Below, in pieces: positions 1-64,000 of a stretch of DNA of 64,000 nucleotides. The DNA is from Roseburia hominis A2-183 (GTDB taxonomy: Bacteria; Bacillota; Clostridia; Lachnospirales; Lachnospiraceae), in the NCBI RefSeq assembly GCF_000225345.1, contig NC_015977.1, positions 3,348,001 through 3,412,000 of the forward strand, in the 5' to 3' direction. Position numbers and translations under genes: made by a program. How positions within the stretch are numbered: position 1 is the first letter of the stretch; each line of letters starts with the position of its first letter. Below the pieces are notes generated by a model that saw nothing but the letters and a program-made list of their open reading frames with translations, had not been told where the DNA came from and made no database searches.

Positions 1-986
1 GAGGACTTTGCCGCTTCTGCCGCAGCCTTCGCAGCTGCTGCCTGCTCCTCCTCGATCGTGACAGCCTCACCGAGTGCAAGCTCCGTCGTCACATACTCTG
101 CGCTCACATAACCGGTGGTTCCCTTGTAATCAATCGCAACCCATCCGTCTACGGTCTCCGCATCTGCATCCAGCGGAAAAGTCATTCCCGTCGATACCGC
201 TGCCAGCACGGACGCGTCCGGGTCTGCGCTGCTTCTGATGCGAAGTCCGTTCGTCTGGATCTCTACCTCTGTATCAAATGTATCGTTCGCATAGGTATAT
301 GCTTCCGATCCCGTCACGCAGTAGGAATTTTTCACATATCCGTCTACGTTTCCGGATTCCACATGTGTCCAGGTATCGCCTGTCTCGGCGATCTCCGCCA
401 CATCTCCCTTGTATAATTTGCCGACAATCGCTGCATTTTCGTCTCCGGATTCCCTGATATACAGGAAATCGTCGACATCTGCCATCAGGCGGTTCTGCCA
501 CTCCTGCTCTTCCGCAGACATCTGATCTGCGTCCGTGCTCTGTGCATCCTCCGACTGCGCATCAGCGTCTGTCTGCTCTGCATCCGCTGCCTGCTCGCCA
601 TCTGCCTGGCTCTGTGCTGCCTCTGTCTCGCTCTGTGCTGCATCTGCCTGCTGTGTCTCTGTTGCTTCGGCCTGCTGCAGCTGTGCATCTAATGTCTCCG
701 CAGCTTCTGTATCCGAAACCGCTTCCTCCGCTGTAGCAACCAGAAGTCTTCCTGTCTGGTTCACACCGGCTGTCGCCGCTTCAATATCACCAAATGCCTC
801 TGCTTCTAACTGATCTAACCGGGCAACAACTCCTGCTGTTCCCCCTGTAGCGAAGTCCGTCTCTGCCTGTACCGCTGCGTTCCTTACCTGTACTCCGTCA
901 AGATCAGCAGCCTGTGCGATTGTGCTCATCATCACCAGGGATCCGGCAACCACGATTCCCTCAATCGCTCTTTTCTTCAAACTCAT
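1..986 (-). CDS. Exported SH3-domain cell-wall protein, C-terminus beyond the window
   Basis: The frame opens at an ATG (986) preceded by a GGAGGG ribosome site and runs off the left edge, giving at least 328 residues. Residues 1-26 form a signal peptide (Lys/Arg start, hydrophobic core, AQA cleavage-like motif). Residues about 70-160 are a low-complexity Ala/Gln/Glu/Asp linker. Two bacterial SH3 modules follow (about 165-230 and 235-310, with DxLxIR-type and W..V...G..GYV signatures). SH3b domains bind peptidoglycan, and such proteins often end in an NlpC/P60 or SleB-type hydrolase domain, but that part is not in view, so the enzyme class is unknown. A TGTAAC repeat lies upstream at 1060-1085. 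The role in the wall is inferred from the domains. Confidence 0.85.
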   Translation of the reverse strand, partial: MSLKKRAIEGIVVAGSLVMMSTIAQAADLDGVQVRNAAVQAETDFATGGTAGVVARLDQLEAEAFGDIEAATAGVNQTGRLLVATAEEAVSDTEAAETLDAQLQQAEATETQQADAAQSETEAAQSQADGEQAADAEQTDADAQSEDAQSTDADQMSAEEQEWQNRLMADVDDFLYIRESGDENAAIVGKLYKGDVAEIAETGDTWTHVESGNVDGYVKNSYCVTGSEAYTYANDTFDTEVEIQTNGLRIRSSADPDASVLAAVSTGMTFPLDADAETVDGWVAIDYKGTTGYVSAEYVTTELALGEAVTIEEEQAAAAKAAAEAAKS

Positions 987-1059
987 AGAACCCTCCATCG
1001 GTGTAATCACATGTTTATTGAAATAGTATTACACCTTTGTGCTGTTTTATTCATATTTT

Positions 1060-1085
1060 GTTACAATTGTTACGGATTTGTTACA
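1060..1085 (-). promoter_or_regulatory. WalR-like TGTAAC repeat upstream of the SH3 wall-protein gene
   Basis: On the minus strand three near-identical hexamers occur: TGTAAC, CGTAAC and TGTAAC. The first pair is separated by exactly 5 nt, and the third lies 3 nt further on. This matches 11 of 12 defined positions of the TGTWAH-N5-TGTWAH box bound by WalR (YycF) in Bacillus and Staphylococcus, which controls wall hydrolases. It lies 74-100 bp upstream of the ATG of a peptidoglycan-binding protein gene. Use by a WalR orthologue here is inference. Confidence 0.4.
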
Positions 1086-1174
1086 GCAGGAATTATAACA
1101 AAGGTACTGTTTTTTGTCAAGTTTTCGGGGCTTTCCGCGTCTTCATGCCGTTGTTTTTCTATAGAAAGAGGCAT

Positions 1175-1213
1175 CCGGAAGCCCCATTTTACAAGACTTC
1201 CGGCTGTTTTTTG
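1175..1213. terminator. Hairpin between the small membrane protein and SH3 genes
   Basis: A 7-bp stem (CCGGAAG 1175-1181, CTTCCGG 1197-1203) is followed on the plus strand by CTGTTTTTTG. It lies downstream of the minus-strand gene ending at 1251, but the T run is better in the plus direction, so the functional strand is unclear. Confidence 0.4.
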
Positions 1214-1250
1214 TGCATTTTGCCAGTTTTTCGTTTTTATGAAGATTTTC

Positions 1251-1538
1251 TTAAGAAAATACCTCTTCAATAACCTCATCAATCAGCATGTCCGCCGGGT
1301 ATTTTTTCACCTCACCAGCTGCTTCTTTACATTGTGAATCGCATTGCGTCGGAGAAAGTTCCCCGCACTCTATGCTCTCCTTTCTGTCCGTGCCGGTCTG
1401 TTTCTTCTGTATATATCTCTGGATTCTGTTTATCTTATGTAATGTGACAATCAGAAGCATCACGGTGAGCAGATTGCATACCGCAGCTCCCATCTGCAAC
1501 TGTTCCGGTGAAATATGTTCCAGCCAGAGCATGTCCAT
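1251..1538 (-). CDS. Small membrane protein of unknown function
   Basis: A 95-residue product. Residues about 15-35 form one hydrophobic segment (VCNLLTVMLLIVTL), followed by a basic stretch and a polar, Cys-containing tail that ends acidic. The ATG at 1538 is preceded by an AGAGAGGT ribosome site, which supports a real gene. I do not recognise the family. It is divergent from murG and 264 bp upstream of the SH3 wall-protein gene in the same direction. A single-pass inner-membrane protein is the only prediction the sequence supports. Confidence 0.55.
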   Translation of the reverse strand: MDMLWLEHISPEQLQMGAAVCNLLTVMLLIVTLHKINRIQRYIQKKQTGTDRKESIECGELSPTQCDSQCKEAAGEVKKYPADMLIDEVIEEVFS

Positions 1539-1726
1539 TACCTCTCTTTCCGATCAGACTTTTCCCTGTCCGATTTCTTCTATATTATAAGAAACCTGCA
1601 CGAATTTGAAAAGAGGATTTCCCCGTGATCTCACCGCAATTTGCGACATTCTTTTTACATACCGTGCCAGCATTATCCACACCCTTTTTCCATTGCCGCC
1701 GCAGAGTCCGATCTCCAAGTCTTTTC

Positions 1727-1755
1727 TTGACTTTTATGCATAAGGGTATTATAAA
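1727..1755 (+). promoter_or_regulatory. Sigma-A promoter of murG
   Basis: TTGACT at 1727-1732, a 17-nt spacer and TATAAA at 1750-1755. Predicted initiation is near 1762, only about 9 nt before the ATG at 1771 but about 30 nt before the ATG at 1792, which favours the later murG start. Confidence 0.7.
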
Positions 1756-1791
1756 TAAGGGAAGCAGACCATGAGGAAAGGGATTCTTACT

Positions 1792-2865
1792 ATGAAGAAA
1801 ATTGTTATGACCGGAGGGGGAACTGCAGGGCATGTAACGCCGAATATTGCTTTATTTCCAGCTCTGCAGAAGGAAGGTTATGAAATATCCTACATCGGTT
1901 CCTATGAGGGAATCGAAAAACGGCTGATCGAGGAGCAGGGTGTACCGTATTACGGCATCTCGTCCGGAAAGCTCAGACGTTATTTTGATCCGAAAAATTT
2001 TTCGGATCCGTTCAAAGTTTTAAAAGGCTACCATCAATCCATCCGTCTTTTGAAAAAGTTAAAGCCGGATGTCGTTTTCTCAAAGGGAGGCTTTGTCTCC
2101 GTGCCGGTTGTGCTTGCAGCAAGCCGCTGCCATATTCCTGCGATCATCCATGAATCGGATCTCACGCCGGGACTCGCCAACCGCATTGCGATTCCAAAAG
2201 CCACAAAAGTATGCTGCAATTTCCCGGAGACGATGGCACATGTTCCCGAGGATAAAGCCGTGCTTACCGGCACGCCCATCCGTGCGGAATTACTGTCCGG
2301 AGATGCCGGCCGCGCTTTTGCACTCTGCAATTTTACAGATTCCGCAAAACCGGCGCTTCTGATCGTCGGCGGAAGCAGCGGCTCCCGTGCCATCAATACC
2401 GCCATCCGGGATCTGCTTCCGGAGCTGATAAAAAATTATAATGTCATTCACCTGTGCGGCAAGGGAAATGTAGACACTTCCCTGAACGCCATCGCCGGTT
2501 ATGCCCAGTTTGAGTATGCCAACGAGGAACTTGCCGACCTGTTCGCACTCTCCTCTCTTGTCATCTCCCGCGCCGGAGCCAACGCAATCTGCGAGCTTCT
2601 CGCACTGCGCAAACCGAATATCTTGATTCCGCTCCCGGCAGCAGCCAGCCGCGGCGATCAGATCTTAAACGCCAACTCTTTCCGTTCCCAGGGATTCAGC
2701 TATGTTCTTGAGGAGGAAGAACTGACCAACACCACACTGTTGGAAGCCATCGACCATGTCTTCCACAAAAAGGACGCTTATATCGATGCCATGGAGCACA
2801 GCAAGGTCACAAACTCCATCGAGACGATCATGGGACTGATCCGCGAGGCATCTTCACACAAATAG
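1792..2865 (+). CDS. murG: MurG: UDP-GlcNAc-lipid I N-acetylglucosaminyltransferase
   Basis: Transfers GlcNAc from UDP-GlcNAc to lipid I to make lipid II, at the cytoplasmic face of the membrane. The 357-residue product has the N-terminal glycine loop GGGTAGH (residues 8-14), FSKGGFVSVPVVLAA, an IHESDLTPGLANR segment and the C-terminal nucleotide-sugar region with VGGSSGS and SRAGANAICELLAL. Length matches the family (about 355-365). I chose the ATG at 1792 because MKKIVMTGGG is the usual MurG start, an AGGAAAGGG ribosome site precedes it, and the promoter sits too close to the ATG at 1771. The gene stands alone, not in a division/cell-wall cluster, so it could be a second or relocated copy. 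Palindromic copy A starts 14 bp after its stop. Confidence 0.93.
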   Translation: MKKIVMTGGGTAGHVTPNIALFPALQKEGYEISYIGSYEGIEKRLIEEQGVPYYGISSGKLRRYFDPKNFSDPFKVLKGYHQSIRLLKKLKPDVVFSKGGFVSVPVVLAASRCHIPAIIHESDLTPGLANRIAIPKATKVCCNFPETMAHVPEDKAVLTGTPIRAELLSGDAGRAFALCNFTDSAKPALLIVGGSSGSRAINTAIRDLLPELIKNYNVIHLCGKGNVDTSLNAIAGYAQFEYANEELADLFALSSLVISRAGANAICELLALRKPNILIPLPAAASRGDQILNANSFRSQGFSYVLEEEELTNTTLLEAIDHVFHKKDAYIDAMEHSKVTNSIETIMGLIREASSHK

Positions 2866-2879
2866 AGGTTCCTGCATAG

Positions 2880-3476
2880 AAAGACCCCGCCGCAATAAGC
2901 ATATTGTGCTTTGCGTTGATAAGTAATATTATAAGAAACACACTCGGGGATTTCAGCTGGAATGCAGATGGAAATTGGGTTCAAAAAATGTGGCATTTCT
3001 AACCAGCCGGATGTTTGCATCTTCGATGATCCGTGTCTTTCCAAGTTTGGAGCACTCCGCGGGTCATGTCCGCATCCCGGAAGACAATTTGTAGGACTTT
3101 TGTGTGTGTCCCTTATGGCACCTCTGAACAAAACATAACCGCGCGAAGCCGATGTCTGAGTTGCCATCTGCCATATTTTTAATAGCAGATGGCAACGAGT
3201 TTCGGTTCGCGCGGTTTTATATTGTCTGTGAAGAGGCGCCATTAGGGACACCAGAAAGTCCGCCCATTGTCTCCGGTGTGTCGGACATGCACCCGTCGGA
3301 TTGTCCAAACGTGGAAGAGACACGGAATCCGATGCAAACATTCAGCTGGAAGAAATGCTGACATTTTTCTCCAACAAATTTCCATCTGCATTTCCATCTG
3401 AAATCTCACGAAGTGATCTTCTGATAATATTACTTATCATCCCAAAGAGGTCTATGCTTATTGTGGCAGTTCCTTT
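2880..3476 (+). repeat. Giant imperfect palindromic element, copy A
   Basis: The whole interval between murG and the HIT gene is one inverted repeat. The left arm (2880-3171) and the reverse complement of the right arm (3185-3476) align nearly base for base, with GATAAGTAATATTAT at 2918-2932 mirrored at 3424-3438. The apex is a 12-bp perfect stem (3160-3171 with 3185-3196) around a 13-nt loop. Next to it are GC-rich flanks (CCGCGCGAA) and blocks reading ACATAACCGCGCGAAG on one arm and TTCGCGCGGTTTTATA on the other. No conserved reading frame spans it. Copies B (inverted) and C lie elsewhere in the window. It resembles an outsized MITE or a giant hairpin RNA; no known family recognised. Confidence 0.88.
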
Positions 3477-3512
3477 GAATGATCGTTTCTAATCCAAAGC
3501 CATGCTCCGTTT

Positions 3513-3932
3513 CTAGTTCCGGCTCAGAGAATCTCTGATCTGTGCCATCTCCTCATCCGAGAAGTTCTCATGGCTCCACATCAGAATGTCGTTATTCTCC
3601 GCGTTCTGATAGCGTGGAATCAGATGCATATGGAAGTGGAATACTGTCTGTCCTGCAACTTCGTGATTATTCTGAAGAATATTAAATCCATCACAGCCAA
3701 GAACCTCTGTCATATGTCCTGCAAGCTTCTTGGCAAGCTTCATGGCTTTTCCTGCAACTTCCTCATCGATATCATAGATATCCGCATAGTGCTTCTTCGG
3801 AAGAATCAGCGCGTGTCCTTTTGACGCCGGGCTTGCATCGAGAATCACCTTAAATGTGTCATCCTCATAGATCGTGTTGGACGGAATCTCTCCCGCAATA
3901 ATCTTACAAAAAATACAGTCTGCTTGTCTCAT
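3513..3932 (-). CDS. HIT family nucleotide hydrolase (HinT-like)
   Basis: The 139-residue product carries the histidine-triad signature HFHMHLIPR (residues about 98-106) and an N-terminal CIFCKI zinc-binding pair. The family hydrolyses nucleoside phosphoramidates, adenylyl conjugates or dinucleoside polyphosphates; the central His forms a nucleotidyl intermediate. Cytosolic, no signal peptide. The ATG at 3932 has an AAGGAG site 8-12 nt upstream. It converges with murG across palindromic copy A, the element ending 37 bp beyond its stop. Substrate within the HIT superfamily cannot be decided from sequence. Confidence 0.92.
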   Translation of the reverse strand: MRQADCIFCKIIAGEIPSNTIYEDDTFKVILDASPASKGHALILPKKHYADIYDIDEEVAGKAMKLAKKLAGHMTEVLGCDGFNILQNNHEVAGQTVFHFHMHLIPRYQNAENNDILMWSHENFSDEEMAQIRDSLSRN

Positions 3933-3994
3933 AATATGATTACTCCTTTCTTACACCTGTCGAATTTTGTAAACTGGTTGTTATTGAACTTCTT

Positions 3995-4705
3995 TTGTAT
4001 AAATGCTACACTAAGTTGTGTCACGTGTTAAATCAGATCAACAAGGCAGGGATTACATTGTTAAGCAACGAGGATTACCTTCATATTTTCCACGAAATAA
4101 AAAATTCTATTACGTTGATAAACAGCTCCCTTCAGCTCGTTGAAAAGAAACACCCTGAAGTGCGGGAATTTGACTACTGGAGTGAATCCATGTCGGAACT
4201 CTGTTTTCTGAAAAACATGGTCATTCAGCTGTCCTCTGCGCGGCTGTGCAATCAACTGAATCTGATGCAGGTAAGCATTTATTCGTTTATGCATCAGATC
4301 GACACTTCCATCCGTGTACTATCCTGGAAGAACTTTGTCTGTAACTTCCAGCTTGAAGAGAACCTTCCCCTGATCGAACTGGATCCGCAGCTTTTAAAAC
4401 AAGCTGTCATAAATATTATCAAAAATGCATTTGAAGCCATGCATGAGAGTGGCACTACCGATGTCCACGTCTTTTATGAAGAACCCTTTATGAGCATTGC
4501 CATCACTGACCACGGCGGCGGACTCGACCCGGCTCTGGCGGATACCATCTTCCAGCCTTTTATTACCTCCAAAACGGGAGGCAGCGGTCTGGGACTTGTC
4601 ATTACCCGTCAGATCATCGAATCACACCACGGTACATTAACCTGCGATTCCAGACCGGGTGACGGATGCACCTTCACCATCGCACTTCCTCTTACGCAAA
4701 ATTGA
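3995..4705 (+). CDS. Soluble histidine-kinase-like ATPase without a sensor domain
   Basis: The 236-residue product has a phospho-acceptor-like H-box (FHEIKNSI, His about 33) and a complete GHKL ATPase domain: N box NIIKNAFEAM, G1 box DHGGGLD, F box FQPFITSK and G2 box GGSGLGLVI. There is no membrane segment and only about 30 residues before the H-box, so any signal must come from a partner protein. No response regulator is adjacent. The start is uncertain: the frame opens with TTG at 3995 without a good ribosome site, while TTG at 4058 has AGGCAGGGA 6 nt upstream and would give 215 residues. Its last 14 bp overlap the end of the convergent 4692-5684 gene. Confidence 0.8.
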   Translation: MYKCYTKLCHVLNQINKAGITLLSNEDYLHIFHEIKNSITLINSSLQLVEKKHPEVREFDYWSESMSELCFLKNMVIQLSSARLCNQLNLMQVSIYSFMHQIDTSIRVLSWKNFVCNFQLEENLPLIELDPQLLKQAVINIIKNAFEAMHESGTTDVHVFYEEPFMSIAITDHGGGLDPALADTIFQPFITSKTGGSGLGLVITRQIIESHHGTLTCDSRPGDGCTFTIALPLTQN

Positions 4706-5684
4706 ACACGGTATCCAGCATCCGCAGAATCTTAAAATTGCCCTTCGCAGTCATCTCGCCTGTCATAAAGGCTCTCTGGAATGTCATCCTCCCGGCAATC
4801 ACGCCATCCATTACTTCCGGCGTCAGTTTTGCATAGATATCAATATTCTCTTCCTGACCATATTGTATCGTGAGATCCTCATCTTTCACTTCAATAAAAA
4901 GCGGCTTTTTCTTATCTGCAAACATAAACAGATATCTGGCATGAAAATCCTGCTGCGGAACAAACGCATTGCGCAGCTGATCGATATAGGCTACATCCTC
5001 TTCCTGGCTGACCTTTCCAAGCATATCCTTGAACATGGATGCCAGTTCCTGAATATCTTCCTTCTGCTTCTTCACATAGCTGTCATCCGATACATACTTG
5101 GACAGCTGCTCACTTTCCTGTGGAGTGAGTTCCATCTGCGGTGTGCGCAGCACACTCTGTCTGACCGCGAGGTTACTGTTCGGGAGACTTTTCATCTTCT
5201 GAGAAATCGTCCGGTAGAGATTCTCCGCCTTCTTCTCAATGATGACCGTGTAGTCCTTGTTCATCTCAAACGACACCAGATCCTCCACATATCCGCAGAG
5301 TCCCGGACACGGAAGCCCGCCGAGAATCTCCCAGGCATTTGCCAGCGTCATCTCACCCTCACGCTCCCCGTAGGTCGTAGACATCACGATCGGCTGCATA
5401 TAGGTCGTCTGAATCTTCTCCTTATCGCCGTACAGCCAGCATGCATCGAGAAACTGCTGCATGTAGCCGCCGATTCCGAGCCACTCGATCGTGGTCGCAA
5501 GAATAATACCGTCCGCCTCTTTCATCGTCTGCGGCAGGGTCGCTATTTCATTCTTGTGCTCATAGATATTGATCCGATCGACCGTCACACGCAGTTCGCG
5601 CAGCACTTCTTCCATCTTATTCAAAACATAAAGTGTCGGATCGTCCAACAGTCCCCGTCCACCGTAATAAATATTTACTTTCAT
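4692..5684 (-). CDS. Flavodoxin-like fold protein with C-terminal SCP2 domain
   Basis: The 330-residue product starts with an NAD(P)H-dependent FMN-reductase/flavodoxin-type beta strand (MKVNIYYGGRG) and has a DGIILATTIEWLGIGGYMQQFLD segment typical of that fold. Residues about 225-330 look like an SCP2 sterol-carrier-type lipid-binding domain (GKVSQEED at its start, FIEVKDEDLTIQYG, VMDGVIAGRMTFQRAFMTGEMTAKGNF). SCP2 modules bind acyl chains in a hydrophobic tunnel. Flavin binding and the substrate are inferred, not shown. It converges with the soluble kinase gene with a 14-bp overlap of coding ends and no terminator between them. A 361-codon open frame on the opposite strand here is a shadow of this gene. 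Confidence 0.75.
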   Translation of the reverse strand: MKVNIYYGGRGLLDDPTLYVLNKMEEVLRELRVTVDRINIYEHKNEIATLPQTMKEADGIILATTIEWLGIGGYMQQFLDACWLYGDKEKIQTTYMQPIVMSTTYGEREGEMTLANAWEILGGLPCPGLCGYVEDLVSFEMNKDYTVIIEKKAENLYRTISQKMKSLPNSNLAVRQSVLRTPQMELTPQESEQLSKYVSDDSYVKKQKEDIQELASMFKDMLGKVSQEEDVAYIDQLRNAFVPQQDFHARYLFMFADKKKPLFIEVKDEDLTIQYGQEENIDIYAKLTPEVMDGVIAGRMTFQRAFMTGEMTAKGNFKILRMLDTVFNFA

Positions 5685-5760
5685 TCAAAGCCTCCGTTTT
5701 GTCCCATCTGTCGCTTTATGGAACATACTGCTTTCAGTATATAAATTTTTGCTCACAAAA

Positions 5761-6945
5761 TCAATATTTTTGACGGTTTCTGTGATATAAAATGACTGTC
5801 GCGGCAAATCCGGCAAGCAGACCTCCGATGTGTCCCCAGTTATCAATTCCCGCCGAGGAAAACCCGTAATAGATGGTAAGCACAATCATCATCATAATTC
5901 CCCGGGTTGTAATCTGCTCAAATCTGCCCCGGTGCAGTATCACGATCCACAGGAATCCGCCAATCACTCCGAAAATAGCACCCGAAGCTCCTGCCGACAC
6001 TGCATAATCGCCGGTGCGAAGCATCATCCCGTAGGAGAGCAGTCCCGCCCCGATCAGGGAAACCAGATAAATCAAAAAATACTTCAGATGCCCTGTGACA
6101 CGCTCCAGTCTTGATCCCATACAGTATAAAATCACCATATTATTCACCAGATGTACCGCGCCGAAATGAAGGAAGCCAGCACTTATGATCCTCCACCATT
6201 CATGGTTGATCCGGATAAAATCCGGGTACATCGCGCCGTGCTCCGCCATAAAAAATCCGTTCGTCGTATCTCCGAGCCATTCAAGCACAAGATATGTTAT
6301 AACATTGACAGTAACGAGAGCGATGGTCACATATTCCGCCCGGATGTTCTTCCACAAAATGCCCAACCGGTTCTTTGCCGTATTCTGTGCAGATGCATAT
6401 GCGGTACCTGTGTCCTGCCACGACGTCTCTGCCCAGCCACATGCTCCGGCACCCTGCCGCGACGTCTCTGCCCAGCCACCGGCTCCGGTACCCTGCCGCG
6501 ACGTCTCTCCCGCGCCGCCTGTTCCGGCACCCTGCTCTAATGCCCCCCGGAGTCCGAAAAAGTCTCCCGGCTGGTTCTCATAAATCAGCAGCCGTCCGCT
6601 TTGGGGCTGATATACCCACACATTCCTGCACTCTGCGCACAACTTTCGTTCCACCTCGGAATCTCCGCCGATCAGAAGTGTCAGCATCTCCACATGATAT
6701 ACCGGAAATCCATCCGGGAAATCCCCAAGTCTCCCCTGCGGGTGATAGAACAGATCCATGGCGTGTTCTTCCATGCTCCGGTACTGCTGCACAGAGAACC
6801 GGTTTCCGCCGGAGAGATCTACCGCCATTACAATATGGAACCCCTCCTGATAATACTTATAATAAATTCCGGCTTCCGCCAGATTGGTGTGACAATAGCG
6901 GTAGCCTTCTCCTCTTAATACATTTGCGACTGCTGCATTTTCCAT
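5761..6945 (-). CDS. Rhomboid family intramembrane serine protease
   Basis: The 394-residue product has a cytosolic N-terminal region of about 200 residues and a C-terminal rhomboid core with six or seven membrane segments. The catalytic motifs are intact: HFGAVHLVNNM in TM2, the nucleophile serine in GASGAIFG, and the histidine in NWGHIGGLLAGF. Rhomboids cleave transmembrane substrates inside the membrane. A Gly/Ala/Gln/Thr linker just before the core is encoded by three 39-bp direct repeats (6414-6530). The ATG at 6945 is chosen because AGAGGTAAC precedes it; an earlier GTG at 6966 has no ribosome site. It has its own promoter (6982-7010), so it need not depend on the Tad operon upstream. 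Confidence 0.92.
   Translation of the reverse strand: MENAAVANVLRGEGYRYCHTNLAEAGIYYKYYQEGFHIVMAVDLSGGNRFSVQQYRSMEEHAMDLFYHPQGRLGDFPDGFPVYHVEMLTLLIGGDSEVERKLCAECRNVWVYQPQSGRLLIYENQPGDFFGLRGALEQGAGTGGAGETSRQGTGAGGWAETSRQGAGACGWAETSWQDTGTAYASAQNTAKNRLGILWKNIRAEYVTIALVTVNVITYLVLEWLGDTTNGFFMAEHGAMYPDFIRINHEWWRIISAGFLHFGAVHLVNNMVILYCMGSRLERVTGHLKYFLIYLVSLIGAGLLSYGMMLRTGDYAVSAGASGAIFGVIGGFLWIVILHRGRFEQITTRGIMMMIVLTIYYGFSSAGIDNWGHIGGLLAGFAATVILYHRNRQKY
6414..6530. repeat. Three 39-bp tandem repeats in the rhomboid linker
   Basis: Units at 6414-6452, 6453-6491 and 6492-6530 begin CCTGCC(A/G)CGACGTCTCT and keep the reading frame, each encoding 13 residues of the type xTSRQGxGAxGWAE. The third unit is the most diverged. 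A multiple of three suggests copy number can vary without frameshift. Confidence 0.9.
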
Positions 6946-6981
6946 ACGCGTTACCTCTGTCTGCACTCTTATAATATGGTT

Positions 6982-7010
6982 ATTATAGTTAGACCGGGCG
7001 CAGATTGCAA
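6982..7010 (-). promoter_or_regulatory. Sigma-A promoter of the rhomboid gene
   Basis: On the minus strand TTGCAA (7005-7010), a 17-nt spacer and a perfect TATAAT (6982-6987), 37 bp upstream of the chosen ATG. Confidence 0.65.
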
Positions 7011-7031
7011 ACGTACTTCCCTCATTTTTTC

Positions 7032-8267
7032 TTAAATAAATCTAAACTTTTCATCTGCAAACATCACGACCTCATTTTTCTGCAGACTCATTCCTGTTTT
7101 ATAATTCAGCAATTCTCCACCCACTCTGGTGCCGTTCGACGAATTGAGATCCTCTATAAAAAAGACAGCTCCCTTTTTGCTGATCTTTGCATGCCTCCTG
7201 CTCACGGTCGCACTCGGAATCCGGCCATCACACTCCGCTGTACTCCCGATTACATAGTTGTCTTTCTCTATCACCAGATCCGAGTATCCGCCGGTTCCTT
7301 CGTAGCGCAGGATTCCTTCCGGTTTCTGCGAAATTCCCGCCAAAAGCACCGTGGGATTTGCGGATTTATGTTCCTCTTCCTCCGGTTCAAAGACAAACGC
7401 CTCCGGCTCCTTCTGCATATTTTTCATATTCCCGCCGATCTTCCATCTGCCCGTTCTTCTTTTGTCCCCGGATGCTGCCGCTTCGTCCGCCGGTCTGCCT
7501 GCCTTTTCACCTGCCGGTCTGCCTGCAGCTGTGCCTGTCGTTTTCCATATTTTCTCCCACACTGCCGCAAGCAGTTCCTGCACCGTGCTCTCTCCGCGAA
7601 AAATCTGCTTCCATATGGAAGCATCCCGCTTCCCGTCCTGTTCCTTCTGTCCGACAGTGGCATATGCTTTCGGCTCTTCCGGTTCTGTGTCATCCAGACC
7701 CTCCGGCTCTGTCTTCGCTTCATCCTTTTCATACGGCATTAAAAGCAGCGATTTCAGCTCCTTTAACTCCATTCCCCCTGCACTGCTCTGTCCGTAAATA
7801 TCATATGCCGCTTTGACCGCACGCTCATCCGAATGATCCAGTCGTGTCAGCAGATATTCCATGAACGTCCGGAAGGCTTCCGGCAGCGGCATTGGATTCC
7901 CCGGATAGTAGCAGAAAGAAATCTGTCTGGTCCGGTAATCTACGAAAATACTTTCCGCCGACAACAGAATACTCTGTGCCGGCAGCAGCATTCCCTCTAA
8001 CTGCTGCACTGCCTCATAAATTCCGTTGAGTACATTGCACAACATATCATAGGAAAACGTCTCCGTCTCCAACACCGCATCCAGCGCCTGTTTTCCTGTA
8101 ATGTTATACCACAGATACTTTTCTCCGTTCTCCTGCACACATTCCGCAAACACAATATTCCCCTTCGGAGCATGAGCAATCATCTTTTTTTCCCATTCCT
8201 GCAATTCTTCACACTGCGCGAGCACCATGTAGCTTGCCGTCAGTTTTCTAATATACTGTATCTTCAT
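7032..8267 (-). CDS. FHA-domain protein with N-terminal DUF6382-like domain
   Basis: The 411-residue product has an N-terminal globular region (about 1-170) resembling DUF6382, a charged Pro/Glu and Ala/Gly linker, and a C-terminal FHA domain (about 325-411). The FHA core residues are present: YVIGSTAECDGRI, VSRRHAKI and SSNGTRVGG. FHA domains bind phosphothreonine peptides. Together with the Ser/Thr kinase gene at 20.7-22.0 kb this suggests a phospho-signal acting on the pilus machinery (inference). It is the last gene of the Tad operon; its ATG lies inside the preceding small gene (20-bp overlap), indicating translational coupling. No membrane segment is evident. Confidence 0.85.
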   Translation of the reverse strand: MKIQYIRKLTASYMVLAQCEELQEWEKKMIAHAPKGNIVFAECVQENGEKYLWYNITGKQALDAVLETETFSYDMLCNVLNGIYEAVQQLEGMLLPAQSILLSAESIFVDYRTRQISFCYYPGNPMPLPEAFRTFMEYLLTRLDHSDERAVKAAYDIYGQSSAGGMELKELKSLLLMPYEKDEAKTEPEGLDDTEPEEPKAYATVGQKEQDGKRDASIWKQIFRGESTVQELLAAVWEKIWKTTGTAAGRPAGEKAGRPADEAAASGDKRRTGRWKIGGNMKNMQKEPEAFVFEPEEEEHKSANPTVLLAGISQKPEGILRYEGTGGYSDLVIEKDNYVIGSTAECDGRIPSATVSRRHAKISKKGAVFFIEDLNSSNGTRVGGELLNYKTGMSLQKNEVVMFADEKFRFI

Positions 8268-8469
8268 TTTGAAATAATTCCCCCGCTTCCTGCCAGCGGT
8301 AAAACATCTTTACCGCCTCTATTTCCTGCTCCTGCCCTATCGCCAGCGCGGTGTCCCTGCACTCTGTATACATCTGAATACCGCTCTTCATGGCGAATGC
8401 AAACAACGCCAGCACGAGCGGCACCACAAGCGCCGCCTCTATGGTCAGACTTCCTCTCCATCCGTTCAT
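8248..8469 (-). CDS. Small TadE-like pseudopilin
   Basis: The 73-residue product begins with a short basic/polar leader and GSLTIEAALVVPLVLALFAFAM, the TadE-like pattern of a conserved Glu five residues into a hydrophobic helix that follows a Gly-Ser/Leu-Thr site. TadE-like proteins are minor pilins processed by the Tad prepilin peptidase. The tail of about 40 residues is acidic and ends QNEDTVY. GGAG lies 6 nt upstream of the ATG at 8469, and the 3' end overlaps the FHA gene by 20 bp. It lies 24 bp after the second prepilin peptidase gene. Confidence 0.75.
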   Translation of the reverse strand: MNGWRGSLTIEAALVVPLVLALFAFAMKSGIQMYTECRDTALAIGQEQEIEAVKMFYRWQEAGELFQNEDTVY

Positions 8470-8493
8470 AAATTCTCCATTTCGTCCCGTTTT

Positions 8494-8946
8494 CTACCGC
8501 CATCCCAGCTGAAATACATACGCCGCAAAAAGGAATGGAAGAAACGGCATCCGGTAATCCTTTCTTCTATGCTTCACAATGAGTCCAAACAACGCCGCCG
8601 GAACAATCAACATAAGCGCCGTTAAAAACAACTCCACATTCCGCCAGAATCCCAGAAAAATACCGCTTGCCATCAGCATTGCGCCATCCCCGTAGCCAAT
8701 CTCCTCCCTGCTGACCCAAGCCGCAAGCAAAAGCACCGCGCCGATTCCTGCACCCAACAGCAGATCCGTCAGCTTCTGTGTCGGGAGCATCAGGTGAAGA
8801 ACCAGTCCTGCAATTCCCGCCGCAAGAGGCACATACACGCATATCATCTGTTCCTTCCAGTCGCGGTATGCCGTGACCGCAAATATTCCAAGCAGCAACA
8901 CCTCACCCACACAATTCTGCATTGTCTTTCTTCTCCTCTCATCCAT
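8494..8946 (-). CDS. Second A24-type prepilin peptidase of the Tad locus
   Basis: The 150-residue product is a polytopic membrane protein with the two aspartates expected of type IV prepilin (A24) peptidases: YRDWKEQ after the first membrane helix, and GYGDGAML (the GxGD motif) before a later helix. These enzymes cut prepilins after Gly at the membrane. It is half the length of PilD-type enzymes, as in CpaA/TadV. The CpaA-like enzyme at 15840-16280 has the more usual GAGDIKL, so this operon carries two. The start could be ATG 8946 (GGGAG at short spacing) or ATG 8922 (AGGAG 10 nt upstream); neither changes the enzyme core. Confidence 0.78.
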   Translation of the reverse strand: MDERRRKTMQNCVGEVLLLGIFAVTAYRDWKEQMICVYVPLAAGIAGLVLHLMLPTQKLTDLLLGAGIGAVLLLAAWVSREEIGYGDGAMLMASGIFLGFWRNVELFLTALMLIVPAALFGLIVKHRRKDYRMPFLPFLFAAYVFQLGWR

Positions 8947-8956
8947 CTCTCTCCCG

Positions 8957-9826
8957 CTACTGCCCGCACCGGCTGCACGGTCTGCGTGTTCCCACCTCGG
9001 ACAGCCGTATCATGCGGACGGTTCGCTTGATGCCGCTGCAGCCAAGATCTTTGTGGTAGCAGTCGCCCTGGTTCGTAATATAGAGCCGTCCGAATGCATT
9101 TTCCGCATACCGGCACTGCATGCATTTTCTATATGCTTCCCCGTTCTCATTGCGAAGTGCCGCAATTTCCGCCTCCGCCACAGACCGGATCGACAGCTCC
9201 AGATGCGTGCAGCTATACTCCCTGTGATAGGCGGTTCCTGTCTGTGTGACATACACCCACTGGTCTTCATCACTTCCCTCTGCAGCACTCCATCCTGTCC
9301 ATTTCCTGCAATCTGCCCGCTGTTCCATCGCAAAATCCCACAACCAGAAGATCCGGATGGGCAGCCGGATATGATACGCCGCCCGCAGTGTGATCTCCTC
9401 CCCGGAGAAATCGGATCCAATCAGGCTGATTCCAAACTTTCCTCCTGTGATGTAAGTTTCTGCTTCCGTGCGGTCCGCCATCTCTCTCAAAAGCAAAGCC
9501 TCTGCCATTCCAGGGAGCGCCGCCCCGTCGGATGACACAGTTGTCGCGCAGACTGCCAGCTTCCGTCCCGTATCATCCAATGCCCTCTGCACCTCAAGCT
9601 GAATCTGCATGATGCGGAAGAAAAAGAGAACACTCACAAAAAAGCATGCCAGCACCGGCATCACGACTGCTGCCTCCAGTGTAAATACTGCAGACAGACG
9701 GAGGCATTGCGGTGTCCCTTTTCGCGCGATATTTTCTGAACCAGATATGGAATTTTGTTCGGGGAGAGATTTGTCCTTTCTTATTATTTTTATGATTCGC
9801 CTTGCTTCTACCTCATAAAGAGACAC
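8957..9826 (-). CDS. TadE-like protein with duplicated Cys/His C-terminal module
   Basis: About 289 residues from a GTG at 9826, which is preceded by GGAGGGAGG at ideal spacing; an upstream ATG at 9850 overlaps the previous gene and has no ribosome site. A TadE-type helix (SAVFTLEAAVVMPVLACFFV) lies about 45 residues in, then an extracytoplasmic domain. The C-terminus carries two copies of a short module: VYVTQTGTAYHxxxSC...KCMQC and LYITNQGDCYHxxxGC...CSRC. The YH-x4-C...CxxC spacing looks like the small zinc-type module (Ada-like) attached to some nucleases. Its function on a pilin-like protein is unknown. Within the Tad operon, 16 bp after the DUF5702-like gene. Confidence 0.75.
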   Translation of the reverse strand: MSLYEVEARRIIKIIRKDKSLPEQNSISGSENIARKGTPQCLRLSAVFTLEAAVVMPVLACFFVSVLFFFRIMQIQLEVQRALDDTGRKLAVCATTVSSDGAALPGMAEALLLREMADRTEAETYITGGKFGISLIGSDFSGEEITLRAAYHIRLPIRIFWLWDFAMEQRADCRKWTGWSAAEGSDEDQWVYVTQTGTAYHREYSCTHLELSIRSVAEAEIAALRNENGEAYRKCMQCRYAENAFGRLYITNQGDCYHKDLGCSGIKRTVRMIRLSEVGTRRPCSRCGQ

Positions 9827-9842
9827 CGCAACACCTCCCTCC

Positions 9843-11315
9843 TCAATCATACGAAAACGTTCGCTGTGTCTGATAGCATAGACCGGACAGATCTCTCCCT
9901 GTATGTACCATCAGCCCGGAAAACAACGGCTGCCACTCATAATCCATGCGGTAACTTATGCCACACAGCACATGATCCATGCGGCAGTCTGCATACATTG
10001 GATGCAGGCGTACTGTCCGTTCCATGATGTCCATCATCCGGTACGCCAGCCGCTCTGATGACACTGTATACAGGAATCCCTTCAGGTAGCCCTGATAACT
10101 CACACCGTTTTCGCAGTTTTTTGCCTTTTTGCCGTCTTCAAACGCCGCCGCAAGACTGCCAAACTGCGCTGTCCACTGCGTCTCAGTTTTTATCAAGGCA
10201 ATCTTATCCCCCGCCAGCAATGCCCGGATGTCCAAAATACTCTCCACATACGCCCACGCCGCGATTACCCCCGTCTGGACAAGCCGCACAACCGCAGGAT
10301 TTCCCGTAAATCCCGCCAGCGCCTCCGCCATTCCAAGCGTCTTTGCCCGCTTGTCCCCATCTCCGAGGATATGCGTGATATTGGCTGCCTCCCGGACAAA
10401 CAGCAGGCGCTTGATGACGCTTTCCAGATTCTCTTTATCCGATCCTTTTCCTGCCAGCACATATTCCAGTTCATATGCCAGCGCGTGATCCTCTGATTCT
10501 CCCAGATAATCTCCAAAATATTGATCCATATATTCCAGTGCGAGTATTCTGTCATACCAGTCCGACACCTGTATTTCCATATTGCCGGTCTGTTTCTGCC
10601 GCCTCTCTATCGAATCACCCAGATCGGTCTGCCTCGTCGAGACCGCACCAAAATCCCCCAGCGTCATTCCAAGCAGTGCGTTCTGCTTTATCGCATGAAC
10701 AACCTCTAGCGGATTTTCCTGCTCCGGCGGAAGTTCCGGTATCACCGCTTCCGTCCCGTCCGATTCTGCCTGTTCCCGGCGTTCGCTTTTTGCCTCTTCG
10801 ATCGCTGTTCTGGCATCCTCGATACTCTCTTCCCCCTGTCCGCTCTGTTCCACCTGCTCATGCTCGCCATAGCGTTCCTGTAATGCCCGTATGGTCTCCA
10901 TCGCCATATTCTGCTTCATATATGCTGCCACACAGTGCAGAAACACGCTTCCCTCCTGATCCGTCATCAGACGGTATGCCACCGGCTCTGCTCCTGCAAG
11001 GGTGACCTGCAGGATGCTTCCTCCCGCTCCATCAACGTCCAGATTCCGGTCAAGCCGCTCTCTTAAAACAGCGGTTACATGATCCATGGAAAATATATCC
11101 CCACCGTAGGCGCCATCCAGTCCCAGCAGATGAAATTCTTCCCAGAGCACCGGCTGATACTCTGCGCATACCGACTCCAGCGCAAGCGTGGACTTCATAT
11201 CTGCATACGTCTGTATCTGGTACACCCTCCCCGCCTCCAGAAGAGCCATAAGGAAGGATGCCACCAGCGCAAACGCAAGTGCGGAAAATACCGTAATACT
11301 TGCTCTCTTTCTCAT
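9843..11315 (-). CDS. DUF5702-like Tad-locus protein
   Basis: The 490-residue product opens with a TadG/TadE-like helix (RKRASITVFSALAFALVASFLMALLEAGR) and then a large, mostly polar, presumably extracytoplasmic part containing a Gln/Glu-rich stretch (about 155-200). The arrangement matches the DUF5702 proteins found in clostridial Tad loci (family assignment from memory). It is likely a structural or accessory pilus protein on the outer face of the membrane; no catalytic motif is visible. The ATG at 11315 is 2 bp after the pilin stop codon, suggesting coupled translation. Confidence 0.7.
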   Translation of the reverse strand: MRKRASITVFSALAFALVASFLMALLEAGRVYQIQTYADMKSTLALESVCAEYQPVLWEEFHLLGLDGAYGGDIFSMDHVTAVLRERLDRNLDVDGAGGSILQVTLAGAEPVAYRLMTDQEGSVFLHCVAAYMKQNMAMETIRALQERYGEHEQVEQSGQGEESIEDARTAIEEAKSERREQAESDGTEAVIPELPPEQENPLEVVHAIKQNALLGMTLGDFGAVSTRQTDLGDSIERRQKQTGNMEIQVSDWYDRILALEYMDQYFGDYLGESEDHALAYELEYVLAGKGSDKENLESVIKRLLFVREAANITHILGDGDKRAKTLGMAEALAGFTGNPAVVRLVQTGVIAAWAYVESILDIRALLAGDKIALIKTETQWTAQFGSLAAAFEDGKKAKNCENGVSYQGYLKGFLYTVSSERLAYRMMDIMERTVRLHPMYADCRMDHVLCGISYRMDYEWQPLFSGLMVHTGRDLSGLCYQTQRTFSYD

Positions 11316-11317
11316 TC

Positions 11318-11485
11318 TCAGACCTTTCCCGCCTTTTTCGTGATCGTATCGAAAATATCGTTCACCAGACTTGTAAGTTGATCTTTAAAGATCAGTACCA
11401 GCCCGATCAACACGACCAGAATCAGAATCAATTCCACAACTCCCACACCGTCTTCTTCTCTGATAAACTCTCTGATCCCTCTCAT
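11318..11485 (-). CDS. Flp-type (type IVb) pilin, 55 residues
   Basis: A short gene from the ATG at 11485, with GGGAGGG 5 nt upstream, to TGA at 11318. The product starts MRGIREFIREEDGVGVVELIL, followed by an uninterrupted hydrophobic helix and a short basic tail ending KKAGKV. The charged leader, Gly, then Val-Val-Glu-Leu at the start of the helix is the Flp1-like pilin pattern, with the conserved Glu five residues after the probable Gly cleavage site. This is the expected major pilin, the fibre subunit assembled by TadA/B/C. Its position between tadC and the DUF5702-like gene fits. Confidence 0.85.
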   Translation of the reverse strand: MRGIREFIREEDGVGVVELILILVVLIGLVLIFKDQLTSLVNDIFDTITKKAGKV

Positions 11486-11500
11486 AGAATCCCTCCCTTT

Positions 11501-12805
11501 CTAAATTTGAAATGCCAGCACCGCCGGCACCAACAGTATCACCATCACAATTCCGAGCATCAGCATCATCGGAAACAGCAATTTTGTTCCGGCTTCCTCA
11601 CCGTAACGTTTTGCGGCATGCTTCCGCTCCTCAAACGCATTCTGCGCTTCCTGCTCCAACAGTACCGTAATACCGCGGGTTCCTTTTTGCAGATTCTGCG
11701 TCAGTATGCCGGCAAGCTTCCGGTAGGATGCCACACCGCACCGTTCTCCGAAATGCTCATACGCCCGCTGTTCCCCCACACCGCTCTCCATCTGTCGGCA
11801 GGCGACCAGCATCTCCTCATAGGCGGGCATTTCCGCCGTTTTATTCTGTGTCCGCTTCTGTCCATAAGCTCCGGCAATTTTTCTGAACGCTCCCTGAAGC
11901 GTCATTCCCGCCCCCAGAAGCAAGGCCAGCTTGCTCACCAGATCCGGATACTCGAGTTCCAGAAGCATTTTGCGCTTCTTTTGCTCCTCCTGCTTTCTGC
12001 TCATGGATACCACCGGTACAAAGCAGGCGAGAATCACGCCCAGTATAAGGATCTTTTCCGGTCTCTGATCGCGCCTTTGCTCCCAGTGTATGGTATGTCC
12101 CTCCACCTCATCCGGCAGAAAAAGTCTGTCTGCTCCCGCCTCCGACTGCTGTCGCGCAATCTTTTCTGAAATCCCCTTCCGGAAGCGCTCTTCCTCGTCT
12201 AACAGTCTGGGATACACGCAGATATAAAACTCCTGTACACATCTGGATTTTCCACATGTCAGAGTGACCTGCACATTCACCAGCTCCCCCTCCTCGTCCG
12301 GTTCTCCCACAATTCTTCCAGTGCGGCTCTCTATCAGCCGGTAATTGTCAAAGCTCCATTCCGCCTCAACATGCCCTTCCTGATATTCCTCACGAATGAC
12401 AACAGCATCCCGTATACAATTCACAGATTCATTGTCTCCCGGGAATTCCTTAATGAGTTCTTCCTCTGCCGCTCGAAGATATGCCTGCTCCTCCTGCTTT
12501 GTCAGCTCCTGCTCCGGCACATGCACCTTGTAAGCTTTGGCCTTTTTCGCCCCATCCACATACATACGCAGGTCTGCCTCGTAGTCACCTTCTCCATTTT
12601 CTCTCCGAAGCAGCCCCTTCTCCGGATCCTCATCTGTCTGCAGTTCCATGTATCCGGACAGCAGCCCGAGACATGCCGCTGCCGCAATGACTGCCGCCCC
12701 TTTCTGCCAGTCTTTCCTGCCCCATTTCCGGCTGACTGCCCATCCGAGCACCGCCAGTCCAAGCGCTATTCCACATACAATCACATTTTCCCCCTCTTTA
12801 TCCAC
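11501..12805 (-). CDS. tadC: TadC-like type II/IV secretion inner-membrane protein
   Basis: The 434-residue product has two N-terminal membrane helices, a polar insert of about 190 residues, and a C-terminal T2SSF-type domain (LELEYPDLVSKLALLLGAGMTLQGAF, then helices ending FPMMLMLGIVMVILLVPAVLAF). TadB and TadC form the inner-membrane platform that TadA drives. The long insert between the first helices and the T2SSF domain is larger than in classical TadC, and I see no motif in it. The GTG start at 12805 has AAAGG upstream. It follows tadB by 10 bp. Confidence 0.85.
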   Translation of the reverse strand: MDKEGENVIVCGIALGLAVLGWAVSRKWGRKDWQKGAAVIAAAACLGLLSGYMELQTDEDPEKGLLRRENGEGDYEADLRMYVDGAKKAKAYKVHVPEQELTKQEEQAYLRAAEEELIKEFPGDNESVNCIRDAVVIREEYQEGHVEAEWSFDNYRLIESRTGRIVGEPDEEGELVNVQVTLTCGKSRCVQEFYICVYPRLLDEEERFRKGISEKIARQQSEAGADRLFLPDEVEGHTIHWEQRRDQRPEKILILGVILACFVPVVSMSRKQEEQKKRKMLLELEYPDLVSKLALLLGAGMTLQGAFRKIAGAYGQKRTQNKTAEMPAYEEMLVACRQMESGVGEQRAYEHFGERCGVASYRKLAGILTQNLQKGTRGITVLLEQEAQNAFEERKHAAKRYGEEAGTKLLFPMMLMLGIVMVILLVPAVLAFQI

Positions 12806-12815
12806 AAACCTTTCG

Positions 12816-13553
12816 TCAGATCTGAATATTCAATATATGCTCTGACCATTTGATGGCGGCAAGATAGCAGCAAAAAGCGATGCTCATGACAGCCACTCCG
12901 AATGCGCTGCCATACAAAGCGTCCAGAAATTCTCCCGATGCCACCTGAAGATATGCCAGAATTGCAAGCGGCATTATTTCCATAATCCGCCCCTCCAGAC
13001 GCTTTCCTGCAAGCACGGTTGCCACTTCCCTTTCGACTTCAATCCGCCCCGCGAGTTTTTGTACCGTCGTCTGCATAATGTGGACAAAGTCTCCGCCGCT
13101 CCGCTTTGCAAACGCGAACACCTCCGCAAAACTCTCGATCTCCTCACACCCGCTTCGCGCCGCAAACGAAAGCAACAGTCGCTCCAATGGTTCGTTCATG
13201 CGCACCCCCTCATTCATCCAGCGCACCTCTGCCGCCATAAATCCCTTCTCCCCATGCAATTCCAGAAGTTCTTTCTCCGTCTCCCTCCATGCATTTTCTA
13301 CAGAATATCCTGCCAGCAGCGCCGCCGATGCAGACTGCATGGCATCCTTGAACTCCATGAGCAGCTGTTCCTTTCTCTTTTCCTTTTGCAGAGTGCAATA
13401 CTTTTTCACGCATACCAGGTACGCTGCCGGAAACAGCAGCATTCCCCACACAGACCGGTAAAACAGCCACGCTGCCATTCCTGCCGCTCCTGCTCCCACT
13501 GCCGCACAAGCCAGTTTCTCCACAAAACCTGCCCGGTATTTTCTATAGTCCAC
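12816..13553 (-). CDS. tadB: TadB-like inner-membrane platform protein
   Basis: The 245-residue product has N-terminal helices, a cytoplasmic T2SSF-like region with LLMEFKDAMQSASAALLAGYSVENAW and SGCEEIESFAEVFAFAKRSGGDF, and two C-terminal helices. It matches the TadB half of the T2SSF pair in Tad pili. It starts at a GTG (13553) with AAGGAGGGG just upstream, and overlaps the last 11 bp of tadA. Confidence 0.87.
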   Translation of the reverse strand: MDYRKYRAGFVEKLACAAVGAGAAGMAAWLFYRSVWGMLLFPAAYLVCVKKYCTLQKEKRKEQLLMEFKDAMQSASAALLAGYSVENAWRETEKELLELHGEKGFMAAEVRWMNEGVRMNEPLERLLLSFAARSGCEEIESFAEVFAFAKRSGGDFVHIMQTTVQKLAGRIEVEREVATVLAGKRLEGRIMEIMPLAILAYLQVASGEFLDALYGSAFGVAVMSIAFCCYLAAIKWSEHILNIQI

Positions 13554-14787
13554 TGCTCCCCTCCTTCTCCGGGTTCATTCCTGCACGCTCACATTTTTCG
13601 GTATGCATCAGCCGGCCGGTTCTCATCAGGGTTCCCCTCACATGCCTTGCCTCCTCCCCGGACTCTTCATACCTGAACAATTCATGGAGCATAACCTCGC
13701 CCTGCTCCATTCCTGCTATTTCCACTATTTTTAATACCTTACGGCTTTTATCCCGCAGCCTTCCCAGATGGATCAGGATATCGATCCCCGATGCAATCTG
13801 ACTGCGTATCGCGGGAAGCGGCAGTTCCATGCCCATCAGAACCATCGTCTCCAATCTGCTTAACATATCCTTGCACGAGTTGGCGTGCCCGGTCGAGAGA
13901 CTTCCGTCATGCCCGGTATTCATTGCCTGTAATACATCCAGCGCCTCCGCGCCTCTGCACTCCCCAACGATAATGCGCTCGGGGCGCATGCGAAGCGCCG
14001 TCCGGATCAGATCGCGGATCGTGATCGGCGTAACGCCTTCTGTATTGGCATTGCGCGTCTCAAGCCGCACTAGATTCGGCTTGTCCAAAAGCTGTAGTTC
14101 CGCCGAATCTTCGACTGTAATGATACGTTCCTCGCGGGGAATATACTGGGAAAGTGCATTCAAAAAGGTAGTCTTTCCGGAACCGGTTCCCCCGGAAATG
14201 AAAATATTGTAGCCGCACCGCACCAGTATTTTCAGTAGATCTGCCGCTTCCTGTGAGATGCTTCCCATCCGGATGAGATCCTCCATACCGATCGGATTTT
14301 CCGGAAACTTCCGGATCGTAACGGCCGACCCGTCGATCGCCACCGGCTCCAGCACAATATTGACGCGGGAACCGTCCGCCAGACGGGTATCGACAATCGG
14401 AGATGCCTCATTCACCATACGGTTGCTGTATCCTGCCATCTGCTGGATCACATCATTTAACTTTTCTTTGGAGGAAAACCCGTACTCCGCTTTGTACAGC
14501 CGTCCCGCTTTCTCGTAGAAGATATGTTCTGCACCGTTTACCATGATCTCCGTGATCGTCGGATCTTCCAGCAGTTCCTGCAGTACATCCAGCTTGCGCA
14601 GGGAATAAAACAAGGTCTGTACCACAGCTTCCCGCTCCCCCAGCGTAAGCATCCTCTCTCTGGCAAAGTCCCTTACCTGTGCTTCGATCAGCTGATATAC
14701 CTCCTCATCCTCCACCGTCCGCGTCAGGTCGATCTGCTCCATGATCTGTCTGCGCAGCCGTTCTATCTCTTCTCCCGCAATCTGCAT
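13543..14787 (-). CDS. tadA: TadA/CpaF pilus assembly ATPase
   Basis: The 414-residue hexameric ATPase powers Flp pilus assembly at the cytoplasmic face. Seen: Walker A GGTGSGKT (residues about 199-206), an Asp box around TVEDSAEL, Walker B RMRPERIIVGECRG, and the His box TGHDGSLSTGHANS. The start is ATG 14787, preceded by CAGGGGG at good spacing; the frame stays open upstream to 14895 but that part overlaps the TadZ-like gene and has no ribosome site. The C-terminal tail after about residue 365 (EESGEEARHVRG) is a variable extension. Confidence 0.95.
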   Translation of the reverse strand: MQIAGEEIERLRRQIMEQIDLTRTVEDEEVYQLIEAQVRDFARERMLTLGEREAVVQTLFYSLRKLDVLQELLEDPTITEIMVNGAEHIFYEKAGRLYKAEYGFSSKEKLNDVIQQMAGYSNRMVNEASPIVDTRLADGSRVNIVLEPVAIDGSAVTIRKFPENPIGMEDLIRMGSISQEAADLLKILVRCGYNIFISGGTGSGKTTFLNALSQYIPREERIITVEDSAELQLLDKPNLVRLETRNANTEGVTPITIRDLIRTALRMRPERIIVGECRGAEALDVLQAMNTGHDGSLSTGHANSCKDMLSRLETMVLMGMELPLPAIRSQIASGIDILIHLGRLRDKSRKVLKIVEIAGMEQGEVMLHELFRYEESGEEARHVRGTLMRTGRLMHTEKCERAGMNPEKEGSSGL

Positions 14788-14809
14788 TGCGCATCCCCCT
14801 GTCCCGGTC

Positions 14810-15847
14810 TTATTCTTCCTGTCCACCGATATGGTTCCGGACATAGTCCCCAAATTCACTCCACAAAAACTGACGGTACACATCCATTCCCGCACGTATC
14901 TTTCCTGCAGAAAACGGGAGCCTTATCACCTGCATCCGGTCTGCAATGTCCACCGCAGGCTCTCTTTCCAGGTATCTGCGGAAATGATCCATCCGGCAGT
15001 CGTAGTAAAAGCCGCTCTTCATTGGACAATAAATACTGGTGCAAAGCCCCAGAAAGGATAGAAAATCCCTTAACCCCTGACCAAAATCCAACAGGAGGAT
15101 CTCATATGACGTCTGCTTCTCCAGAAAGGAGATCAGTTCCTGCAGATCCCCCGCGGTCATCTCCCCCAGATCCTCCGGATTATCAAACGGTTCTACATAG
15201 TGCATCCACTCGGTCTCATGAATCCCTCTGCCAAGCGTTTCCGCCGTAAGGCGCTGCCTGCGCAATGCGAGAATCACCTCGCCCAGATCACATTCTCCCG
15301 GAACGCCAAGCAGCTCCAGCATCCCGGAATGTTCCATCAGATTCACATATAATACCTTCTTCTCCGTCGACAGCTTCTGTGCGAGAACCATCGAAAACGG
15401 CATCTGCATTTCATGGCAGATCGGAGAATAAACACCAATTACCTCCATTCCCGTTCCGACATTCTCCATCCTTCTGCTGCCGGCTCCCGTCAGAGTCATC
15501 ACCTGCACCTCATGCAGAATGACCTCCATGGACTGATAACGGCAGATTCCACGGCAGCTTTCCGGCACGGAACCGTACGTTACCGATTCCGCAACCGCAT
15601 CTGCCATCGTCTCCTGCAAGACCAGCACCGGAATATCGTATCCCGCCAGTCTCTCCGCCATCTCTTCAAATCCGGTCCCGCATATCGCAAGATCCGGCTT
15701 CTCTTCCTCCAACGCTTCCAAAAGCTTCTCCGGCATCGAAAATGCGGATACTGCATATTCTTCCGCCTTGCGTTCCACCAGGTATGTGACAAATCTGTCC
15801 CGGTATTCCCGGTCTGTATCACAGACTGCCACCGCAATTTTATTCAA
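14810..15847 (-). CDS. TadZ/CpaE-like localisation protein lacking a Walker A lysine
   Basis: The product has about 345 residues. The N-terminal 110 residues look like a degenerate receiver domain (KIAVAVCDTDREYRDRF start, PDLAICGTG). The rest has MinD/ParA-like order: a strand VIGVYSP where the P-loop should be, VLYVNLMEHSGM, and YEILLLDFGQGL like a Walker B. The expected P-loop lysine and GKT/S are absent, so ATP hydrolysis is doubtful; atypical Walker A motifs are known in TadZ. TadZ/CpaE proteins position the Tad machine at the pole. The start is probably TTG 15847, with GGGGG 7 nt upstream, overlapping the preceding gene by 8 bp. Confidence 0.78.
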   Translation of the reverse strand: MNKIAVAVCDTDREYRDRFVTYLVERKAEEYAVSAFSMPEKLLEALEEEKPDLAICGTGFEEMAERLAGYDIPVLVLQETMADAVAESVTYGSVPESCRGICRYQSMEVILHEVQVMTLTGAGSRRMENVGTGMEVIGVYSPICHEMQMPFSMVLAQKLSTEKKVLYVNLMEHSGMLELLGVPGECDLGEVILALRRQRLTAETLGRGIHETEWMHYVEPFDNPEDLGEMTAGDLQELISFLEKQTSYEILLLDFGQGLRDFLSFLGLCTSIYCPMKSGFYYDCRMDHFRRYLEREPAVDIADRMQVIRLPFSAGKIRAGMDVYRQFLWSEFGDYVRNHIGGQEE

Positions 15848-16280
15848 TGGCACACCCCCAGACTACAATAAAATATCCAATTAAAATCATCGCTGAAAAA
15901 TGAATCAGTGTTCTCTGATTCCCGAATATTCCCGCCATTCGCTTCTGATACAGCAGCTTCCCCAGTCCAATTACTGCTGCCGTCACAAATGCCGCCAGTA
16001 TGACATATAACAACTGTCTCATTGAAAGAAATCCACCAGCTACGGAAAATAACTTGATATCTCCTGCGCCAATTACACGCAGTTGAAATAAAAGAAACAA
16101 TAAGATAACCGGAATAGAAATGTTCACCAGGAAATGAACAATGCCTGCACCGCCTTCCCCCAGAATGCGCAGTGCAAGTCCCATCATAAGTCCGGAAGCA
16201 ATCAGCCGGTTACTGATCCGCATCTCCCGGAAGTCCGCTGCGACCGCAAATGCAAGTACCGTCAACAGCGTCAGTGTCAT
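15840..16280 (-). CDS. CpaA/TadV prepilin peptidase
   Basis: The 146-residue polytopic membrane protein has both catalytic aspartates of A24 peptidases: AADFREMRISN after helix one and GAGDIKL. It cleaves the leader from the Flp pilin and pseudopilins. It is the first gene of the Tad operon, 43 bp downstream of the -10 of a good promoter (16323-16351), with a GGGG ribosome site before the ATG. The size fits the short CpaA/TadV class. Confidence 0.88.
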   Translation of the reverse strand: MTLTLLTVLAFAVAADFREMRISNRLIASGLMMGLALRILGEGGAGIVHFLVNISIPVILLFLLFQLRVIGAGDIKLFSVAGGFLSMRQLLYVILAAFVTAAVIGLGKLLYQKRMAGIFGNQRTLIHFSAMILIGYFIVVWGCAIE

Positions 16281-16322
16281 AAGTTCCCCAACTCACCACC
16301 CCTTCGTTCATTTGTAAATCGG

Positions 16323-16351
16323 ATTATAGCAATTCATTTTTGCTTTGTCTA
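16323..16351 (-). promoter_or_regulatory. Sigma-A promoter of the Tad operon
   Basis: TAGACA (16346-16351), a 17-nt spacer and a perfect TATAAT (16323-16328) on the minus strand. Eleven downstream genes (16280 to 7032) overlap or lie no more than 24 bp apart, so this probably drives the whole pilus operon. Confidence 0.65.
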
Positions 16352-16387
16352 TAGGTTTTTCGCATTTTATTTACATTTGTAAGATTC

Positions 16388-16666
16388 TCACAAAATTTTG
16401 AGCAGCAAAATTCCATAAAGAAGCGCAACCCCACTAAAACCAAGGCTTCCGGTTGTCAAAAGGGTCACCGGATTGATGCCGACGGCAAGCATGATTCCCT
16501 GCTGTGCGAGCCATTTGTTCACACATGCGATGGCGCAGGCACCCAGAACCGCGCGCACCAGAAAATTTAATGCAAACCTTGCACGATTTTTTAATATCAT
16601 AATTCCAAGGACCAGCACACAGCTTCCCGCAATGATCCAGAATGATGTCAGCGACATTTCCTGCAT
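16388..16666 (-). CDS. BofA-like membrane protein (pro-sigma-K processing inhibitor family)
   Basis: The 92-residue product has three hydrophobic segments and the family signature VGINPVTLLTTGSLGFSGVALLYG at the C-terminus. In Bacillus BofA inhibits SpoIVFB in the sporulation membrane complex; in Lachnospiraceae the gene persists also where sporulation is uncertain. GGAGGAAAC precedes the ATG at 16666. It is divergent from the DUF2508 gene; bofA and DUF2508 genes are commonly neighbours in Firmicutes, which supports both calls. Confidence 0.85.
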   Translation of the reverse strand: MQEMSLTSFWIIAGSCVLVLGIMILKNRARFALNFLVRAVLGACAIACVNKWLAQQGIMLAVGINPVTLLTTGSLGFSGVALLYGILLLKIL

Positions 16667-16858
16667 GGCGTTTCCTCCACACTTTTTTCTATATCTATGA
16701 ATGTCCGCGTCCGTTTATGCCAGTTTGTCTGTTCCGGCGGACGGACAGATTTTTACCGTTTTTTGTATAGAATGGGATTTATTTGCTTATACTTTGAATA
16801 AGATAGAAGGAACAACACTGCCGCAGACTTCGGCAGAACCCATAGATCTGGAGGAACT

Positions 16859-17134
16859 ATGCTGCGTTTTTTTCAACCCGAAAAAACGAATGATAATCAT
16901 TATACGCTGCTGATAAACGATCTGCACCAGACGGCACAGGATCTGCAGGACGCCTACCGCAATCTGGAAAACGTCATCGATCCGGATCTGATCGACTGTT
17001 ACATTTATGAATTAAATTCCGTGCAGATGCGCTACAAATTTCTTCTTACAAGCATCCGCAACTATGAGTTGCGCACACAAAAAAATCCAGAGGATTTTTA
17101 TACCAAAAATCCTCTGGAACTATCGGAATCCTGA
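16859..17134 (+). CDS. DUF2508 (YaaL-like) protein
   Basis: The 91-residue soluble product contains NLENVIDPDLIDCYIYELNSVQMRYKFL, the hallmark of the YaaL/DUF2508 family. Function unknown; the gene is usually beside bofA. GGAGGAACT stands right before the ATG at 16859. Its last 36 bp overlap the end of the convergent fliS gene, and a perfect 13-bp palindrome lies inside this overlap (17087-17117). Confidence 0.85.
   Translation: MLRFFQPEKTNDNHYTLLINDLHQTAQDLQDAYRNLENVIDPDLIDCYIYELNSVQMRYKFLLTSIRNYELRTQKNPEDFYTKNPLELSES
17079..17117 (-). terminator. Intrinsic terminator embedded in the coding end of fliS
   Basis: CCAGAGGATTTTT (17087-17099) pairs perfectly with AAAAATCCTCTGG (17105-17117), and on the minus strand it is followed by ATTTTTTT. 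The stem encodes the last residues and stop codon of fliS and, on the other strand, residues near the end of the DUF2508 protein. In the plus direction no T run follows, so it should stop the flagellin/fliS transcript only. Confidence 0.8.
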
Positions 17135-17574
17135 CAAGTCTCCACCAGATTGTCACGTCCGTAAGTATACCCGGCATACACCTGCTGCGTATTTTTCATA
17201 AGCGGCTCCGAATGATCCTGCTCGGCCGCATGCACAAAGCCGTCATAGAGCTTTTTCATGAGGCGGCAGGCATCCTCGGCATCTGCCAGATCTCTCTTGT
17301 AGAGAGACTTTGCGATCGAATCTCTGCAGAACACATAGATACTGTAGAGATTCTTCGCCATGTCATAGGAGAAATTGAGCGCCGATATCAGTTCATCGAT
17401 CGCGCGCTGCGCTCTCCGCAATGCTTCTTTGTAGGCATCCCAGTCGGCTGCATCGTATGCCGCCCTGGCATCATCCAGATATGTGAAAAAAATATCATAC
17501 ATAACCACGACCAGTCCGCTCCGGTTCGCCTGACTGATCCGCCTGGTAAAATCTACAATCTGTTCTTTTTTCAA
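17098..17574 (-). CDS. fliS: FliS-type flagellin chaperone
   Basis: The 158-residue, mostly helical protein matches FliS: an early VVVMYDIFFTYLDDA (family: LYDGAI..), ALRRAQRAIDELISALNFSYDMAKNLYSIYVFCRDSIAKS and LMKKLYDGF. FliS binds the flagellin C-terminus in the cytosol and prevents early polymerisation. The start is TTG 17574, preceded by CGGAGG at 6-7 nt. It is 31 bp downstream of the flagellin gene and co-directional, so the two are likely co-transcribed. The family's canonical N-terminal tyrosine segment is modified, so the protein is somewhat divergent. Confidence 0.8.
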   Translation of the reverse strand: MKKEQIVDFTRRISQANRSGLVVVMYDIFFTYLDDARAAYDAADWDAYKEALRRAQRAIDELISALNFSYDMAKNLYSIYVFCRDSIAKSLYKRDLADAEDACRLMKKLYDGFVHAAEQDHSEPLMKNTQQVYAGYTYGRDNLVETCQDSDSSRGFLV

Positions 17575-17605
17575 GACAGACCTCCGTTCTCATGCCTCAT
17601 CGCGC

Positions 17606-19126
17606 CTACTGCAGAATCTGCAGTACCTGCTGCGGCAGATCATTTGCCTGTGTCAAAACAGAAATTGCCGCCTGATTGAGCACATTCTGATGTGTATAGT
17701 TCGTCATCTCTTCCGCCATGTCAACATCCGTAAGTCTCGACATCGCATCCGTCATATTCTCCCCAAACTCATCCAGACTGTTTGTGGAATACTCCAGACG
17801 ATTCTCATAGGCTCCCAGATTTGAACGTGTTTCGCTGACTCTTGCAATGGCATCATCCAGACGGTCTAAGGCACGGTCTGCACCATTGACCGTCGTCACA
17901 TCCAGATCGTCGATATAGAGGCTCTCGCAGGAAATCTCCGGAATCCGGATGTTCATATTCTGATCCATGTTTGCACCGATATGAAGCGTCATGGTTCCCA
18001 TATCTGTCACCTCAAATTTGAGGGATCCGTCATAGGTCTCCAACACATTGCCGGCAGAATCTGTCTTGGTCGCACCGTCCTCATATCCTGCTTCCACCAG
18101 GAATGAGAGGGAAAAACCGCCCAGATCCGTGATGGTCACACGGTTACCGTCGCACTTTGCGGTCGCGGAAGAGGTAAATCCCTTCCAGTTCGCCACGTCA
18201 TCCAATTCCATGTCCGATCCGTTCGGAACACTCGTTGTCGTCTTGCCGGAAGCATCTGTCTGCTGGCTTCCGTAAATCCACTGTTTTGTCGCCGGATCCT
18301 GCACCAGACCGTTATTGCCGGATGCGTCGGACAGTGCAAACTGATTGGCAAGCGCCTGATTGCTGAAGGAAAGCTTCAATGTGGCGTCAGATCCGTAAGC
18401 GTCTGTAGTGAATGTCAGGCTTCCGTCCGCCTTGCTGCGCTCGATCTGTGTCTCGCCGATCTCTCCAGCCGTCCGGAGCTTTTCGTATACTTCCTGATAC
18501 GTGTCGGTTGCCGCGATCTCAACGGTTGATCCATTGACGCTCATCGTGCCGGAAACGCCGATTGCCGCCGTGCTGTTAAAATCTGCACCGGACGTCACCT
18601 CTGCCTGTGTTGCTGCCGTTTTGACTTTAATCTCGTAATTTCCTGGACTCACCTGATCCGTCACCTGGATGCGGCTGGCATGCTTTGTGTACACTCTGGT
18701 GTCCAGCGAGCCGTCAAGCAGTGTCTTCGTATTGTACTCGGTATCCTTGGAAATACGGTCCACCTCATCCTTTAAAGATGAGATCTCTTTCTGAATAGCT
18801 TCCTTGTCTTCCTGACCCATCGTCGCGTCACTCGCCGCCTGCACGGAAAGCTCTCTCATACGCTGCAGAATATTTGTCACCTCACCTAACGCACCATCCG
18901 AAATGTGAATGACGGAAATACCGTCCGACGCATTGGCGGATGCCCGGTCAAGTCCGTCAATCTGCGCTTTCATCTTGCGGGAAATCGCCATTCCCGCCGG
19001 ATTATCCTTTGCATGATTGATTTTTAAACCGGAAGAAAGCCGCTCCATGGACTGGCTTAAATTACTCTCAATCCCGAGCAGATTCTTATTCGCTATCGAT
19101 GCCGAAACATTATAATTTATTCTCAT
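17606..19126 (-). CDS. Flagellin
   Basis: The 506-residue product has the conserved N-terminal D0/D1 region (MRINYNVSASIANKNL, then MERLSSGLKINHAKDNPAGMAIS and MRELSVQAASDA) and the C-terminal partner (YENRLEYSTNSLDEFGENMTDAMSRLTDVDMAEEMT, ending QANDLPQQVLQILQ). The Ser/Thr-rich, variable central part (about 150-400) is surface-exposed. It polymerises into the filament after export through the flagellar type III apparatus. The start is ATG 19126, with AAAGGAG at good spacing; the open frame extends to 19228 without support. The N-terminal LSSGLKINHAKDNPAG region contains the TLR5-recognition stretch of flagellins. fliS follows by 31 bp. Confidence 0.96.
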   Translation of the reverse strand: MRINYNVSASIANKNLLGIESNLSQSMERLSSGLKINHAKDNPAGMAISRKMKAQIDGLDRASANASDGISVIHISDGALGEVTNILQRMRELSVQAASDATMGQEDKEAIQKEISSLKDEVDRISKDTEYNTKTLLDGSLDTRVYTKHASRIQVTDQVSPGNYEIKVKTAATQAEVTSGADFNSTAAIGVSGTMSVNGSTVEIAATDTYQEVYEKLRTAGEIGETQIERSKADGSLTFTTDAYGSDATLKLSFSNQALANQFALSDASGNNGLVQDPATKQWIYGSQQTDASGKTTTSVPNGSDMELDDVANWKGFTSSATAKCDGNRVTITDLGGFSLSFLVEAGYEDGATKTDSAGNVLETYDGSLKFEVTDMGTMTLHIGANMDQNMNIRIPEISCESLYIDDLDVTTVNGADRALDRLDDAIARVSETRSNLGAYENRLEYSTNSLDEFGENMTDAMSRLTDVDMAEEMTNYTHQNVLNQAAISVLTQANDLPQQVLQILQ

Positions 19127-19159
19127 CCTGTCGTTCTCCTTTATCCATATCTGTCCTAT

Positions 19160-19167
19160 ATATCGAC
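19160..19167 (-). promoter_or_regulatory. Possible sigma-28 -10 element of the flagellin gene
   Basis: GTCGATAT on the minus strand, 34 bp upstream of the flagellin ATG, resembles the sigma-D/sigma-28 -10 (CCGATAT). No TAAA-type -35 is present at 14-16 nt, so support is weak. Confidence 0.3.
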
Positions 19168-19239
19168 CAACTTGCCGCTTCACTGAATACCCGGCAGAAA
19201 AGATTTCCCGCACTCCTGTGTATTTCACGCAAACTTTGT

Positions 19240-19268
19240 TTGCATTCCGCCGCGTTTCGTATTATAAT
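19240..19268 (+). promoter_or_regulatory. Sigma-A promoter of the DUF1858 gene
   Basis: TTGCAT (19240-19245), a 17-nt spacer and TATAAT (19263-19268), followed by a 58-nt leader containing a GGGCAT...ATGCCC inverted repeat. Confidence 0.55.
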
Positions 19269-19332
19269 TAGCACATTGCCGGGCATACTAATGTAATCAT
19301 ACATGCCCATAATCACATAAGGAGGTATCATT

Positions 19333-19542
19333 ATGACACAGATCACAAAGTCCACGATGATTGGCGAATTACTTCAGATCGATCAGAATATCGCACCAAT
19401 CCTTTTAAATATTGGAATGCACTGCCTTGGATGCCCGTCTTCCCAGATGGAGACAGTAGAAGAGGCTGCCATGGTACACGGTATCGATCCGGACGCTCTG
19501 GTAAAAGAGATCAACGATTTCCTTGCAAAGGATCTCGCTTAA
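19333..19542 (+). CDS. DUF1858 small redox-type protein
   Basis: The 69-residue product has the DUF1858 pattern: an N-terminal ITKSTMIGELLQIDQNIAPIL helix pair, MHCLGCPSS (a CxxC pair, Cys about 31 and 34) and a C-terminal helix. Such domains occur as N-terminal parts of ScdA-type iron-cluster repair proteins and as stand-alone proteins near hybrid-cluster proteins; a thiol redox or metal role is plausible but unproven. AAGGAGG lies 7-9 nt before the ATG. It has its own promoter and a strong terminator, so it is monocistronic. Confidence 0.85.
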   Translation: MTQITKSTMIGELLQIDQNIAPILLNIGMHCLGCPSSQMETVEEAAMVHGIDPDALVKEINDFLAKDLA

Positions 19543-19563
19543 TCCGCAGGCAGACACCAGACG

Positions 19564-19608
19564 AAAAGGGTATCCCGGTTCCCACTGGAACCGGAATACC
19601 CTTTTTTC
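19564..19608 (+). terminator. Intrinsic terminator after the DUF1858 gene
   Basis: AAGGGTATCCCGGTTCC pairs with GGAACCGGAATACCCTT (one mismatch) around a CACT loop and is followed by TTTTTT. It is a strong, nearly symmetric hairpin and could also serve the convergent mecA gene. Confidence 0.9.
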
Positions 19609-19631
19609 TGTTGCTTAACGCCGCAGGACCC

Positions 19632-20411
19632 TTAAAGCTCTGCAAGCGTCTGAAGCGCATGATTTTTCAAAATCACCTGATAGTGTTCTTTCATGAACGC
19701 GCCTGCTGCCGGCGTATACGTCTGCTGCGTTCCGTATTCGGATAAAATATTGCACACCTTGTTGAACTCTTCCGGTGTCTGTCTGCTCTTGCTGACCAGA
19801 AGATAATACTTGTGCGCCGCCTCATTCTTATACAGATCGTTATTCCCCTGATAGAAGCCCTGCAGCGTGTTCGCCAGTCTGGTTATCTCAGAAAAATCAC
19901 TGAACACAAATAACTTCGTAATGTCTACAAGTACGTTTACCGGAGTTTCTTTTTTCTTATCATTCTCTTCTGAAACGAAGCTATCCTTACTGCCCTGTGC
20001 ATCTGCCGCCTTTCTGCGCTCTTCCTGAATCCTGCGGAACAACCCCAGTATGTCATCTGCACCTTCCGGCGCCGGTGCTGCTCCACCGCCTGCCATTGCC
20101 TCCTCGTACACGTCTTCCGGATCCGGATCGGAGAACCTGGAAAATCTGGTATCAAGCTCCTCCGGATACTCCACCTTGGTAATCACCAGGATGATCGTGT
20201 CCTGTGACAACGGTATTGCCTCTATCATCAGCGGAATATCATCCGCCTCAAAACCAAATTCATACGCCGCCTGCTGCATCATATCGCGGAACAGAAGCTT
20301 TGCCTTCTCCGTTCCGTATGCAAGCTCACTCAGCTTGATCTGACGCTCTGCCAGATCCTCCCTCGTCAGCGTACAGCGAATCTGATTGTCGTTTACTTTT
20401 TCAATTTTCAT
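19632..20411 (-). CDS. mecA: Adaptor protein MecA
   Basis: The 259-residue product has an N-terminal domain starting MKIEKVNDNQIRCTLTREDLAER (substrate recognition in Bacillus MecA), an Ala/Gly/Pro-rich linker (about 120-140), and a C-terminal domain with FVFSDFSEITRLANTL and KYYLLV that binds ClpC. MecA hands targets to the ClpCP protease. The start at ATG 20411 follows the family's N-terminus; an upstream in-frame ATG at 20468 adds 19 residues without family match. The ribosome site is weak, and the gene converges with DUF1858. Confidence 0.9.
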   Translation of the reverse strand: MKIEKVNDNQIRCTLTREDLAERQIKLSELAYGTEKAKLLFRDMMQQAAYEFGFEADDIPLMIEAIPLSQDTIILVITKVEYPEELDTRFSRFSDPDPEDVYEEAMAGGGAAPAPEGADDILGLFRRIQEERRKAADAQGSKDSFVSEENDKKKETPVNVLVDITKLFVFSDFSEITRLANTLQGFYQGNNDLYKNEAAHKYYLLVSKSRQTPEEFNKVCNILSEYGTQQTYTPAAGAFMKEHYQVILKNHALQTLAEL

Positions 20412-20578
20412 ACTACACCACGCCTTTCCGTATTCTGAAAGCCAAGCTTTCATGCGAAACTCCCGCATTACTTCCTTTATCCGGAAAACCTTGTAAACTG
20501 TACATTTATTATAATCAAATGCTATATTGATGTAAAGTATACCTTTTTATTAAATCTTTATAAACTGTCAAAAAGCTA

Positions 20579-20607
20579 TTGTCAAACTACATTTTTCATG
20601 TTATAAA
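20579..20607 (+). promoter_or_regulatory. Sigma-A promoter of the kinase/P-loop operon
   Basis: TTGTCA (20579-20584), a 17-nt spacer and TATAAA (20602-20607). Predicted initiation near 20614 leaves a leader of about 44 nt before the proposed ATA start at 20658 and excludes any upstream start. Confidence 0.6.
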
Positions 20608-20657
20608 CATATGCATGAGATGCGAATCTGCCACACTATGAAAGGAGCGGATTTTGC

Positions 20658-22001
20658 ATAGAAGAAGTTATTCTGTTCGGCAAGTACCGGATTCTTTCCG
20701 TACTCGGTTCCGGTAGTTTCGGTACCGTATTTCTCGCCGAGCATCTCAAGCTGAAGATTTATCGGGCCATCAAGCGAATCCCCAGATCTCTGTCAGATAG
20801 ATCTTCTTTCTCCCTGGAATCTGACTTCCTCGCGGAAGCAGCTCTTCTGAAGAATCTTAATCATCCAGGAATCCCCCTCATATATGATATCGACGAAGAT
20901 GACGCCTATCTTTATATGATTGAAGAATACATTCAGGGTGAATCACTCGAGACGTTTGTCTCTCATCAAAAAAGCATTTCTGAGGAACTGATCGTAAAAC
21001 TGGGCATACAGCTATGCGACATTTTTACCTATCTGCATCATTTATCTCCATACCCGATCCTGTATCAGGACTTAAAGCCGGAGCATATTATATTATGTGG
21101 AGATCAGGTAAAATTACTCGATTTTGGCATTGCATCTTTTTTTACCGGTTTCGGAAAAAATTTCCAACTTTACGGGACAAGCCGCTACTGCGCACCGGAA
21201 ATCCTGCGCGGACAGCCCGTCACTCCGGCCGCCGACATCTACAGTCTCGGCAGGGTTTTAACGGAGCTTTCGGACGCCATGTCCTGCCGCTGTTCCAGAC
21301 AGCTTCGGTACATCTTAGAGCAGGCGTGCGCTGCAGATCCGGCAGACCGCTGTCAGGAGGCCTGCGATCTGAAAGCCGCACTGCTTCGTGTACCATTATC
21401 AGAGAATCAGCAGTCTTCGCATCTCATTCGGAACATTGCCGTCATCGGGAGCAGACCCGGTGCAGGCGCCACGCATATTTCCATTTCTCTTGTCAGCACC
21501 ATGAATCAAAAACATATTCCCGCAATCTATGCTGCCGCGGACGGGAGCGCATCGCTTCTACACGCCGCCAGGGCAAATCATCGTCTGATCGACCAGAACG
21601 GGATCTTTATTTATGGAAGCTTCCGCGGGATTCCGGACTATGGGGACAGTGTATCTGTTTCCGTTCCGCCGGATGACTGCGTTGTAAGGGACTATGGCAC
21701 CCGCGCGCCCGCGCTTGCCGAGCTGGCTTCTTTTGACCTGATTCTTTTCGTCTTAAACGGAGGAGACTGGGATTTTGTACAGGCAGCCGCCTATGGGAAA
21801 CAGCTGGCACTGCTGCCACAGACACGTTTTCTCTGCAATCACGGCTGCCGCTCTGCCGCAAAGGCATACGCACGGCAGTTAGGTCACCGCGTCTACTGCT
21901 TTCCGGAAGATGCGGTTCCATACGATACAACACCCGAAAAGGAACGGCTTGTTTCGTCCATCTTACCGAAGAAAGGAGGGAGACGGCATCTTCTATTTTG
22001 A
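20658..22001 (+). CDS. Ser/Thr protein kinase fused to a lysine-less P-loop domain, non-AUG start
   Basis: The coding frame contains a whole kinase N-lobe upstream of the first ATG (20916): GKYRILSVLGSGSFGTVF (glycine loop, residues about 8-25) and AIKRI (Lys 39). The C-lobe has YQDLKPEHIIL (catalytic Asp about 138; the usual Asn is His), LDFG (about 155) and GTSRYCAPE. Residues about 258-447 form a ParA/CpaE-like domain with GSRPGAGATH at the P-loop, where the lysine is missing. No ATG, GTG or TTG lies in frame between the TGA at 20616 and 20916. ATA at 20658, 10 nt after AAAGGAG, is the best start, giving 447 residues. Starting at 20916 would remove the ATP-binding lobe. The FHA protein of the Tad operon is a plausible partner. 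Confidence 0.75.
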   Translation: MEEVILFGKYRILSVLGSGSFGTVFLAEHLKLKIYRAIKRIPRSLSDRSSFSLESDFLAEAALLKNLNHPGIPLIYDIDEDDAYLYMIEEYIQGESLETFVSHQKSISEELIVKLGIQLCDIFTYLHHLSPYPILYQDLKPEHIILCGDQVKLLDFGIASFFTGFGKNFQLYGTSRYCAPEILRGQPVTPAADIYSLGRVLTELSDAMSCRCSRQLRYILEQACAADPADRCQEACDLKAALLRVPLSENQQSSHLIRNIAVIGSRPGAGATHISISLVSTMNQKHIPAIYAAADGSASLLHAARANHRLIDQNGIFIYGSFRGIPDYGDSVSVSVPPDDCVVRDYGTRAPALAELASFDLILFVLNGGDWDFVQAAAYGKQLALLPQTRFLCNHGCRSAAKAYARQLGHRVYCFPEDAVPYDTTPEKERLVSSILPKKGGRRHLLF

Positions 22002-22662
22002 TCGCAACGAAACCAAAGCACACATCACCATCGGCATTCTCGGATGTCATCCGGGGGCTGGCGTGACACAGCTCGCCATAAGCCTTAGCACATACTGTGC
22101 CTCCAGGCGAAGACTGCGCACCGCTTGTCTTGAGCTTCACAAGCGCAGCGAACTGGCGCGGCTGATTCCGGAATCTGCTCTTGCGGACTCCATACACCGC
22201 CATGCCTTACAATGCAGCAAAGCGGCGGATACCGCGGACACTTCAAAGGCAGAGTTTTTTCACTTCCGTCTGCACGGCGTGGATTATTATCCGAATCTGG
22301 CGCCGGATGCTGTGCCGCGCCTGCTGAATATGGGGTATGATTATCTGATCCTGGATCTCGGTAGCTTAAACGAATCTGCTGCCGCAGAATTCCTGCGCTG
22401 TGACCGCAAGATTGTGCTAGGCAGTCTTGCACTCTGGAAAACCTGGAGTTATGAGGAATTTTTCAAACAATTTAACAACTTTACAAACCTTGGGGAAGGT
22501 TATCATTATCTGGTACAGGTGGGAACATTCCAGAATCATTCCGTTTTTTCCAGGCAGCACTCCATATCCATGCAGGAGGTTCCGTTCATCAAAAACCCTT
22601 TTCATATAGAGAAGGAGCACTTTCTATTTTTTGACATACTTCTGTCATTTTATTCATTGTAA
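21988..22662 (+). CDS. Lysine-less P-loop (CpaE/ParA-like) protein, probable ATC start
   Basis: About 224 residues. The N-terminus has ITIGILGCHPGAGVTQLAISL, the same altered P-loop pattern as the end of the upstream kinase fusion (G-x-x-PGAG-x-T), and YDYLILDLGSLNESAAAEFL resembles a Walker B strand. ATP hydrolysis is therefore doubtful. A perfect AAAGGAGGG (21972-21980) stands 7 nt before an in-frame ATC at 21988; the nearest ATG in frame (21910) lies 92 bp inside the kinase gene with no ribosome site. The genes overlap by 14 bp with the ATC start. Function unknown; a membrane-partition or pilus-related role is only a guess from the fold. Confidence 0.65.
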   Translation: MFYFDRNETKAHITIGILGCHPGAGVTQLAISLSTYCASRRRLRTACLELHKRSELARLIPESALADSIHRHALQCSKAADTADTSKAEFFHFRLHGVDYYPNLAPDAVPRLLNMGYDYLILDLGSLNESAAAEFLRCDRKIVLGSLALWKTWSYEEFFKQFNNFTNLGEGYHYLVQVGTFQNHSVFSRQHSISMQEVPFIKNPFHIEKEHFLFFDILLSFYSL

Positions 22663-22672
22663 CCGCAACACA

Positions 22673-22708
22673 CTGTCTGCCGGGGATCAGACAGATCCAT
22701 CTTTTTTA
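22673..22708 (+). terminator. Weak terminator-like hairpin after the kinase operon
   Basis: CTGTCTG (22673-22679) pairs with CAGACAG (22688-22694), with CTTTTTTAT six bases later. The gap before the T run makes this only a possible terminator. Confidence 0.4.
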
Positions 22709-22768
22709 TATCACGAAACGTAACCAGCGAATTCCTTTTGGTATTTTTCAGATTTGGGGGAATCTAAT

Positions 22769-22984
22769 GTGAATGATGAACATATGCAAAGACTCTATCT
22801 GGAGCTTACGTCTCTGGAGAATCGAGGCATTACCATCTGGCTGGAGGGCGCGAAAAGCAGCTCGCAGGATGTAGCCAGCCAGCTCTGCGTGCAGGAGGAA
22901 AGCACGTACATGAGAGATTATATTTTTGACGAGGGGGTGTTAAAGGAAGTCCATTTTGATAAGATCAGAAAAGATCTTCCGTAA
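22769..22984 (+). CDS. Small conserved-looking acidic protein, unknown function
   Basis: A 71-residue product from a GTG at 22769, with TGGGGG 7 nt upstream; an in-frame TTG at 22754 has no site. Sequence is MNDEHMQRLYLELTSLENRG..., then CVQEESTYMRDYIFDEGVLKEVHFDKI. Soluble, helical then strand-rich. I do not recognise a characterised family. A strong terminator follows (23072-23121), consistent with a monocistronic gene. Confidence 0.6.
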   Translation: MNDEHMQRLYLELTSLENRGITIWLEGAKSSSQDVASQLCVQEESTYMRDYIFDEGVLKEVHFDKIRKDLP

Positions 22985-23071
22985 CTAGTCGTAACTGGAA
23001 CAGAATGACTGAGTTCCTCAATGCCCGGTCATACTGTCTATGCAGTGAATATTATTTGATAAAAAGACAGC

Positions 23072-23121
23072 CGGGAACTGCCGCCCGAGTTCACAATCTC
23101 CTGCGGCCGGTTCCCGTTTTT
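23072..23121 (+). terminator. Intrinsic terminator before the GH18 gene
   Basis: CGGGAAC (23072-23078) pairs with GTTCCCG (23110-23116), with an inner GCCGC/GCGGC extension, followed by TTTTT. Confidence 0.75.
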
Positions 23122-23225
23122 CATTCTGCGGCACGCAAAAAATGGCAGATGCAAATAGCTTTGATTTTGTGCTGCAATATGCTACAATGTAGGGGAAATC
23201 TCTCAGAAGAAGAAAGGGTTTTTCC

Positions 23226-24995
23226 ATGAAGAATACAAAAAAGAATATTATACCGGTCATTGCCGTTCTTGTTTTAATCGTCATTATCATTCTGTTCATG
23301 CTGCTCGGGCGACTGATCGAAAAATACACGCCCTCCAAGGAACACCAGGAGTTATCCGAGTATTACGGGCTTGCATCTGATGATTCCGTAGCCCTGATCT
23401 TTAATAATGAAGTGTTGTCTGTGCAGGGGCGACTGATCGACGGAAACGTATATCTGGATTTTGAGACGGTTCACGATAAGATCAACAGCCGTTTTTTCTG
23501 GGATGCCAATGAGAACAAGCTTTTATACACCACCGCCACCGACCTGATCTCGGCGGATGCGGAGAGCACGACCTACTATGTGACCAAAGACGCCCGGACG
23601 TTAGATCACACGATTGTAAAGGCAGATGCCTCCACCGCATATATTGCGATCGATTTCGTAAAACAGTATTCCGATTTTGATTATACCGTATACGATCAGC
23701 CGAACCGCGTTGTCCTCACAAACCAGTGGGGCGACTACAACACCGCTCCTGTCAAGAAATCCACGGAGCTGCGCTATCAGGGCGGCATCAAGAGTCCGAT
23801 TCTCGCCGACCTTGCAAAAGGAACCGTGCTCACGGTTTTAGAGCCGGACGAGACCTGGACGAAGGTGATGACGGAGGACGGCATCATCGGCTATGTAAAG
23901 ACCAAAGCCCTCGGCAGCACTTCCACCGCGACCCGGACCAGCGACTACACTGCGGAAGAATTTTCGCATATTAAAAAAGATTTCTCCATCAATCTCGGCT
24001 GGCATCAGGTGACCAACAGCAGTGCGAACGCAAACATTGCGAACGTACTTTCAAACACCAAGGGACTCAATGTCATCTCTCCGACCTGGTTTTACTTAAA
24101 GGATACGAACGGAGGCATCGGTTCCCTGGCAAGTTCTGATTATGTAAACTATTGTCACCAGAACAACATTGAAGTCTGGGCGCTTGTAAGCAACTTCGGC
24201 GCCAAGGATCAGGGACTGGAGAGTCCGGATACCACGCAGGTGCTGACCTACAGTTCCAGACGTGAGAGTCTGATCAACAACCTGATCTCCGCTGCGATCC
24301 AGTACAAGCTGGACGGCATTAACGTGGACTTTGAATCGCTCGACCCTTCCATCGGTGATTCCTATATCCAGTTTATCCGGGAATTATCGCTGAAATGTGC
24401 CAACAACGGCATTGTCCTTTCCGTCGATAATTATCCGCCAACAGCTTACACGGCATTCTATAACCGCTCCGAACAGGCAGTCTTTGCCGACTATGTCATA
24501 CTGATGGGATATGATGAGCATTACGCAGGTTCCGAGGAAGCCGGATCGGTGGCGTCCATCGGTTTTGTCAATCAGGGTGTCGCAGATACGCTCCAAAGCG
24601 TTCCGGCAGACCAGCTGATTCTCGGTATGCCGTTTTACACACGTGTCTGGAGCGAGACTCCGGTATCGGACGATGGCGCGGCTGTCAGTACAACCGAGGA
24701 CACCTCCGACAGTGATACACTCTACGAGCTGGACTGCTACTCGGCAGGCATGAAAGAAGTCCAGAACCTGATCAGCACGAACGGAGCCGTTCCGGTGTGG
24801 TCCGACACAGACGGACAGTATTATGTAGAATACATCAACGGCGGCGTCACCTACAAGATCTGGGTGGAGGATGCCACTTCACTTGAGGAGAAGTTAAAGG
24901 TAATGCAGTCCAACCAGCTCGCCGGCGGAGCTTTCTGGAAGCTTGGTCTGGAGGATCCGGCTGTCTGGGATACCATTATCAAATACATCAACTAG
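23226..24995 (+). CDS. Membrane-anchored GH18-type glycosidase with SH3 domain
   Basis: The 589-residue product has an N-terminal membrane anchor (IIPVIAVLVLIVIIILFMLLG), a beta-rich stalk (about 50-185) like copper-amine-oxidase N-terminal domains, a bacterial SH3 module (about 190-240), and a glycoside hydrolase family 18 barrel (about 255-585). The catalytic strand reads DGINVDFES, with the GH18 DxxxDxE aspartates and the proton-donor Glu. GH18 enzymes of this architecture act on spore or vegetative wall glycans (YaaH/SleL-like). Externally anchored. AGAAAGGG lies upstream of the ATG at 23226. An amidase gene follows, so the pair forms a wall-remodelling unit. Confidence 0.88.
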   Translation: MKNTKKNIIPVIAVLVLIVIIILFMLLGRLIEKYTPSKEHQELSEYYGLASDDSVALIFNNEVLSVQGRLIDGNVYLDFETVHDKINSRFFWDANENKLLYTTATDLISADAESTTYYVTKDARTLDHTIVKADASTAYIAIDFVKQYSDFDYTVYDQPNRVVLTNQWGDYNTAPVKKSTELRYQGGIKSPILADLAKGTVLTVLEPDETWTKVMTEDGIIGYVKTKALGSTSTATRTSDYTAEEFSHIKKDFSINLGWHQVTNSSANANIANVLSNTKGLNVISPTWFYLKDTNGGIGSLASSDYVNYCHQNNIEVWALVSNFGAKDQGLESPDTTQVLTYSSRRESLINNLISAAIQYKLDGINVDFESLDPSIGDSYIQFIRELSLKCANNGIVLSVDNYPPTAYTAFYNRSEQAVFADYVILMGYDEHYAGSEEAGSVASIGFVNQGVADTLQSVPADQLILGMPFYTRVWSETPVSDDGAAVSTTEDTSDSDTLYELDCYSAGMKEVQNLISTNGAVPVWSDTDGQYYVEYINGGVTYKIWVEDATSLEEKLKVMQSNQLAGGAFWKLGLEDPAVWDTIIKYIN

Positions 24996-25002
24996 CCGTT
25001 CT

Positions 25003-25055
25003 AACCCCCGGGGATCGTGAATATCATTTTATGAACGAATCCCCGGGGGTTTTTT
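25003..25055 (+). terminator. Perfect 13-bp terminator hairpin between GH18 and amidase genes
   Basis: AACCCCCGGGGAT (25003-25015) pairs perfectly with ATCCCCGGGGGTT (25039-25051), followed by TTTTA. The amidase ATG (25061) begins only 6 bases after the T run, and the only G-rich ribosome-site candidate (CGGGGG) is inside the stem. Confidence 0.85.
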
Positions 25056-25060
25056 ATTTC

Positions 25061-25756
25061 ATGAAAAAAAAGTTGGAACTTATCATGAGCCTCTGTCTTC
25101 TGGCCGCTGCCTTCATTCTCGCAAAGCAGGGCGCCGTACTGGTCCAGAGTGAAAAGGCGGCACGTGAAAAAATCTGTATTGTCGTCGATGCCGGTCACGG
25201 CGGAAGTGACCCCGGAAAGGTGGGCATCAACGGCGCACTCGAAAAGGACATCAACCTCTCCATCGCTTTAAAATTAAAAGATCTTCTGGAACAGAGAGAA
25301 ATCTCTGTCGTTCTCACCCGTGATTCCGACGCCGGTCTCTCACCCGCAGACGCCACCAACAAAAAAGCCGCGGATATGCAGAAGCGCTGCCAGATAATCG
25401 CGGACGCCAATCCCGCTTTCACCGTGAGCATTCACCAGAACAGCTACACAACCGAAGACATCAAAGGCGCCCAGGTATTCTATTACGGGCAGTCCGAAAA
25501 CGGCAAGCGCTTAGCGGACGTTCTCCAGGAACATCTGATCTCTGAAGTCGATCCCCAGAATACACGCGTCGCCAAGGCAAACGAAAGCTACTATCTCCTA
25601 AAAAAAACACCCACACCTACGGTAATCGTAGAATGTGGGTTTTTAAGCAACCAGAGCGAAGCCGATCTGCTCTTGACCGAAGATTATCAGAGCAAGCTTG
25701 CTCATGCCATCTATCTGGGGATTCTCTCCTATCTCGAAGAAGAATCCCTGCTATAA
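25061..25756 (+). CDS. N-acetylmuramoyl-L-alanine amidase (Amidase_3 family)
   Basis: The 231-residue product has an N-terminal membrane or signal helix (LELIMSLCLLAAAFILAKQGA) and a zinc amidase domain with VVDAGHGGSDPG, EKDINL, SIHQNS and VECGFLSN: the zinc His/Glu/His and the catalytic Glu are present. It cuts the bond between MurNAc and L-Ala in peptidoglycan. The ATG at 25061 is preferred over ATG 25031, which lies inside the terminator loop. No free ribosome site is visible upstream, which is odd and may limit translation. It is convergent with the DUF6240-like gene, only 5 bp apart. Confidence 0.9.
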   Translation: MKKKLELIMSLCLLAAAFILAKQGAVLVQSEKAAREKICIVVDAGHGGSDPGKVGINGALEKDINLSIALKLKDLLEQREISVVLTRDSDAGLSPADATNKKAADMQKRCQIIADANPAFTVSIHQNSYTTEDIKGAQVFYYGQSENGKRLADVLQEHLISEVDPQNTRVAKANESYYLLKKTPTPTVIVECGFLSNQSEADLLLTEDYQSKLAHAIYLGILSYLEEESLL

Positions 25757-25761
25757 CTGTT

Positions 25762-28700
25762 TTATGCATCCGCTCCCTGCGCATCTGTTCCCTGCAAAAG
25801 ATCCTGCACCTGCCGCACAAAGCTTTCCGCAATATGGTATAGCCTTGTTGTCTGCACCTGATACGTCGTATCCGACTGTTTCTCTGTGGTCTCCTGCTGT
25901 TCTGGTGCATCCACGCCAAAGACGCCTGTTGAAAAATGGTTCAGATCCAGATCTGCGATGCATGCATAGTGAAGATCTGCCTCGTTTCCACTGTCCAATA
26001 CTGCCGTAAGGCTCTCCTGCCGGCTGTCTAAAAGTTCTTTGGTATCCTCCCGGTCCGATGCAATCAGACCGCTGACGCCATGCTCTTTTGCTTGGAACGT
26101 TGCCGCAATCTTACCGTGAAGCTTGGTTTCCATCGTGATGTCAACCAGCCCTTTTTCACCATCCCCGCGCACAACCTTTAGCGAAATGCCGACAACACCG
26201 CTCTCGGTCTGCACCGGTATTGCATACTGCTCTTCTTTTGCCATCATACTGCCGATGGATAACTGTGCCGACAACAGACGCATCTCCCTGATATCAAGGC
26301 TTGTCACGTCATCGCTGTCGATCATTCCCTTCATTACATTCTCGGCAACCTCAGCAAGCTGTTCCTGTGCGGCGGCAAGTCCCTCCGGGCTTGCGATTGC
26401 CTCTCCGAAATCCTCAAGCACCTGCTCCTTCGCCCGGGCAAGCTGCTCCTCATTTTCCTCTTTGTGGCTTCCCTTTGCGCTCTCGCCGAAGATCTGGCGG
26501 AATACGCCGTTCCGGTCATTTACCATGGCTTCCATCGCCATGACGTTCGTCATGGTATTCGGAATGTCGTACTTCTGCAGTACCGTGTAAATATCCTGCG
26601 TCATTTTCGCGCTCTGCGATAACTGATCCAGCTGCTCCTTCGCATATGCATAATCCTGGCTGGCATCGTCTGTCTGTGCCTGCGCGAGCGCCTCCTTTAA
26701 CTGCTCCGGAGTCATCTCCTCCCAGTCCGGCGTCTGTGATGCGACAACCTTCATGCGCTCCGGTGTGAGCAGATCTGCGACATCTTTCACGCAGTTGTTC
26801 TGATATGCCGCTTCCATCTGATCGGTGATGGAAGTGCCGGAATATCCACTGCCTTCCACTTTTCCAAAGGATTCATCCACACTGTAATCCATTTTTCCAC
26901 TGCGCCTCTCGGATCGGACCGCCATCATCAGATTGCGCATGGTGATATCGGCTCCCTGATTTACAAGTGCTCCCACCGCGGCGCCGTCCGACTGCTCTAC
27001 CTGATGGATCAGGCGATACGTTCCGATATAAGAAGCCCGCTCTTCCTGGCTGATTCCCTCCGTGCGTTCCAGCTTCCACAAAAATTCTCCGAAGCCGCGC
27101 TCATCGTTCGCGCCAGTCTCCCTTTTTATCTGCTCCGCTGTCGCATTCAGCGTACTAAAATCCATATCCAGCGGATCGATTCCTCTGCGGATCATCTCCG
27201 TCACCGTTGCCGGCGTCAGGTTGCGGAATACACGCTGCACCTGCTCATCCGCCGCTTTCATCTCCGCCACGGATTCCTGTGTAATTTCAATCTGGTTATA
27301 ACCGAGGATGCGCACTGCACGCTGATTTGCCTCCGTCGCCTCCAGTCCGATATCGTTCAAAATATCATCCACATTGCGGAATGCCTTCTGAATCGAATCC
27401 CCCAGGTCTGCACGTGGTGCCGTCATCAGGGTCTCATAACTCTGATTTGCACGCTCAAAGGTATCCCGCATCGCACGTCCGGTATCATGAACCTCTGCGA
27501 CAGACGCATCCTTTACTCCCTGCGCTCCCAGCACGTATGCCGGTACCGTTTTTAAATCGTTGACACGCTCTGTGGTCTCACGGAAAAGATTCACGTTCGT
27601 CTCCGAAGCTTCTACACCCTGTCCCTTCAACAGCTGTTCGTAATATTGGTTCTCCGTCTCCTTCAAAGCCTCCACAAGCTCTGCCAGCGGCTGGGTATCA
27701 ATCTGGATTCCCTTTTTGAGCAACGCATAGTTTGCCTGTGCTGTCATCGCAAGACGTGTCTCCTCCAGCTGTCTTCTGGCGGTCAGCAGATCCAGTTCTC
27801 TCTGTGTATAAGCAGTGCTGCCATCCGCACTGCTCTCTGCCGTCTCCTCCTGCGCGTCTCCCGAAGCGCTATCCGCCGTCTCCTCACCCGAGCGATGTGC
27901 CATCGCTTCTTTTAAGCTGCGGATATTTAACTCCATGCCGTGATCCACGACATATGCGACATCCTCATCCGTCGCTTCGCCGATCACATCGCAGGCATCC
28001 TGCGCCTTGTCCGCAAATGATTGTCCATCCACAAGCAGTGCTTCCTGCGGGCTTTTTCCTTCTGCAACCGCAGCCGCCATACTGCCCAGCAGCGCCTCTG
28101 CCTGCACTGGCAGACTGAGATTTTTCAGTTCCATATAGTAAGCAAGATTCTCCTCATTGAGCGGCACGCTATTGTCCAGCAGCCACTGGCACGCCTCTTT
28201 TGATGTATCATCCACCGAAAGCCCGGCGCGCGCAATAATCGCGTCAATCTGATCCGAAAACATCGTCATATCGACTGCTGCCTCCGGATTTGCCTGATAA
28301 GCAGCACTTCCGCTGTACTCTGCCTTGTACAGGTTACCGATCGTGGGCTCCATCCCGTTATCCAGCATATATTTCACTGCGCCGTCCCCCGGCGTCTGAA
28401 GTGTCTGCGCCAGTGAGAGCGCCTCCATCACGCCCCGCACATTTTCCTCGGTGCACGGGAGATCGGCTTCCTTCATTGCCTGCGCCAGCTGTCTTGCAAG
28501 CGCTTCGCTTCCGGTAATCGCCGCCATCTGCTCGTAATCCAGATCATCTCCAAAGAAAGAGATATCCACTCCCGCTTTTGCAAGCTGTGCCTTAATCTTA
28601 TCCGTCTCGGTCACAATCGTATTGGTCGTCGTATCGTCCAGTGAAAATCCGTCTTCCTGCATTTTCGCATAATCTTCCGGGGAGGTAGTGTTGGACAACA

Positions 28701-28971
28701 CCGCCATCTGGTTCTTGCGCTCTTCGACATCAAGCGTCGCGGACGCTTCGATCTCCTCGGCAACCGTCTGCTTGTCTTCCGCTGCCGGCTTGGCATAGGT
28801 GGCATCTTTTAAATTCACGGATTTCGCATTGTCACTGACACTGCTTTTTTCCACGGCAGCTCCCGCGGCTCCTGTGGTATATTGGCTCAGAACGGCCCCG
28901 CTCTTTTCCTCCGGTCCGATACTCTGCTTTACAACATCTATAATATTCTGGCTCTGCTGCTCTACTCTCAT
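25762..28971 (-). CDS. Large helical-repeat protein, DUF6240-like, possibly flagellar
   Basis: The 1069-residue product starts at ATG 28971 with AAAGGAG at good spacing; the frame stays open to 29121 but without support. It has no signal peptide or membrane helix. Its body repeats a motif of about 20 residues such as YMLDNGMEPTIGNLY, WLLDNSVPLNEENL, YVVDHGMELNIRSL, ALVNQGADITMRNL and YDIPNTMTNVMAME: a helix, an NG/Hx-hydrophobic turn, T-x-x-N-L and a second helix. Residues about 885-1010 resemble the C-terminal hook-length-control (FliK) fold in pattern (VDITMETKLHGKIAATF, then SRQESLTAVL). I link it to DUF6240 of Lachnospiraceae from memory. A flagellar role is inference. Confidence 0.65.
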   Translation of the reverse strand: MRVEQQSQNIIDVVKQSIGPEEKSGAVLSQYTTGAAGAAVEKSSVSDNAKSVNLKDATYAKPAAEDKQTVAEEIEASATLDVEERKNQMAVLSNTTSPEDYAKMQEDGFSLDDTTTNTIVTETDKIKAQLAKAGVDISFFGDDLDYEQMAAITGSEALARQLAQAMKEADLPCTEENVRGVMEALSLAQTLQTPGDGAVKYMLDNGMEPTIGNLYKAEYSGSAAYQANPEAAVDMTMFSDQIDAIIARAGLSVDDTSKEACQWLLDNSVPLNEENLAYYMELKNLSLPVQAEALLGSMAAAVAEGKSPQEALLVDGQSFADKAQDACDVIGEATDEDVAYVVDHGMELNIRSLKEAMAHRSGEETADSASGDAQEETAESSADGSTAYTQRELDLLTARRQLEETRLAMTAQANYALLKKGIQIDTQPLAELVEALKETENQYYEQLLKGQGVEASETNVNLFRETTERVNDLKTVPAYVLGAQGVKDASVAEVHDTGRAMRDTFERANQSYETLMTAPRADLGDSIQKAFRNVDDILNDIGLEATEANQRAVRILGYNQIEITQESVAEMKAADEQVQRVFRNLTPATVTEMIRRGIDPLDMDFSTLNATAEQIKRETGANDERGFGEFLWKLERTEGISQEERASYIGTYRLIHQVEQSDGAAVGALVNQGADITMRNLMMAVRSERRSGKMDYSVDESFGKVEGSGYSGTSITDQMEAAYQNNCVKDVADLLTPERMKVVASQTPDWEEMTPEQLKEALAQAQTDDASQDYAYAKEQLDQLSQSAKMTQDIYTVLQKYDIPNTMTNVMAMEAMVNDRNGVFRQIFGESAKGSHKEENEEQLARAKEQVLEDFGEAIASPEGLAAAQEQLAEVAENVMKGMIDSDDVTSLDIREMRLLSAQLSIGSMMAKEEQYAIPVQTESGVVGISLKVVRGDGEKGLVDITMETKLHGKIAATFQAKEHGVSGLIASDREDTKELLDSRQESLTAVLDSGNEADLHYACIADLDLNHFSTGVFGVDAPEQQETTEKQSDTTYQVQTTRLYHIAESFVRQVQDLLQGTDAQGADA

Positions 28972-29029
28972 CCTGTGCACTCCTTTTACCTTTTCAGCTG
29001 TGGTTCTATAGAGTAATCGAATATGAAGC

Positions 29030-29060
29030 ATAAAAATGGCGCATAACACTATGCGCCATT
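29030..29060 (-). terminator. Intrinsic terminator of the glgB operon
   Basis: AATGGCGCATA (29035-29045) and TATGCGCCATT (29050-29060) form a perfect 11-bp stem with a 4-nt loop, followed on the minus strand by TTTTTA. It lies 79 bp after the glgB stop and before the DUF6240-like gene. Confidence 0.8.
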
Positions 29061-29138
29061 CATAGCTGATATATATATCGGTCATATCAGCACCATTATT
29101 AAGATGTTCTTCGCATTTCACCAGCCCCCGAAATGCAA

Positions 29139-31046
29139 TCAGTAACGAAATACCGCCACGCCGTACGGCTCCAGAGGATACGCGATCGAGTATGGTCTGC
29201 CGTCACATTCGGCCTCCACCGCCTTGTAACTCTGCGGACGCTGTCTGCTACATCCTCCAAACTCTTCGGAGTCACTGTCCAATATCAGCTTGTAGGTCTT
29301 CTTGGCAGGCACTCCCACTCTGTAATCCGGTCTTGCCACCGGTGTAAAGCTGCACACAAAGAGCAGCTGATTTTTTCCGTCCTTGCTCTTGCGGATGAAA
29401 CTGTAGATGCTTCTGTCCGCATCGTTCGCATTGATCCACTCGAAACCGCCCCAGCTGCTGTCGAGCTCGTAAAGCGCCGGATTCTTCCGGTAAATATGAA
29501 GCAGTTTTTTCACCCAGTTCTGGATATGCTTGTGATCCGGATTGTCGAGAAGGAACCAGTCCAGCTCGCGCTCCTCACTCCACTCGCGAAGCTGTGCAAA
29601 TTCCTGTCCCATAAATAAAAGCTTCTTCCCCGGATGTCCCATCATAAACGCGTAGCCTGCCATGAGATTGCGGAACTTATCAATGCCAAGTCCCGGCATT
29701 TTGTTAATCATGGAGCATTTCAGATGTACAACCTCATCGTGGGAGAGCACCAGAATGTATTTTTCGCTCTCATTGTAGCTCATCGCAAATGTCATCTTGT
29801 GATGATTATCCCGTCGAAAGTAAGGATCCAGCTTCATGTAATCCAAAAAATCATGCATCCAGCCCATGTTCCACTTATAGCTGAAATTCAGTCCGTCATC
29901 CTCCACCGGTCCGGTCACTTTCGGCCATGCGGTAGATTCCTCCGCAATCATGACAGCTCCCGGATTTCTTCCGAGAACCAGGGTATTGATATGTTTAAAG
30001 AACTCGATTGCTTCCAGGTTCTTATTATCGCCATACTGGTTCGGAACCCACTGACCGGCTTCCTTTCCGTAATCGAGATACAGCATGGACGCCACCGCGT
30101 CCACACGCAGACCGTCCACATGGTAATGCTCCACCCACAGCAGGGCGCTGCCGATCAGGAAATTCTTGACCTCGTTCTTACCGTAATCAAAAATCTTAGT
30201 GCCCCAGTCCGGATGCTCCCCTTTTCTCGGGTCTGCATACTCATAGAGACAGCTTCCGTCAAACTCTGCCAGACCGTGCGCATCCTTTGGAAAATGTGCC
30301 GGAACCCAGTCTAAGATGACGCCGATCTTGTGTCTGTGGCATTCATTTACAAAATAAGCGAAGTCTTCCGGTGTTCCATAGCGCGAGGTAGGCGCATAAT
30401 AACCGGTTACCTGATAGCCCCAGGAACCATCGTACGGATATTCGCAGATTCCCATAAGCTCGATATGGGAATACCCCATCTCAGTCACATACGGAATCAA
30501 AGATTTTGCCAGATCCCGATAACTGTAAAATCCGTCATCCTGTCTGCCCGGATGACGCATCCAGGATCCCGGGTGAACCTCATAGATGGCAAGCGGCTGT
30601 TCATATACATCTTCCTTGTGTGTGGCGCGCTCTTTCATCCACTCGGCATCTGACCACTTAAAATGTTCGATATCCGCAACAGCCGACGCCGTTCCGGGTC
30701 TTAACTCCGCGTAGTTTGCATAAGGATCTGCCTTGTACAGGCGCTTTCCGTCCTTCGTCTCGATGAGGTACTTGTACAGATCGCCCTCCTCGACACCCGG
30801 AATAAACAATTCAAAAATCCCCATCGTCTCCGGCTCCAGGCGCTTCATTTCATTGGCGCCCTCATCCCATCCGTTAAAGGAACCGATGACCCATACACGC
30901 GCGGCATTTGGCGCCCACAGATCAAAGCAGACTCCCCGGATGCCGTATTCATCTGTGGGATGCGCCCCCAGCTTCCGGTAAATCTCATAGTGTGTCGCCT
31001 GCCCAAATAAGTACCGATCCAGCTCTGAAAAATTTGCCATACCCAT
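29139..31046 (-). CDS. glgB: 1,4-alpha-glucan branching enzyme
   Basis: The 635-residue GH13 enzyme makes alpha-1,6 branches in glycogen. There is an N-terminal CBM48-type region (FDLWAPNAARVWVIGSFNGWDEG), then a barrel with WVPAHFPKDAHGLAEFDGS, the nucleophile strand DGLRVDAVASMLYLDYGK, the acid Glu in MIAEESTAWP and LVLSHDEV near the third carboxylate. The C-terminal beta domain ends YPLEPYGVAVFRY. Length is typical. ATG 31046 and ATG 31040 are both possible; AAAGGGG sits better for the second. It follows the TPR/AAA gene by 20 bp, so the two share a transcript. No other glycogen genes are in view. Confidence 0.95.
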   Translation of the reverse strand: MGMANFSELDRYLFGQATHYEIYRKLGAHPTDEYGIRGVCFDLWAPNAARVWVIGSFNGWDEGANEMKRLEPETMGIFELFIPGVEEGDLYKYLIETKDGKRLYKADPYANYAELRPGTASAVADIEHFKWSDAEWMKERATHKEDVYEQPLAIYEVHPGSWMRHPGRQDDGFYSYRDLAKSLIPYVTEMGYSHIELMGICEYPYDGSWGYQVTGYYAPTSRYGTPEDFAYFVNECHRHKIGVILDWVPAHFPKDAHGLAEFDGSCLYEYADPRKGEHPDWGTKIFDYGKNEVKNFLIGSALLWVEHYHVDGLRVDAVASMLYLDYGKEAGQWVPNQYGDNKNLEAIEFFKHINTLVLGRNPGAVMIAEESTAWPKVTGPVEDDGLNFSYKWNMGWMHDFLDYMKLDPYFRRDNHHKMTFAMSYNESEKYILVLSHDEVVHLKCSMINKMPGLGIDKFRNLMAGYAFMMGHPGKKLLFMGQEFAQLREWSEERELDWFLLDNPDHKHIQNWVKKLLHIYRKNPALYELDSSWGGFEWINANDADRSIYSFIRKSKDGKNQLLFVCSFTPVARPDYRVGVPAKKTYKLILDSDSEEFGGCSRQRPQSYKAVEAECDGRPYSIAYPLEPYGVAVFRY

Positions 31047-31065
31047 CTACCCCTTTATCTTGATT

Positions 31066-33888
31066 TTAAAATCCAAAATCTTTTTCATGAAGGATGACAT
31101 AATCGTCATCGTCATATCTTCTGGAAGTGATAATACTGAACGCCTTCTTAAGTCCTCCCCGTTCTGCATGGGCGATTGCCTCGTCCACAATATCCTTGAC
31201 CTCTGTAAGGGTTGTCGCCTGATCCAGCTTTTGAATATTGCTGATGCTGTTGTAAAGTGCCAGAACTCCCATCTCATCGATGGTGTATCCCAGTTCGTTG
31301 GCATAGGATCTCGCAAACGCCACCAGTTCGTCGCTCGTAAAGATCGGGATATTGATTTTCTCCGAAAACCGTGCTGCAAATCCCGCATCCCGGCTGAGTG
31401 CCTTCTCGATTCCTCTTCTGGTGTCCTCCATAATCACAAACAATCCGCTGTTGTCACTGTCAAGCAGCGTGCCAAGCTTGACTGCCGTCTCTCTTGAGAT
31501 GGCTCCCGCCTTTTCGATAATCAGACATCCGCCCGCCACTTTTTTAAGGAGCGCCGCCACATCTTTCTGATTCAGCACGGAAGCTTCGATCTTGCCGATT
31601 TTTCCGTTCGGCTTGCCCACTTCCTTCTGGAGCGCCTTAATCATGCTGGTCGCGAGCACCGTCTTGCCGCTTCCCTGTCCGCCCTGAATAATCATATTCC
31701 CGGTGGAAGCCGTTTTACCGGACGAAAGTCTTGCCGCTGCTCCCGTAAGCGCCTGGCACAGCTGCTGTTCCATTCCCTTAATCGGCACAAAATATGTAAA
31801 AATCTCCCGCTGCTCTTTGGAAAGCCGGGTAATTGCCTGATGTCCTTCCTCCTCTGGCTCCTCGATCTTCGGAAGCACGTCGTCTGCCGCTTTCGCTTTT
31901 GAAGCTCCGCTCTTCGGGTGTCCCCCGCCTGCCAGCTTTCCGCCGGACTTCTCCGCCTTCGGAAGTTCCTCGTCCTCCGGCTGTATCTTCTGCTCTTCCA
32001 TCAATGCCTGGATGTCGGCTCCCAGTGCTGCCGTATCCGGCTCTTCCATCCCGGCAGCATCGTCTGTATCCTCCGGTTCTTCCGCCGCCTGTGGCTGCGC
32101 CGTGTCTTTTGCCACCGCTTCCTCTGCCAGAAGCGCCTGGACATCGGCCCCCAGGGTAAACGTATCCGGGTCTGTCTCTTCGGTATAGCTGCCCGGAATC
32201 TCCGGTTCCGCGATTCCGCCATAGCTTCCTGCCGCATCTGCCTGTTCCGTCTCACTTACCACCGCATCTGTCTGCGTTTCATATACCGCCCCTGTCTGCG
32301 GCTCATATACCGCCTCTGCCTCCGGTGCATATACCGGCTCTGTCTCTGCTCCGTATCCCGCATCTGTCTGCGGTTCATATGCAGCCTCCGCCGCAAGCTG
32401 CTCCGCACCTGGTTCTATCTCATACGGGCTCTGTGTCAGCTCTGTGATGCCGTTCCCCCAGAAATCTGCCTCCTCCGGCTGCAACGCTTCCTGCGGCTCC
32501 GCCACACCTGCTGCCTCCGCCGCACTTGCCGCCGCAAGCTGTTCATCCATTCTCGCATTCTCGGAAGATAAGCGGTCGATCTCCTGCTGTAAGATCTGGT
32601 TCATGTTCGCCACCATCTCAGCCGCCTTATCGTCAGCAATCGGCTGGCCGCCCAGATACTCTTCATCCAGCAGATCCTTCGGTGTCAGTCCGGAGTCAAG
32701 CTTCGGAATCACATCCACCAGACGCTCCATGATATCGCCTGCCTCCTGCAGTGCACGCGCCTTCGCGGATTCCAGCTTGCGCTGCTTCGCCTCCTCAAGC
32801 GCCGTCTCTGCCGCACGCTTGGTCTTCTCCCAGTCTGCAAGCACCTCATCAATACTCATCTGTCCCGTCACCTGCGGCTCTGTAGCCCCCTTATCCGGAA
32901 CATACATGCTGATCTGTCCGTCATAATCCTCTGCAAGAAGCTCTTTAAAATTGCTCTTGAGCGAGTTGTCAATCTCTGCATCCGTCTCGATATGGGGCAT
33001 CTCGATCGTATCCTGCGGCAACGGTTCCTCCTTGGGGATCTGAAGATACGGAATCTCCTCCACGAGCTTCTTGATCGTATCCATGCTGTCCTCGACCTTT
33101 TCCTTGTCGGTCGCTTCCATGATCTGCACCATATTCTTGCGAAGTTCATCCTGCAGATTCTGTGTATTAAAACGCTCCGGTGAAAGCTTTACCTTCGGTA
33201 TCTGCACCGGTTCGCTCACAATCTCGCCGGACTCAAGGTCGTCCTCCGGCCGCACTTCCACAACGCCCTCTTTTTTGAGGCGGAACTGCCGGTACTTTTC
33301 CTCCTGCTGTCTGGTCAGCGGCTGATAGAGCATCTTAAGCTCCAGCGCCCGCTCCACATAAGGTCCGTCTCCGAACCAGAGAATCAACTCATCGCAGGCG
33401 TCGATGCATTTTTCGCTCATCCCCGCCTTATGGTAAAGGCATGCCAGCTCAAACGCCCACTCCTCGGAATATTCCTGCTCTTTTAATTCTTCCAGTATTC
33501 CGATCAGCGTCTGCAGATCGGCGCCCTCCGCCTTACTGATCTCGTAGCGCAGAACGTATTTGAGATTGTCGTGCGGGGCGATCTCCACGAATTCCTGATA
33601 GTAGTCTCTCGCTTCCTCGCAGTTCCCCATCTTGATGGCAACCTCCGCAAGCCGGTAGATAATCATTCGTCCGATCGGAGATCTGTCATACGCCATGAGC
33701 AGAATGTCCCTGCTCTCCTCATATCTTCCCACATTCTCGTAGATTTCTCCCGCCTTAATCAGTGCGTTGACGTTTTTTATTTTATGCCAGTTGATCGTGT
33801 CCGCAATCTCCGCAGCGGCTTTGTAATTATTCTCTGCGGTAAAGGACTTCATCTGATCCAGCTTTAATTTATATTCGTATTTATCCAA
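31066..33888 (-). CDS. TPR and AAA-type ATPase protein of unknown role
   Basis: The 940-residue product has tetratricopeptide-like repeats (about 5-180: NNYKAAAEIADTI, GRYEESRDILLMAY, GNCEEARDYYQEFVEIAP), a long acidic, coiled-coil and low-complexity middle with repeated YEPQT/YxPE units (about 470-560), and a C-terminal AAA-like ATPase (about 680-940) with Walker A GGQGSGKT and a Walker-B-like CLIIEKAG where Glu-Lys replaces Asp-Glu. The start is TTG 33888, preceded by GAGGTGG 6 nt away; the alternative at 33903 would bury the ribosome site. It shares a transcript with glgB. The altered Walker B may affect hydrolysis. Likely a cytosolic scaffold or remodelling factor; I cannot name a substrate. 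Confidence 0.7.
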   Translation of the reverse strand: MDKYEYKLKLDQMKSFTAENNYKAAAEIADTINWHKIKNVNALIKAGEIYENVGRYEESRDILLMAYDRSPIGRMIIYRLAEVAIKMGNCEEARDYYQEFVEIAPHDNLKYVLRYEISKAEGADLQTLIGILEELKEQEYSEEWAFELACLYHKAGMSEKCIDACDELILWFGDGPYVERALELKMLYQPLTRQQEEKYRQFRLKKEGVVEVRPEDDLESGEIVSEPVQIPKVKLSPERFNTQNLQDELRKNMVQIMEATDKEKVEDSMDTIKKLVEEIPYLQIPKEEPLPQDTIEMPHIETDAEIDNSLKSNFKELLAEDYDGQISMYVPDKGATEPQVTGQMSIDEVLADWEKTKRAAETALEEAKQRKLESAKARALQEAGDIMERLVDVIPKLDSGLTPKDLLDEEYLGGQPIADDKAAEMVANMNQILQQEIDRLSSENARMDEQLAAASAAEAAGVAEPQEALQPEEADFWGNGITELTQSPYEIEPGAEQLAAEAAYEPQTDAGYGAETEPVYAPEAEAVYEPQTGAVYETQTDAVVSETEQADAAGSYGGIAEPEIPGSYTEETDPDTFTLGADVQALLAEEAVAKDTAQPQAAEEPEDTDDAAGMEEPDTAALGADIQALMEEQKIQPEDEELPKAEKSGGKLAGGGHPKSGASKAKAADDVLPKIEEPEEEGHQAITRLSKEQREIFTYFVPIKGMEQQLCQALTGAAARLSSGKTASTGNMIIQGGQGSGKTVLATSMIKALQKEVGKPNGKIGKIEASVLNQKDVAALLKKVAGGCLIIEKAGAISRETAVKLGTLLDSDNSGLFVIMEDTRRGIEKALSRDAGFAARFSEKINIPIFTSDELVAFARSYANELGYTIDEMGVLALYNSISNIQKLDQATTLTEVKDIVDEAIAHAERGGLKKAFSIITSRRYDDDDYVILHEKDFGF

Positions 33889-34054
33889 TTTGTGCCACCT
33901 CAAACTGTGCGATTTTCACTCTTTTTATTACCTTTTAGTTTATCATACGCACTAATAGATGTCAAAAATATTCGTCCGAAAAGGCTGTCACGCAGTGGTG
34001 TGCTGCCTGTCTTTTTTTATTGGAATTATCTTACTTTTTCCAGACATGAAAATA

Positions 34055-34096
34055 CCCCCATATAGGACTTTTATATTTCATTGTCCTATATGAGGG
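34055..34096 (-). terminator. Hairpin after the AI-2E-type permease gene
   Basis: CATATAGGAC (34059-34068) pairs with GTCCTATATG (34083-34092), with a further CCC/GGG after one mismatch. It lies 7 bp beyond the stop. The T tract on the minus strand is short (TATTTTC), so it may be a weak terminator or an mRNA-end stabiliser. Confidence 0.5.
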
Positions 34097-34103
34097 CAGC
34101 ATA

Positions 34104-35435
34104 TTATTTTTCAGGTGATTCTTCGATTTTTTCCTCGGTGCCTTTCTCCGTTTTTTCCTCATAGACAAGCTCGTTTGTCCTCTTGTCAATGCGCATCAGA
34201 TGAATGTAGCTTCCCGTATCGTCCACCAGACCCCGCTTTCGCAGAAAATAAGATACCAGCTTCTGTGCCACATAGTAGATTACTGCCATGAGCGGCACAC
34301 CGAGCAGCATGCCCGGGAATCCCCACAGCCCGCCAAATACCAGAATGGCAAATACCACCCAGAAGGAACTAAGCCCAGTAGAATCGCCGAGGATCTTCGG
34401 TCCGATAATATTGCCGTCGATCTGCTGGAGAATAAAGATGAAAATGAGAAAGTACACTCCCTGCAGCGGATTCTGCAATACAACGATAAGGAATGACGGA
34501 ATTGCTCCGATAAACGGTCCGAAAAACGGAATAATGTTGGTCACGCCGATGATCACTGCAAGCAGGATCGTATCCGGCATTCTCATAATAGTGAGCACCA
34601 CATAGGCAAGAATACCGATAATCGCTGAATCCAGAAGTTTTCCGGAAATAAATCCGCCAAAGATTTCGTTGCTCTTGCGCACCGTCTCAACGATCACGTT
34701 CGCACGTACCGGCTTGAACATGGCGTAAATGATTTTCTTCGCCTGTCCTGCAAACGTCTCCTGGCTCGCCAGCACATAAATGGACACAATGATGCCGACC
34801 ACCAGATTCAGCAGAAACTTTAAAGTATAGATCACACCGCTTGCGATCGACGTCAGATAAACCTGAACCTGCGCCAGCAGATCATTTTCAAGAAACTTCT
34901 GTACGGCATCGCTTGCTTTTTGCAGCACATCGTTTATAACACCTACAATCTCCGAATCTCCCTTGAAGAATTCATCCGACCAGTCCATGATGTTCTTGAC
35001 CTCGCTCGGAAGCCCCGTGGCGATCCCCTGTATACTCTGTATGATAGAAGGAACAATCGCCGCGATAAGCAGTACAACGATTCCCCCTAAGAACACCCAC
35101 GCCCCCGCGATCGCAACGCCGCGCGACATTTTTTTTGCTTTTGTTTTGCTCTTCATCCGCGGTTCCAACAGCTTCATCAGATGACGTTCCAGAAACTTCA
35201 TTACCGGATTGAGCAGATATGCAAGCACCAGCCCCATAATAATAGGCTGAAGAATTGTGGTCAGCTTTTTCCAGAAATCCGCAAACCCGTTGTAACGATA
35301 TATCATAAAGAAAAACAGTATACAGCAGCAAAACGTAATAAACACTACCAACGCGATTACTACATATTGCTTTAAATTCCATCCGCCATTTCTGTCGCCG
35401 GAAGTATTGTCTGTCTGTCGTCTCTCACTGTCCAT
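34104..35435 (-). CDS. AI-2E/PerM-family membrane permease
   Basis: The 443-residue product has about eight membrane segments and the family's signature stretches: LVLAYLLNPVMKFLER near the N-terminus, ISIYVLASQE-like GIIVSIYVLASQETF, and the C-terminal TNIIPFFGPFIGAIPSFLI and QIDGNIIGPKILGDSTGLSSFWVVFAILVFGGLWG. Family members are linked to autoinducer-2 export or to ion antiport; the substrate here cannot be told. The start is ATG 35435, with AAGGAGG 7 nt upstream; the frame is open for 76 codons further but that part is the structured leader. The C-terminal tail is acidic and cytosolic. Its own promoter lies at 35680-35708. Confidence 0.9.
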   Translation of the reverse strand: MDSERRQTDNTSGDRNGGWNLKQYVVIALVVFITFCCCILFFFMIYRYNGFADFWKKLTTILQPIIMGLVLAYLLNPVMKFLERHLMKLLEPRMKSKTKAKKMSRGVAIAGAWVFLGGIVVLLIAAIVPSIIQSIQGIATGLPSEVKNIMDWSDEFFKGDSEIVGVINDVLQKASDAVQKFLENDLLAQVQVYLTSIASGVIYTLKFLLNLVVGIIVSIYVLASQETFAGQAKKIIYAMFKPVRANVIVETVRKSNEIFGGFISGKLLDSAIIGILAYVVLTIMRMPDTILLAVIIGVTNIIPFFGPFIGAIPSFLIVVLQNPLQGVYFLIFIFILQQIDGNIIGPKILGDSTGLSSFWVVFAILVFGGLWGFPGMLLGVPLMAVIYYVAQKLVSYFLRKRGLVDDTGSYIHLMRIDKRTNELVYEEKTEKGTEEKIEESPEK

Positions 35436-35673
35436 AGTAAACCTCCTTGCTGTTCCTCTGTTGTCTGCCGCTTCTGCTCTCGCAGTGCACGTCCGAAACC
35501 GCTTCGCTCTTCCGGACTCGCGGGCGTTCGCCCTATCAGCTTTTCTTACGCCTACGGCAAAAGGTCCGAAAAACCTACGGTTTTCCGGACCCGCTGACGC
35601 GTTCACATGCATCGGATCCGGCTGCCGCTGCAAGCATCTGCATCCGTTTCGATGCATGCTCACTTTTGCCTAT
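35436..35673 (-). ncRNA. Candidate structured 5' leader of the AI-2E-type permease gene
   Basis: From the promoter at 35680-35708 to the ATG is about 235 nt without a convincing gene. Several hairpins are readable on the minus strand: CATGCATCG with CGATGCATG enclosing about 40 nt; GGTCCGGAAAACC with GGTTTTTCGGACC (one mismatch, followed by TTTT); GGGCG with CGCCC; GTCCG with CGGAC; CTGC with GCAG near the ribosome site. The second looks like an intrinsic terminator inside the leader. It could be a regulatory RNA (attenuator or riboswitch), but I recognise no known class. Confidence 0.45.
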
Positions 35674-35679
35674 GCGTAC

Positions 35680-35708
35680 ATTATACCCCATGCAGGGAGG
35701 TTTTCCAA
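35680..35708 (-). promoter_or_regulatory. Sigma-A promoter of the AI-2E-type permease gene
   Basis: TTGGAA (35703-35708), a 17-nt spacer and a perfect TATAAT (35680-35685) on the minus strand, beginning 20 bp after the ldh stop codon. Confidence 0.65.
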
Positions 35709-35728
35709 TCGCTATTCTTTATTTGCCG

Positions 35729-36679
35729 CTAATTTAATGTTAATTTTTCAATGACTGCCTTCAGCTGGTCTGCCGACGCAAGAAGTGCATTTTTCTCCTT
35801 CTCATTGAGCGGAATCTCAAGCACCTTCTCGATTCCGTTCTTGCCGACCACCGACGGGATGCTGAGTGCCAGACCGGACAGACCGTACTCTCCCTGCAGT
35901 TCCACCGACACCGGAAGCACGGCATGCTCATCCTTCACAATGCTCTCTGCAATTCTCGCAACCGCCATGGCAATGCCGTAGTAGGTCGCACCCTTGCGCT
36001 CTATGATCTCATAGGCGCTGTCGCGCACCTCCTCATACAGGCGCTCCATGGATGCCTCGTGGTTGAAATGTCCCCGCAGTTCGCAGAAATGATTCAGATC
36101 GATTCCGGACACATTCGCCCCGCTCCATACCGGAAGTTCGCTGTCGCCATGCTCACCGATGATAACGGCATGAACGCTGCGGCTGTCCACATCCAGATGT
36201 CTGCCAACCTGATATTTGAGTCTCGCCGTATCCAGAACCGTACCGGAGCCAAAGACTCTCTCCACCGGATAACCGGATATCTGCTGTGCCGCATAGGTCA
36301 GCACATCCACTGGATTGGCAACTATCATTAAAATTCCCTCGAACGCCGTCGCCGTGATCTGCGGAACGATTGATTTTAAAATTCCGACATTCTTCTCGAT
36401 CAGATCCAGACGCGTCTCTCCCGGTTTCTGATTCGCTCCCGCGGTAATAATGATCAGACCGCAGTCTGCCACATCCTTATAGTCCCCGGCATAGATGTCC
36501 ATCGACGCCGTGTAGGGAAGGCCGTGGCTTAAATCCATCGCCTCCCCCTCCGCTTTTGCGTGATTGGCATCTATGAGCACCATCTCTGAAAACAGTCCTT
36601 TCTGCATGAGGGCAAACGCGATGGACGCCCCCACAAAACCACATCCGATTACTGCAACTTTTCTTGGATTCATCATCAT
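35729..36679 (-). CDS. ldh: L-lactate dehydrogenase
   Basis: The 316-residue cytosolic enzyme reduces pyruvate to L-lactate with NADH in fermentation. Motifs: the NAD-binding GCGFVGASIAFAL (residues about 12-24), NQKPGETRLDLIEKN with the substrate-loop Arg, VANPVDVLTY, and the active-site GEHGDSELPVWS with catalytic His. The start has three consecutive ATGs after AAAGGAGAAATGA; any is possible. A possible Rex-like palindrome (36792-36807) lies about 110 bp upstream. No terminator separates it from the permease promoter downstream. Confidence 0.95.
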   Translation of the reverse strand: MMMNPRKVAVIGCGFVGASIAFALMQKGLFSEMVLIDANHAKAEGEAMDLSHGLPYTASMDIYAGDYKDVADCGLIIITAGANQKPGETRLDLIEKNVGILKSIVPQITATAFEGILMIVANPVDVLTYAAQQISGYPVERVFGSGTVLDTARLKYQVGRHLDVDSRSVHAVIIGEHGDSELPVWSGANVSGIDLNHFCELRGHFNHEASMERLYEEVRDSAYEIIERKGATYYGIAMAVARIAESIVKDEHAVLPVSVELQGEYGLSGLALSIPSVVGKNGIEKVLEIPLNEKEKNALLASADQLKAVIEKLTLN

Positions 36680-36791
36680 TCATTTCTCCTTTCTATTTCA
36701 CACACGCGGTCGTTTTCCTCTATGTTCTATTGTTACACAACCCCGTGTTTTCTATTTCTTCCAAATCCTACCATGGTACCAGGAATTAGTC

Positions 36792-36807
36792 TGTTGTATT
36801 TACAACA
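36792..36807. promoter_or_regulatory. Palindrome upstream of ldh, possible redox-regulator operator
   Basis: TGTTGT-ATTT-ACAACA, with a 6-4-6 layout like the Rex operator TTGTTAAnnnnTTAACAA but differing at the inner positions. ldh is a classic Rex target. A second palindrome, TACCATGGTA, lies at 36769-36778. Support is weak. Confidence 0.3.
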
Positions 36808-36844
36808 AAATAAACTTTTTGGTTAGTTAAAACAAACTCCGCTG

Positions 36845-36881
36845 TAAAAACACAGGCAGTGCATTTCTTAACACTGCCTGT
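36845..36881 (-). terminator. Intrinsic terminator of the hydratase gene
   Basis: ACAGGCAGTG (36852-36861) and CACTGCCTGT (36872-36881) pair perfectly with a 10-nt loop, followed on the minus strand by GTTTTTA. It lies 30 bp after the hydratase stop. Confidence 0.85.
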
Positions 36882-36911
36882 TCTCTCTGATCCTATTGCC
36901 ACGAAACGGGC

Positions 36912-39215
36912 TTATCCGCGATAATAATTGATCAGACAACCTTTTAAGATAATCTCTCTCTCGTCGTCCGTCATCGCACCCAGTCCCAGCTTAAATTCCT
37001 TTAACTCAGAACCCTTCACCACGTATGCGGTAATCTCGCTCTGCTTTTCTTCCACTGCCTTGCGGATGTCCGGCAAAAACAGATAATCCAGATTCTGGAA
37101 CGGAAGCGCTCCCTCCGGAATGACAAACGGAAGCATACCCCAGTTGATAAGGTTCGAGCGGTAACGCTTTGTCGCGTACTCATTGGCGATGTTTGCCCAG
37201 CCGCCAAGCACCTTCTGACAGGACGCTGCCTGCTCACGCGCAGAACCGTCGCCCGGCTTCACCGCGAAAATCGTACTTCCGAAGCCAAGTGTTCCCGGCT
37301 TCATCTCTTCGCCAAACGTTTTCTCCGGAAATGCCGCACGGATCGCATCCATTACCGGGCGCAGTTCTTCGACTGCCTCAACCGGACATGTGCCCTCCTC
37401 GACTGCTTTCTGTGCCTTCTGGATCTCCTTTGCACGTCCCACGTACTGCGGGTCTTTTCTGGAGAGTGCAAACTCTGCCAATCCGAGCGGGTTCGAGCGG
37501 AAAGAAGAGGTCTCGCCGGAAGGAATCAGCTCATCTGTCGTCGTTACCGGATCATGAATCTCCGATACTACTTTTAATACCATATTCTCCGGAAGCGCAC
37601 TCATCGCCGGCCAGTCCTTGATGTTCGGTCCGAACTGGATCTCCACGGACGGATCTGCCACGCCCTTGCTGTCGAAGACACGGTTTGCATAGATCGCACT
37701 GTCAAAATGATACTTCGGCTTGGAAAAATCTACATCCACGTCCGTAGCTGCCGTCAAATATCCCTTGTTTGCCGCCGTCGCAGCGATGGAACGCGCGTCC
37801 ATAAGCGCCACGGAAGCAACCTGTCCCTTCTGCACCTTGGAACCCTCGCGGTTCGGGAAGTTTCTCGTGGAGTGGCGGATGGAAAATGCATTGTTCGCCG
37901 GCGTGTCTCCTGCGCCAAAGCACGGTCCGCAGAATGCCGTCTTCACAATCGCACCCGTCTCCATCAACGTGGCAACGGCTCCATTTTTCACCAGTTCCAT
38001 ATAAATCGGCGTACTTGCCGGATAAACGCTGAGCGTAAACTCATCCGGTCCGATCGACGCACCCTTTAAGATGTCCGCCGCATCACAGATATTCTCAAAA
38101 CCGCCGCCCGCGCAGCCTGCGATAATACCCTGATCCACATACAGTCTGCCGTTTCTGACCTTGCTCTTTAAGTCGAGCTTGACCGCACCGTCAAAGCTTA
38201 CCTCTGCCCGCTTCTCGCAGTCATCCAGAATATCCATCAGGTTTGCGTTCAGCTCCTCGATCGTGTAGGTGTTGCTCGGGTGGAACGGCATCGCAATCAT
38301 CGGTTTGATCTCATCCAGATTGATTTCGATCATTCCGTCATAGTAAGCGACTGCTGCCGGATTCAGTTCCTTGTAATCTCCTGCTCTGCCGTGAATCTCA
38401 TAGAACTCCTTCACCGCATCGTCCGTTCTCCAGATAGAGGAAAGGCAGGTCGTCTCGGTTGTCATGACGTCCACACCGATACGATAGTCCACACTCATGT
38501 TGGAAACACCCGGTCCGACGAACTCCATGACCTTATTTTTCACATAACCGCGGTCAAATACTTCGCCGATGATCGCCAGTGCAATATCCTGCGGTCCGAC
38601 GCCCTTGCGCGGTGTACCCGTCAGATAAACGCCGACTACGCCCGGCATATCAATATCGTATGTCTTGGAGAGAAGCTGCTTTACCAGCTCCGGACCGCCC
38701 TCGCCGACTGCCATGGTACCGAGCGCTCCGTATCTCGTGTGGGAATCCGATCCGAGGATCATCTTGCCGCCTGCCGCCAGCATCTCTCTGGCAAACTGGT
38801 GAATGACTGCCTGATGAGGCGGCACATAGATTCCGCCATAGCGCTTTGCACAGGTCAGCCCAAACATGTGGTCATCCTCGTTGATGGTGCCGCCCACTGC
38901 GCAGAGACTGTTGTGGCAGTTCGTCAGTACATACGGAATCGGGAACTTCTCCAGTCCCGATGCACGTGCTGTCTGTATGATTCCTACGAACGTAATGTCG
39001 TGGGAAGTCAGCTTATCAAACTTGACCTGCAGCTTGTCCATATTGCCGGATACATTGTGATCCTTTAAAATGCCGTATGCGATCGTTCCCTGCGCCGCCT
39101 CGGCTTTTGCCACCTCTCTGCCCGTCCTGCTCTTTATTGCGGCAGCTGCCTGCGCGTCATCCGCAACCAGTTCCGTTCCGTTTACCAGATATACTCCGCT
39201 GTCATATAACTTCAT
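36912..39215 (-). CDS. Aconitase-family hydratase
   Basis: The 767-residue product has the aconitase/homoaconitase layout: an N-terminal [4Fe-4S] core with [31 protein letters not shown] and [15 protein letters not shown] (cluster cysteines), and a C-terminal swivel domain with [13 protein letters not shown]. It isomerises a hydroxy-tricarboxylate or similar acid; the exact substrate is uncertain. Length is between short isopropylmalate dehydratase pairs and large aconitases, matching the single-chain hydratases of Lachnospiraceae. The start is ATG 39215, with AAGGAGG; a further 11 codons upstream are open. No citrate-cycle gene is adjacent, so it may serve a partial cycle or amino-acid synthesis. 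Confidence 0.82.
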
Positions 39216-39295
39216 GATTTCCTCCTTGCCCTTATCATAGCCTTTCAAAAATTATATCGGTCTTGCAGGTAAAAATCAAGCACTTTCGCGCTTTA

Positions 39296-39955
39296 TCATG
39301 ACAAATCGCCGTCTTCAAACATCAGTATGATATCAAAGAGTGTACCCGCTTTTGCCGCGATGCGTTTTGCCGTGTCCGCATCCGGTTCCGCCAGATCCGG
39401 CACCATGACCGTCCGGATTCCCGCATCCGTTGCGGAGCGCACGCCGTTGGGGGAATCTTCGACCGCAATACAGTCCGCAGGCGCTTCCCCGATCTGCTCA
39501 CAGGCATAGAGATAAATATCCGGCTTGGGCTTGCCGTTCTCCACCATCGTTGCGCACACTATACGGTCAAACTTGTCGTAGATGCCGATTCTGGTGAGAT
39601 AATCCTTTGTGCGCGCCGGATCTGTGGCAGTTGCCACCGCCGTCTTAATCCGATGCGCCCGCAGATAGTCCAGAAGTTCATCCACACCCGGCTTTTTATC
39701 GATCCCGTTCGCCGCGATGTGCGCCTTCATCAGTTCCTTGCGCCGCTCGCGGATCGTCCAGTACGGGAAATCCGCTCCAAACCGCTCCTGCAGAAACGGC
39801 GCCGCATACTTTGCCGCGAGACTCCGGATCGCAAGACCATCCTCCACCGTCATATCATACCCCGCCTCCGCTGCCGCCTGGCGCCAGTATTTGTTCAGCC
39901 ATTTTTCCGTGTCAATGAGTACCCCGTCCATATCAAAGATCACTGCTTTTACCAT
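39296..39955 (-). CDS. HAD-family phosphatase (beta-phosphoglucomutase-like)
   Basis: The 219-residue product has the HAD nucleophile motif FDMDGVLIDTE (residues about 6-16), a helical cap, motif II TATDPAR, the motif III lysine in NGKPKPDIYLYA, and motif IV EDSPNGVRSA. It hydrolyses or moves a phosphate on a small sugar phosphate; substrate unknown. The start is ATG 39955, with AAGGGGG upstream, 1 bp after the histidine kinase stop, so it is translationally coupled to the two-component system. Its product may feed that system, but nothing in the sequence shows how. Confidence 0.88.
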   Translation of the reverse strand: MVKAVIFDMDGVLIDTEKWLNKYWRQAAAEAGYDMTVEDGLAIRSLAAKYAAPFLQERFGADFPYWTIRERRKELMKAHIAANGIDKKPGVDELLDYLRAHRIKTAVATATDPARTKDYLTRIGIYDKFDRIVCATMVENGKPKPDIYLYACEQIGEAPADCIAVEDSPNGVRSATDAGIRTVMVPDLAEPDADTAKRIAAKAGTLFDIILMFEDGDLS

Positions 39956-39956
39956 A

Positions 39957-41981
39957 TCACTGCCCCCTTTCTTCCTGTCCCTCCACATAGAGCGGAAGAG
40001 CGATGGTCGCCTTAAACAGGTCTCCATCCACAGAAATATCAAACATTCCTCCCATAAGAAGCGTGAGATTCTTCGCGATGGAAAGTCCCAGACCGCTTCC
40101 CTCCGTCGTTCTGGAGGAATCCCCCCGGATAAACCGTTCCGTCAGATCTTCCACTTCGCTGTTCTCTCTTGCCAGTGACCGCGCCGAAACATTCTTAATA
40201 GAAAAGACGGCACGTTCTTCGTCCGCCTGCACTTCCACATAGACACGCGTCTTTTGAAGTGCATACTTGGCGACATTATTATAGAGATTCTCGATCACGC
40301 GGTAGAGGTGCCGTCCGTCTGACCAGATGTAGACCGCCTGGCGCGGAAGCTTTGTCACTATCGTAAGTTCTTTGTCCTCGAACTTTTCATTGAATTCGCC
40401 GCCAGTCTGGCACACCAGTTCCACAATGTCGATCTTGTGCATCTCAAGCTTCACATTCCCGGAACTGACCTTGGATGCCTCCACCAGATCTTCTGTGAGC
40501 TGCTTTAAGCGCTGGGACTTTTCGTCCAGGATCTTCACGTAGTTTTTCACGCGCTCGTTGTCCACATCCTCGCGCTGTATAAGGTTGACATAATTGATAA
40601 TCGATGTCAGCGGTGTCTTGATGTCATGGGAGACGTTGGTAATCAGATCCGCTTTCATGCGCTCGTTTTTCGTGCTGTCGTCCACGGCATGCAACAGTCC
40701 GGCGCCGATATTGTTGATCGTCTCCGCCAGCTTCCGGTCCTCACCGTGAAGTTCTTCAACGTCAATCTTGGCAGAGAGATCACCGTCCGCAATCTCCTCA
40801 ACTCCCTGCAGGATCTGATAGTGCTCCACCGCTTTCCGGAGCAGAATGTATGCCTCCATGGCGCTGAATAAGAGCAGGGCAATGAGTGCCGGCACATTTC
40901 TGTAGTAAAACGCTCCCGCCGCCAGGAAAAAGCAGACGATCATATGAATCGCAAAGATCATCAAAATCTTAACTGTGACAGACCTTTCCCGGAACGTCTT
41001 CTCAATCCCGCGTCCAAGCCAGCACACAAGGCTGTTCTCCCACATCACTTCCGCTTTCAGGCGACGCACCATACTCAGATAGAAGATAAGAAACAGCGTA
41101 TCAATGAGAAAACTGATGGTCCCTGATGCGACAAGGAGACCTGCAACCTCCCATTCCCGGCTGCTTGCTCTCGCAAGCAGCATAACCAGCTCCGCCGATA
41201 AAAACACAAAGCCAGCAATCATAAGTTCGGTCTTGATGCGGTCAATGGAGCTTAAGGCGATGCCTTCCTCCCCCTCCTTGTGTCCCGCTGCCAGTGTCAG
41301 GTACACAAGCGTCAGAATCCAGCCCAGCAGACTGATAATTGCCCCTGCAATGCTCACTTTGATCCACGGATGAAGCCTTTCATATTCTATCTTGGCATCC
41401 CGCAGATCATCCCCTGCCGAAAGCTGTGTGTCCACGCCGATGACAAGCACCACGTCTTCCAGGGGCCAGTAGATCTGATTGCCGTTATTGCTGAAAAAAT
41501 AATTCTCCAGTCCCCGGATATCCGTGCCAAATTCCTTGTCTTCCATATCGTAAAGCAGATAATCTCCCATGGTCTTTGCCTCCATGAGAACCGTCTGCGT
41601 ATCGAACTGCTGCCCCTCTCTGGTATCTGGCTGATTAGTATACCACACGCCATTGATCTTATACCAGTAGCAGAAATTTGTACTCTCCTGCTTAAATTCA
41701 TTGGTATACTGCAGATAGCGTTTCTCATCCTCCGCTGTCCGAAGCGCGCCTTTCTGTGTTAGGAGCAGATAATCGTTCAGATCATTGCACTTCTGCTCCA
41801 TGCATTTCAGATAATACCCGGAACTAAGGAAATCATCGGTTCCAATATCGGTAAGCTCCAGAATATTCTTGCTGACAAGCGATGCCAGAAGGAACACGGA
41901 CACTGTAAGAACGATTGTAAAAAAGGAATGAAGGAGCACTCCCGTTATTTTCATTCCGTAACTGTAGGATCTTTTCTCCAT
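39957..41981 (-). CDS. Membrane sensor histidine kinase
   Basis: The 674-residue product has an N-terminal helix (about 10-38), an extracytoplasmic sensor (about 40-205), further helices (about 210-390; seven in all by eye), a HAMP-like segment (GVEEIADGDLSAKIDVEEL), then HisKA with VSHDIKTPLTSIINY (the phosphorylated His) and an HATPase domain with NLYNNVAKYAL, FIRGDSSRTTEGSGLGLSIA. It pairs with the response regulator 12 bp upstream. The multi-helix middle is unusual compared with two-helix kinases. Ligand unknown. Downstream HAD phosphatase is coupled. Confidence 0.92.
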   Translation of the reverse strand: MEKRSYSYGMKITGVLLHSFFTIVLTVSVFLLASLVSKNILELTDIGTDDFLSSGYYLKCMEQKCNDLNDYLLLTQKGALRTAEDEKRYLQYTNEFKQESTNFCYWYKINGVWYTNQPDTREGQQFDTQTVLMEAKTMGDYLLYDMEDKEFGTDIRGLENYFFSNNGNQIYWPLEDVVLVIGVDTQLSAGDDLRDAKIEYERLHPWIKVSIAGAIISLLGWILTLVYLTLAAGHKEGEEGIALSSIDRIKTELMIAGFVFLSAELVMLLARASSREWEVAGLLVASGTISFLIDTLFLIFYLSMVRRLKAEVMWENSLVCWLGRGIEKTFRERSVTVKILMIFAIHMIVCFFLAAGAFYYRNVPALIALLLFSAMEAYILLRKAVEHYQILQGVEEIADGDLSAKIDVEELHGEDRKLAETINNIGAGLLHAVDDSTKNERMKADLITNVSHDIKTPLTSIINYVNLIQREDVDNERVKNYVKILDEKSQRLKQLTEDLVEASKVSSGNVKLEMHKIDIVELVCQTGGEFNEKFEDKELTIVTKLPRQAVYIWSDGRHLYRVIENLYNNVAKYALQKTRVYVEVQADEERAVFSIKNVSARSLARENSEVEDLTERFIRGDSSRTTEGSGLGLSIAKNLTLLMGGMFDISVDGDLFKATIALPLYVEGQEERGQ

Positions 41982-41993
41982 AAAGACGCTCCT

Positions 41994-42686
41994 CTAGTTC
42001 TTGTCAATCTTATAGCCCACGCCCCAGACTACCTTGAGGTAGCGCGGCTCTTTCGGGTTGATCTCGATCTTCTCGCGGATATGGCGGATATGAACCGCCA
42101 CCGTATTGTCCGCACCGATCGCATCCTCGTTCCAGATGCTCTCATAGATCTGGTTGATAGAAAATACCTTCCCCTGATTCTTCACAAGGAGAAGCAGAAT
42201 GTTGTATTCAATCGGCGTCAGCTTAACCGTCTCCCCGTCCACCGTGACCTCTTTTAAATCATCGTTGATCGACAGACCGCCGACGGTATATACGGACGCG
42301 TCGTTCTCTGCCGCATTGCCAAGCTGCGTATAACGGCGAAGCTGCGACTTTACACGTGCCACCAGTTCCAGAGGATTGAACGGCTTTTCCACATAATCGT
42401 CCGCGCCGATATTAAGTCCTAAAATCTTGTCCGCATCTTCCGTTTTCGCAGATAGAATAATGATCGGGATACTGCTCTCCTCCCGGATCTTTAACGTTGC
42501 CCGGATGCCGTCCAGCCGCGGCATCATGACGTCGATGATCAGAAGATGGACTTCTTTTTCTTTTAAGATCTCAAGCGCTTCCTCTCCATCGTACGCCTTT
42601 AATACCTGATAGCCTTCCTGCTGTAAGTATATGTCGATCGCTTCCACGATCTCTTTGTCATCATCACATACCAGAATTGTCTGCAT
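41994..42686 (-). CDS. OmpR/PhoB-family response regulator
   Basis: The 230-residue product has a receiver domain (acidic pair DD at the N-terminus, phospho-acceptor Asp in LIIDVMMPRLDG, the conserved Lys in VEKPF) and a C-terminal winged helix with KLTPIEYNILLLLVKNQGKVFS and DNTVAVHIRHIREKIE. It is a DNA-binding regulator whose phosphorylation by the adjacent kinase changes transcription. AGAGAAGAG precedes the ATG at 42686. An inverted repeat (42789-42837) in the divergent region with the LCP gene could be a binding site. Confidence 0.94.
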   Translation of the reverse strand: MQTILVCDDDKEIVEAIDIYLQQEGYQVLKAYDGEEALEILKEKEVHLLIIDVMMPRLDGIRATLKIREESSIPIIILSAKTEDADKILGLNIGADDYVEKPFNPLELVARVKSQLRRYTQLGNAAENDASVYTVGGLSINDDLKEVTVDGETVKLTPIEYNILLLLVKNQGKVFSINQIYESIWNEDAIGADNTVAVHIRHIREKIEINPKEPRYLKVVWGVGYKIDKN

Positions 42687-42788
42687 TCTCTTCTCTCCAT
42701 TCTAACGTGGCAGATATCGCACTGCATATCAGCCTTTCTATTGCCTGTTTTCTTCATTTTAACAGACACGCGCAAATTGTTATAGAGG

Positions 42789-42837
42789 AGATTTCTTAAT
42801 TATTTTTAAAAATCTGCGCGCAAAATTAAGAGAATCT
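42789..42837. promoter_or_regulatory. Inverted repeat between the response regulator and LCP genes
   Basis: AGATTTCTTAATT on the left is mirrored by AATTAAGAGAATCT on the right (one insertion) around a 22-nt AT/GC-alternating centre. Its place in the divergent regulatory region suggests a binding site, perhaps for the adjacent response regulator. Inference only. Confidence 0.3.
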
Positions 42838-42840
42838 TTA

Positions 42841-42869
42841 TTGCGGGCGGCATATTCCCGCTTTAAGAT
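42841..42869 (+). promoter_or_regulatory. Possible promoter of the LCP gene
   Basis: TTGCGG (42841-42846), a 17-nt spacer and TAAGAT (42864-42869). The spacer contains a GCGGG...CCCGC inverted repeat. Moderate match only. Confidence 0.4.
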
Positions 42870-42913
42870 AAGCAGGTAACCCAACCATGCTTTTATTCTG
42901 GAGGATCTTTGAT

Positions 42914-43966
42914 ATGAAAAAGAAAAAAACGAAGAAACGCCGCAGAGTCATTTTGCTGATTGCAGAAATTATTCTGATTCTTCTGCTGACTCTTTTGTTG
43001 TTTGCAGTTGTAAAACTTTCAAAAATACAGAAAACAAAGCTTGACATGGATCAAGTCGCCATCAATGAAGATCTGTCCTCCGAAACAATGGATGCCATGT
43101 CAGACTATCGCACAGTTGCTCTCTTCGGTCTGGACAACCGTACAAACAATTCCCTGTCCAAAGGGCGGAGCGATGTCATTATGCTCGCCAATATCAACAA
43201 CAAAACGCACGAGGTCCAACTGGTCTCCATCTACCGGGATACCTATCTGGACACCGGCAGCGGAGTCTTTGAAAAATGCAACGCCGCCTACGCAAAAGGA
43301 GGACCCGAGCAGGCGCTCTCAATGCTCAATACCAATCTCGATCTTGCAATCACAGATTATGTGACGGTGGATTTCAGTGCAATTGTCGAATGTGTGGATC
43401 TGCTGGGCGGCGTGGAAATGACGATCACCGATGACGAAGCCAGCCTGATGCTCGGCTATATTCAGGAATTAAACCGCCTTACCGGAAATACCGCTTCCTG
43501 CCCGTCTTCCGGCGGAACTTACACCTTAAACGGCGTGCAGGCAACGGCATTTGCACGAATCCGTTACGGCGGCGGTGATGATTACAAGCGCACGGAACGT
43601 CAGCGTGCGGTACTTTCAGCTATGATTGCCAAAGCACAAAAATCCGATCTGAAGACGCTCAACGCACTAATCAACACTCTCTTCAGCGATATTCAGACCA
43701 GCTTCTCCAATGCGGATCTGCTTGCACTCGCCACCAATATTTTTAATTACAAGCTCAGCGAGACCAACGGGTTCCCATATGAAAAAACCGCCCACCGCTA
43801 TAACAAAGTGGGAGATGTCGTGATTCCCTGCGACCTATCGTCCAATGTCACGGCACTTCATCAGTTCCTCTATACAGATATGGCTTACACGCCTTCCGAT
43901 ACAGTGAAAAACAACAGTGAAATGATCACCAGCAAAACCGGTTACCGCGAGGGCGACGGCTTCTGA
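42914..43966 (+). CDS. LytR-CpsA-Psr (LCP) family wall-polymer ligase
   Basis: The 350-residue product has a basic N-terminus, one membrane helix (VILLIAEIILILLLTLLLFAVV) and an extracytoplasmic LCP domain: ALFGLDNRTNNSLSKGRSDVIML (conserved Asp/Arg), LVSIYRDTYLD and ARIRYGGGDDYKRTERQR, which carry the phosphate-binding arginines. LCP proteins attach teichoic acids or capsule polymers to peptidoglycan. The start is ATG 42914, with GGAGGATCTTTGAT upstream; ATG 42887 lacks a site. It is divergent from the two-component system and may be its target. Confidence 0.92.
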   Translation: MKKKKTKKRRRVILLIAEIILILLLTLLLFAVVKLSKIQKTKLDMDQVAINEDLSSETMDAMSDYRTVALFGLDNRTNNSLSKGRSDVIMLANINNKTHEVQLVSIYRDTYLDTGSGVFEKCNAAYAKGGPEQALSMLNTNLDLAITDYVTVDFSAIVECVDLLGGVEMTITDDEASLMLGYIQELNRLTGNTASCPSSGGTYTLNGVQATAFARIRYGGGDDYKRTERQRAVLSAMIAKAQKSDLKTLNALINTLFSDIQTSFSNADLLALATNIFNYKLSETNGFPYEKTAHRYNKVGDVVIPCDLSSNVTALHQFLYTDMAYTPSDTVKNNSEMITSKTGYREGDGF

Positions 43967-44024
43967 TCCCGCTTCAAATGGGCTTTCTGCCATATCAGTG
44001 ACAACTGCGCCTTTAATGATAAAA

Positions 44025-44069
44025 ATACACCTGCTATGATATTCTTTATCTTCAGCGGGTGTATTTTTT
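44025..44069 (+). terminator. Intrinsic terminator of the LCP gene
   Basis: ATACACCTGCT (44025-44035) pairs with AGCGGGTGTAT (44054-44064), with one T-G wobble, and is followed by TTTTTT. Confidence 0.85.
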
Positions 44070-44100
44070 CATGTCCTGCATATTCTAAGTAGTATCGTTT

Positions 44101-44115
44101 TCAACTTACAGTTGA
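44101..44115. promoter_or_regulatory. Small palindrome upstream of the HTH regulator
   Basis: TCAACT-TAC-AGTTGA, a perfect 6-3-6 inverted repeat 65 bp before the XRE-type gene start. It fits an autoregulatory operator for a small HTH dimer, but this is inferred from position only. Confidence 0.35.
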
Positions 44116-44179
44116 TCTCTTCATAACCGCAAGTATGGGAAACATGCACTAGACTAAGCAGGAAAGCGAGGCGTTGATT

Positions 44180-44494
44180 ATGGACAAGAATATGGCAGAC
44201 CGTTTAATTGAATTACGTGAAAAGAATCATCTGTCCCAGAGTGCAGTCGCAAATCGTCTCGGTGTAACGCCTGCCTTAATCAGCGCTTATGAGAAAACGG
44301 AGCGTAACCCCAGTCTGGAGCGCCTGATCGCACTGGCTGATATCTATCACACATCCACGGACTATATTCTCGGACGAACCACGACCGATTCCTACGCTAC
44401 GATCATCGAGGTAAAAGACCTCACCGATGCGCAGATCCGTATTCTGCGTGAACTTGTCGAAGTCATGAAGCACACGGACGCTACCCGGTCGTAG
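44180..44494 (+). CDS. Small XRE-family transcriptional regulator
   Basis: The 104-residue product has an N-terminal Cro/CI-type HTH (RLIELREKNHLSQSAVANRLGVTPALISAYEKTERNPSLERLIALADIY, in pieces) and a short C-terminal helix pair (LTDAQIRILRELVEVMK). It binds DNA as a likely dimer. The ATG at 44180 follows a GAGGCG site; a codon 6 bp earlier (TTG at 44174) is also in frame. Its last 14 bp overlap the convergent small membrane protein gene. Confidence 0.85.
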   Translation: MDKNMADRLIELREKNHLSQSAVANRLGVTPALISAYEKTERNPSLERLIALADIYHTSTDYILGRTTTDSYATIIEVKDLTDAQIRILRELVEVMKHTDATRS

Positions 44495-44951
44495 TGTCAC
44501 TCTTTCTTTTGTCTCTTTTGTCTGTCCCTCCTCTTCTCCTGTGTCTTTTATTCTTATCCCTTTTATCTGTGTGATCTGTATTCTGTTCCCTCTTCATCTG
44601 GTCTTTTTCACTTAGTTCCCGCGCCATCTGCAAAAGAACCTCTGTGCGGTCACCGAGCCGGGCATACGCCTGATCCTCCCGGATTCTTCGGATTGCAAAA
44701 TGCCTCTTGGAAAAGATGACGATCATGTCAATGATCAGATAAGACAGCGCAATATTGGGCGTAATCCCTGTAAAATAGTAAAATAAGATGCAAAAAATTG
44801 CCGGTCCGATCAATACCAGCGAATACAGGTTGTTGCGCTGTATGTTCGTCATAAGATAAAACCAGCTCTCTTCGGGATCCGCATCCACCCAGTGTGCGCG
44901 TTCGTATGCAAATCTTTCCCGCCTTTTCAGAATTCTATCTTTAATACTCAT
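44481..44951 (-). CDS. Small two-helix membrane protein, unknown function
   Basis: The 156-residue product has a polar N-terminus (MSIKDRILKRRERFAYERAHW), two membrane helices (about 40-60 and 65-83) and a long Lys/Arg/Asp-rich cytosolic tail ending RDKRKSDTTTG. The family is not recognised. The highly charged low-complexity tail may bind nucleic acid or simply be disordered. It converges with the HTH gene, overlapping by 14 bp. Confidence 0.65.
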   Translation of the reverse strand: MSIKDRILKRRERFAYERAHWVDADPEESWFYLMTNIQRNNLYSLVLIGPAIFCILFYYFTGITPNIALSYLIIDMIVIFSKRHFAIRRIREDQAYARLGDRTEVLLQMARELSEKDQMKREQNTDHTDKRDKNKRHRRRGGTDKRDKRKSDTTTG

Positions 44952-45043
44952 GTCCTGTCCTTTATTCTATCGAATTGATACTGTTTTAGACATTTTAACA
45001 TAGAGTTGAAATATTTGCAATCTATAGGTGTAGTTTTTATTTC

Positions 45044-46459
45044 TTAATTTTTCCGTTCTCCGCCAAAATACCGCACATCGTATGTGTTACAGATTCTGCG
45101 TATCTCGATGACGCCCACCACCGCTGCAAGCACGCCGCTCGCCACATTGCTCACCGCCATGACAATGCCGGCGCTGACGTTTCCGAGATCCGTGAACTGC
45201 TGCAACGCCCAAAGTACCGGCACTCGGAACAGAAAGACACGGCAGAAGTTCATGACCAGCGTCACACGCGTCTTTCCAAATCCATAGAGCAGCGCCATTA
45301 CCGCCGCGTTGACGCCGAGCGGGATTGCTCCGACCGCCTCAAACCGGTAAATCTGTTTGATCATCTCGGCAAACTCTGCATTGTCCCCGGCAAAGAGACC
45401 TGCCAGCTGGTTTAAGCATAACAGCGACGCCGTCATGATGACCAGTCCGATGAGCATGTCAATGTAAAGCACCCAGCGGAACGCCAAAAGCGCGCGCTTC
45501 GGTCTGCCAGCCCCCAGATTCTGACTGATAATGGAGGAGCCTCCCTCCTGAAATCCGTTCTGCGGGTTTGTCGTGATTCCGCCGATATTGTTGGAGATTC
45601 CAAGCGCTCCCACCGTCCAGGAACCGTAGACGGTACTCATCGAATTGACAATCACCTTTCCAACCGCAAACGCAATCCGCTCCACGATGACCGGAAACGA
45701 CAGCGTGAGCATCGGGCAGATGACCTCCTTTTTTATGGAGATGGCACGCAATGAGAAGCCAAACGCATTTCCCTTCTGGTTCATATTGATGCACGCAGCG
45801 AGAAGAAGAAAGCTCTGTGAGATGATCGTCGCACAGGAGATCATATTGATGCCTCCGTCCAGCCCGTAGACAAACCATGCCGTCAGCCCCAGTTTCACTA
45901 CGATGACCGCCGTATTGAGAATCAGAATCCGTTTGGAATTTCCTCTGGCACGCTCAATGGCGATGTAGACGTTATTGAAAAACGTGATGACCATTCCGAA
46001 CAACTCCAGCCTGAAATACGTGCTCCCGTCCGCAATAAATTCTTCCGGTGTATTCATCAGGCGCAGGAACTCCGGCGTGAACGGCACCAGGACAAGCAGT
46101 ATTGCGATACCGAGCGCCCCGCACATGGCAAACATTGTGCTGACACGCTTTTTTACCAGCATGAAATCGCCGGCCCCATATGCCTGGCTCACCTTGATGC
46201 TGGCGCCCACCGCAAGCCCGGTTCCCACCGCCGAGATCATCATGTTGATCTGGGACAAATACGCGACCGCGGACACCGCGGATGCGCCGATATGTGACGC
46301 CATCATGGTATCGAGTATCTTAAAAAGCTGGTTCAGGCTCTCATAGAGCGCCAGTGGAAATCCCACATACAATACCACCCGCCACATGGGTCCGTTCAGG
46401 GAAAACTCGCGAAATTGTTCGTCCTTTTTTGAAAGATCTGCCTGCATGTTCTTCTCCAT
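45044..46459 (-). CDS. MATE-family multidrug efflux transporter
   Basis: The 471-residue product has 12 membrane segments in two matching halves, with GFPLALYESLNQLFKILDTMMASHIG at the start of the first and FQEGGSSIISQNLGAGRPKRAL at the second. MATE proteins export organic cations or drugs by Na+ or H+ antiport; substrate unknown. The ATG at 46459 lies across a 182-bp divergent region from an AraC regulator, which is the likely regulator (inference from position). Confidence 0.9.
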   Translation of the reverse strand: MEKNMQADLSKKDEQFREFSLNGPMWRVVLYVGFPLALYESLNQLFKILDTMMASHIGASAVSAVAYLSQINMMISAVGTGLAVGASIKVSQAYGAGDFMLVKKRVSTMFAMCGALGIAILLVLVPFTPEFLRLMNTPEEFIADGSTYFRLELFGMVITFFNNVYIAIERARGNSKRILILNTAVIVVKLGLTAWFVYGLDGGINMISCATIISQSFLLLAACINMNQKGNAFGFSLRAISIKKEVICPMLTLSFPVIVERIAFAVGKVIVNSMSTVYGSWTVGALGISNNIGGITTNPQNGFQEGGSSIISQNLGAGRPKRALLAFRWVLYIDMLIGLVIMTASLLCLNQLAGLFAGDNAEFAEMIKQIYRFEAVGAIPLGVNAAVMALLYGFGKTRVTLVMNFCRVFLFRVPVLWALQQFTDLGNVSAGIVMAVSNVASGVLAAVVGVIEIRRICNTYDVRYFGGERKN

Positions 46460-46641
46460 TCTTTTTGTATCTGCGTTTCTTTACTTTTCTGTTCTCCCAT
46501 GGTATAACAAAAATATATTTATTTATACGAATTTTTTCCGTTATTTTGCTTTATACTACTGATTTTTTGTCATTGCAGGCAAAAATCCAGAATCACCATT
46601 CCGCAGAAACCTTCACGGAACCAGGAACAGGAGTTATACCC

Positions 46642-47478
46642 ATGAACGATTTCGCTTCCTCCAGCTGTCACGACCGCATTGCCGATTTTAAAATTACGCA
46701 GGTACAGCGCGATTCGCATTTTGATATGGGAGAATCCCATTATCACCCGTACTACGAATTTTATTACCTGCTGTCCGGTCAGTGCCGCTGTTTTATCAGC
46801 CACAGCATTTACCGGCTCTTTCCAGGGGATCTGATTATGATTCCTCCCTCTGTGCTGCACCGCGTTCTCTATGAAACCAAGCGTCCTGCCGAGCGCATCA
46901 ACATCTTTTTTTCGGAAGATTACTTACACCGGGTGTCTGCCGCCAGCGGCCCGGATCTTTGCGTCGGGCTTTTTTCCCGCAGCAGACTCACCATTCCGTC
47001 TTCCAGCCGTCCGCAGTTAGAACGCCTGATGACGCGCCTGCGCCTTGAATCCGAAAGCAGCGATCCTTATGCACCGCTCATGACCAAAAGTCTTTTTTCA
47101 GAGCTTCTGGTTGAGATCGCGCGCTGCCAGGATGTCCACCAGACTCCGCAATTTCTGGACGAGACCAGCACCGCCATCCAGGAAAGCGCGCGCTACATCT
47201 ACGAACATTACGAGGAACCGGTCTCACTGGCAGCCGCCGCGGCGGTCGCACATATGAATCCCACTTATTTTTCCAAAAAATTCCGGGAGACAACCGGATT
47301 CGGATTTAAGGAATACTTAACGCACATCCGCCTTCAGAACGCCGCGCACCTTCTGTGCACGACGGACACTTCGATCACTGAAATTGCCTGGATCTGCGGT
47401 TTTTCTGACGGCAATTATTTCGGGGATGCGTTCCGGAAGCACTATGGCATGTCGCCGCGCGCCTACCGGTTAGAGTAA
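46642..47478 (+). CDS. AraC-family transcriptional regulator
   Basis: The 278-residue product has an N-terminal cupin (ESHYHPYYEFYYLLSG, IYRLFPGDLIMIPP) and a C-terminal double HTH (VAHMNPTYFSKKFRETTGFGFKEYL and ITEIAWICGFSDGNYFGDAFRKHYGMSPRAYR). The cupin senses a small ligand and the HTH pair binds DNA. The start is ATG 46642, with AACAGGAG 8-9 nt upstream; the open frame runs back to 46354 but overlaps the MATE gene start without support. Confidence 0.92.
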   Translation: MNDFASSSCHDRIADFKITQVQRDSHFDMGESHYHPYYEFYYLLSGQCRCFISHSIYRLFPGDLIMIPPSVLHRVLYETKRPAERINIFFSEDYLHRVSAASGPDLCVGLFSRSRLTIPSSSRPQLERLMTRLRLESESSDPYAPLMTKSLFSELLVEIARCQDVHQTPQFLDETSTAIQESARYIYEHYEEPVSLAAAAAVAHMNPTYFSKKFRETTGFGFKEYLTHIRLQNAAHLLCTTDTSITEIAWICGFSDGNYFGDAFRKHYGMSPRAYRLE

Positions 47479-47520
47479 AAAAAGAGAGCGGATCTTCCAC
47501 CAATTGGATATCCACTCTCT
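47477..47520 (-). terminator. Bidirectional terminator between the AraC and coiled-coil genes
   Basis: AGAGAG-C-GGAT (47483-47493) pairs with ATCC-A-CTCTCT (47510-47520). On the minus strand the stem is followed by TTTTTTT, making it a good terminator for the coiled-coil gene; the plus side has only CTTC. Confidence 0.75.
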
Positions 47521-47531
47521 CTTCAATTCTA

Positions 47532-48305
47532 TTACTTCGACCGCTTGCCAAAGAAAGAATGGCGCTCCGGTTTCTTCTCCTCTTTGCCGCCGTCAGCGTC
47601 TTCTTTCCATTTGAAGTATTCCGCATCGAGATTTACTTTTATCTCCGCCCCGGTCTCACCGGTGTTCTTCTCCGGCTCTTCCTCCGGTTCCTCTGTCTCT
47701 AACGGAATTCCATTCTTCTCAAAATACTCTTCGTTTATCTTGATCTCCGGCTTTACGGATGCATAGACGGAAGTCGCCTCTTCTTTCTCCTGCCCGCGCT
47801 TCGCGCGTTCCTTTGCAATCTCCTTGTTGCGCTGCTCGATCAGATTCATGTATTTGTTCGTATCCCTTAAATCCTCAAGGTGGCTCTTTAACTCCGACTG
47901 ATCCCTGCGCACATTTGACTTTTCCTGCGCGAGCGCATCATTCATCTTATCGCAGATCTCCCGGACAGAGTCCATCGCATCCTGCATAATATCCTGTACG
48001 CGGCGAAGTGCCTCATCCGTATACATGACCGATCCGGCATACACATCCTCCGCCATGCGGTTCGCATCCTCGACAATACCGTCCGTTTTCCTGCGGAACT
48101 GCCGTTCTGCTGCATCGCGGCTCTGCTGGGTAAGCTCATGTTCCTCCATGAGTTCGTAGATGCAGACATTCAGACGCTGCAGGAGATTTAACGCCTTCTT
48201 TTTGTCTATGATAACCCGGTTTGTCGCTTTATCATACATCTCGCTGTTGGCATACATGATATGCATTTCCCGCAACACCTGCTCTGTCTTATCCTGCGCA
48301 CTCAT
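47532..48305 (-). CDS. Coiled-coil protein of unknown function
   Basis: The 257-residue soluble product is largely helical (heptad-rich about 30-175: LLQRLNVCIYELMEEHE, DALAQEKSNVRRDQSELKSHLEDL) with an acidic tail (ETEEPEEEPEKN). The pattern resembles DivIVA-like or ATP-synthase-b-like coiled coils, but no diagnostic motif is seen. It shares an operon with the 5'-nucleotidase gene upstream (16 bp between them). Function not assigned. Confidence 0.65.
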   Translation of the reverse strand: MSAQDKTEQVLREMHIMYANSEMYDKATNRVIIDKKKALNLLQRLNVCIYELMEEHELTQQSRDAAERQFRRKTDGIVEDANRMAEDVYAGSVMYTDEALRRVQDIMQDAMDSVREICDKMNDALAQEKSNVRRDQSELKSHLEDLRDTNKYMNLIEQRNKEIAKERAKRGQEKEEATSVYASVKPEIKINEEYFEKNGIPLETEEPEEEPEKNTGETGAEIKVNLDAEYFKWKEDADGGKEEKKPERHSFFGKRSK

Positions 48306-48321
48306 AATGGTCTCCTGTATT

Positions 48322-50304
48322 TCAATTATCTTTTATGTATTGTATCCGCGCTTTCCGTCTCCGTATGCGTTTTATCAATTTTACCACTAACACAATCAGT
48401 AATACAACCAGAATTATCACAATCAGAATCACGGCGACAATCATAGCCGCATATTTATTCGGGCTCTTTACAAGATCGCCGAGCGAGCGGCTCTCATCCA
48501 CCACCTTGCGGTCGTGCATCTGGCTGTAGTAAGACGGCACATTGGCAATACCGTCGCCGTCCGTATCCTCAAAGGACTGCATATATCTGGCAATCGAATC
48601 CCACGCTTTTAACTCGCGGTTCCCCTCCATCACGATGACGTCCTCAAAATCCTCGATCGGCGTTCCGTCCGCATACTTTGGCACAAGCGACAACAGTCCG
48701 TGCGACATATCCGTCACCGCGCTTAACATCTGTCCGCTGTAGAGATCTGCCACAACGCGGTACAGCTTATCGTCCTCAAGCCCCACGCGGCTTCCGTTCT
48801 CATCGGTCAGATAAATATCCGTCACCCTGTTTAAAATCATGCGGTTCGGATTGTATGTAAAATGAAGTCCGCTCATATAAAGTCTGGCTGTCGTCATGTA
48901 ATCGGAGACGGACGCGTCAATCTCCGCGGCTGTGCGAAGTTCCTTCCCTGTCAGATAGACACTGATCAGCGGGTATCCCGGCACGCCGTCCGGACCGATG
49001 CCAAGGGAAAAAGAATTAAACACCTGCTCCACCGTAATGTCCCCGGCCGTGTAGGTATCGCGCACCGTACCGCTCGGAACCACGGCAACATCCACCGGCA
49101 CACCGTCAAAATCATCGGAGTTCTCCACGGCATACACATAGGCGTCCGACATCAAATCTCCCAGATTGTGTTCCGTGTGCTCATACTCAAGATCATGCAA
49201 CGTGGAAAACTGCACATTATTGGTTGCAAGCACCTCATCCTTGGTGTACCCGAAATCTGCAAGATAACCAGTATCCACCGCTTCCATGAAGCCATCAATC
49301 TTCTCCTGGGTCGCTCCGTCTGCAGTGATGGTCGAAAGAATCGGAACCAGTTTATAATCCGCTATCTCCCATCTGCCATCGCTCTTCTGGGTCATGGAAA
49401 GTTCTCCGATCTTCTTGCCGTACTCTCCCGTGGATACAATATACGTGTCGCCGTGCACGATCGGCTCCGCGAGCTCTGTGTGGGTATGACCGCTGATAAT
49501 CAGGTCAAGATCCGGCACACTCCTGGCAAGAATCTCATCCTCGGATTTGCTCTCATCCTCCCACGTACCGCTGTGTGATACGCAGACGATCATGTCCACA
49601 TCCTCATTTGCCTTGATCTCTGCCACCGTCTCCTTGACTGCTTCCACCGGATCGCGGAATAACAGTTCACAGGTCGGCGCGCAGGCAAGTGCGTCCACAC
49701 CGAACACACCTGTCACAGCAACATTGACATCTCCCTTTTGCAGCACGACATAATCCTTCACGCCGTACTCCTCAAATCCGCTTAAAATCTGCTGCTGTCC
49801 GTCGTTTAACCCCGCAGCCTCCATCGCATCCCAGTCTACATTACACACCACAAGCTCCGGCAGTGCGTCGCCGCTTTCGGCTGCACTCTTCAGCATCTGT
49901 GCCAGTCCGCTGGAACGGTAATCAAACTCATGGTTACCAAACGTCGTCACTTCACAGCCGATTGCGCCCAGCATCCGAAGCTCTGCCGCCTCATCCTCAT
50001 AGACGGTCTGCACCAGCGTACCCATGGAAAAATCACCGCCATCGACAACGAGCGTGTCCGGATTCTCCGCTTTCTGCTCATCAATCACTGTCTTGATCCT
50101 TGCAAATCCGCCCACCTCTGTGGATTCTCCGTCAATCACCGTGGAAAAACTGTTCAGATGGGAGTGGGTGTCGTGCGTGAACACCACATCCAGTGTCTTC
50201 CCGGCCGCCTCCGCAGCCGCAGTTATCTGTGCGCCGCCGGCAAACAGCGGCACGGTCAGAACTGCCGCAAGCAGCCCCGCCAGAATTCTTCTTTTGTTTT
50301 TCAT
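48322..50304 (-). CDS. Membrane-anchored metallophosphatase / 5'-nucleotidase
   Basis: The 660-residue product has a signal peptide (ILAGLLAAVLTVPLFAGGAQITAAAEA), a calcineurin-like metallophosphatase domain (FTHDTHSHL, VDGGDFSMG, FGNHEFDY, VCVSHSG, ISGHTHTE), a 5'-nucleotidase C-terminal domain (about 350-545; NLGDLMSDAYVYA and PSGTVRD) and a C-terminal membrane helix (MIVAVILIVIILVVLLIVLVV) with a basic tail. It probably cleaves nucleotides or sugar nucleotides outside the cell. A second, soluble enzyme of this family is at 52352-53839. Confidence 0.92.
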   Translation of the reverse strand: MKNKRRILAGLLAAVLTVPLFAGGAQITAAAEAAGKTLDVVFTHDTHSHLNSFSTVIDGESTEVGGFARIKTVIDEQKAENPDTLVVDGGDFSMGTLVQTVYEDEAAELRMLGAIGCEVTTFGNHEFDYRSSGLAQMLKSAAESGDALPELVVCNVDWDAMEAAGLNDGQQQILSGFEEYGVKDYVVLQKGDVNVAVTGVFGVDALACAPTCELLFRDPVEAVKETVAEIKANEDVDMIVCVSHSGTWEDESKSEDEILARSVPDLDLIISGHTHTELAEPIVHGDTYIVSTGEYGKKIGELSMTQKSDGRWEIADYKLVPILSTITADGATQEKIDGFMEAVDTGYLADFGYTKDEVLATNNVQFSTLHDLEYEHTEHNLGDLMSDAYVYAVENSDDFDGVPVDVAVVPSGTVRDTYTAGDITVEQVFNSFSLGIGPDGVPGYPLISVYLTGKELRTAAEIDASVSDYMTTARLYMSGLHFTYNPNRMILNRVTDIYLTDENGSRVGLEDDKLYRVVADLYSGQMLSAVTDMSHGLLSLVPKYADGTPIEDFEDVIVMEGNRELKAWDSIARYMQSFEDTDGDGIANVPSYYSQMHDRKVVDESRSLGDLVKSPNKYAAMIVAVILIVIILVVLLIVLVVKLIKRIRRRKARIQYIKDN

Positions 50305-50435
50305 GCAAAAACCCTCCTTAATTGTGAAATATACTCCCCATTTATACTCATCGGGCCCCTTAGATCCCGATCAGCTCTTAAGATAGGTTTATTCTACCAC
50401 GAAATGAGGTCTGACGCAATGTAACGCGGTAACGC

Positions 50436-50482
50436 AAAAAGAAGCCCGGCATGCTGTGATGTGTCTGTCAGCATGCCGGGCT
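50436..50482 (-). terminator. Strong terminator of the Rpn-family gene
   Basis: AGCCCGGCATGCTG (50443-50456) and CAGCATGCCGGGCT (50469-50482) form a perfect 14-bp stem with a 12-nt loop, followed on the minus strand by TCTTTTTG. It lies 98 bp past the stop; the intervening stretch is rich in CTGTCTGT repeats. Confidence 0.85.
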
Positions 50483-50580
50483 CAGATGTCTGTAGCGGTC
50501 TGTCTCCGTCCGTCTATACAGCATCATACCTGTGTACTTGTGCACCTATCTGTCAGCACCCTGTCTCTGGCAGCCTCGGA

Positions 50581-51480
50581 CTAAGAGATCTTCTTGCCGG
50601 AGTACCTTGCAAAATACTCCTGTGCCGTCTGGCAGGATATGTTCAGCCTCTCCTGCAGCCGCTCAAGAATCTCCTTCTTCGATACGCCGTAGGCACATCC
50701 GGTCTCCACAATCCCCTGTGCCAGACCCCGGTTCAGACCTTCCTGCTCCCCCGCTTCGTACTCCGCTTTGCGAAGCTTCTTCTCTTCATATTCCTTATCG
50801 TATTCCAGAATACTCACCATTTCCACCTCCGCACGATTCTTCCGAAGGAAATCCGCTAAGATCCCTTCCGCAATACACTCCTTAATCGCCCGCCGCACCG
50901 CCTCTTCCAGCTTCATAGAAGCGGTGTACCCGCGGACTCTTGCCACATACTGTGCATATTCCTTCAGCATCCTGCACTGCTCCATAAGCTCTGCATTATG
51001 TCCGGCATTGATGTTAAGCACCCTAACCTTCAATTCCAGATTCGGCTCTCCCTCAAAGTGTTCATATGCCTGTGACAGTCGAAGCTCCGTGCGCTCCTCC
51101 ATGTCCTCCGCGCCATTGTAAAACACGATAAACACGGGAGCAGGAATCTTCAGCAATGCGGACGAATACAGCGACTTGTCACTCACATACTTCTGATATT
51201 CCAAAGAAATATAGAACAGATCCCGCAGTGGCATGTTCGGGTTCTTCGTCGACTGATGCTCGTACAGAGAGATGTGCAGATCCAGTAAAAATGCCAGATC
51301 GTTCTTCATCCCCATGTAGACTGCATTGTCCAACGTGACAATCTCAAGCTCCTTGGCATCCTCATATGACCTTCCGGTCACGGCATTGTAAAGCGACAGC
51401 AGATTCTTCTCGTCTGAAAAGAGCATGCGGAATACCGTATCCTTGTACTCCCGCCTCGCCTTCGGCCTCTTCTCTTCCAT
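50581..51480 (-). CDS. Rpn-like PD-(D/E)XK nuclease family protein
   Basis: The 299-residue product resembles the Rpn (RpnA/YhgA) group, historically called putative transposases: KARREYKDTVFRMLFSDEKNLLSLYNAVTG, then DLAFLLDLHISLYEHQSTKNPNMPLRDLFYISL with the nuclease-like acidic and Gln residues (D-x-H-IS-x-YEHQS), and a C-terminal variable tail with helices. Rpn enzymes cut DNA and have recently been linked to phage defence. The start is ATG 51480, with AAGGGGG; ATG 51633 lies upstream without a site. Its upstream region ends in palindromic copy B. Confidence 0.82.
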   Translation of the reverse strand: MEEKRPKARREYKDTVFRMLFSDEKNLLSLYNAVTGRSYEDAKELEIVTLDNAVYMGMKNDLAFLLDLHISLYEHQSTKNPNMPLRDLFYISLEYQKYVSDKSLYSSALLKIPAPVFIVFYNGAEDMEERTELRLSQAYEHFEGEPNLELKVRVLNINAGHNAELMEQCRMLKEYAQYVARVRGYTASMKLEEAVRRAIKECIAEGILADFLRKNRAEVEMVSILEYDKEYEEKKLRKAEYEAGEQEGLNRGLAQGIVETGCAYGVSKKEILERLQERLNISCQTAQEYFARYSGKKIS

Positions 51481-51686
51481 ATGCAGTTCCCCCTTTTTGC
51501 AGGAACCGCCACCCCAGCGTCCCTGCTTTTCTCGTTCGTTGATTGGATAAAAAGCATAGACCTCTGAAATGTGATAAGAAAATAGACGGTGCGAACACCC
51601 TGAACTCGTAAGAAATATGCTTTTGTTGAACATATTTTAACACAGAATGCGGTTATTCTACAAGAGTCTTTTTATTAAAAACGATT

Positions 51687-52293
51687 AAAGGATGGAACTG
51701 CCGCAATGAGCATATCGTGCTTTGGAGTGATAAGTAATATTATTAGAAGACCAGAGAACAAAAAAGTTCCAGAATAAACAGACGGCGGCAAATTCTTTGA
51801 AGCAAAATTCGAGTATTTCTTCCATGCCGTGGCTGGCATCCCATTCCGTGTCTTGGCCACGTTTGGACACTCACGGAGTGTGTCCGACAAGCCGCAGACA
51901 ATGAGCGGACTTTCTGGTGTCCCTAATGGCATCTCTTCACAGACAATATAAAACCGCGCGAACCGAACTCGCCGGCATCTGCTATTGAAAATAGGGCAGA
52001 TGCCGACTCAGACAGCGGCTTCGCGCGGTTATGTTTTGTTCAGAGGTGCCATAAGGGACACACACAAAAGTCCTAAAATTGTCTGCTGGCTTGCGGACAC
52101 AGTCCGTAGAGTGTTTCAAACTTGGAAAGACACGGATCATCACGGATGCCGGCTGCGGCATGGTTAGAAATACCGGATTTTGCGGTCAGAATTTGCCGCC
52201 GCATGTTTATCTGGAACTTTTAAGTATCTATTTCTCATAGTATTACTTATCACCCAAAAGAGGGCTATGCTTATTGCAACAATTCCATCCTTT
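51687..52293 (-). repeat. Giant imperfect palindromic element, copy B
   Basis: Same family as copies A and C but in the opposite orientation. It begins AAAGGATGGAACTGCC and ends in the mirrored sequence; GATAAGTAATATTAT at 51729-51743 faces its partner at 52237-52251. The apical stem is 51971-51982 with 51996-52007. The apical third of each arm (TTCGCGCGGTTATGTTTTG and its partner) matches the other copies closely, but the stalk block is different in both arms, for example GTTCCAGATAAACATGCGGC in one arm and GTTCCAGAATAAACAGACGG in the other, so complementarity is kept. It begins 58 bp after the stop of the 5'-nucleotidase gene; the segment from 51481 to 51686 holds only the Rpn leader. Confidence 0.88.
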
Positions 52294-52351
52294 TCGACAC
52301 TTTCGGCACTTGTGTTCAATTTATCTTTTTATTTTTGTGCAATACCTACAA

Positions 52352-53839
52352 TTACACTTCCACATAAGGATTCTCTTTGAAATATTCCAGAATGAGTTCC
52401 ACCATCTCCGTATTGATTTCACGGACAAGTTCACATTCCGTATATACTTCATATCCGCCCGCTCCGCTGTAACGGTAATTGTTAAGGCACAGCGTAAAAG
52501 AATCTGTCTCCGTTACCGTCTTTCCCTGGTAAGTCAGATTTTTAATCCTGTTTCCGACCGGTGCAGCCGGGTCAATCTCATATGCTGCCCCCATATAGTA
52601 GTCATAGTTATAGTGCTCCACCTTCGGCACAAGGAAGCTTTCCGCAACCTGCACCGTTCCATCCGTGGCGACGGCAAAATACTCCGCGCTCCGCTCCATC
52701 ACCTGCTTTAACTGTTTTCCACTGATCCTGCATACGATGAGCGTATTCGGATACGGATAGGTTGCTATAATGTCGCGGACACTCACCTCGCTGCGAAATC
52801 CGGCGATCTCATTGGCAAGACCGACCGCTGACAGCTGTGCGCCGGAAAAATGTAACTGTATCCGGTTTAAAAAATCGGCAATCGGCGAACCGTGCAGCGC
52901 CATTTCCGCTTTTTCTCCGGGAAGAAGCGCCCGGCTTAAATGCCCGATCGGCTGATCCAGCCAGCTCTGTACCCGCTCTTCCTCTGCGGCATACTTTTCG
53001 CATAATGCACCGACAGCATTTGCTCCGTCGGCGACACGCTTCTCGGAGCGGACAACAAGTCCGTCTTTTGTCCGCTCCGCTTCCAGATAGTGATACTCTT
53101 TGGCATTCTCAAGCGGCTGTACCACATAAGTTCCGTGCACATACTGCCCGTCGACGGACATATGCTGGTGCCCGGTCAGCAGAATGTCAAAATCCAGTTC
53201 CTTACAGATGCGGTATCCGACATTCTCCGTCGTCTTCTGCAGGCGCTCTCCGGTCTTTAAATCACACTCAAATCCGCCGTGGTAGATGCAAAGCGTAATG
53301 TCCACCTCTTTTTTCAGATGCAAAAGCGCCTCTTTTGCCGCCTCAAATGGGTCTGTAATGCAAATTCCCGCGAGATTTTCCTTCCGCTCCCACACATTCA
53401 CATAGTCTGTCACAATACCGACAATCCCGACCCGGAGTCCGTTTCCAAGCGTGTGGATCACATACGGATGGCATGCTCTTCCCGCCTCATCTACAACATT
53501 CTGGCAGACACACGCGCCGTGATGAGCCTCTATGTAAGCGTTCTGATAGTCCATCCCATAATTAAAATCATGGTTGCCGAGCGTATAATAATCGTAGCCG
53601 CAGTCGTTCATGATATCCACAATGGCCTGCGGCGATCCTGACTTCTGCCTGCAATAGTAGGCAAAGGCGGAGCCCTGCAATATATCTCCGCCATCAATTA
53701 CCAGTGTATTCTCATCTTTTTTGAAATCCCGGGCAAACGAGAACAGCCCCAGATCTTTTCGTTTCAAATCCCCGTAAGTCGTTGGGTAAAAATACCCGTG
53801 AACATCCGAGGTAAAATATATCTTTAACGTTTGTTCCAT
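52352..53839 (-). CDS. Cytosolic-type metallophosphatase / 5'-nucleotidase
   Basis: The 495-residue product has a metallophosphatase domain (FTSDVHGYF, VIDGGDILQGS, TLGNHDFNYG, IYHGGFE, LTGHQHMSV) and a 5'-nucleotidase C-terminal domain (about 330-480; NEIAGFRSE and YRYSGAGGYEVY). No signal peptide or membrane helix, unlike the 48322-50304 enzyme, so it likely works in the cytosol or is released. The start is ATG 53839, with GAGGGATAAG; the frame is open to 53962. It closes the phosphonate-type transporter operon, which suggests the imported compound is a phosphorylated nucleoside or similar (inference). Confidence 0.9.
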   Translation of the reverse strand: MEQTLKIYFTSDVHGYFYPTTYGDLKRKDLGLFSFARDFKKDENTLVIDGGDILQGSAFAYYCRQKSGSPQAIVDIMNDCGYDYYTLGNHDFNYGMDYQNAYIEAHHGACVCQNVVDEAGRACHPYVIHTLGNGLRVGIVGIVTDYVNVWERKENLAGICITDPFEAAKEALLHLKKEVDITLCIYHGGFECDLKTGERLQKTTENVGYRICKELDFDILLTGHQHMSVDGQYVHGTYVVQPLENAKEYHYLEAERTKDGLVVRSEKRVADGANAVGALCEKYAAEEERVQSWLDQPIGHLSRALLPGEKAEMALHGSPIADFLNRIQLHFSGAQLSAVGLANEIAGFRSEVSVRDIIATYPYPNTLIVCRISGKQLKQVMERSAEYFAVATDGTVQVAESFLVPKVEHYNYDYYMGAAYEIDPAAPVGNRIKNLTYQGKTVTETDSFTLCLNNYRYSGAGGYEVYTECELVREINTEMVELILEYFKENPYVEV

Positions 53840-53862
53840 CTTATCCCTCAGTCGTATTATAG

Positions 53863-54672
53863 TTATCCCCGCGTCAGCTTCACACGGATCTTTGTGGAGA
53901 TTACTTCCACAATCAGAATCAGCACGATCAGTCCTGCAAGGATTGCACCCACCTGATTCCATTTGTACGCGCTCATTGCAAAAATAAGCGGCGCACCAAT
54001 ACCGCCGGCACCTACCAGACCAAGCACAGTCGCATCACGAAGATTCATGTCAAAACGATAGATTAACGTTGACATAAAGTCCGGGAATAACTGTGACAGA
54101 ATGCCATAACGGATCTTCTGGAACATCGTGCATCCCGCTGCATCAAGCGATTCCAGTATCTTGGTGTCAAGGTCTTCGATACTCTCAATAAACATCTTGC
54201 TGATCATACCGATCGAGCACAGGGACATCGTCAGAAGTCCCGCAAATGGTCCCGGTCCCGTCACACGGATGAACATCAGTCCATATACAAATGCCGGTAT
54301 TGTGCGGATCGCCATAATAAACACACGGAAAATCAGTGCAATCGGCTTCGGAACAAGGTTGGCTGCAGCCAGAAAAGACAGCGGGATCGAGAGCACTGCT
54401 CCCACAATCGTACCCAGAAATGCGATACACATTGTCTCCAACAGCAGATACGCCACGCCGGAGGTTGTAAAATTAAATAAGAGCGCTGTGTCCGGATGAA
54501 AAATGCCGCTGATAATCTTTCCCGCTACCGTAAGCCCATCGCCGCCTGTTGTTCCGCTTTGCACCGTGGACATCGACCATGCCAGAAGTGCTGCAACGAT
54601 GAGTGCCACAAGAATCTTCGCATACCACGTCTTCGGCTTCTGCTCATACATTTTATCTATTTCTTTTTTCAT
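53863..54672 (-). CDS. phnE: Phosphonate-type ABC transporter permease (second PhnE)
   Basis: The 269-residue product has six membrane segments and the PhnE permease loop motif FRVFIMAIRTIPAFVYGLMF...GAGGIGAPLIF, which contacts the PhnC ATPase. It forms a heteromeric channel with the adjacent permease. GGAGG precedes the ATG at 54672, 16 bp after the first permease gene. The transported compound could be phosphonate, phosphite or a nucleotide-like ester. Confidence 0.9.
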   Translation of the reverse strand: MKKEIDKMYEQKPKTWYAKILVALIVAALLAWSMSTVQSGTTGGDGLTVAGKIISGIFHPDTALLFNFTTSGVAYLLLETMCIAFLGTIVGAVLSIPLSFLAAANLVPKPIALIFRVFIMAIRTIPAFVYGLMFIRVTGPGPFAGLLTMSLCSIGMISKMFIESIEDLDTKILESLDAAGCTMFQKIRYGILSQLFPDFMSTLIYRFDMNLRDATVLGLVGAGGIGAPLIFAMSAYKWNQVGAILAGLIVLILIVEVISTKIRVKLTRG

Positions 54673-54688
54673 TCTGCCTTGTCCCCTC

Positions 54689-55510
54689 CTAGGTAAGCTT
54701 CTTACGAATATAATGGCTGAGTGCCTCGATCACGAGCACCGTTCCGAATAATACCACGAGGATCATGCCCACGCTGTCGTACTCTCTCCAACCGATCTTC
54801 TCGTTTAAGATCAGACCGAGTCCTCCGGCACCTACATATCCCAGGATTGCCGCATAGCGGACATTTCCCTCAAAACAGAACAGGCAGACGGAAAGATATG
54901 CCGGAAGCACCTGCGGCTGGATCGCTGCCAGAAATGCCTGTGCCCTGCCAGCTCCCATCGCTTCCATCGCTTCGTAAGCTCCCATGTCAACCGTCTCAAT
55001 CAGCTCGTAAAGCTGCTTGCCGACATAAGCAAATGTAAAGACGGCAATTGCCACAGTTCCTGCCATTGTTCCAAGTCCCCAGATATAAGTCGCAATCAGT
55101 GCTGCCACCAGGGTCGGAATCGTACGCACGATACTTAAGAAGATACGCACCACGCCCAGAACGACCTTATTTTTGACCAGATTGCTGGATGCCAGGATGG
55201 CAAATGGAATTGCCAGAACCCCACCGATGAAGGAGCCGAGCAGCGACATCTTGATCGTATCTAAAAGCGGTCCCCAGATACTGCTTAAATATCCCGTCTT
55301 TGGCGGAAACATCTGTCCTAATATGACAAAAAACTGATTTCCGCGTGTGAGAATCGTATTGAGCGAAAAACCGGTAATCCGGACGGAAATGACGGTCGCA
55401 ATCAGAAGCAGAAGAAGTACAAGCGGTGTGCGCGTGCGTTTTTCCTCCACTACTTTTCCGTCGGATAACACCAGTTTCTTCGGCTTGAAAATTTTATCAT
55501 ATATTCCCAT
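54689..55510 (-). CDS. phnE: Phosphonate-type ABC transporter permease (first PhnE)
   Basis: The 273-residue product has six membrane segments and the PhnE signature VRIFLSIVRTIPTLVAALIAT...GAGGLGLILN. Its ATG shares one base with the phnC stop codon (TGATG), so it is translationally coupled. Paired with the second permease downstream. Confidence 0.92.
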   Translation of the reverse strand: MGIYDKIFKPKKLVLSDGKVVEEKRTRTPLVLLLLLIATVISVRITGFSLNTILTRGNQFFVILGQMFPPKTGYLSSIWGPLLDTIKMSLLGSFIGGVLAIPFAILASSNLVKNKVVLGVVRIFLSIVRTIPTLVAALIATYIWGLGTMAGTVAIAVFTFAYVGKQLYELIETVDMGAYEAMEAMGAGRAQAFLAAIQPQVLPAYLSVCLFCFEGNVRYAAILGYVGAGGLGLILNEKIGWREYDSVGMILVVLFGTVLVIEALSHYIRKKLT

Positions 55511-56271
55511 CAGGCTTCCTCCACCTCATCCGGTATCTTTCCGGCATAGATCATGTTTAACACATCCTCTGTCACATCCGCGGAAGGTCCGTCATAGACG
55601 ATCTTTCCGGCGCGGATACCGATGATCCGGTCCGCATAGGCAAGCGCCAGTTCTACGTGGTGGATATTGATCAAAATGGTAATGTTCATTTCCTGATTGA
55701 TCTTCTTAAAATCGCTCATTACCTGCTTTGCTGTTACCGGATCGAGCGCCGCTACCGGCTCATCCGCGAGGATGATTTTCGGATTCTGTGCAAGTGTGCG
55801 GGCGAGCGCCACGCGCTGCTGCTGTCCGCCTGAAAGCTGGTCCGCACGGATATATGCCTTATCTAAAATGCCCACTTTGTCGAGTGCCTCCAAAGCGTTC
55901 AACTTGTCTTCTTTTTTAAATATACCGAGTAATACACGCCAGAACGGCATCTCAGGCACTTTTGCCATCAATACGTTGCGGATGACCGTGGTGCGTGTCA
56001 CAAGATTAAAGGATTGAAAAATCATTCCGATATTGCGGCGGAATTTCCGCAGTTGTTTTCCTTTGAGGTTCTTAACCTCCTGTCCGTCCACTGTAAGCGT
56101 ACCGGAAGTAATGTCATGCATACGGTTGATCGTGCGAAGCAGTGTCGATTTTCCTGCTCCCGAAAGACCGATGATTCCCACAAACTCGCCCTGCTCAATC
56201 GTAAGATTGACATCGTCGAGTCCAACCACGCCGTTGGGATATACCTTGGATACGTTTGAAAACTCTATCAT
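55510..56271 (-). CDS. phnC: Phosphonate-type ABC transporter ATPase (PhnC)
   Basis: The 253-residue ATPase has Walker [10 protein letters not shown] (residues about 34-42), Q-loop IFQSFNLV, signature [17 protein letters not shown], Walker [13 protein letters not shown] and the H-loop His in INIHHVELA. It powers uptake. The start is ATG 56271, with GGAAGGAG; the frame is open 5 codons upstream without support. It lies 105 bp after phnD across a terminator-like hairpin. Confidence 0.95.
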
Positions 56272-56293
56272 AAATGCTCCTTCCACATTGCCT

Positions 56294-56345
56294 TAAAAAA
56301 TGTGCAGCACAGCGGAGTGATGTCTCTTTCCAAGATCACTCCGCT
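56294..56345 (-). terminator. Attenuator-type hairpin between phnD and phnC
   Basis: AGCGGAGTGAT (56311-56321) pairs with ATCACTCCGCT (56335-56345), extended by an outer GTGCAG/CTGCAC pairing, with TTTTTT after it on the minus strand. Such a hairpin downstream of the binding-protein gene usually lets the binding protein be made in excess over the membrane parts. Confidence 0.8.
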
Positions 56346-56376
56346 GACACTGCACCCTTTGTCTGCCCGTTTCTGA

Positions 56377-57489
56377 TTAGTTGGCTGCGTTCAGTTCCTG
56401 AATCAGCTTCTGTGCTTCTCTTTCCTTATCATAGTCAGAAGACTGTGCCGGCTCATATCCGTTGTGGCTGTAGATTGCGATAACCGCCTTGCCCTCTTCG
56501 GTATTGCCGATGTTGATCAGTGCTGTCTGAATGGCTGTCTTTAAGTTCTCATCCATGTACGGAGAGGTCTTGCTCACACAGACGGTATCGTTGTAGATCG
56601 GATCTGTCACACCGATGACGTTCGTCTCCTCCCAGATGGAAGCAGAGCGTCCATACTCGCTGGTCCAGTTTTCCTCGTAGTCACGTCTTGCGTCTGCGTA
56701 GGTTACCAATACATCTACCTGTCCGGATGCAAGTCTTGCGAATGCACTTGCATAGGAATCAGACTGTACTGCATTGGAAAGATCTGTGATGCCCTTGCCG
56801 TAACGATCCTGCATCCATAATGCCGGGTAAATGTAGCCTGCCGGTGAAGAAGAAGACATCACGCTCCAGTTTGCGCTATCCAGATCATCCCAGGTAAGCT
56901 CCTCTCCGGAATTTACCTTGTCTGCAAGCTCCTGTCCTTTCTCAGAAGGACCTGCGATGAACAGAGCACGGTAAGATACTGCCTGCTTGTCAGATGCCTC
57001 TGTCGGCTGTCCGTCATTCCAGTCCGCCGGATTGTCGGAGTCCTTGTTCAGACCATCTCTGGTTGCGGTCAGGATCACATCACATCCGTCATCATAGAGC
57101 ACGTAAGTACCGCCCGGAATAAATCCAACATCCGCTGTTCCGGCGGAAAGTGCCTCGCCTACTGCCTCGTATGTCGTACCTACGGAAATGTTTACACTGT
57201 CTACATCATAGCCCAGTCCCGCAAGCTCGTTCTTTAACAGATCACTCAACGGCTCTGTTGCAGTTACGATCTCTTCCGGATCTCTGGACGGTACAAAATA
57301 TACGTTTAACGCATCCAGATGCACATTCTCAGCGGAAGCTGTCTGGCTCTCCGTAGTAGCAGCTGCTGTCTCGCCTGCTGCTGCACCTGCATTGCTGTTA
57401 TCTGTTGTCTCTTCTGTGTTACTTCCACAGCCTGCAAATGTACCCATGCACATTGCTGCTGCCAGTAAAGTAGCTGTCAATCTCTTCAT
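56377..57489 (-). CDS. phnD: Phosphate/phosphonate-type solute-binding lipoprotein (PhnD-like)
   Basis: The 370-residue product has a lipoprotein signal peptide (LTATLLAAAMCMGTFAGC, lipobox AGC), an Asn/Thr/Ala linker, and a PhnD-like fold: LNVYFVPSRDPEEIVTATEPL, VNISVGTTYEAVGEALSAGTADVGFIPGGTY, and SSSPAGYIYPALWMQD. It captures the substrate outside the cell and delivers it to PhnE. The start is ATG 57489, with AGAGGAG; the open frame goes to 57522. It lies 37 bp after the LacI regulator stop, so it is co-transcribed with it. Confidence 0.92.
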   Translation of the reverse strand: MKRLTATLLAAAMCMGTFAGCGSNTEETTDNSNAGAAAGETAAATTESQTASAENVHLDALNVYFVPSRDPEEIVTATEPLSDLLKNELAGLGYDVDSVNISVGTTYEAVGEALSAGTADVGFIPGGTYVLYDDGCDVILTATRDGLNKDSDNPADWNDGQPTEASDKQAVSYRALFIAGPSEKGQELADKVNSGEELTWDDLDSANWSVMSSSSPAGYIYPALWMQDRYGKGITDLSNAVQSDSYASAFARLASGQVDVLVTYADARRDYEENWTSEYGRSASIWEETNVIGVTDPIYNDTVCVSKTSPYMDENLKTAIQTALINIGNTEEGKAVIAIYSHNGYEPAQSSDYDKEREAQKLIQELNAAN

Positions 57490-57526
57490 AATTGCAAATT
57501 TCTCCTCTCTGCAGTGAAACAATTAT

Positions 57527-58501
57527 TCATGCACTGTCGCCCAGTTCCAATTTTGTCGGCAGGTAAACCTTCATACTGTCCACGCGCTTGTCGATGATTC
57601 GTTCCAGCAAAAGCTTGATTGCTGTTGACCATACAATATCCGGCAGCATCCGAAGACTGGTATATGTCGGATATTTCGTCTGCAGCGTCTCAATATCACG
57701 GTAAATGACAACCGCAACATCCTTCGGAATCCGGTATTTTAATTCTTTTACCGCTTCCAGGGCGCCTTCTGCCACCTCATCATTTCCAAGCACCAGAACT
57801 TCCGGTACATCATCTGTCTCCAGAAGTTCTCTGGTCAGACGGTAGCCGCTCTCTCTGCTGATTTCACCCACACAGAAATAGTGCTCCTTATAGCACCCTC
57901 TCTGCGCAAGGATCTCCGTCAGTCCCATTAAGCGGTGGGTACCGATCCGTACACCATCCTTCTCATAGATACCGCCGATATAACCGATACTCCGGTATTC
58001 CTTGACATCCAGAAGATAGTGTACCATATCCTTTAAGCCCTGCTCATAGTCCATGATAATCTGGTCAAACTCATAATCTTTCTGATCCGAATTGACAAAC
58101 AGGATCGCATCACTCTGTTTTCGCAGAAAATTTATCTCTTCCTCCGAAAAAGATCCAAATGCGAGAATCCCGTCGACATCTGCATCTTCCCTGCAGGTGA
58201 TCCGCAAAAAGCTGACGTCCACCTTCTGCGGCATCGTCGCTGCGATATGGTCCAGCGATGCCAGTCGTATGTCGTGCCTGTCCCCTCTTACCAGATGCCA
58301 GTCTGCCACACCGATCGTAACATGGGTCTTATTCTGCGCATGACGCATCTTAGGCGGAATATAGTTTAATTCGTGGGCAATCTTTAAAATCTGGCTCCTG
58401 ACTTCTGCTGTGACGTTCAATGTCTCATCCTGATTCAGTACCCTCGATACAGTCGCCGGTGATACCTTTGCTAACTCTGCAATTTCTTTGATTGTTGCCA
58501 T
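57527..58501 (-). CDS. LacI-family transcriptional regulator
   Basis: The 324-residue product has the N-terminal LacI HTH (MATIKEIAELAKVSPATVSRVLNQDETLNV) and hinge helix region, and a periplasmic-binding-type ligand domain (QIIMDYEQGLKDMVHYLLD, SIGYIGGIYEKDGV, VLVLGNDEVAEGAL). It probably represses its own operon with the PhnD/C/E transporter. The start is ATG 58501, with AAAGGCG upstream; 11 open codons precede. A perfect promoter and an adjacent palindrome are at 58523-58574. LacI control of a phosphonate-type transporter is unusual; such operons are normally PhoB-controlled. Confidence 0.93.
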   Translation of the reverse strand: MATIKEIAELAKVSPATVSRVLNQDETLNVTAEVRSQILKIAHELNYIPPKMRHAQNKTHVTIGVADWHLVRGDRHDIRLASLDHIAATMPQKVDVSFLRITCREDADVDGILAFGSFSEEEINFLRKQSDAILFVNSDQKDYEFDQIIMDYEQGLKDMVHYLLDVKEYRSIGYIGGIYEKDGVRIGTHRLMGLTEILAQRGCYKEHYFCVGEISRESGYRLTRELLETDDVPEVLVLGNDEVAEGALEAVKELKYRIPKDVAVVIYRDIETLQTKYPTYTSLRMLPDIVWSTAIKLLLERIIDKRVDSMKVYLPTKLELGDSA

Positions 58502-58522
58502 ATAATCACGCCTTTCTTCTGC

Positions 58523-58551
58523 ATTATATTTCACGTTTTTTTTAATTTCAA
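58523..58551 (-). promoter_or_regulatory. Sigma-A promoter of the lacI-phn operon
   Basis: TTGAAA (58546-58551), a 17-nt spacer and a perfect TATAAT (58523-58528) on the minus strand, 21 bp before the regulator ATG. Confidence 0.75.
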
Positions 58552-58556
58552 TAGCG

Positions 58557-58574
58557 TTAGTAAACTTTTACTAA
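58557..58574. promoter_or_regulatory. Putative LacI-family operator
   Basis: TTAGTAAA-CT-TTTACTAA, a perfect 8-2-8 inverted repeat 5 bp upstream of the -35 of the lacI-phn promoter; a further half-site TTTTACTAG lies at 58580-58588. Layout fits binding of the LacI-type dimer encoded immediately downstream. Confidence 0.5.
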
Positions 58575-58635
58575 ATTTTTACTAGATTTTACATAACCTA
58601 TACATAAGGCTTATAAATCGGCATCTTTTCGCTTA

Positions 58636-58673
58636 TAAAAAAACCGGAAATGCCATTTTCTGACATCTCCGGT
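58636..58673 (-). terminator. Intrinsic terminator of alr
   Basis: ACCGGA...TCCGGT (58643-58673) with a partly paired inner part, followed on the minus strand by TTTTTTTATAAG; 14 bp after the alr stop. Confidence 0.8.
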
Positions 58674-58686
58674 CCGTCCGCCTCCT

Positions 58687-59856
58687 CTATCCTCTTAACA
58701 GAAGTTCCTTTTCCACAACTTTGCCATTTCTGATATAGATACGCGGCACACGTTTGCTCACCGCGCAGGTAAGCTCGTAAGGAATCGTCCCGGCAAGTGC
58801 CGCAAGATCATTGATGGAGTTCTGTTTTCCGAACACCTCGACCTCGCTTCCAACATCCACACCCATTTTTCCTGTCAGATCGATCATACACATGTCCATG
58901 CAGATCTTCCCGCGCTGCGGAGCCGGTCCCTCTTTTGTCATCAGCGCGCAGCGGTTGGAAAGACAGCGGAAAAAGCCATCGGCATAGCCGTAGGGAACCA
59001 CGCCGATCCGCGTGGTATGCTCTGTCTTAAAAATGCCGCCGTAGCTGATCGCCGTCCCTGCCGGATAGATCTTGATGGTGCTGACCGTCGTCTTTAATGT
59101 CATGACCGGCAAAAGCCCCAGCTCGTCCGCAAACTCCCCGTAGCCGTACAGAAGCAGTCCCGGGCGCACCATATCAAGAAAGGTCTCCGGATATCTTGCA
59201 ACCGCGCCGGTGTTCGCGCAGTGACGGAGCGCGAACTTTCTTCCCAGGCGCTTTTCGACTTCCTCAATCACGCGCATAAACAGGTCGAACTGATGCTCCG
59301 TGTATTTTTTGCAGTCCTCGCCAGGCTCGTCCGATACCGCGAAATGCGTAAAGATACCCTCCGCATCCAGTCCTGGCAGCGAGCAGCCGTGACAGATTCC
59401 CGCCACGCCCGTCTCAAAATGATCTCCGTCGCACAGATATCCCAGACGCGACATTCCGGTATCCACCTTGATGTGGATCTTTAAGATGCCGCCGCACTTG
59501 ACCGCCTCTTCGCTGTACTCAAGCGCTTTCGCCTCACAGCTGACCGCCTGTGTAATGTGATATTTGATCAGTCTTGATACCTGCTCCTTCGGTGTGTGTC
59601 CGAGAATTAAAATCGGCATCGTAACGTCATTTAAACGCAACTCGACCGCCTCATCAATACTGCTGACCGCCAGATAATCCGCACCAAGCTCCTGCAGCAG
59701 ATGCGATACCTGTACAGAACCGTGTCCGTAGGCATCCGCCTTCACAACCCCCAGAAACTTTACATCTGCACCGATTCTCTCTCTTAATTTATGATAATTG
59801 TGTGCCAGGGCATCCAGATCAATCTCCGCCCAGGTACGTCTCAATGTCGACTCCAT
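58687..59856 (-). CDS. alr: Alanine racemase
   Basis: The 389-residue PLP enzyme interconverts L- and D-alanine for peptidoglycan. The N-terminal barrel has WAEIDLDALAHNYHKLRE and the PLP lysine in VVKADAYGHG (residue about 39); the C-terminal part has the catalytic tyrosine in AISYGGIFKTE. Length is typical. GGGAGG lies upstream of the ATG at 59856, and its promoter (59900-59928) sits just outside palindromic copy C. Confidence 0.96.
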   Translation of the reverse strand: MESTLRRTWAEIDLDALAHNYHKLRERIGADVKFLGVVKADAYGHGSVQVSHLLQELGADYLAVSSIDEAVELRLNDVTMPILILGHTPKEQVSRLIKYHITQAVSCEAKALEYSEEAVKCGGILKIHIKVDTGMSRLGYLCDGDHFETGVAGICHGCSLPGLDAEGIFTHFAVSDEPGEDCKKYTEHQFDLFMRVIEEVEKRLGRKFALRHCANTGAVARYPETFLDMVRPGLLLYGYGEFADELGLLPVMTLKTTVSTIKIYPAGTAISYGGIFKTEHTTRIGVVPYGYADGFFRCLSNRCALMTKEGPAPQRGKICMDMCMIDLTGKMGVDVGSEVEVFGKQNSINDLAALAGTIPYELTCAVSKRVPRIYIRNGKVVEKELLLRG

Positions 59857-59899
59857 GCCGCACTGCCTCCCGCTTCATTTCTTCTATATTTATACGAAT

Positions 59900-59928
59900 A
59901 CTATAATCCACGCGCCACATTTATGCAA
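59900..59928 (-). promoter_or_regulatory. Sigma-A promoter of alr
   Basis: TTGCAT (59923-59928), a 17-nt spacer and TATAGT (59900-59905) on the minus strand. The -35 is 18 bp from the edge of palindromic copy C. Confidence 0.6.
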
Positions 59929-59945
59929 ACAAAAAGTTCCCTTCC

Positions 59946-60499
59946 ATGCTTTGCCTTGATAAGTAATATTATAAGAAACACACTTGGGGATTTCATGTGG
60001 AAATACAGATGGAATATTCGGTTCAAAAAATATGGCATTTCTAACCAACCGAATGGTTGCATCTTCGATGATCCGTGTCTTTCCAAGTTTGGAGCACTCC
60101 ACGGGTCATGTCCGCACTCCGGAAGACAATTTGTAGGACTTTTGTGTGTGTCCCTTATGGCACCTCTGAACAAAACATAACCGCGCGAAGCCGCTATCTG
60201 AGTCGGCATCTGCCCTATTTTCAATAGCAGATGCCGGCGAGTTCGGTTCGCGCGGTTTTATATTGTCTGTGAAGAGGTGCCATTAGGGACACCAGAAAGT
60301 CCGCCCATTGTCTCCGGTGTGTCGGACATGCACCCGTCGGATTGTCCAAACGTGGAAAAGACACGGAATCTGATGCAACCATTCGATCGGAAGAAATGCT
60401 CACATTTTTCTCCAACGAATATTCCATCTGCATTTCCATCTGAAATCCACACGGTGTGTTTCTTATAATATTACTTATCCCCAAAAGAGATCTATGCTT
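59946..60499 (+). repeat. Giant imperfect palindromic element, copy C
   Basis: Same orientation as copy A and about 90% identical to it in the left arm by eye. GATAAGTAATATTAT at 59958-59972 mirrors 60465-60479. The apical stem changes GCCATCTGC/GCAGATGGC of copy A to GGCATCTGC/GCAGATGCC with pairing kept. The outer part is shorter than in A and B: homology starts at TGCTTTGC on the left and ends at CTATGCTT on the right. The right end overlaps the stop codon and last residues of the 60492-61061 gene, which reads ...GAAGCATAG, the element's own terminal sequence. No coding potential is conserved between copies. Confidence 0.88.
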
Positions 60500-61061
60500 C
60501 CTCCACTTCAAAGTAGCTGCTCCAGTTCGCGGACAACTTCTCATGCAGGGTGCTTACCACAGAATCCAGATCTTCAATGGTTGGCAAGCCCATATTTGCC
60601 GCTCCTTCGTTCATTGCGGTGGCAAGTAATGCAAGATTATCCTCGTCACCCAGATCCTCCAGCGATAATCCCAATTCATCCAGCTTCATCAGGATGCTGT
60701 CCGGATTTGCGCGGAATGTCTCTGACAACTCCTCAAGCAATGCCTCTGTTCCTGTCGCTGCGGTTCCCTGCGTCTCTGTCGTTCCCGTGACCTGTGTGCT
60801 CTCCGTCGTCTCGTCTGTCTCCTCCGTCTCCTGCGGCGGCATCGGCGGCATTGGCGGGCGTTCTCCGCTCATCATCCCCTGTGCATTGTAAGTGCTGCTC
60901 GGCATCGGAATGTCCATGTCCATCTGGCTGATGCCCGGCACATAACTGTCCGTAGCGCTGTTCTCTTCCTTCTGCTGTGCGGCCTGGCTCTCCTGCATCT
61001 TCTGCTTCCACTCTTCCAGTGCTTCCAGATATGCCTCGTAACTTGAACTCTCGACCTTCAT
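60492..61061 (-). CDS. Small acidic low-complexity protein, unknown function
   Basis: A 189-residue product from ATG 61061 (AGAAAGGAATTGG upstream). A helical N-terminus (EAYLEALEEWKQKMQESQAAQQ), a Pro/Met-rich and Thr/Glu-rich middle (PPMPPMPPQE, then ETEETDETTES) and a helical C-terminus with ILMKLDELGLSLEDLGDEDNLALLATAMNEG. Soluble, no signal. The family is not recognised. The final codons and TAG coincide with the end of palindromic copy C, so insertion of the element may have supplied the present stop codon. Confidence 0.6.
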   Translation of the reverse strand: MKVESSSYEAYLEALEEWKQKMQESQAAQQKEENSATDSYVPGISQMDMDIPMPSSTYNAQGMMSGERPPMPPMPPQETEETDETTESTQVTGTTETQGTAATGTEALLEELSETFRANPDSILMKLDELGLSLEDLGDEDNLALLATAMNEGAANMGLPTIEDLDSVVSTLHEKLSANWSSYFEVEEA

Positions 61062-61188
61062 AACCAATTCCTTTCTGAGGTGGTTCCTTCCCGAAATTGT
61101 GCCATCCTTTGCATTTTCCTCAAAATAGCTATCGGTTCTGCCGCAGAAAAAATAACAGACTTCACATAACATTCAGATAACCGTCACA

Positions 61189-62409
61189 TTACTCCCCGGA
61201 CTGATAGACAATCTCTCCGTTTATGATGGTATATAATATCCGCGCGTCAACCGAAAACGGGGTGCCTTTTAGCAAAACAAAATCTGCATCCTTCCCTTCT
61301 TCAATGCTTCCGACACGATCTTCGGCGCCGATATGCCTTGCCGCCTGAATGGTAATTGCCCGCAGCGCATCAAACTCACGCATGCCGTTGTAGATTGCCC
61401 GCCCTGCGCAGAGCGGCAGATAGCGCTCCTCGATGACCGGCGAATCGGTGATGATCGACACCTCGCAGCCGGCATCCGCCAGAATTGCAGGCGTCTCAAA
61501 TCCCTTGTTCTTCAACTCGTACTTCGTCGCATGACCGAAGGACGGACCGACCGCCACCGGAAAATGCTCCGCACCCAATTCCTTTGCGATCAGCGCGCCG
61601 TCCGTCACGTGATCGAGCCTTAACCCCAGATGGAACTCCTTTGCAATGCGGATTGCCGTGCAGATATCGTCCGCCCGGTGTGCATGCGCTTTCAGCGGTA
61701 TCTCCCCGCGGATGACCGGCAGCATTGCTTCCAGTTTTGCATCGTAGGCTGGCATTTTGCTGATGTCCACCTGCCCCTCCCCGCTGCCGCGGTTGATCTC
61801 ATTCCAGCTTGTCTCACAGCCTGCCTCCCGCAGCTTTTTATCGTAGATGATCGTCTTCTGCAGCACTTCCCGCAGTTTTGCCGCCACAGACATGCGCGAA
61901 TAGACGCCTTTTTCCTTATAACAGTTCTTCGGATTCTCTCCGAATGCAATTTTCATGGCTGATTTTTCCCGGACAATCATGTCGTCCACGCGGTTTCCAT
62001 ACGTTTTGATGATGCAGAAGGTTCCTCCGATCACATTGGAGCTTCCCGGTCCTGTCGACACGCAGGTAACGCCTCCCTCCCTTGCCATGCGGAAAGTCTC
62101 ATCCTGCGGGTTGATCGCATCTATCGCCGAGAGCTGCGGTGTCATCGGATCGCCAAGCTCATTGAAGTCCTGCCCCGCAAAACCGACCGCATAACCGTCG
62201 AGCCCCAGATGGCAGTGTGCATCCACAAACCCGGGATAGACATCGATCCCCATCGCATCAATGACAGCCGCTTCATTGATGACTTTGCCCTCCAGCACAG
62301 GCGCAATCTTTTTTATTTTTCCGTCCTCAATCAAAATATCCGCCACAAATGCCTCCTCGTCGACGGCATTATGGATCGTTCCCTGTTTTAACAATAAATA
62401 CTGACTCAT
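61189..62409 (-). CDS. Amidohydrolase-family metal-dependent hydrolase
   Basis: The 406-residue product has the amidohydrolase barrel: the N-terminal metal motif DAHCHLG, VRGEIPLKAHAHRADD with further metal-binding His, LRLDHVTDG, and the late Asp in SIITDSPVI. It is closest to imidazolonepropionase/N-acyl-amino-acid or dihydroorotase-like members; substrate uncertain. No signal peptide. It lies 127 bp from the small acidic protein gene downstream, with a promoter region between. Confidence 0.88.
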   Translation of the reverse strand: MSQYLLLKQGTIHNAVDEEAFVADILIEDGKIKKIAPVLEGKVINEAAVIDAMGIDVYPGFVDAHCHLGLDGYAVGFAGQDFNELGDPMTPQLSAIDAINPQDETFRMAREGGVTCVSTGPGSSNVIGGTFCIIKTYGNRVDDMIVREKSAMKIAFGENPKNCYKEKGVYSRMSVAAKLREVLQKTIIYDKKLREAGCETSWNEINRGSGEGQVDISKMPAYDAKLEAMLPVIRGEIPLKAHAHRADDICTAIRIAKEFHLGLRLDHVTDGALIAKELGAEHFPVAVGPSFGHATKYELKNKGFETPAILADAGCEVSIITDSPVIEERYLPLCAGRAIYNGMREFDALRAITIQAARHIGAEDRVGSIEEGKDADFVLLKGTPFSVDARILYTIINGEIVYQSGE

Positions 62410-62517
62410 CGCAATCCTCCTGTGTTATTCTTTCCCTGCTCTGTCCTTAATTTTTTCTTGCATTTTATAGTTATCCTGTTATAATACAACTAAGAAATGA
62501 GTTTTTCGACCGTACAG

Positions 62518-63231
62518 CTATTGCTCAAGCGGCTCGCTCGTTTCTTTTTTTATTCTCAGAATATCGTATAAATACATTTTTCCATCTTCATCATGGCGTA
62601 TTAAAATCCTTGCGCCAAAGATATTATATCTGCACAAATTTCCCTCATCGTTGTATACAGGTATTGCAAAACGTGTATCATAACGATACCATCCATATTT
62701 TGCATCTGCCACATGTTTTTCCTCGTAATTAGGCGCAAATGTTTTACCGGCGGCAATTTTTATCATTGGTTCTACAATCTGAGATGCATTTGCATGCCGA
62801 TTTGCACCTTTTAGGCTTTTCGTATCTTTGGAATGCGTATATTCATCCGGAAAATCTTTCCCGATATAAATCTCATCGGATGTTTCTAAAATCTGCACGC
62901 AGCTTCCAACATATTCCTTTAAACACTGTTCCACTGTATTCCAGTCAATATTCCTTCTGCTTTTAAATCGTAAATCATTGATAATGACAACTTTATTTCC
63001 TTCCGCATCTTCCACAATGTCATAGTGATTTCTTATCTCATTCCTCGCATTGTCTGTATCTATACTTCTCGTATAGTATGCCAGCATCCTTGGAATATAT
63101 TCTGGCGGGATCCTTCTACCTGTCTCCCACTCCTCCATCGTCCTGAGCGGAATACCAAATTTTTGACAAAACTCTTTTCTGTTTAACCCTGTCCGGCTGC
63201 GTATTTCTTTTACTGTCTCACTTGTTTCCAT
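62518..63231 (-). CDS. HTH-domain protein with unknown C-terminal domain
   Basis: The 237-residue product has an N-terminal XRE-like HTH (TVKEIRSRTGLNRKEFCQKFGIPLRTMEEWETGRR) fused to a domain of about 165 residues with LKGANRHANASQIVEPM, WYRYDTRFAIPVYNDEGN and HDEDGKMYLYDILRIKKE. I have seen this C-terminal pattern in phage or polymorphic-toxin-type proteins, but I cannot name it with certainty. Start at ATG 63231, with AGAAGGGG. Codon use is more AT-rich than in the neighbours, which suggests transfer. A DNA-binding regulator or toxin-like protein are both possible. Confidence 0.6.
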   Translation of the reverse strand: METSETVKEIRSRTGLNRKEFCQKFGIPLRTMEEWETGRRIPPEYIPRMLAYYTRSIDTDNARNEIRNHYDIVEDAEGNKVVIINDLRFKSRRNIDWNTVEQCLKEYVGSCVQILETSDEIYIGKDFPDEYTHSKDTKSLKGANRHANASQIVEPMIKIAAGKTFAPNYEEKHVADAKYGWYRYDTRFAIPVYNDEGNLCRYNIFGARILIRHDEDGKMYLYDILRIKKETSEPLEQ

Positions 63232-63317
63232 ACCAGCATCCCCTTCTGCCAAGTCCTCATTGCGTGGTTTTCTTTTAATTTAGCACAACCGCTCTTTCCT
63301 GTCTATATTTATATATA

Positions 63318-63358
63318 CAAAAACCACCGGGGCGGCACGCTATTGCATGCCGCCCCGG
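63318..63358 (-). terminator. Strong terminator of the PTS gene
   Basis: CCGGGGCGGCA (63327-63337) pairs with TGCCGCCCCGG (63348-63358), with GCAATAGC closing the loop, followed on the minus strand by GTTTTTG; 51 bp past the PTS stop. Confidence 0.85.
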
Positions 63359-63409
63359 GGATTTTTGTATATGGGTATATCATCAAATAATATTAAGAAG
63401 AAACCTTAT

Positions 63410-64000
63410 TTATGCCACGTTCTTCTTCAGAACGCCTAACAGTACCGCAGATACCACAGATCCGATCGCCAGTGCCACCAGATACATGAATGGATTACCG
63501 ACGGTCGGGAATACGAAGATTCCGCCGTGCGGTGCCATCAGAGTACAGTTAAATGCCATGGAAAGTGCTCCTGCGACTGCCGATCCTACCACACAGGATG
63601 GAAGTACATGTAACGGGTCAGAAGCTGCAAACGGGATAGCACCCTCTGTGATAAAGGAAAGTCCCATTATAAAGTTTGTCGGTCCTGCCTTTCTCTCCTC
63701 TGCGGTGAACTTGTTCTTGAATACTAATGTTGCAATAGCGATTGCGATTGGCGGAACCATACCGCCGACCATAACTGCTGCCATGATGTTATAGTTTCCG
63801 GCTGCGATGGATGCTGTACCGAATACATAAGCTGCCTTGTTGACTGGACCGCCCATATCCACAGACATCATACCGCCGAGCAGTGCACCCAGCAGAATTG
63901 CACTTGCGCCGTTTAATCCATTGAGTCCGTTGTTGATCAGAGTGTTTAATGCTCCGATTGGCGGCTCAACCACGTAAGTCATAATCACACCTGTAATAAA
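63410..64000 (-). CDS. PTS fructose-type EIIC component, C-terminal part
   Basis: At least 196 residues, running off the right edge. Membrane segments and the fructose/mannitol-family EIIC signatures are seen: VEPPIGALNTLINN, MSVDMGGPVNKAAYVFG, GMVPPIAIAIA, LSFITEGAIPFAASDPLHVLPS and LMAPHGGIFV. The protein is the membrane channel that takes up sugar coupled to phosphorylation. It ends at KKNVA, with no fused domain after EIIC; EIIA or EIIB parts could lie before it, out of view. The terminator at 63318-63358 follows. Confidence 0.92.
   Translation of the reverse strand, partial: FITGVIMTYVVEPPIGALNTLINNGLNGLNGASAILLGALLGGMMSVDMGGPVNKAAYVFGTASIAAGNYNIMAAVMVGGMVPPIAIAIATLVFKNKFTAEERKAGPTNFIMGLSFITEGAIPFAASDPLHVLPSCVVGSAVAGALSMAFNCTLMAPHGGIFVFPTVGNPFMYLVALAIGSVVSAVLLGVLKKNVA

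What the first reader, a model, noticed from the sequence alone, without database searches (positions are those of the whole stretch)
2880..60499. Three dispersed giant imperfect palindromes of about 550-610 bp
Copies A (2880-3476), B (51687-52293, inverted) and C (59946-60499) each consist of two arms of about 290 nt that are reverse complements of each other across almost the whole length, with GATAAGTAATATTAT near each end and a short apical loop. Each follows a stop codon closely (0-60 bp). The sequence shows the dyads directly. I recognise no named MITE, REP, retron or large RNA (GOLLD, ROOL, HEARO) with this layout. Hypotheses: an outsized non-autonomous mobile hairpin, or a giant hairpin RNA at 3' ends.
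Basis: partly seen in the sequence, partly recalled or inferred. Interest (0 to 1): 0.82.

Follow-up and report, generated by a model that had tools for sequence, protein, structure and literature searches.

The report
Giant mobile DNA palindromes replacing terminators
One bacterium carries about eighty copies of a 600-letter DNA palindrome that sit where genes end, apparently by jumping in and replacing the small hairpins that stop transcription, and whose two halves stay matched to each other even as the sequence changes.

Summary
A, B and C belong to a family of about 80 copies or fragments in this one 3.59-Mb genome: 75 places carry the apical motif, 7 lack it. Of 76 loci examined 70 are palindromes of at least 500 bp. 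blastn found none in 59 other genomes, 35 of them same-genus. They sit at gene 3' ends: 45 convergent, 22 tandem, 1 divergent, 2 undetermined.

Best reading: a non-autonomous mobile foldback element (giant MITE) that inserts by replacing terminator-like hairpins, as shown for IS1272. In one nested pair the inner copy takes the place of the outer copy's apical hairpin, to within a few bases. In 28 relatives the site of copy A is short, mostly a terminator hairpin. The main subfamily's ends resemble those of some IS1182-family elements of the genus, but this genome has no IS1182 match.

Arms co-vary: 85.8% pairing within copies, 74.0% across, without G-T/A-C bias (636 vs 700), unlike known RNAs. 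Pairing thus seems kept at DNA level; a giant RNA is disfavoured. Outer stems can differ wholly between copies yet stay complementary.

The parts
2875..3481 (+). Copy A, giant imperfect palindrome between a MurG-like gene and a HIT gene (convergent)
51687..52293 (-). Copy B, other subfamily (GTTCCAGA type), inverted, between two minus-strand genes
59946..60499 (+). Copy C; perfect inner part 59958-60479, outer stem only partly present
2918..2932 (+). conserved inner motif GATAAGTAATATTAT, left arm of A
3424..3438 (-). conserved inner motif, right arm of A
51729..51743 (+). conserved inner motif in B, exact
52237..52251 (-). conserved inner motif in B, one mismatch
59958..59972 (+). conserved inner motif, left arm of C
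60465..60479 (-). conserved inner motif, right arm of C
3139..3214 (+). apical GC-rich hairpin CCGCGCGAA...TTCGCGCGG of A (the part that is replaced in the nested copy L044)
   Evidence: positions read
51954..52028 (-). apical hairpin of B
   Evidence: positions read
60181..60255 (+). apical hairpin of C
   Evidence: positions read
1771..2865 (+). MurG-like glycosyltransferase gene running into copy A (Pfam Glyco_transf_28, Glyco_tran_28_C)
3513..3932 (-). HIT-domain gene running into copy A from the other side
52352..53962 (-). ORF whose stop lies 59 bp from copy B
60492..61172 (-). ORF (no Pfam match) whose stop lies at the edge of copy C
58687..59856 (-). alanine racemase gene on the other side of copy C (its 5' end faces C)

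Best explanation
A, B and C are copies of a high-copy, non-coding, non-autonomous mobile DNA element that is one imperfect palindrome, mostly 500-685 bp long (a giant foldback MITE). SHOWN: about 80 dispersed copies or fragments in one genome; copies differ from about 5% upward; one copy sits inside another in place of its apical hairpin, without a visible target duplication; copies lie at gene 3' ends, and at two loci that could be compared relatives have short terminator-like hairpins there; the arms co-vary within copies without G-T/A-C bias. INFERRED: a transposase of IS1182/IS1272 type, not found in this genome, recognised the ends (GGRRCTGYCGCA in the main subfamily) and put the element in by stem-loop replacement into A-tract/hairpin/T-tract terminators. 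The element's own basal stem beside the old tracts then takes over termination in both directions, so that insertion does little harm. INFERRED: the arms are kept complementary at the DNA level (foldback or cruciform), by selection on active lineages, by repair or copying between arms of the extruded hairpin, or both; conserved internal loops keep the palindrome imperfect.
For: Family size. Absence elsewhere. Nested insertion in place of the apical hairpin; the mode matches IS1272 in PMC5678879. Siting 45 convergent, 22 tandem, 1 divergent, 2 undetermined of 70. Copy A site in 28 relatives and L046 site in one relative. A-rich and T-rich letters outside the ends. IS1182-type ends in two elements of the genus. 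Co-variation and its strand symmetry: control 101.
Against: No IS1182-family match in this genome and no autonomous partner with the same ends. Only one nested event shows the replacement; base-level empty sites could not be had, the relatives being too far (about 75% DNA identity). Of the 10 IS1182-type loci looked at, only L111 and L112 have clearly similar ends. Many diverged copies have locus-specific ends rather than GGRRCTGYCGCA. Within-copy pairing is hardly above cross pairing for close copies (0.870 vs 0.864). The minus strand folds slightly better (7.1 +/- 1.5 kcal of about 340; 48 of 69 copies).
Confidence: 0.55

Rival explanations
1. A giant structured RNA of about 600 nt, made as mRNA 3' ends or as its own transcript, selected for RNA structure.
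For: Very stable fold, 132 of 250 pairs with two or more Watson-Crick types, conserved unpaired stretches beside changing stems, position after stop codons. A slight excess of stability on the minus strand.
Against: G-T and A-C cells are equal; GU pairs are 4.2% and 4.7% on the two strands against 14.3% in the sense strand of control RNAs. No Rfam match in the window and only three chance-level matches on five copies at E up to 1. Transcription was not testable.
Confidence: 0.12
2. The arms stay matched only because mismatches are repaired or copied between the arms of an extruded hairpin; there is no selection on the structure, and the hypervariable stems are neutral sequence under such concerted change. 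This concerns maintenance and is compatible with mobility.
For: Strand symmetry; 228 of 374 single changes at mismatched pairs on terminal branches restore pairing, against one third expected by chance; wholly different yet complementary stems between copies.
Against: Internal loops and single mismatches are conserved across copies, which copying of long tracts would erase; on terminal branches pair-breaking changes still dominate (669 of 1043 single changes). Branch states are simple parsimony.
Confidence: 0.2
3. A host element with a job of its own, such as a strong two-way terminator or a chromosome-organising site, kept by selection in this species.
For: 45 convergent against 1 divergent site; copies occupy the place of a terminator at two comparable loci; 75 places spread round the chromosome.
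Against: Absent from 28 relatives at the site of copy A and from 59 other genomes by blastn; fragments and internally deleted copies occur; spacing is irregular (coefficient of variation 0.94) and orientation mixed (35 plus, 40 minus).
Confidence: 0.1

Closest known systems
IS1272 / IS1182 family (inverted-repeat-replacing transposition, PMC5678879: passages and section 22 read)
   Same: Insertion takes the place of a hairpin, without target duplication; targets are stem-loops, some just downstream of genes. Ends of the main subfamily resemble those of two IS1182-family elements of the genus (L111, L112).
   Different: No transposase gene in the element or, by the NF033551 model, in the genome; the element is a palindrome through its whole length. 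The mechanism is inferred from one nested pair.
EFAR repeats of Enterococcus faecalis (recalled, Venditti et al. 2007; a search for it listed nothing)
   Same: As I recall: palindromic miniature elements that go into unrelated stem-loop sequences, leaving part of the stems at the ends.
   Different: As I recall mostly about 170 bp; no sequence comparison was made here.
Rfam RF01731 TwoAYGGAY (PMC2864571, PMC4333381: passages read)
   Same: In two relatives the matches are the cores of palindromes at or near gene ends, with copy-specific complementary outer stems.
   Different: No sequence similarity to this family, Y-shaped apex with two hairpins, shorter; the window has no match.
REP/BIME, ERIC, YPAL and similar short palindromic repeats (recalled; listings only)
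   Same: High-copy, non-coding, intergenic, able to fold back.
   Different: As recalled about 20-200 bp; here about 600 bp, with strand-symmetric co-variation and stems that change wholly but stay matched.

Membership tests
Non-autonomous mobile element (MITE, broad sense) | many dispersed copies without a coding gene | tested here: met
   75 motif places plus 7; open frames shift between copies
Non-autonomous mobile element (MITE, broad sense) | occupied and empty sites | tested here: met
   nested copy L044 with the family as before-state; copy A site unoccupied in 28 relatives, though these are distant
Non-autonomous mobile element (MITE, broad sense) | terminal inverted repeats shared with an autonomous element in the same genome | tested here: not met
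   no partner found in G000
Non-autonomous mobile element (MITE, broad sense) | target-site duplication | tested here: inconclusive
   none seen at the nested junctions or in the listed ends; IS1272-type elements have none
IS1182/IS1272-mobilised element | insertion replaces an inverted repeat | tested here: met
   one event, L044, junctions good to a few bases
IS1182/IS1272-mobilised element | ends like an IS1182-family element | tested here: inconclusive
   2 of 10 loci looked at have similar ends; diverged copies have other ends
IS1182/IS1272-mobilised element | IS1182-family transposase in the genome | tested here: not met
   NF033551: 0 matches in G000, 28 of 62 genus genomes have one
Structured RNA (giant ncRNA) | match to a described family (GOLLD, ROOL, HEARO and others in Rfam 15) | tested here: not met
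   0 matches in the window; five copies at E up to 1 give three chance-level microRNA matches
Structured RNA (giant ncRNA) | G-U favoured over A-C, one strand folding clearly better | tested here: not met
   636 vs 700 cells; small minus-strand excess of 7.1 kcal; control
Structured RNA (giant ncRNA) | transcribed as a discrete RNA | not testable with these tools
   no expression data
TwoAYGGAY (RF01731) | match to the covariance model | tested here: not met
   none in the window nor on copies L008, L009, L044, L163, L154
EFAR-like stem-loop-targeting repeats | parts of the target stem kept at the ends | tested here: inconclusive
   A/T tracts kept beside many ends; some palindromes run on into the flanks, e.g. 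L012, L030, L048

The most novel reading that the evidence does not exclude
A structured DNA, not an RNA: a mobile element whose working form is a folded DNA strand or cruciform of about 600 nt with conserved internal loops and fast-changing, self-matching stems, which spreads by swapping itself for terminator hairpins and takes over their job. Rfam's TwoAYGGAY 'RNA', seen here in two relatives as palindromes with copy-specific outer stems, may belong to the same unrecognised class of structured mobile DNA.
Probability: 0.35. Interest if true: 0.88.

Novelty: new variant of a known kind. Interest (0 to 1): 0.7.

Why it matters
Long palindromes are generally held to be unstable in bacteria (recalled), yet this genome carries some eighty, about 45 kb by simple multiplication. 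They are a natural series for asking how long palindromes are tolerated, how arms stay matched, and whether an element can spread by replacing terminators with little harm. The G-T against A-C count is a simple way to ask which listed 'RNA motifs' may really be DNA structures.

Tried and rejected
Chance as the source of arm similarity: rejected. Protein-coding reading: open frames of up to 154 codons inside copies shift in position and strand between copies. A separate small hairpin into which the core inserts: the outer stem motif lies mainly at known copies, with 7 control matches among 85 places. An autonomous element with the same inner motif: the one inward pair at long distance (2288955/2296051) encloses a beta-galactosidase gene, a transporter and two AraC regulators, no transposase. 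Viral, plasmid and phage collections: no match; these tools may leave out records of this genome. Two genome-contig hits are chance matches without the palindrome; no further scan of that collection was allowed. Flanks of copies against other fetched loci as before-state: nothing useful. DNA comparison with near relatives: flanking genes only about 70-77% identical. Uneven placing or orientation along the chromosome: no pattern seen. Literature: I recognised no paper describing this family in the listings; searches listed none; one search found the IS1272 paper.
Full report
OBSERVATION. The window has exactly three self-inverse stretches of at least 150 bp: A 2875-3481, B 51687-52293, C 59958-60479. 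They are far beyond chance.

COPY NUMBER. A blastn search of the same genome (G000, 3,592,125 bp, one contig; the window is 3348001-3412000) gave 82 matches on both strands although only 40 of 109 candidates were scored. The 15-mer GATAAGTAATATTAT has 108 places with up to 2 mismatches against 14 for the reversed control. The apical motif TTCGCGCGRTTTTATANTGTCT has 75 places with up to 3 mismatches against 0 control. Seven further places lack it: the outer copy of L044, L054, L055, L057, L062, L075 and L076. Of 76 loci with a self-inverse stretch, 70 reach 500 bp; the rest are truncated or, in L157, split. L149 keeps only the apical part and has no palindrome call; L055 (a 248-bp deletion derivative) was left out of the 76.

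DISTRIBUTION. 0 of 59 other genomes, 35 of them same-genus, have a blastn match (at most 10 candidates per genome were scored). Of 396 other genomes of the family one has a two-mismatch motif hit (G442), without a palindrome. Plasmid, phage and viral collections gave none, genome contigs two chance hits.

SITING. With mechanically called ORFs of at least 90 aa, 45 of 70 copies lie between convergent genes, 22 between tandem genes, 1 between divergent genes, 2 undetermined; the distance from a stop codon pointing at the element to the palindrome edge has median 6 bp, and 103 of 112 are within 60 bp. Copy A lies between a MurG-like and a HIT gene. Of 30 loci fetched for the HIT gene, one is the window's own and one contig lacks the MurG gene; in the other 28 relatives the stretch between the two protein matches (12 bases added on each side) is 54-268 nt, in most of them by eye one hairpin with A- and T-rich sides; L081, at 54 nt, shows none. 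At a second locus (L046) relative G065 has such a hairpin in the same place, the only further locus that could be matched in 791 kb of relatives.

HOW IT INSERTS. L044 holds one copy inside another. The outer copy matches the consensus at 101-265 and 342-504 and lacks the apical hairpin between; the inner copy fills that place, between ...AAAATATAA and TTTTATTAAA..., with junctions good to a few bases. Sister copies give the before-state. The hairpin is gone and I see no duplication. This is the inverted-repeat-replacing mode described for IS1272 (PMC5678879; passages and section 22 read). Of 54 copies, left ends could be placed in 38 and right ends in 43: A at -2 in 31 of 38, T at +1 in 29 and at +2 in 32 of 43, as expected if the tracts of an old terminator remain. 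That the basal stem then works as terminator is inference.

WHO MOVES IT. In the main subfamily the ends are GGRRCTGYCGCA. I recalled IS1182-type ends and then looked. 28 of 62 genus genomes have a match to NF033551, 7 over the cut-off. Of ten such loci looked at, L111 has AAAGGGGCTGTTGCA and L112 AAAAGGGGCTGTCGCA at one end; L115/L138 share only AAAGGGGCTGTG; L113/L137 and L118 have other ends; for L109, L110 and L114 no ends were found. G000 has no match. The end motif has 47 places in G000 against 11 control, with no pair that suggests an autonomous element. The mobiliser is therefore a candidate only.

ARMS CO-VARY WITHOUT STRAND BIAS. 69 copies were aligned (six truncated or split copies dropped; L044, L055 and L149 not in the set). 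250 rod pairs were taken from this alignment itself. Pairing is 85.8% within a copy and 74.0% when arms of different copies are combined; the best of 2000 permutations reached 75.8%; all 69 copies exceed their own cross value; 132 pairs have at least two Watson-Crick types in at least two copies each. Misalignment of diverged copies inflates the gap; in an earlier set of 52 copies, pairs 6-8% apart give only 0.870 vs 0.864. Cells with G-T number 636, with A-C 700. Folding 69 copies on both strands gives GU 691 of 16526 and 778 of 16685 pairs; the minus strand is more stable by 7.1 +/- 1.5 kcal of about 340, in 48 of 69 copies: a small but real excess. As control, 17 of 17 pieces of known RNAs fold better in the sense strand, GU 178 of 1241 against 102 of 1104 (the rRNA pieces overlap and some tRNAs are identical). 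Selection on one RNA strand is therefore unlikely; DNA-level pairing, arm-to-arm repair or selection on both transcripts remain.

HYPERVARIABLE BUT MATCHED STEMS. Between conserved short stretches (for example GTTCCAGA and TTCTGATCGCAAAAT with their partners) the stems differ wholly between copies yet match within each copy. In 68 copies, pairs with 85-90% core identity have outer arms from 0.568 upward (mean 0.716) where shuffled sequence gives 0.573, while within-copy outer complementarity averages 0.785 and random cross 0.674. On terminal branches 228 of 374 single changes at mismatched pairs restore pairing, more than the one third expected; yet 669 of 1043 single changes break a pair (parsimony).

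A SIMILAR CLASS NEARBY. Samples of relatives (G020 391 kb, G065 200 kb, G016 200 kb) were scanned. G020 has only one of 129 bp. G065 has a 995-bp composite and two of 192 and 243 bp; G016 has 277, 249, 310 and 130 bp ones; the 192, 243 and 310 bp ones are AT-rich stretches with 60-63% identity. The 995, 277 and 249 bp ones match Rfam RF01731 TwoAYGGAY (4 matches) and have copy-specific complementary outer stems. No other RF01731 match was found in the rest of G016 (7 loci), in 7 of the other 9 G065 loci, or in 7 of 20 G020 loci. They are not similar to the present family. [quoted passage not shown]

VERDICT. The finding is real and larger than reported. Most likely it is a giant foldback MITE spread by replacing terminator hairpins, with pairing kept at DNA level. 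The kind (mobile palindromic repeat) is known; size, strand-symmetric co-variation and matched hypervariable stems make it a new variant. My own estimates: family and palindromes 0.99, mobility 0.85, hairpin replacement 0.65, DNA-level pairing 0.65.

Noticed in passing
L209 13900-14176, L210 9087-9335 (genome G016), L201 8524-9518 (genome G065): Rfam TwoAYGGAY matches are the cores of 249-277 bp palindromes (and of a 995-bp composite) whose outer stems differ from copy to copy but are complementary.
   Followed up: partly
L075 2918-10099 (genome 2288.9-2296.1 kb): The two ends of one copy enclose 7 kb with a GH2 beta-galactosidase, an MFS sugar transporter and two AraC regulators; the middle of the palindrome is missing.
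   Followed up: partly
L157 1200-1564 and L072 about 1330-1556: One copy is split just right of its apex by an IS110-type element with a 406-aa transposase.
   Followed up: partly
L054, L055, L057: Internally deleted copies; in L057 the apex is lost between GTCTG repeats, as in slippage across a hairpin.
   Followed up: no
L014, L017, L018, L050, L051, L053, L056, L062, L063, L065 (apex region): A subset of copies has about 30 extra bases in the left arm near the apex that form a small hairpin of their own.
   Followed up: no
L013, L023, L071: Related genes (66-70% DNA identity) each have a copy of the palindrome at the same 3' end.
   Followed up: no
L111, L112 (same-genus genomes): IS1182-family elements whose ends are themselves terminator-like hairpins between A- and T-tracts, most clearly in L112.
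   Followed up: partly
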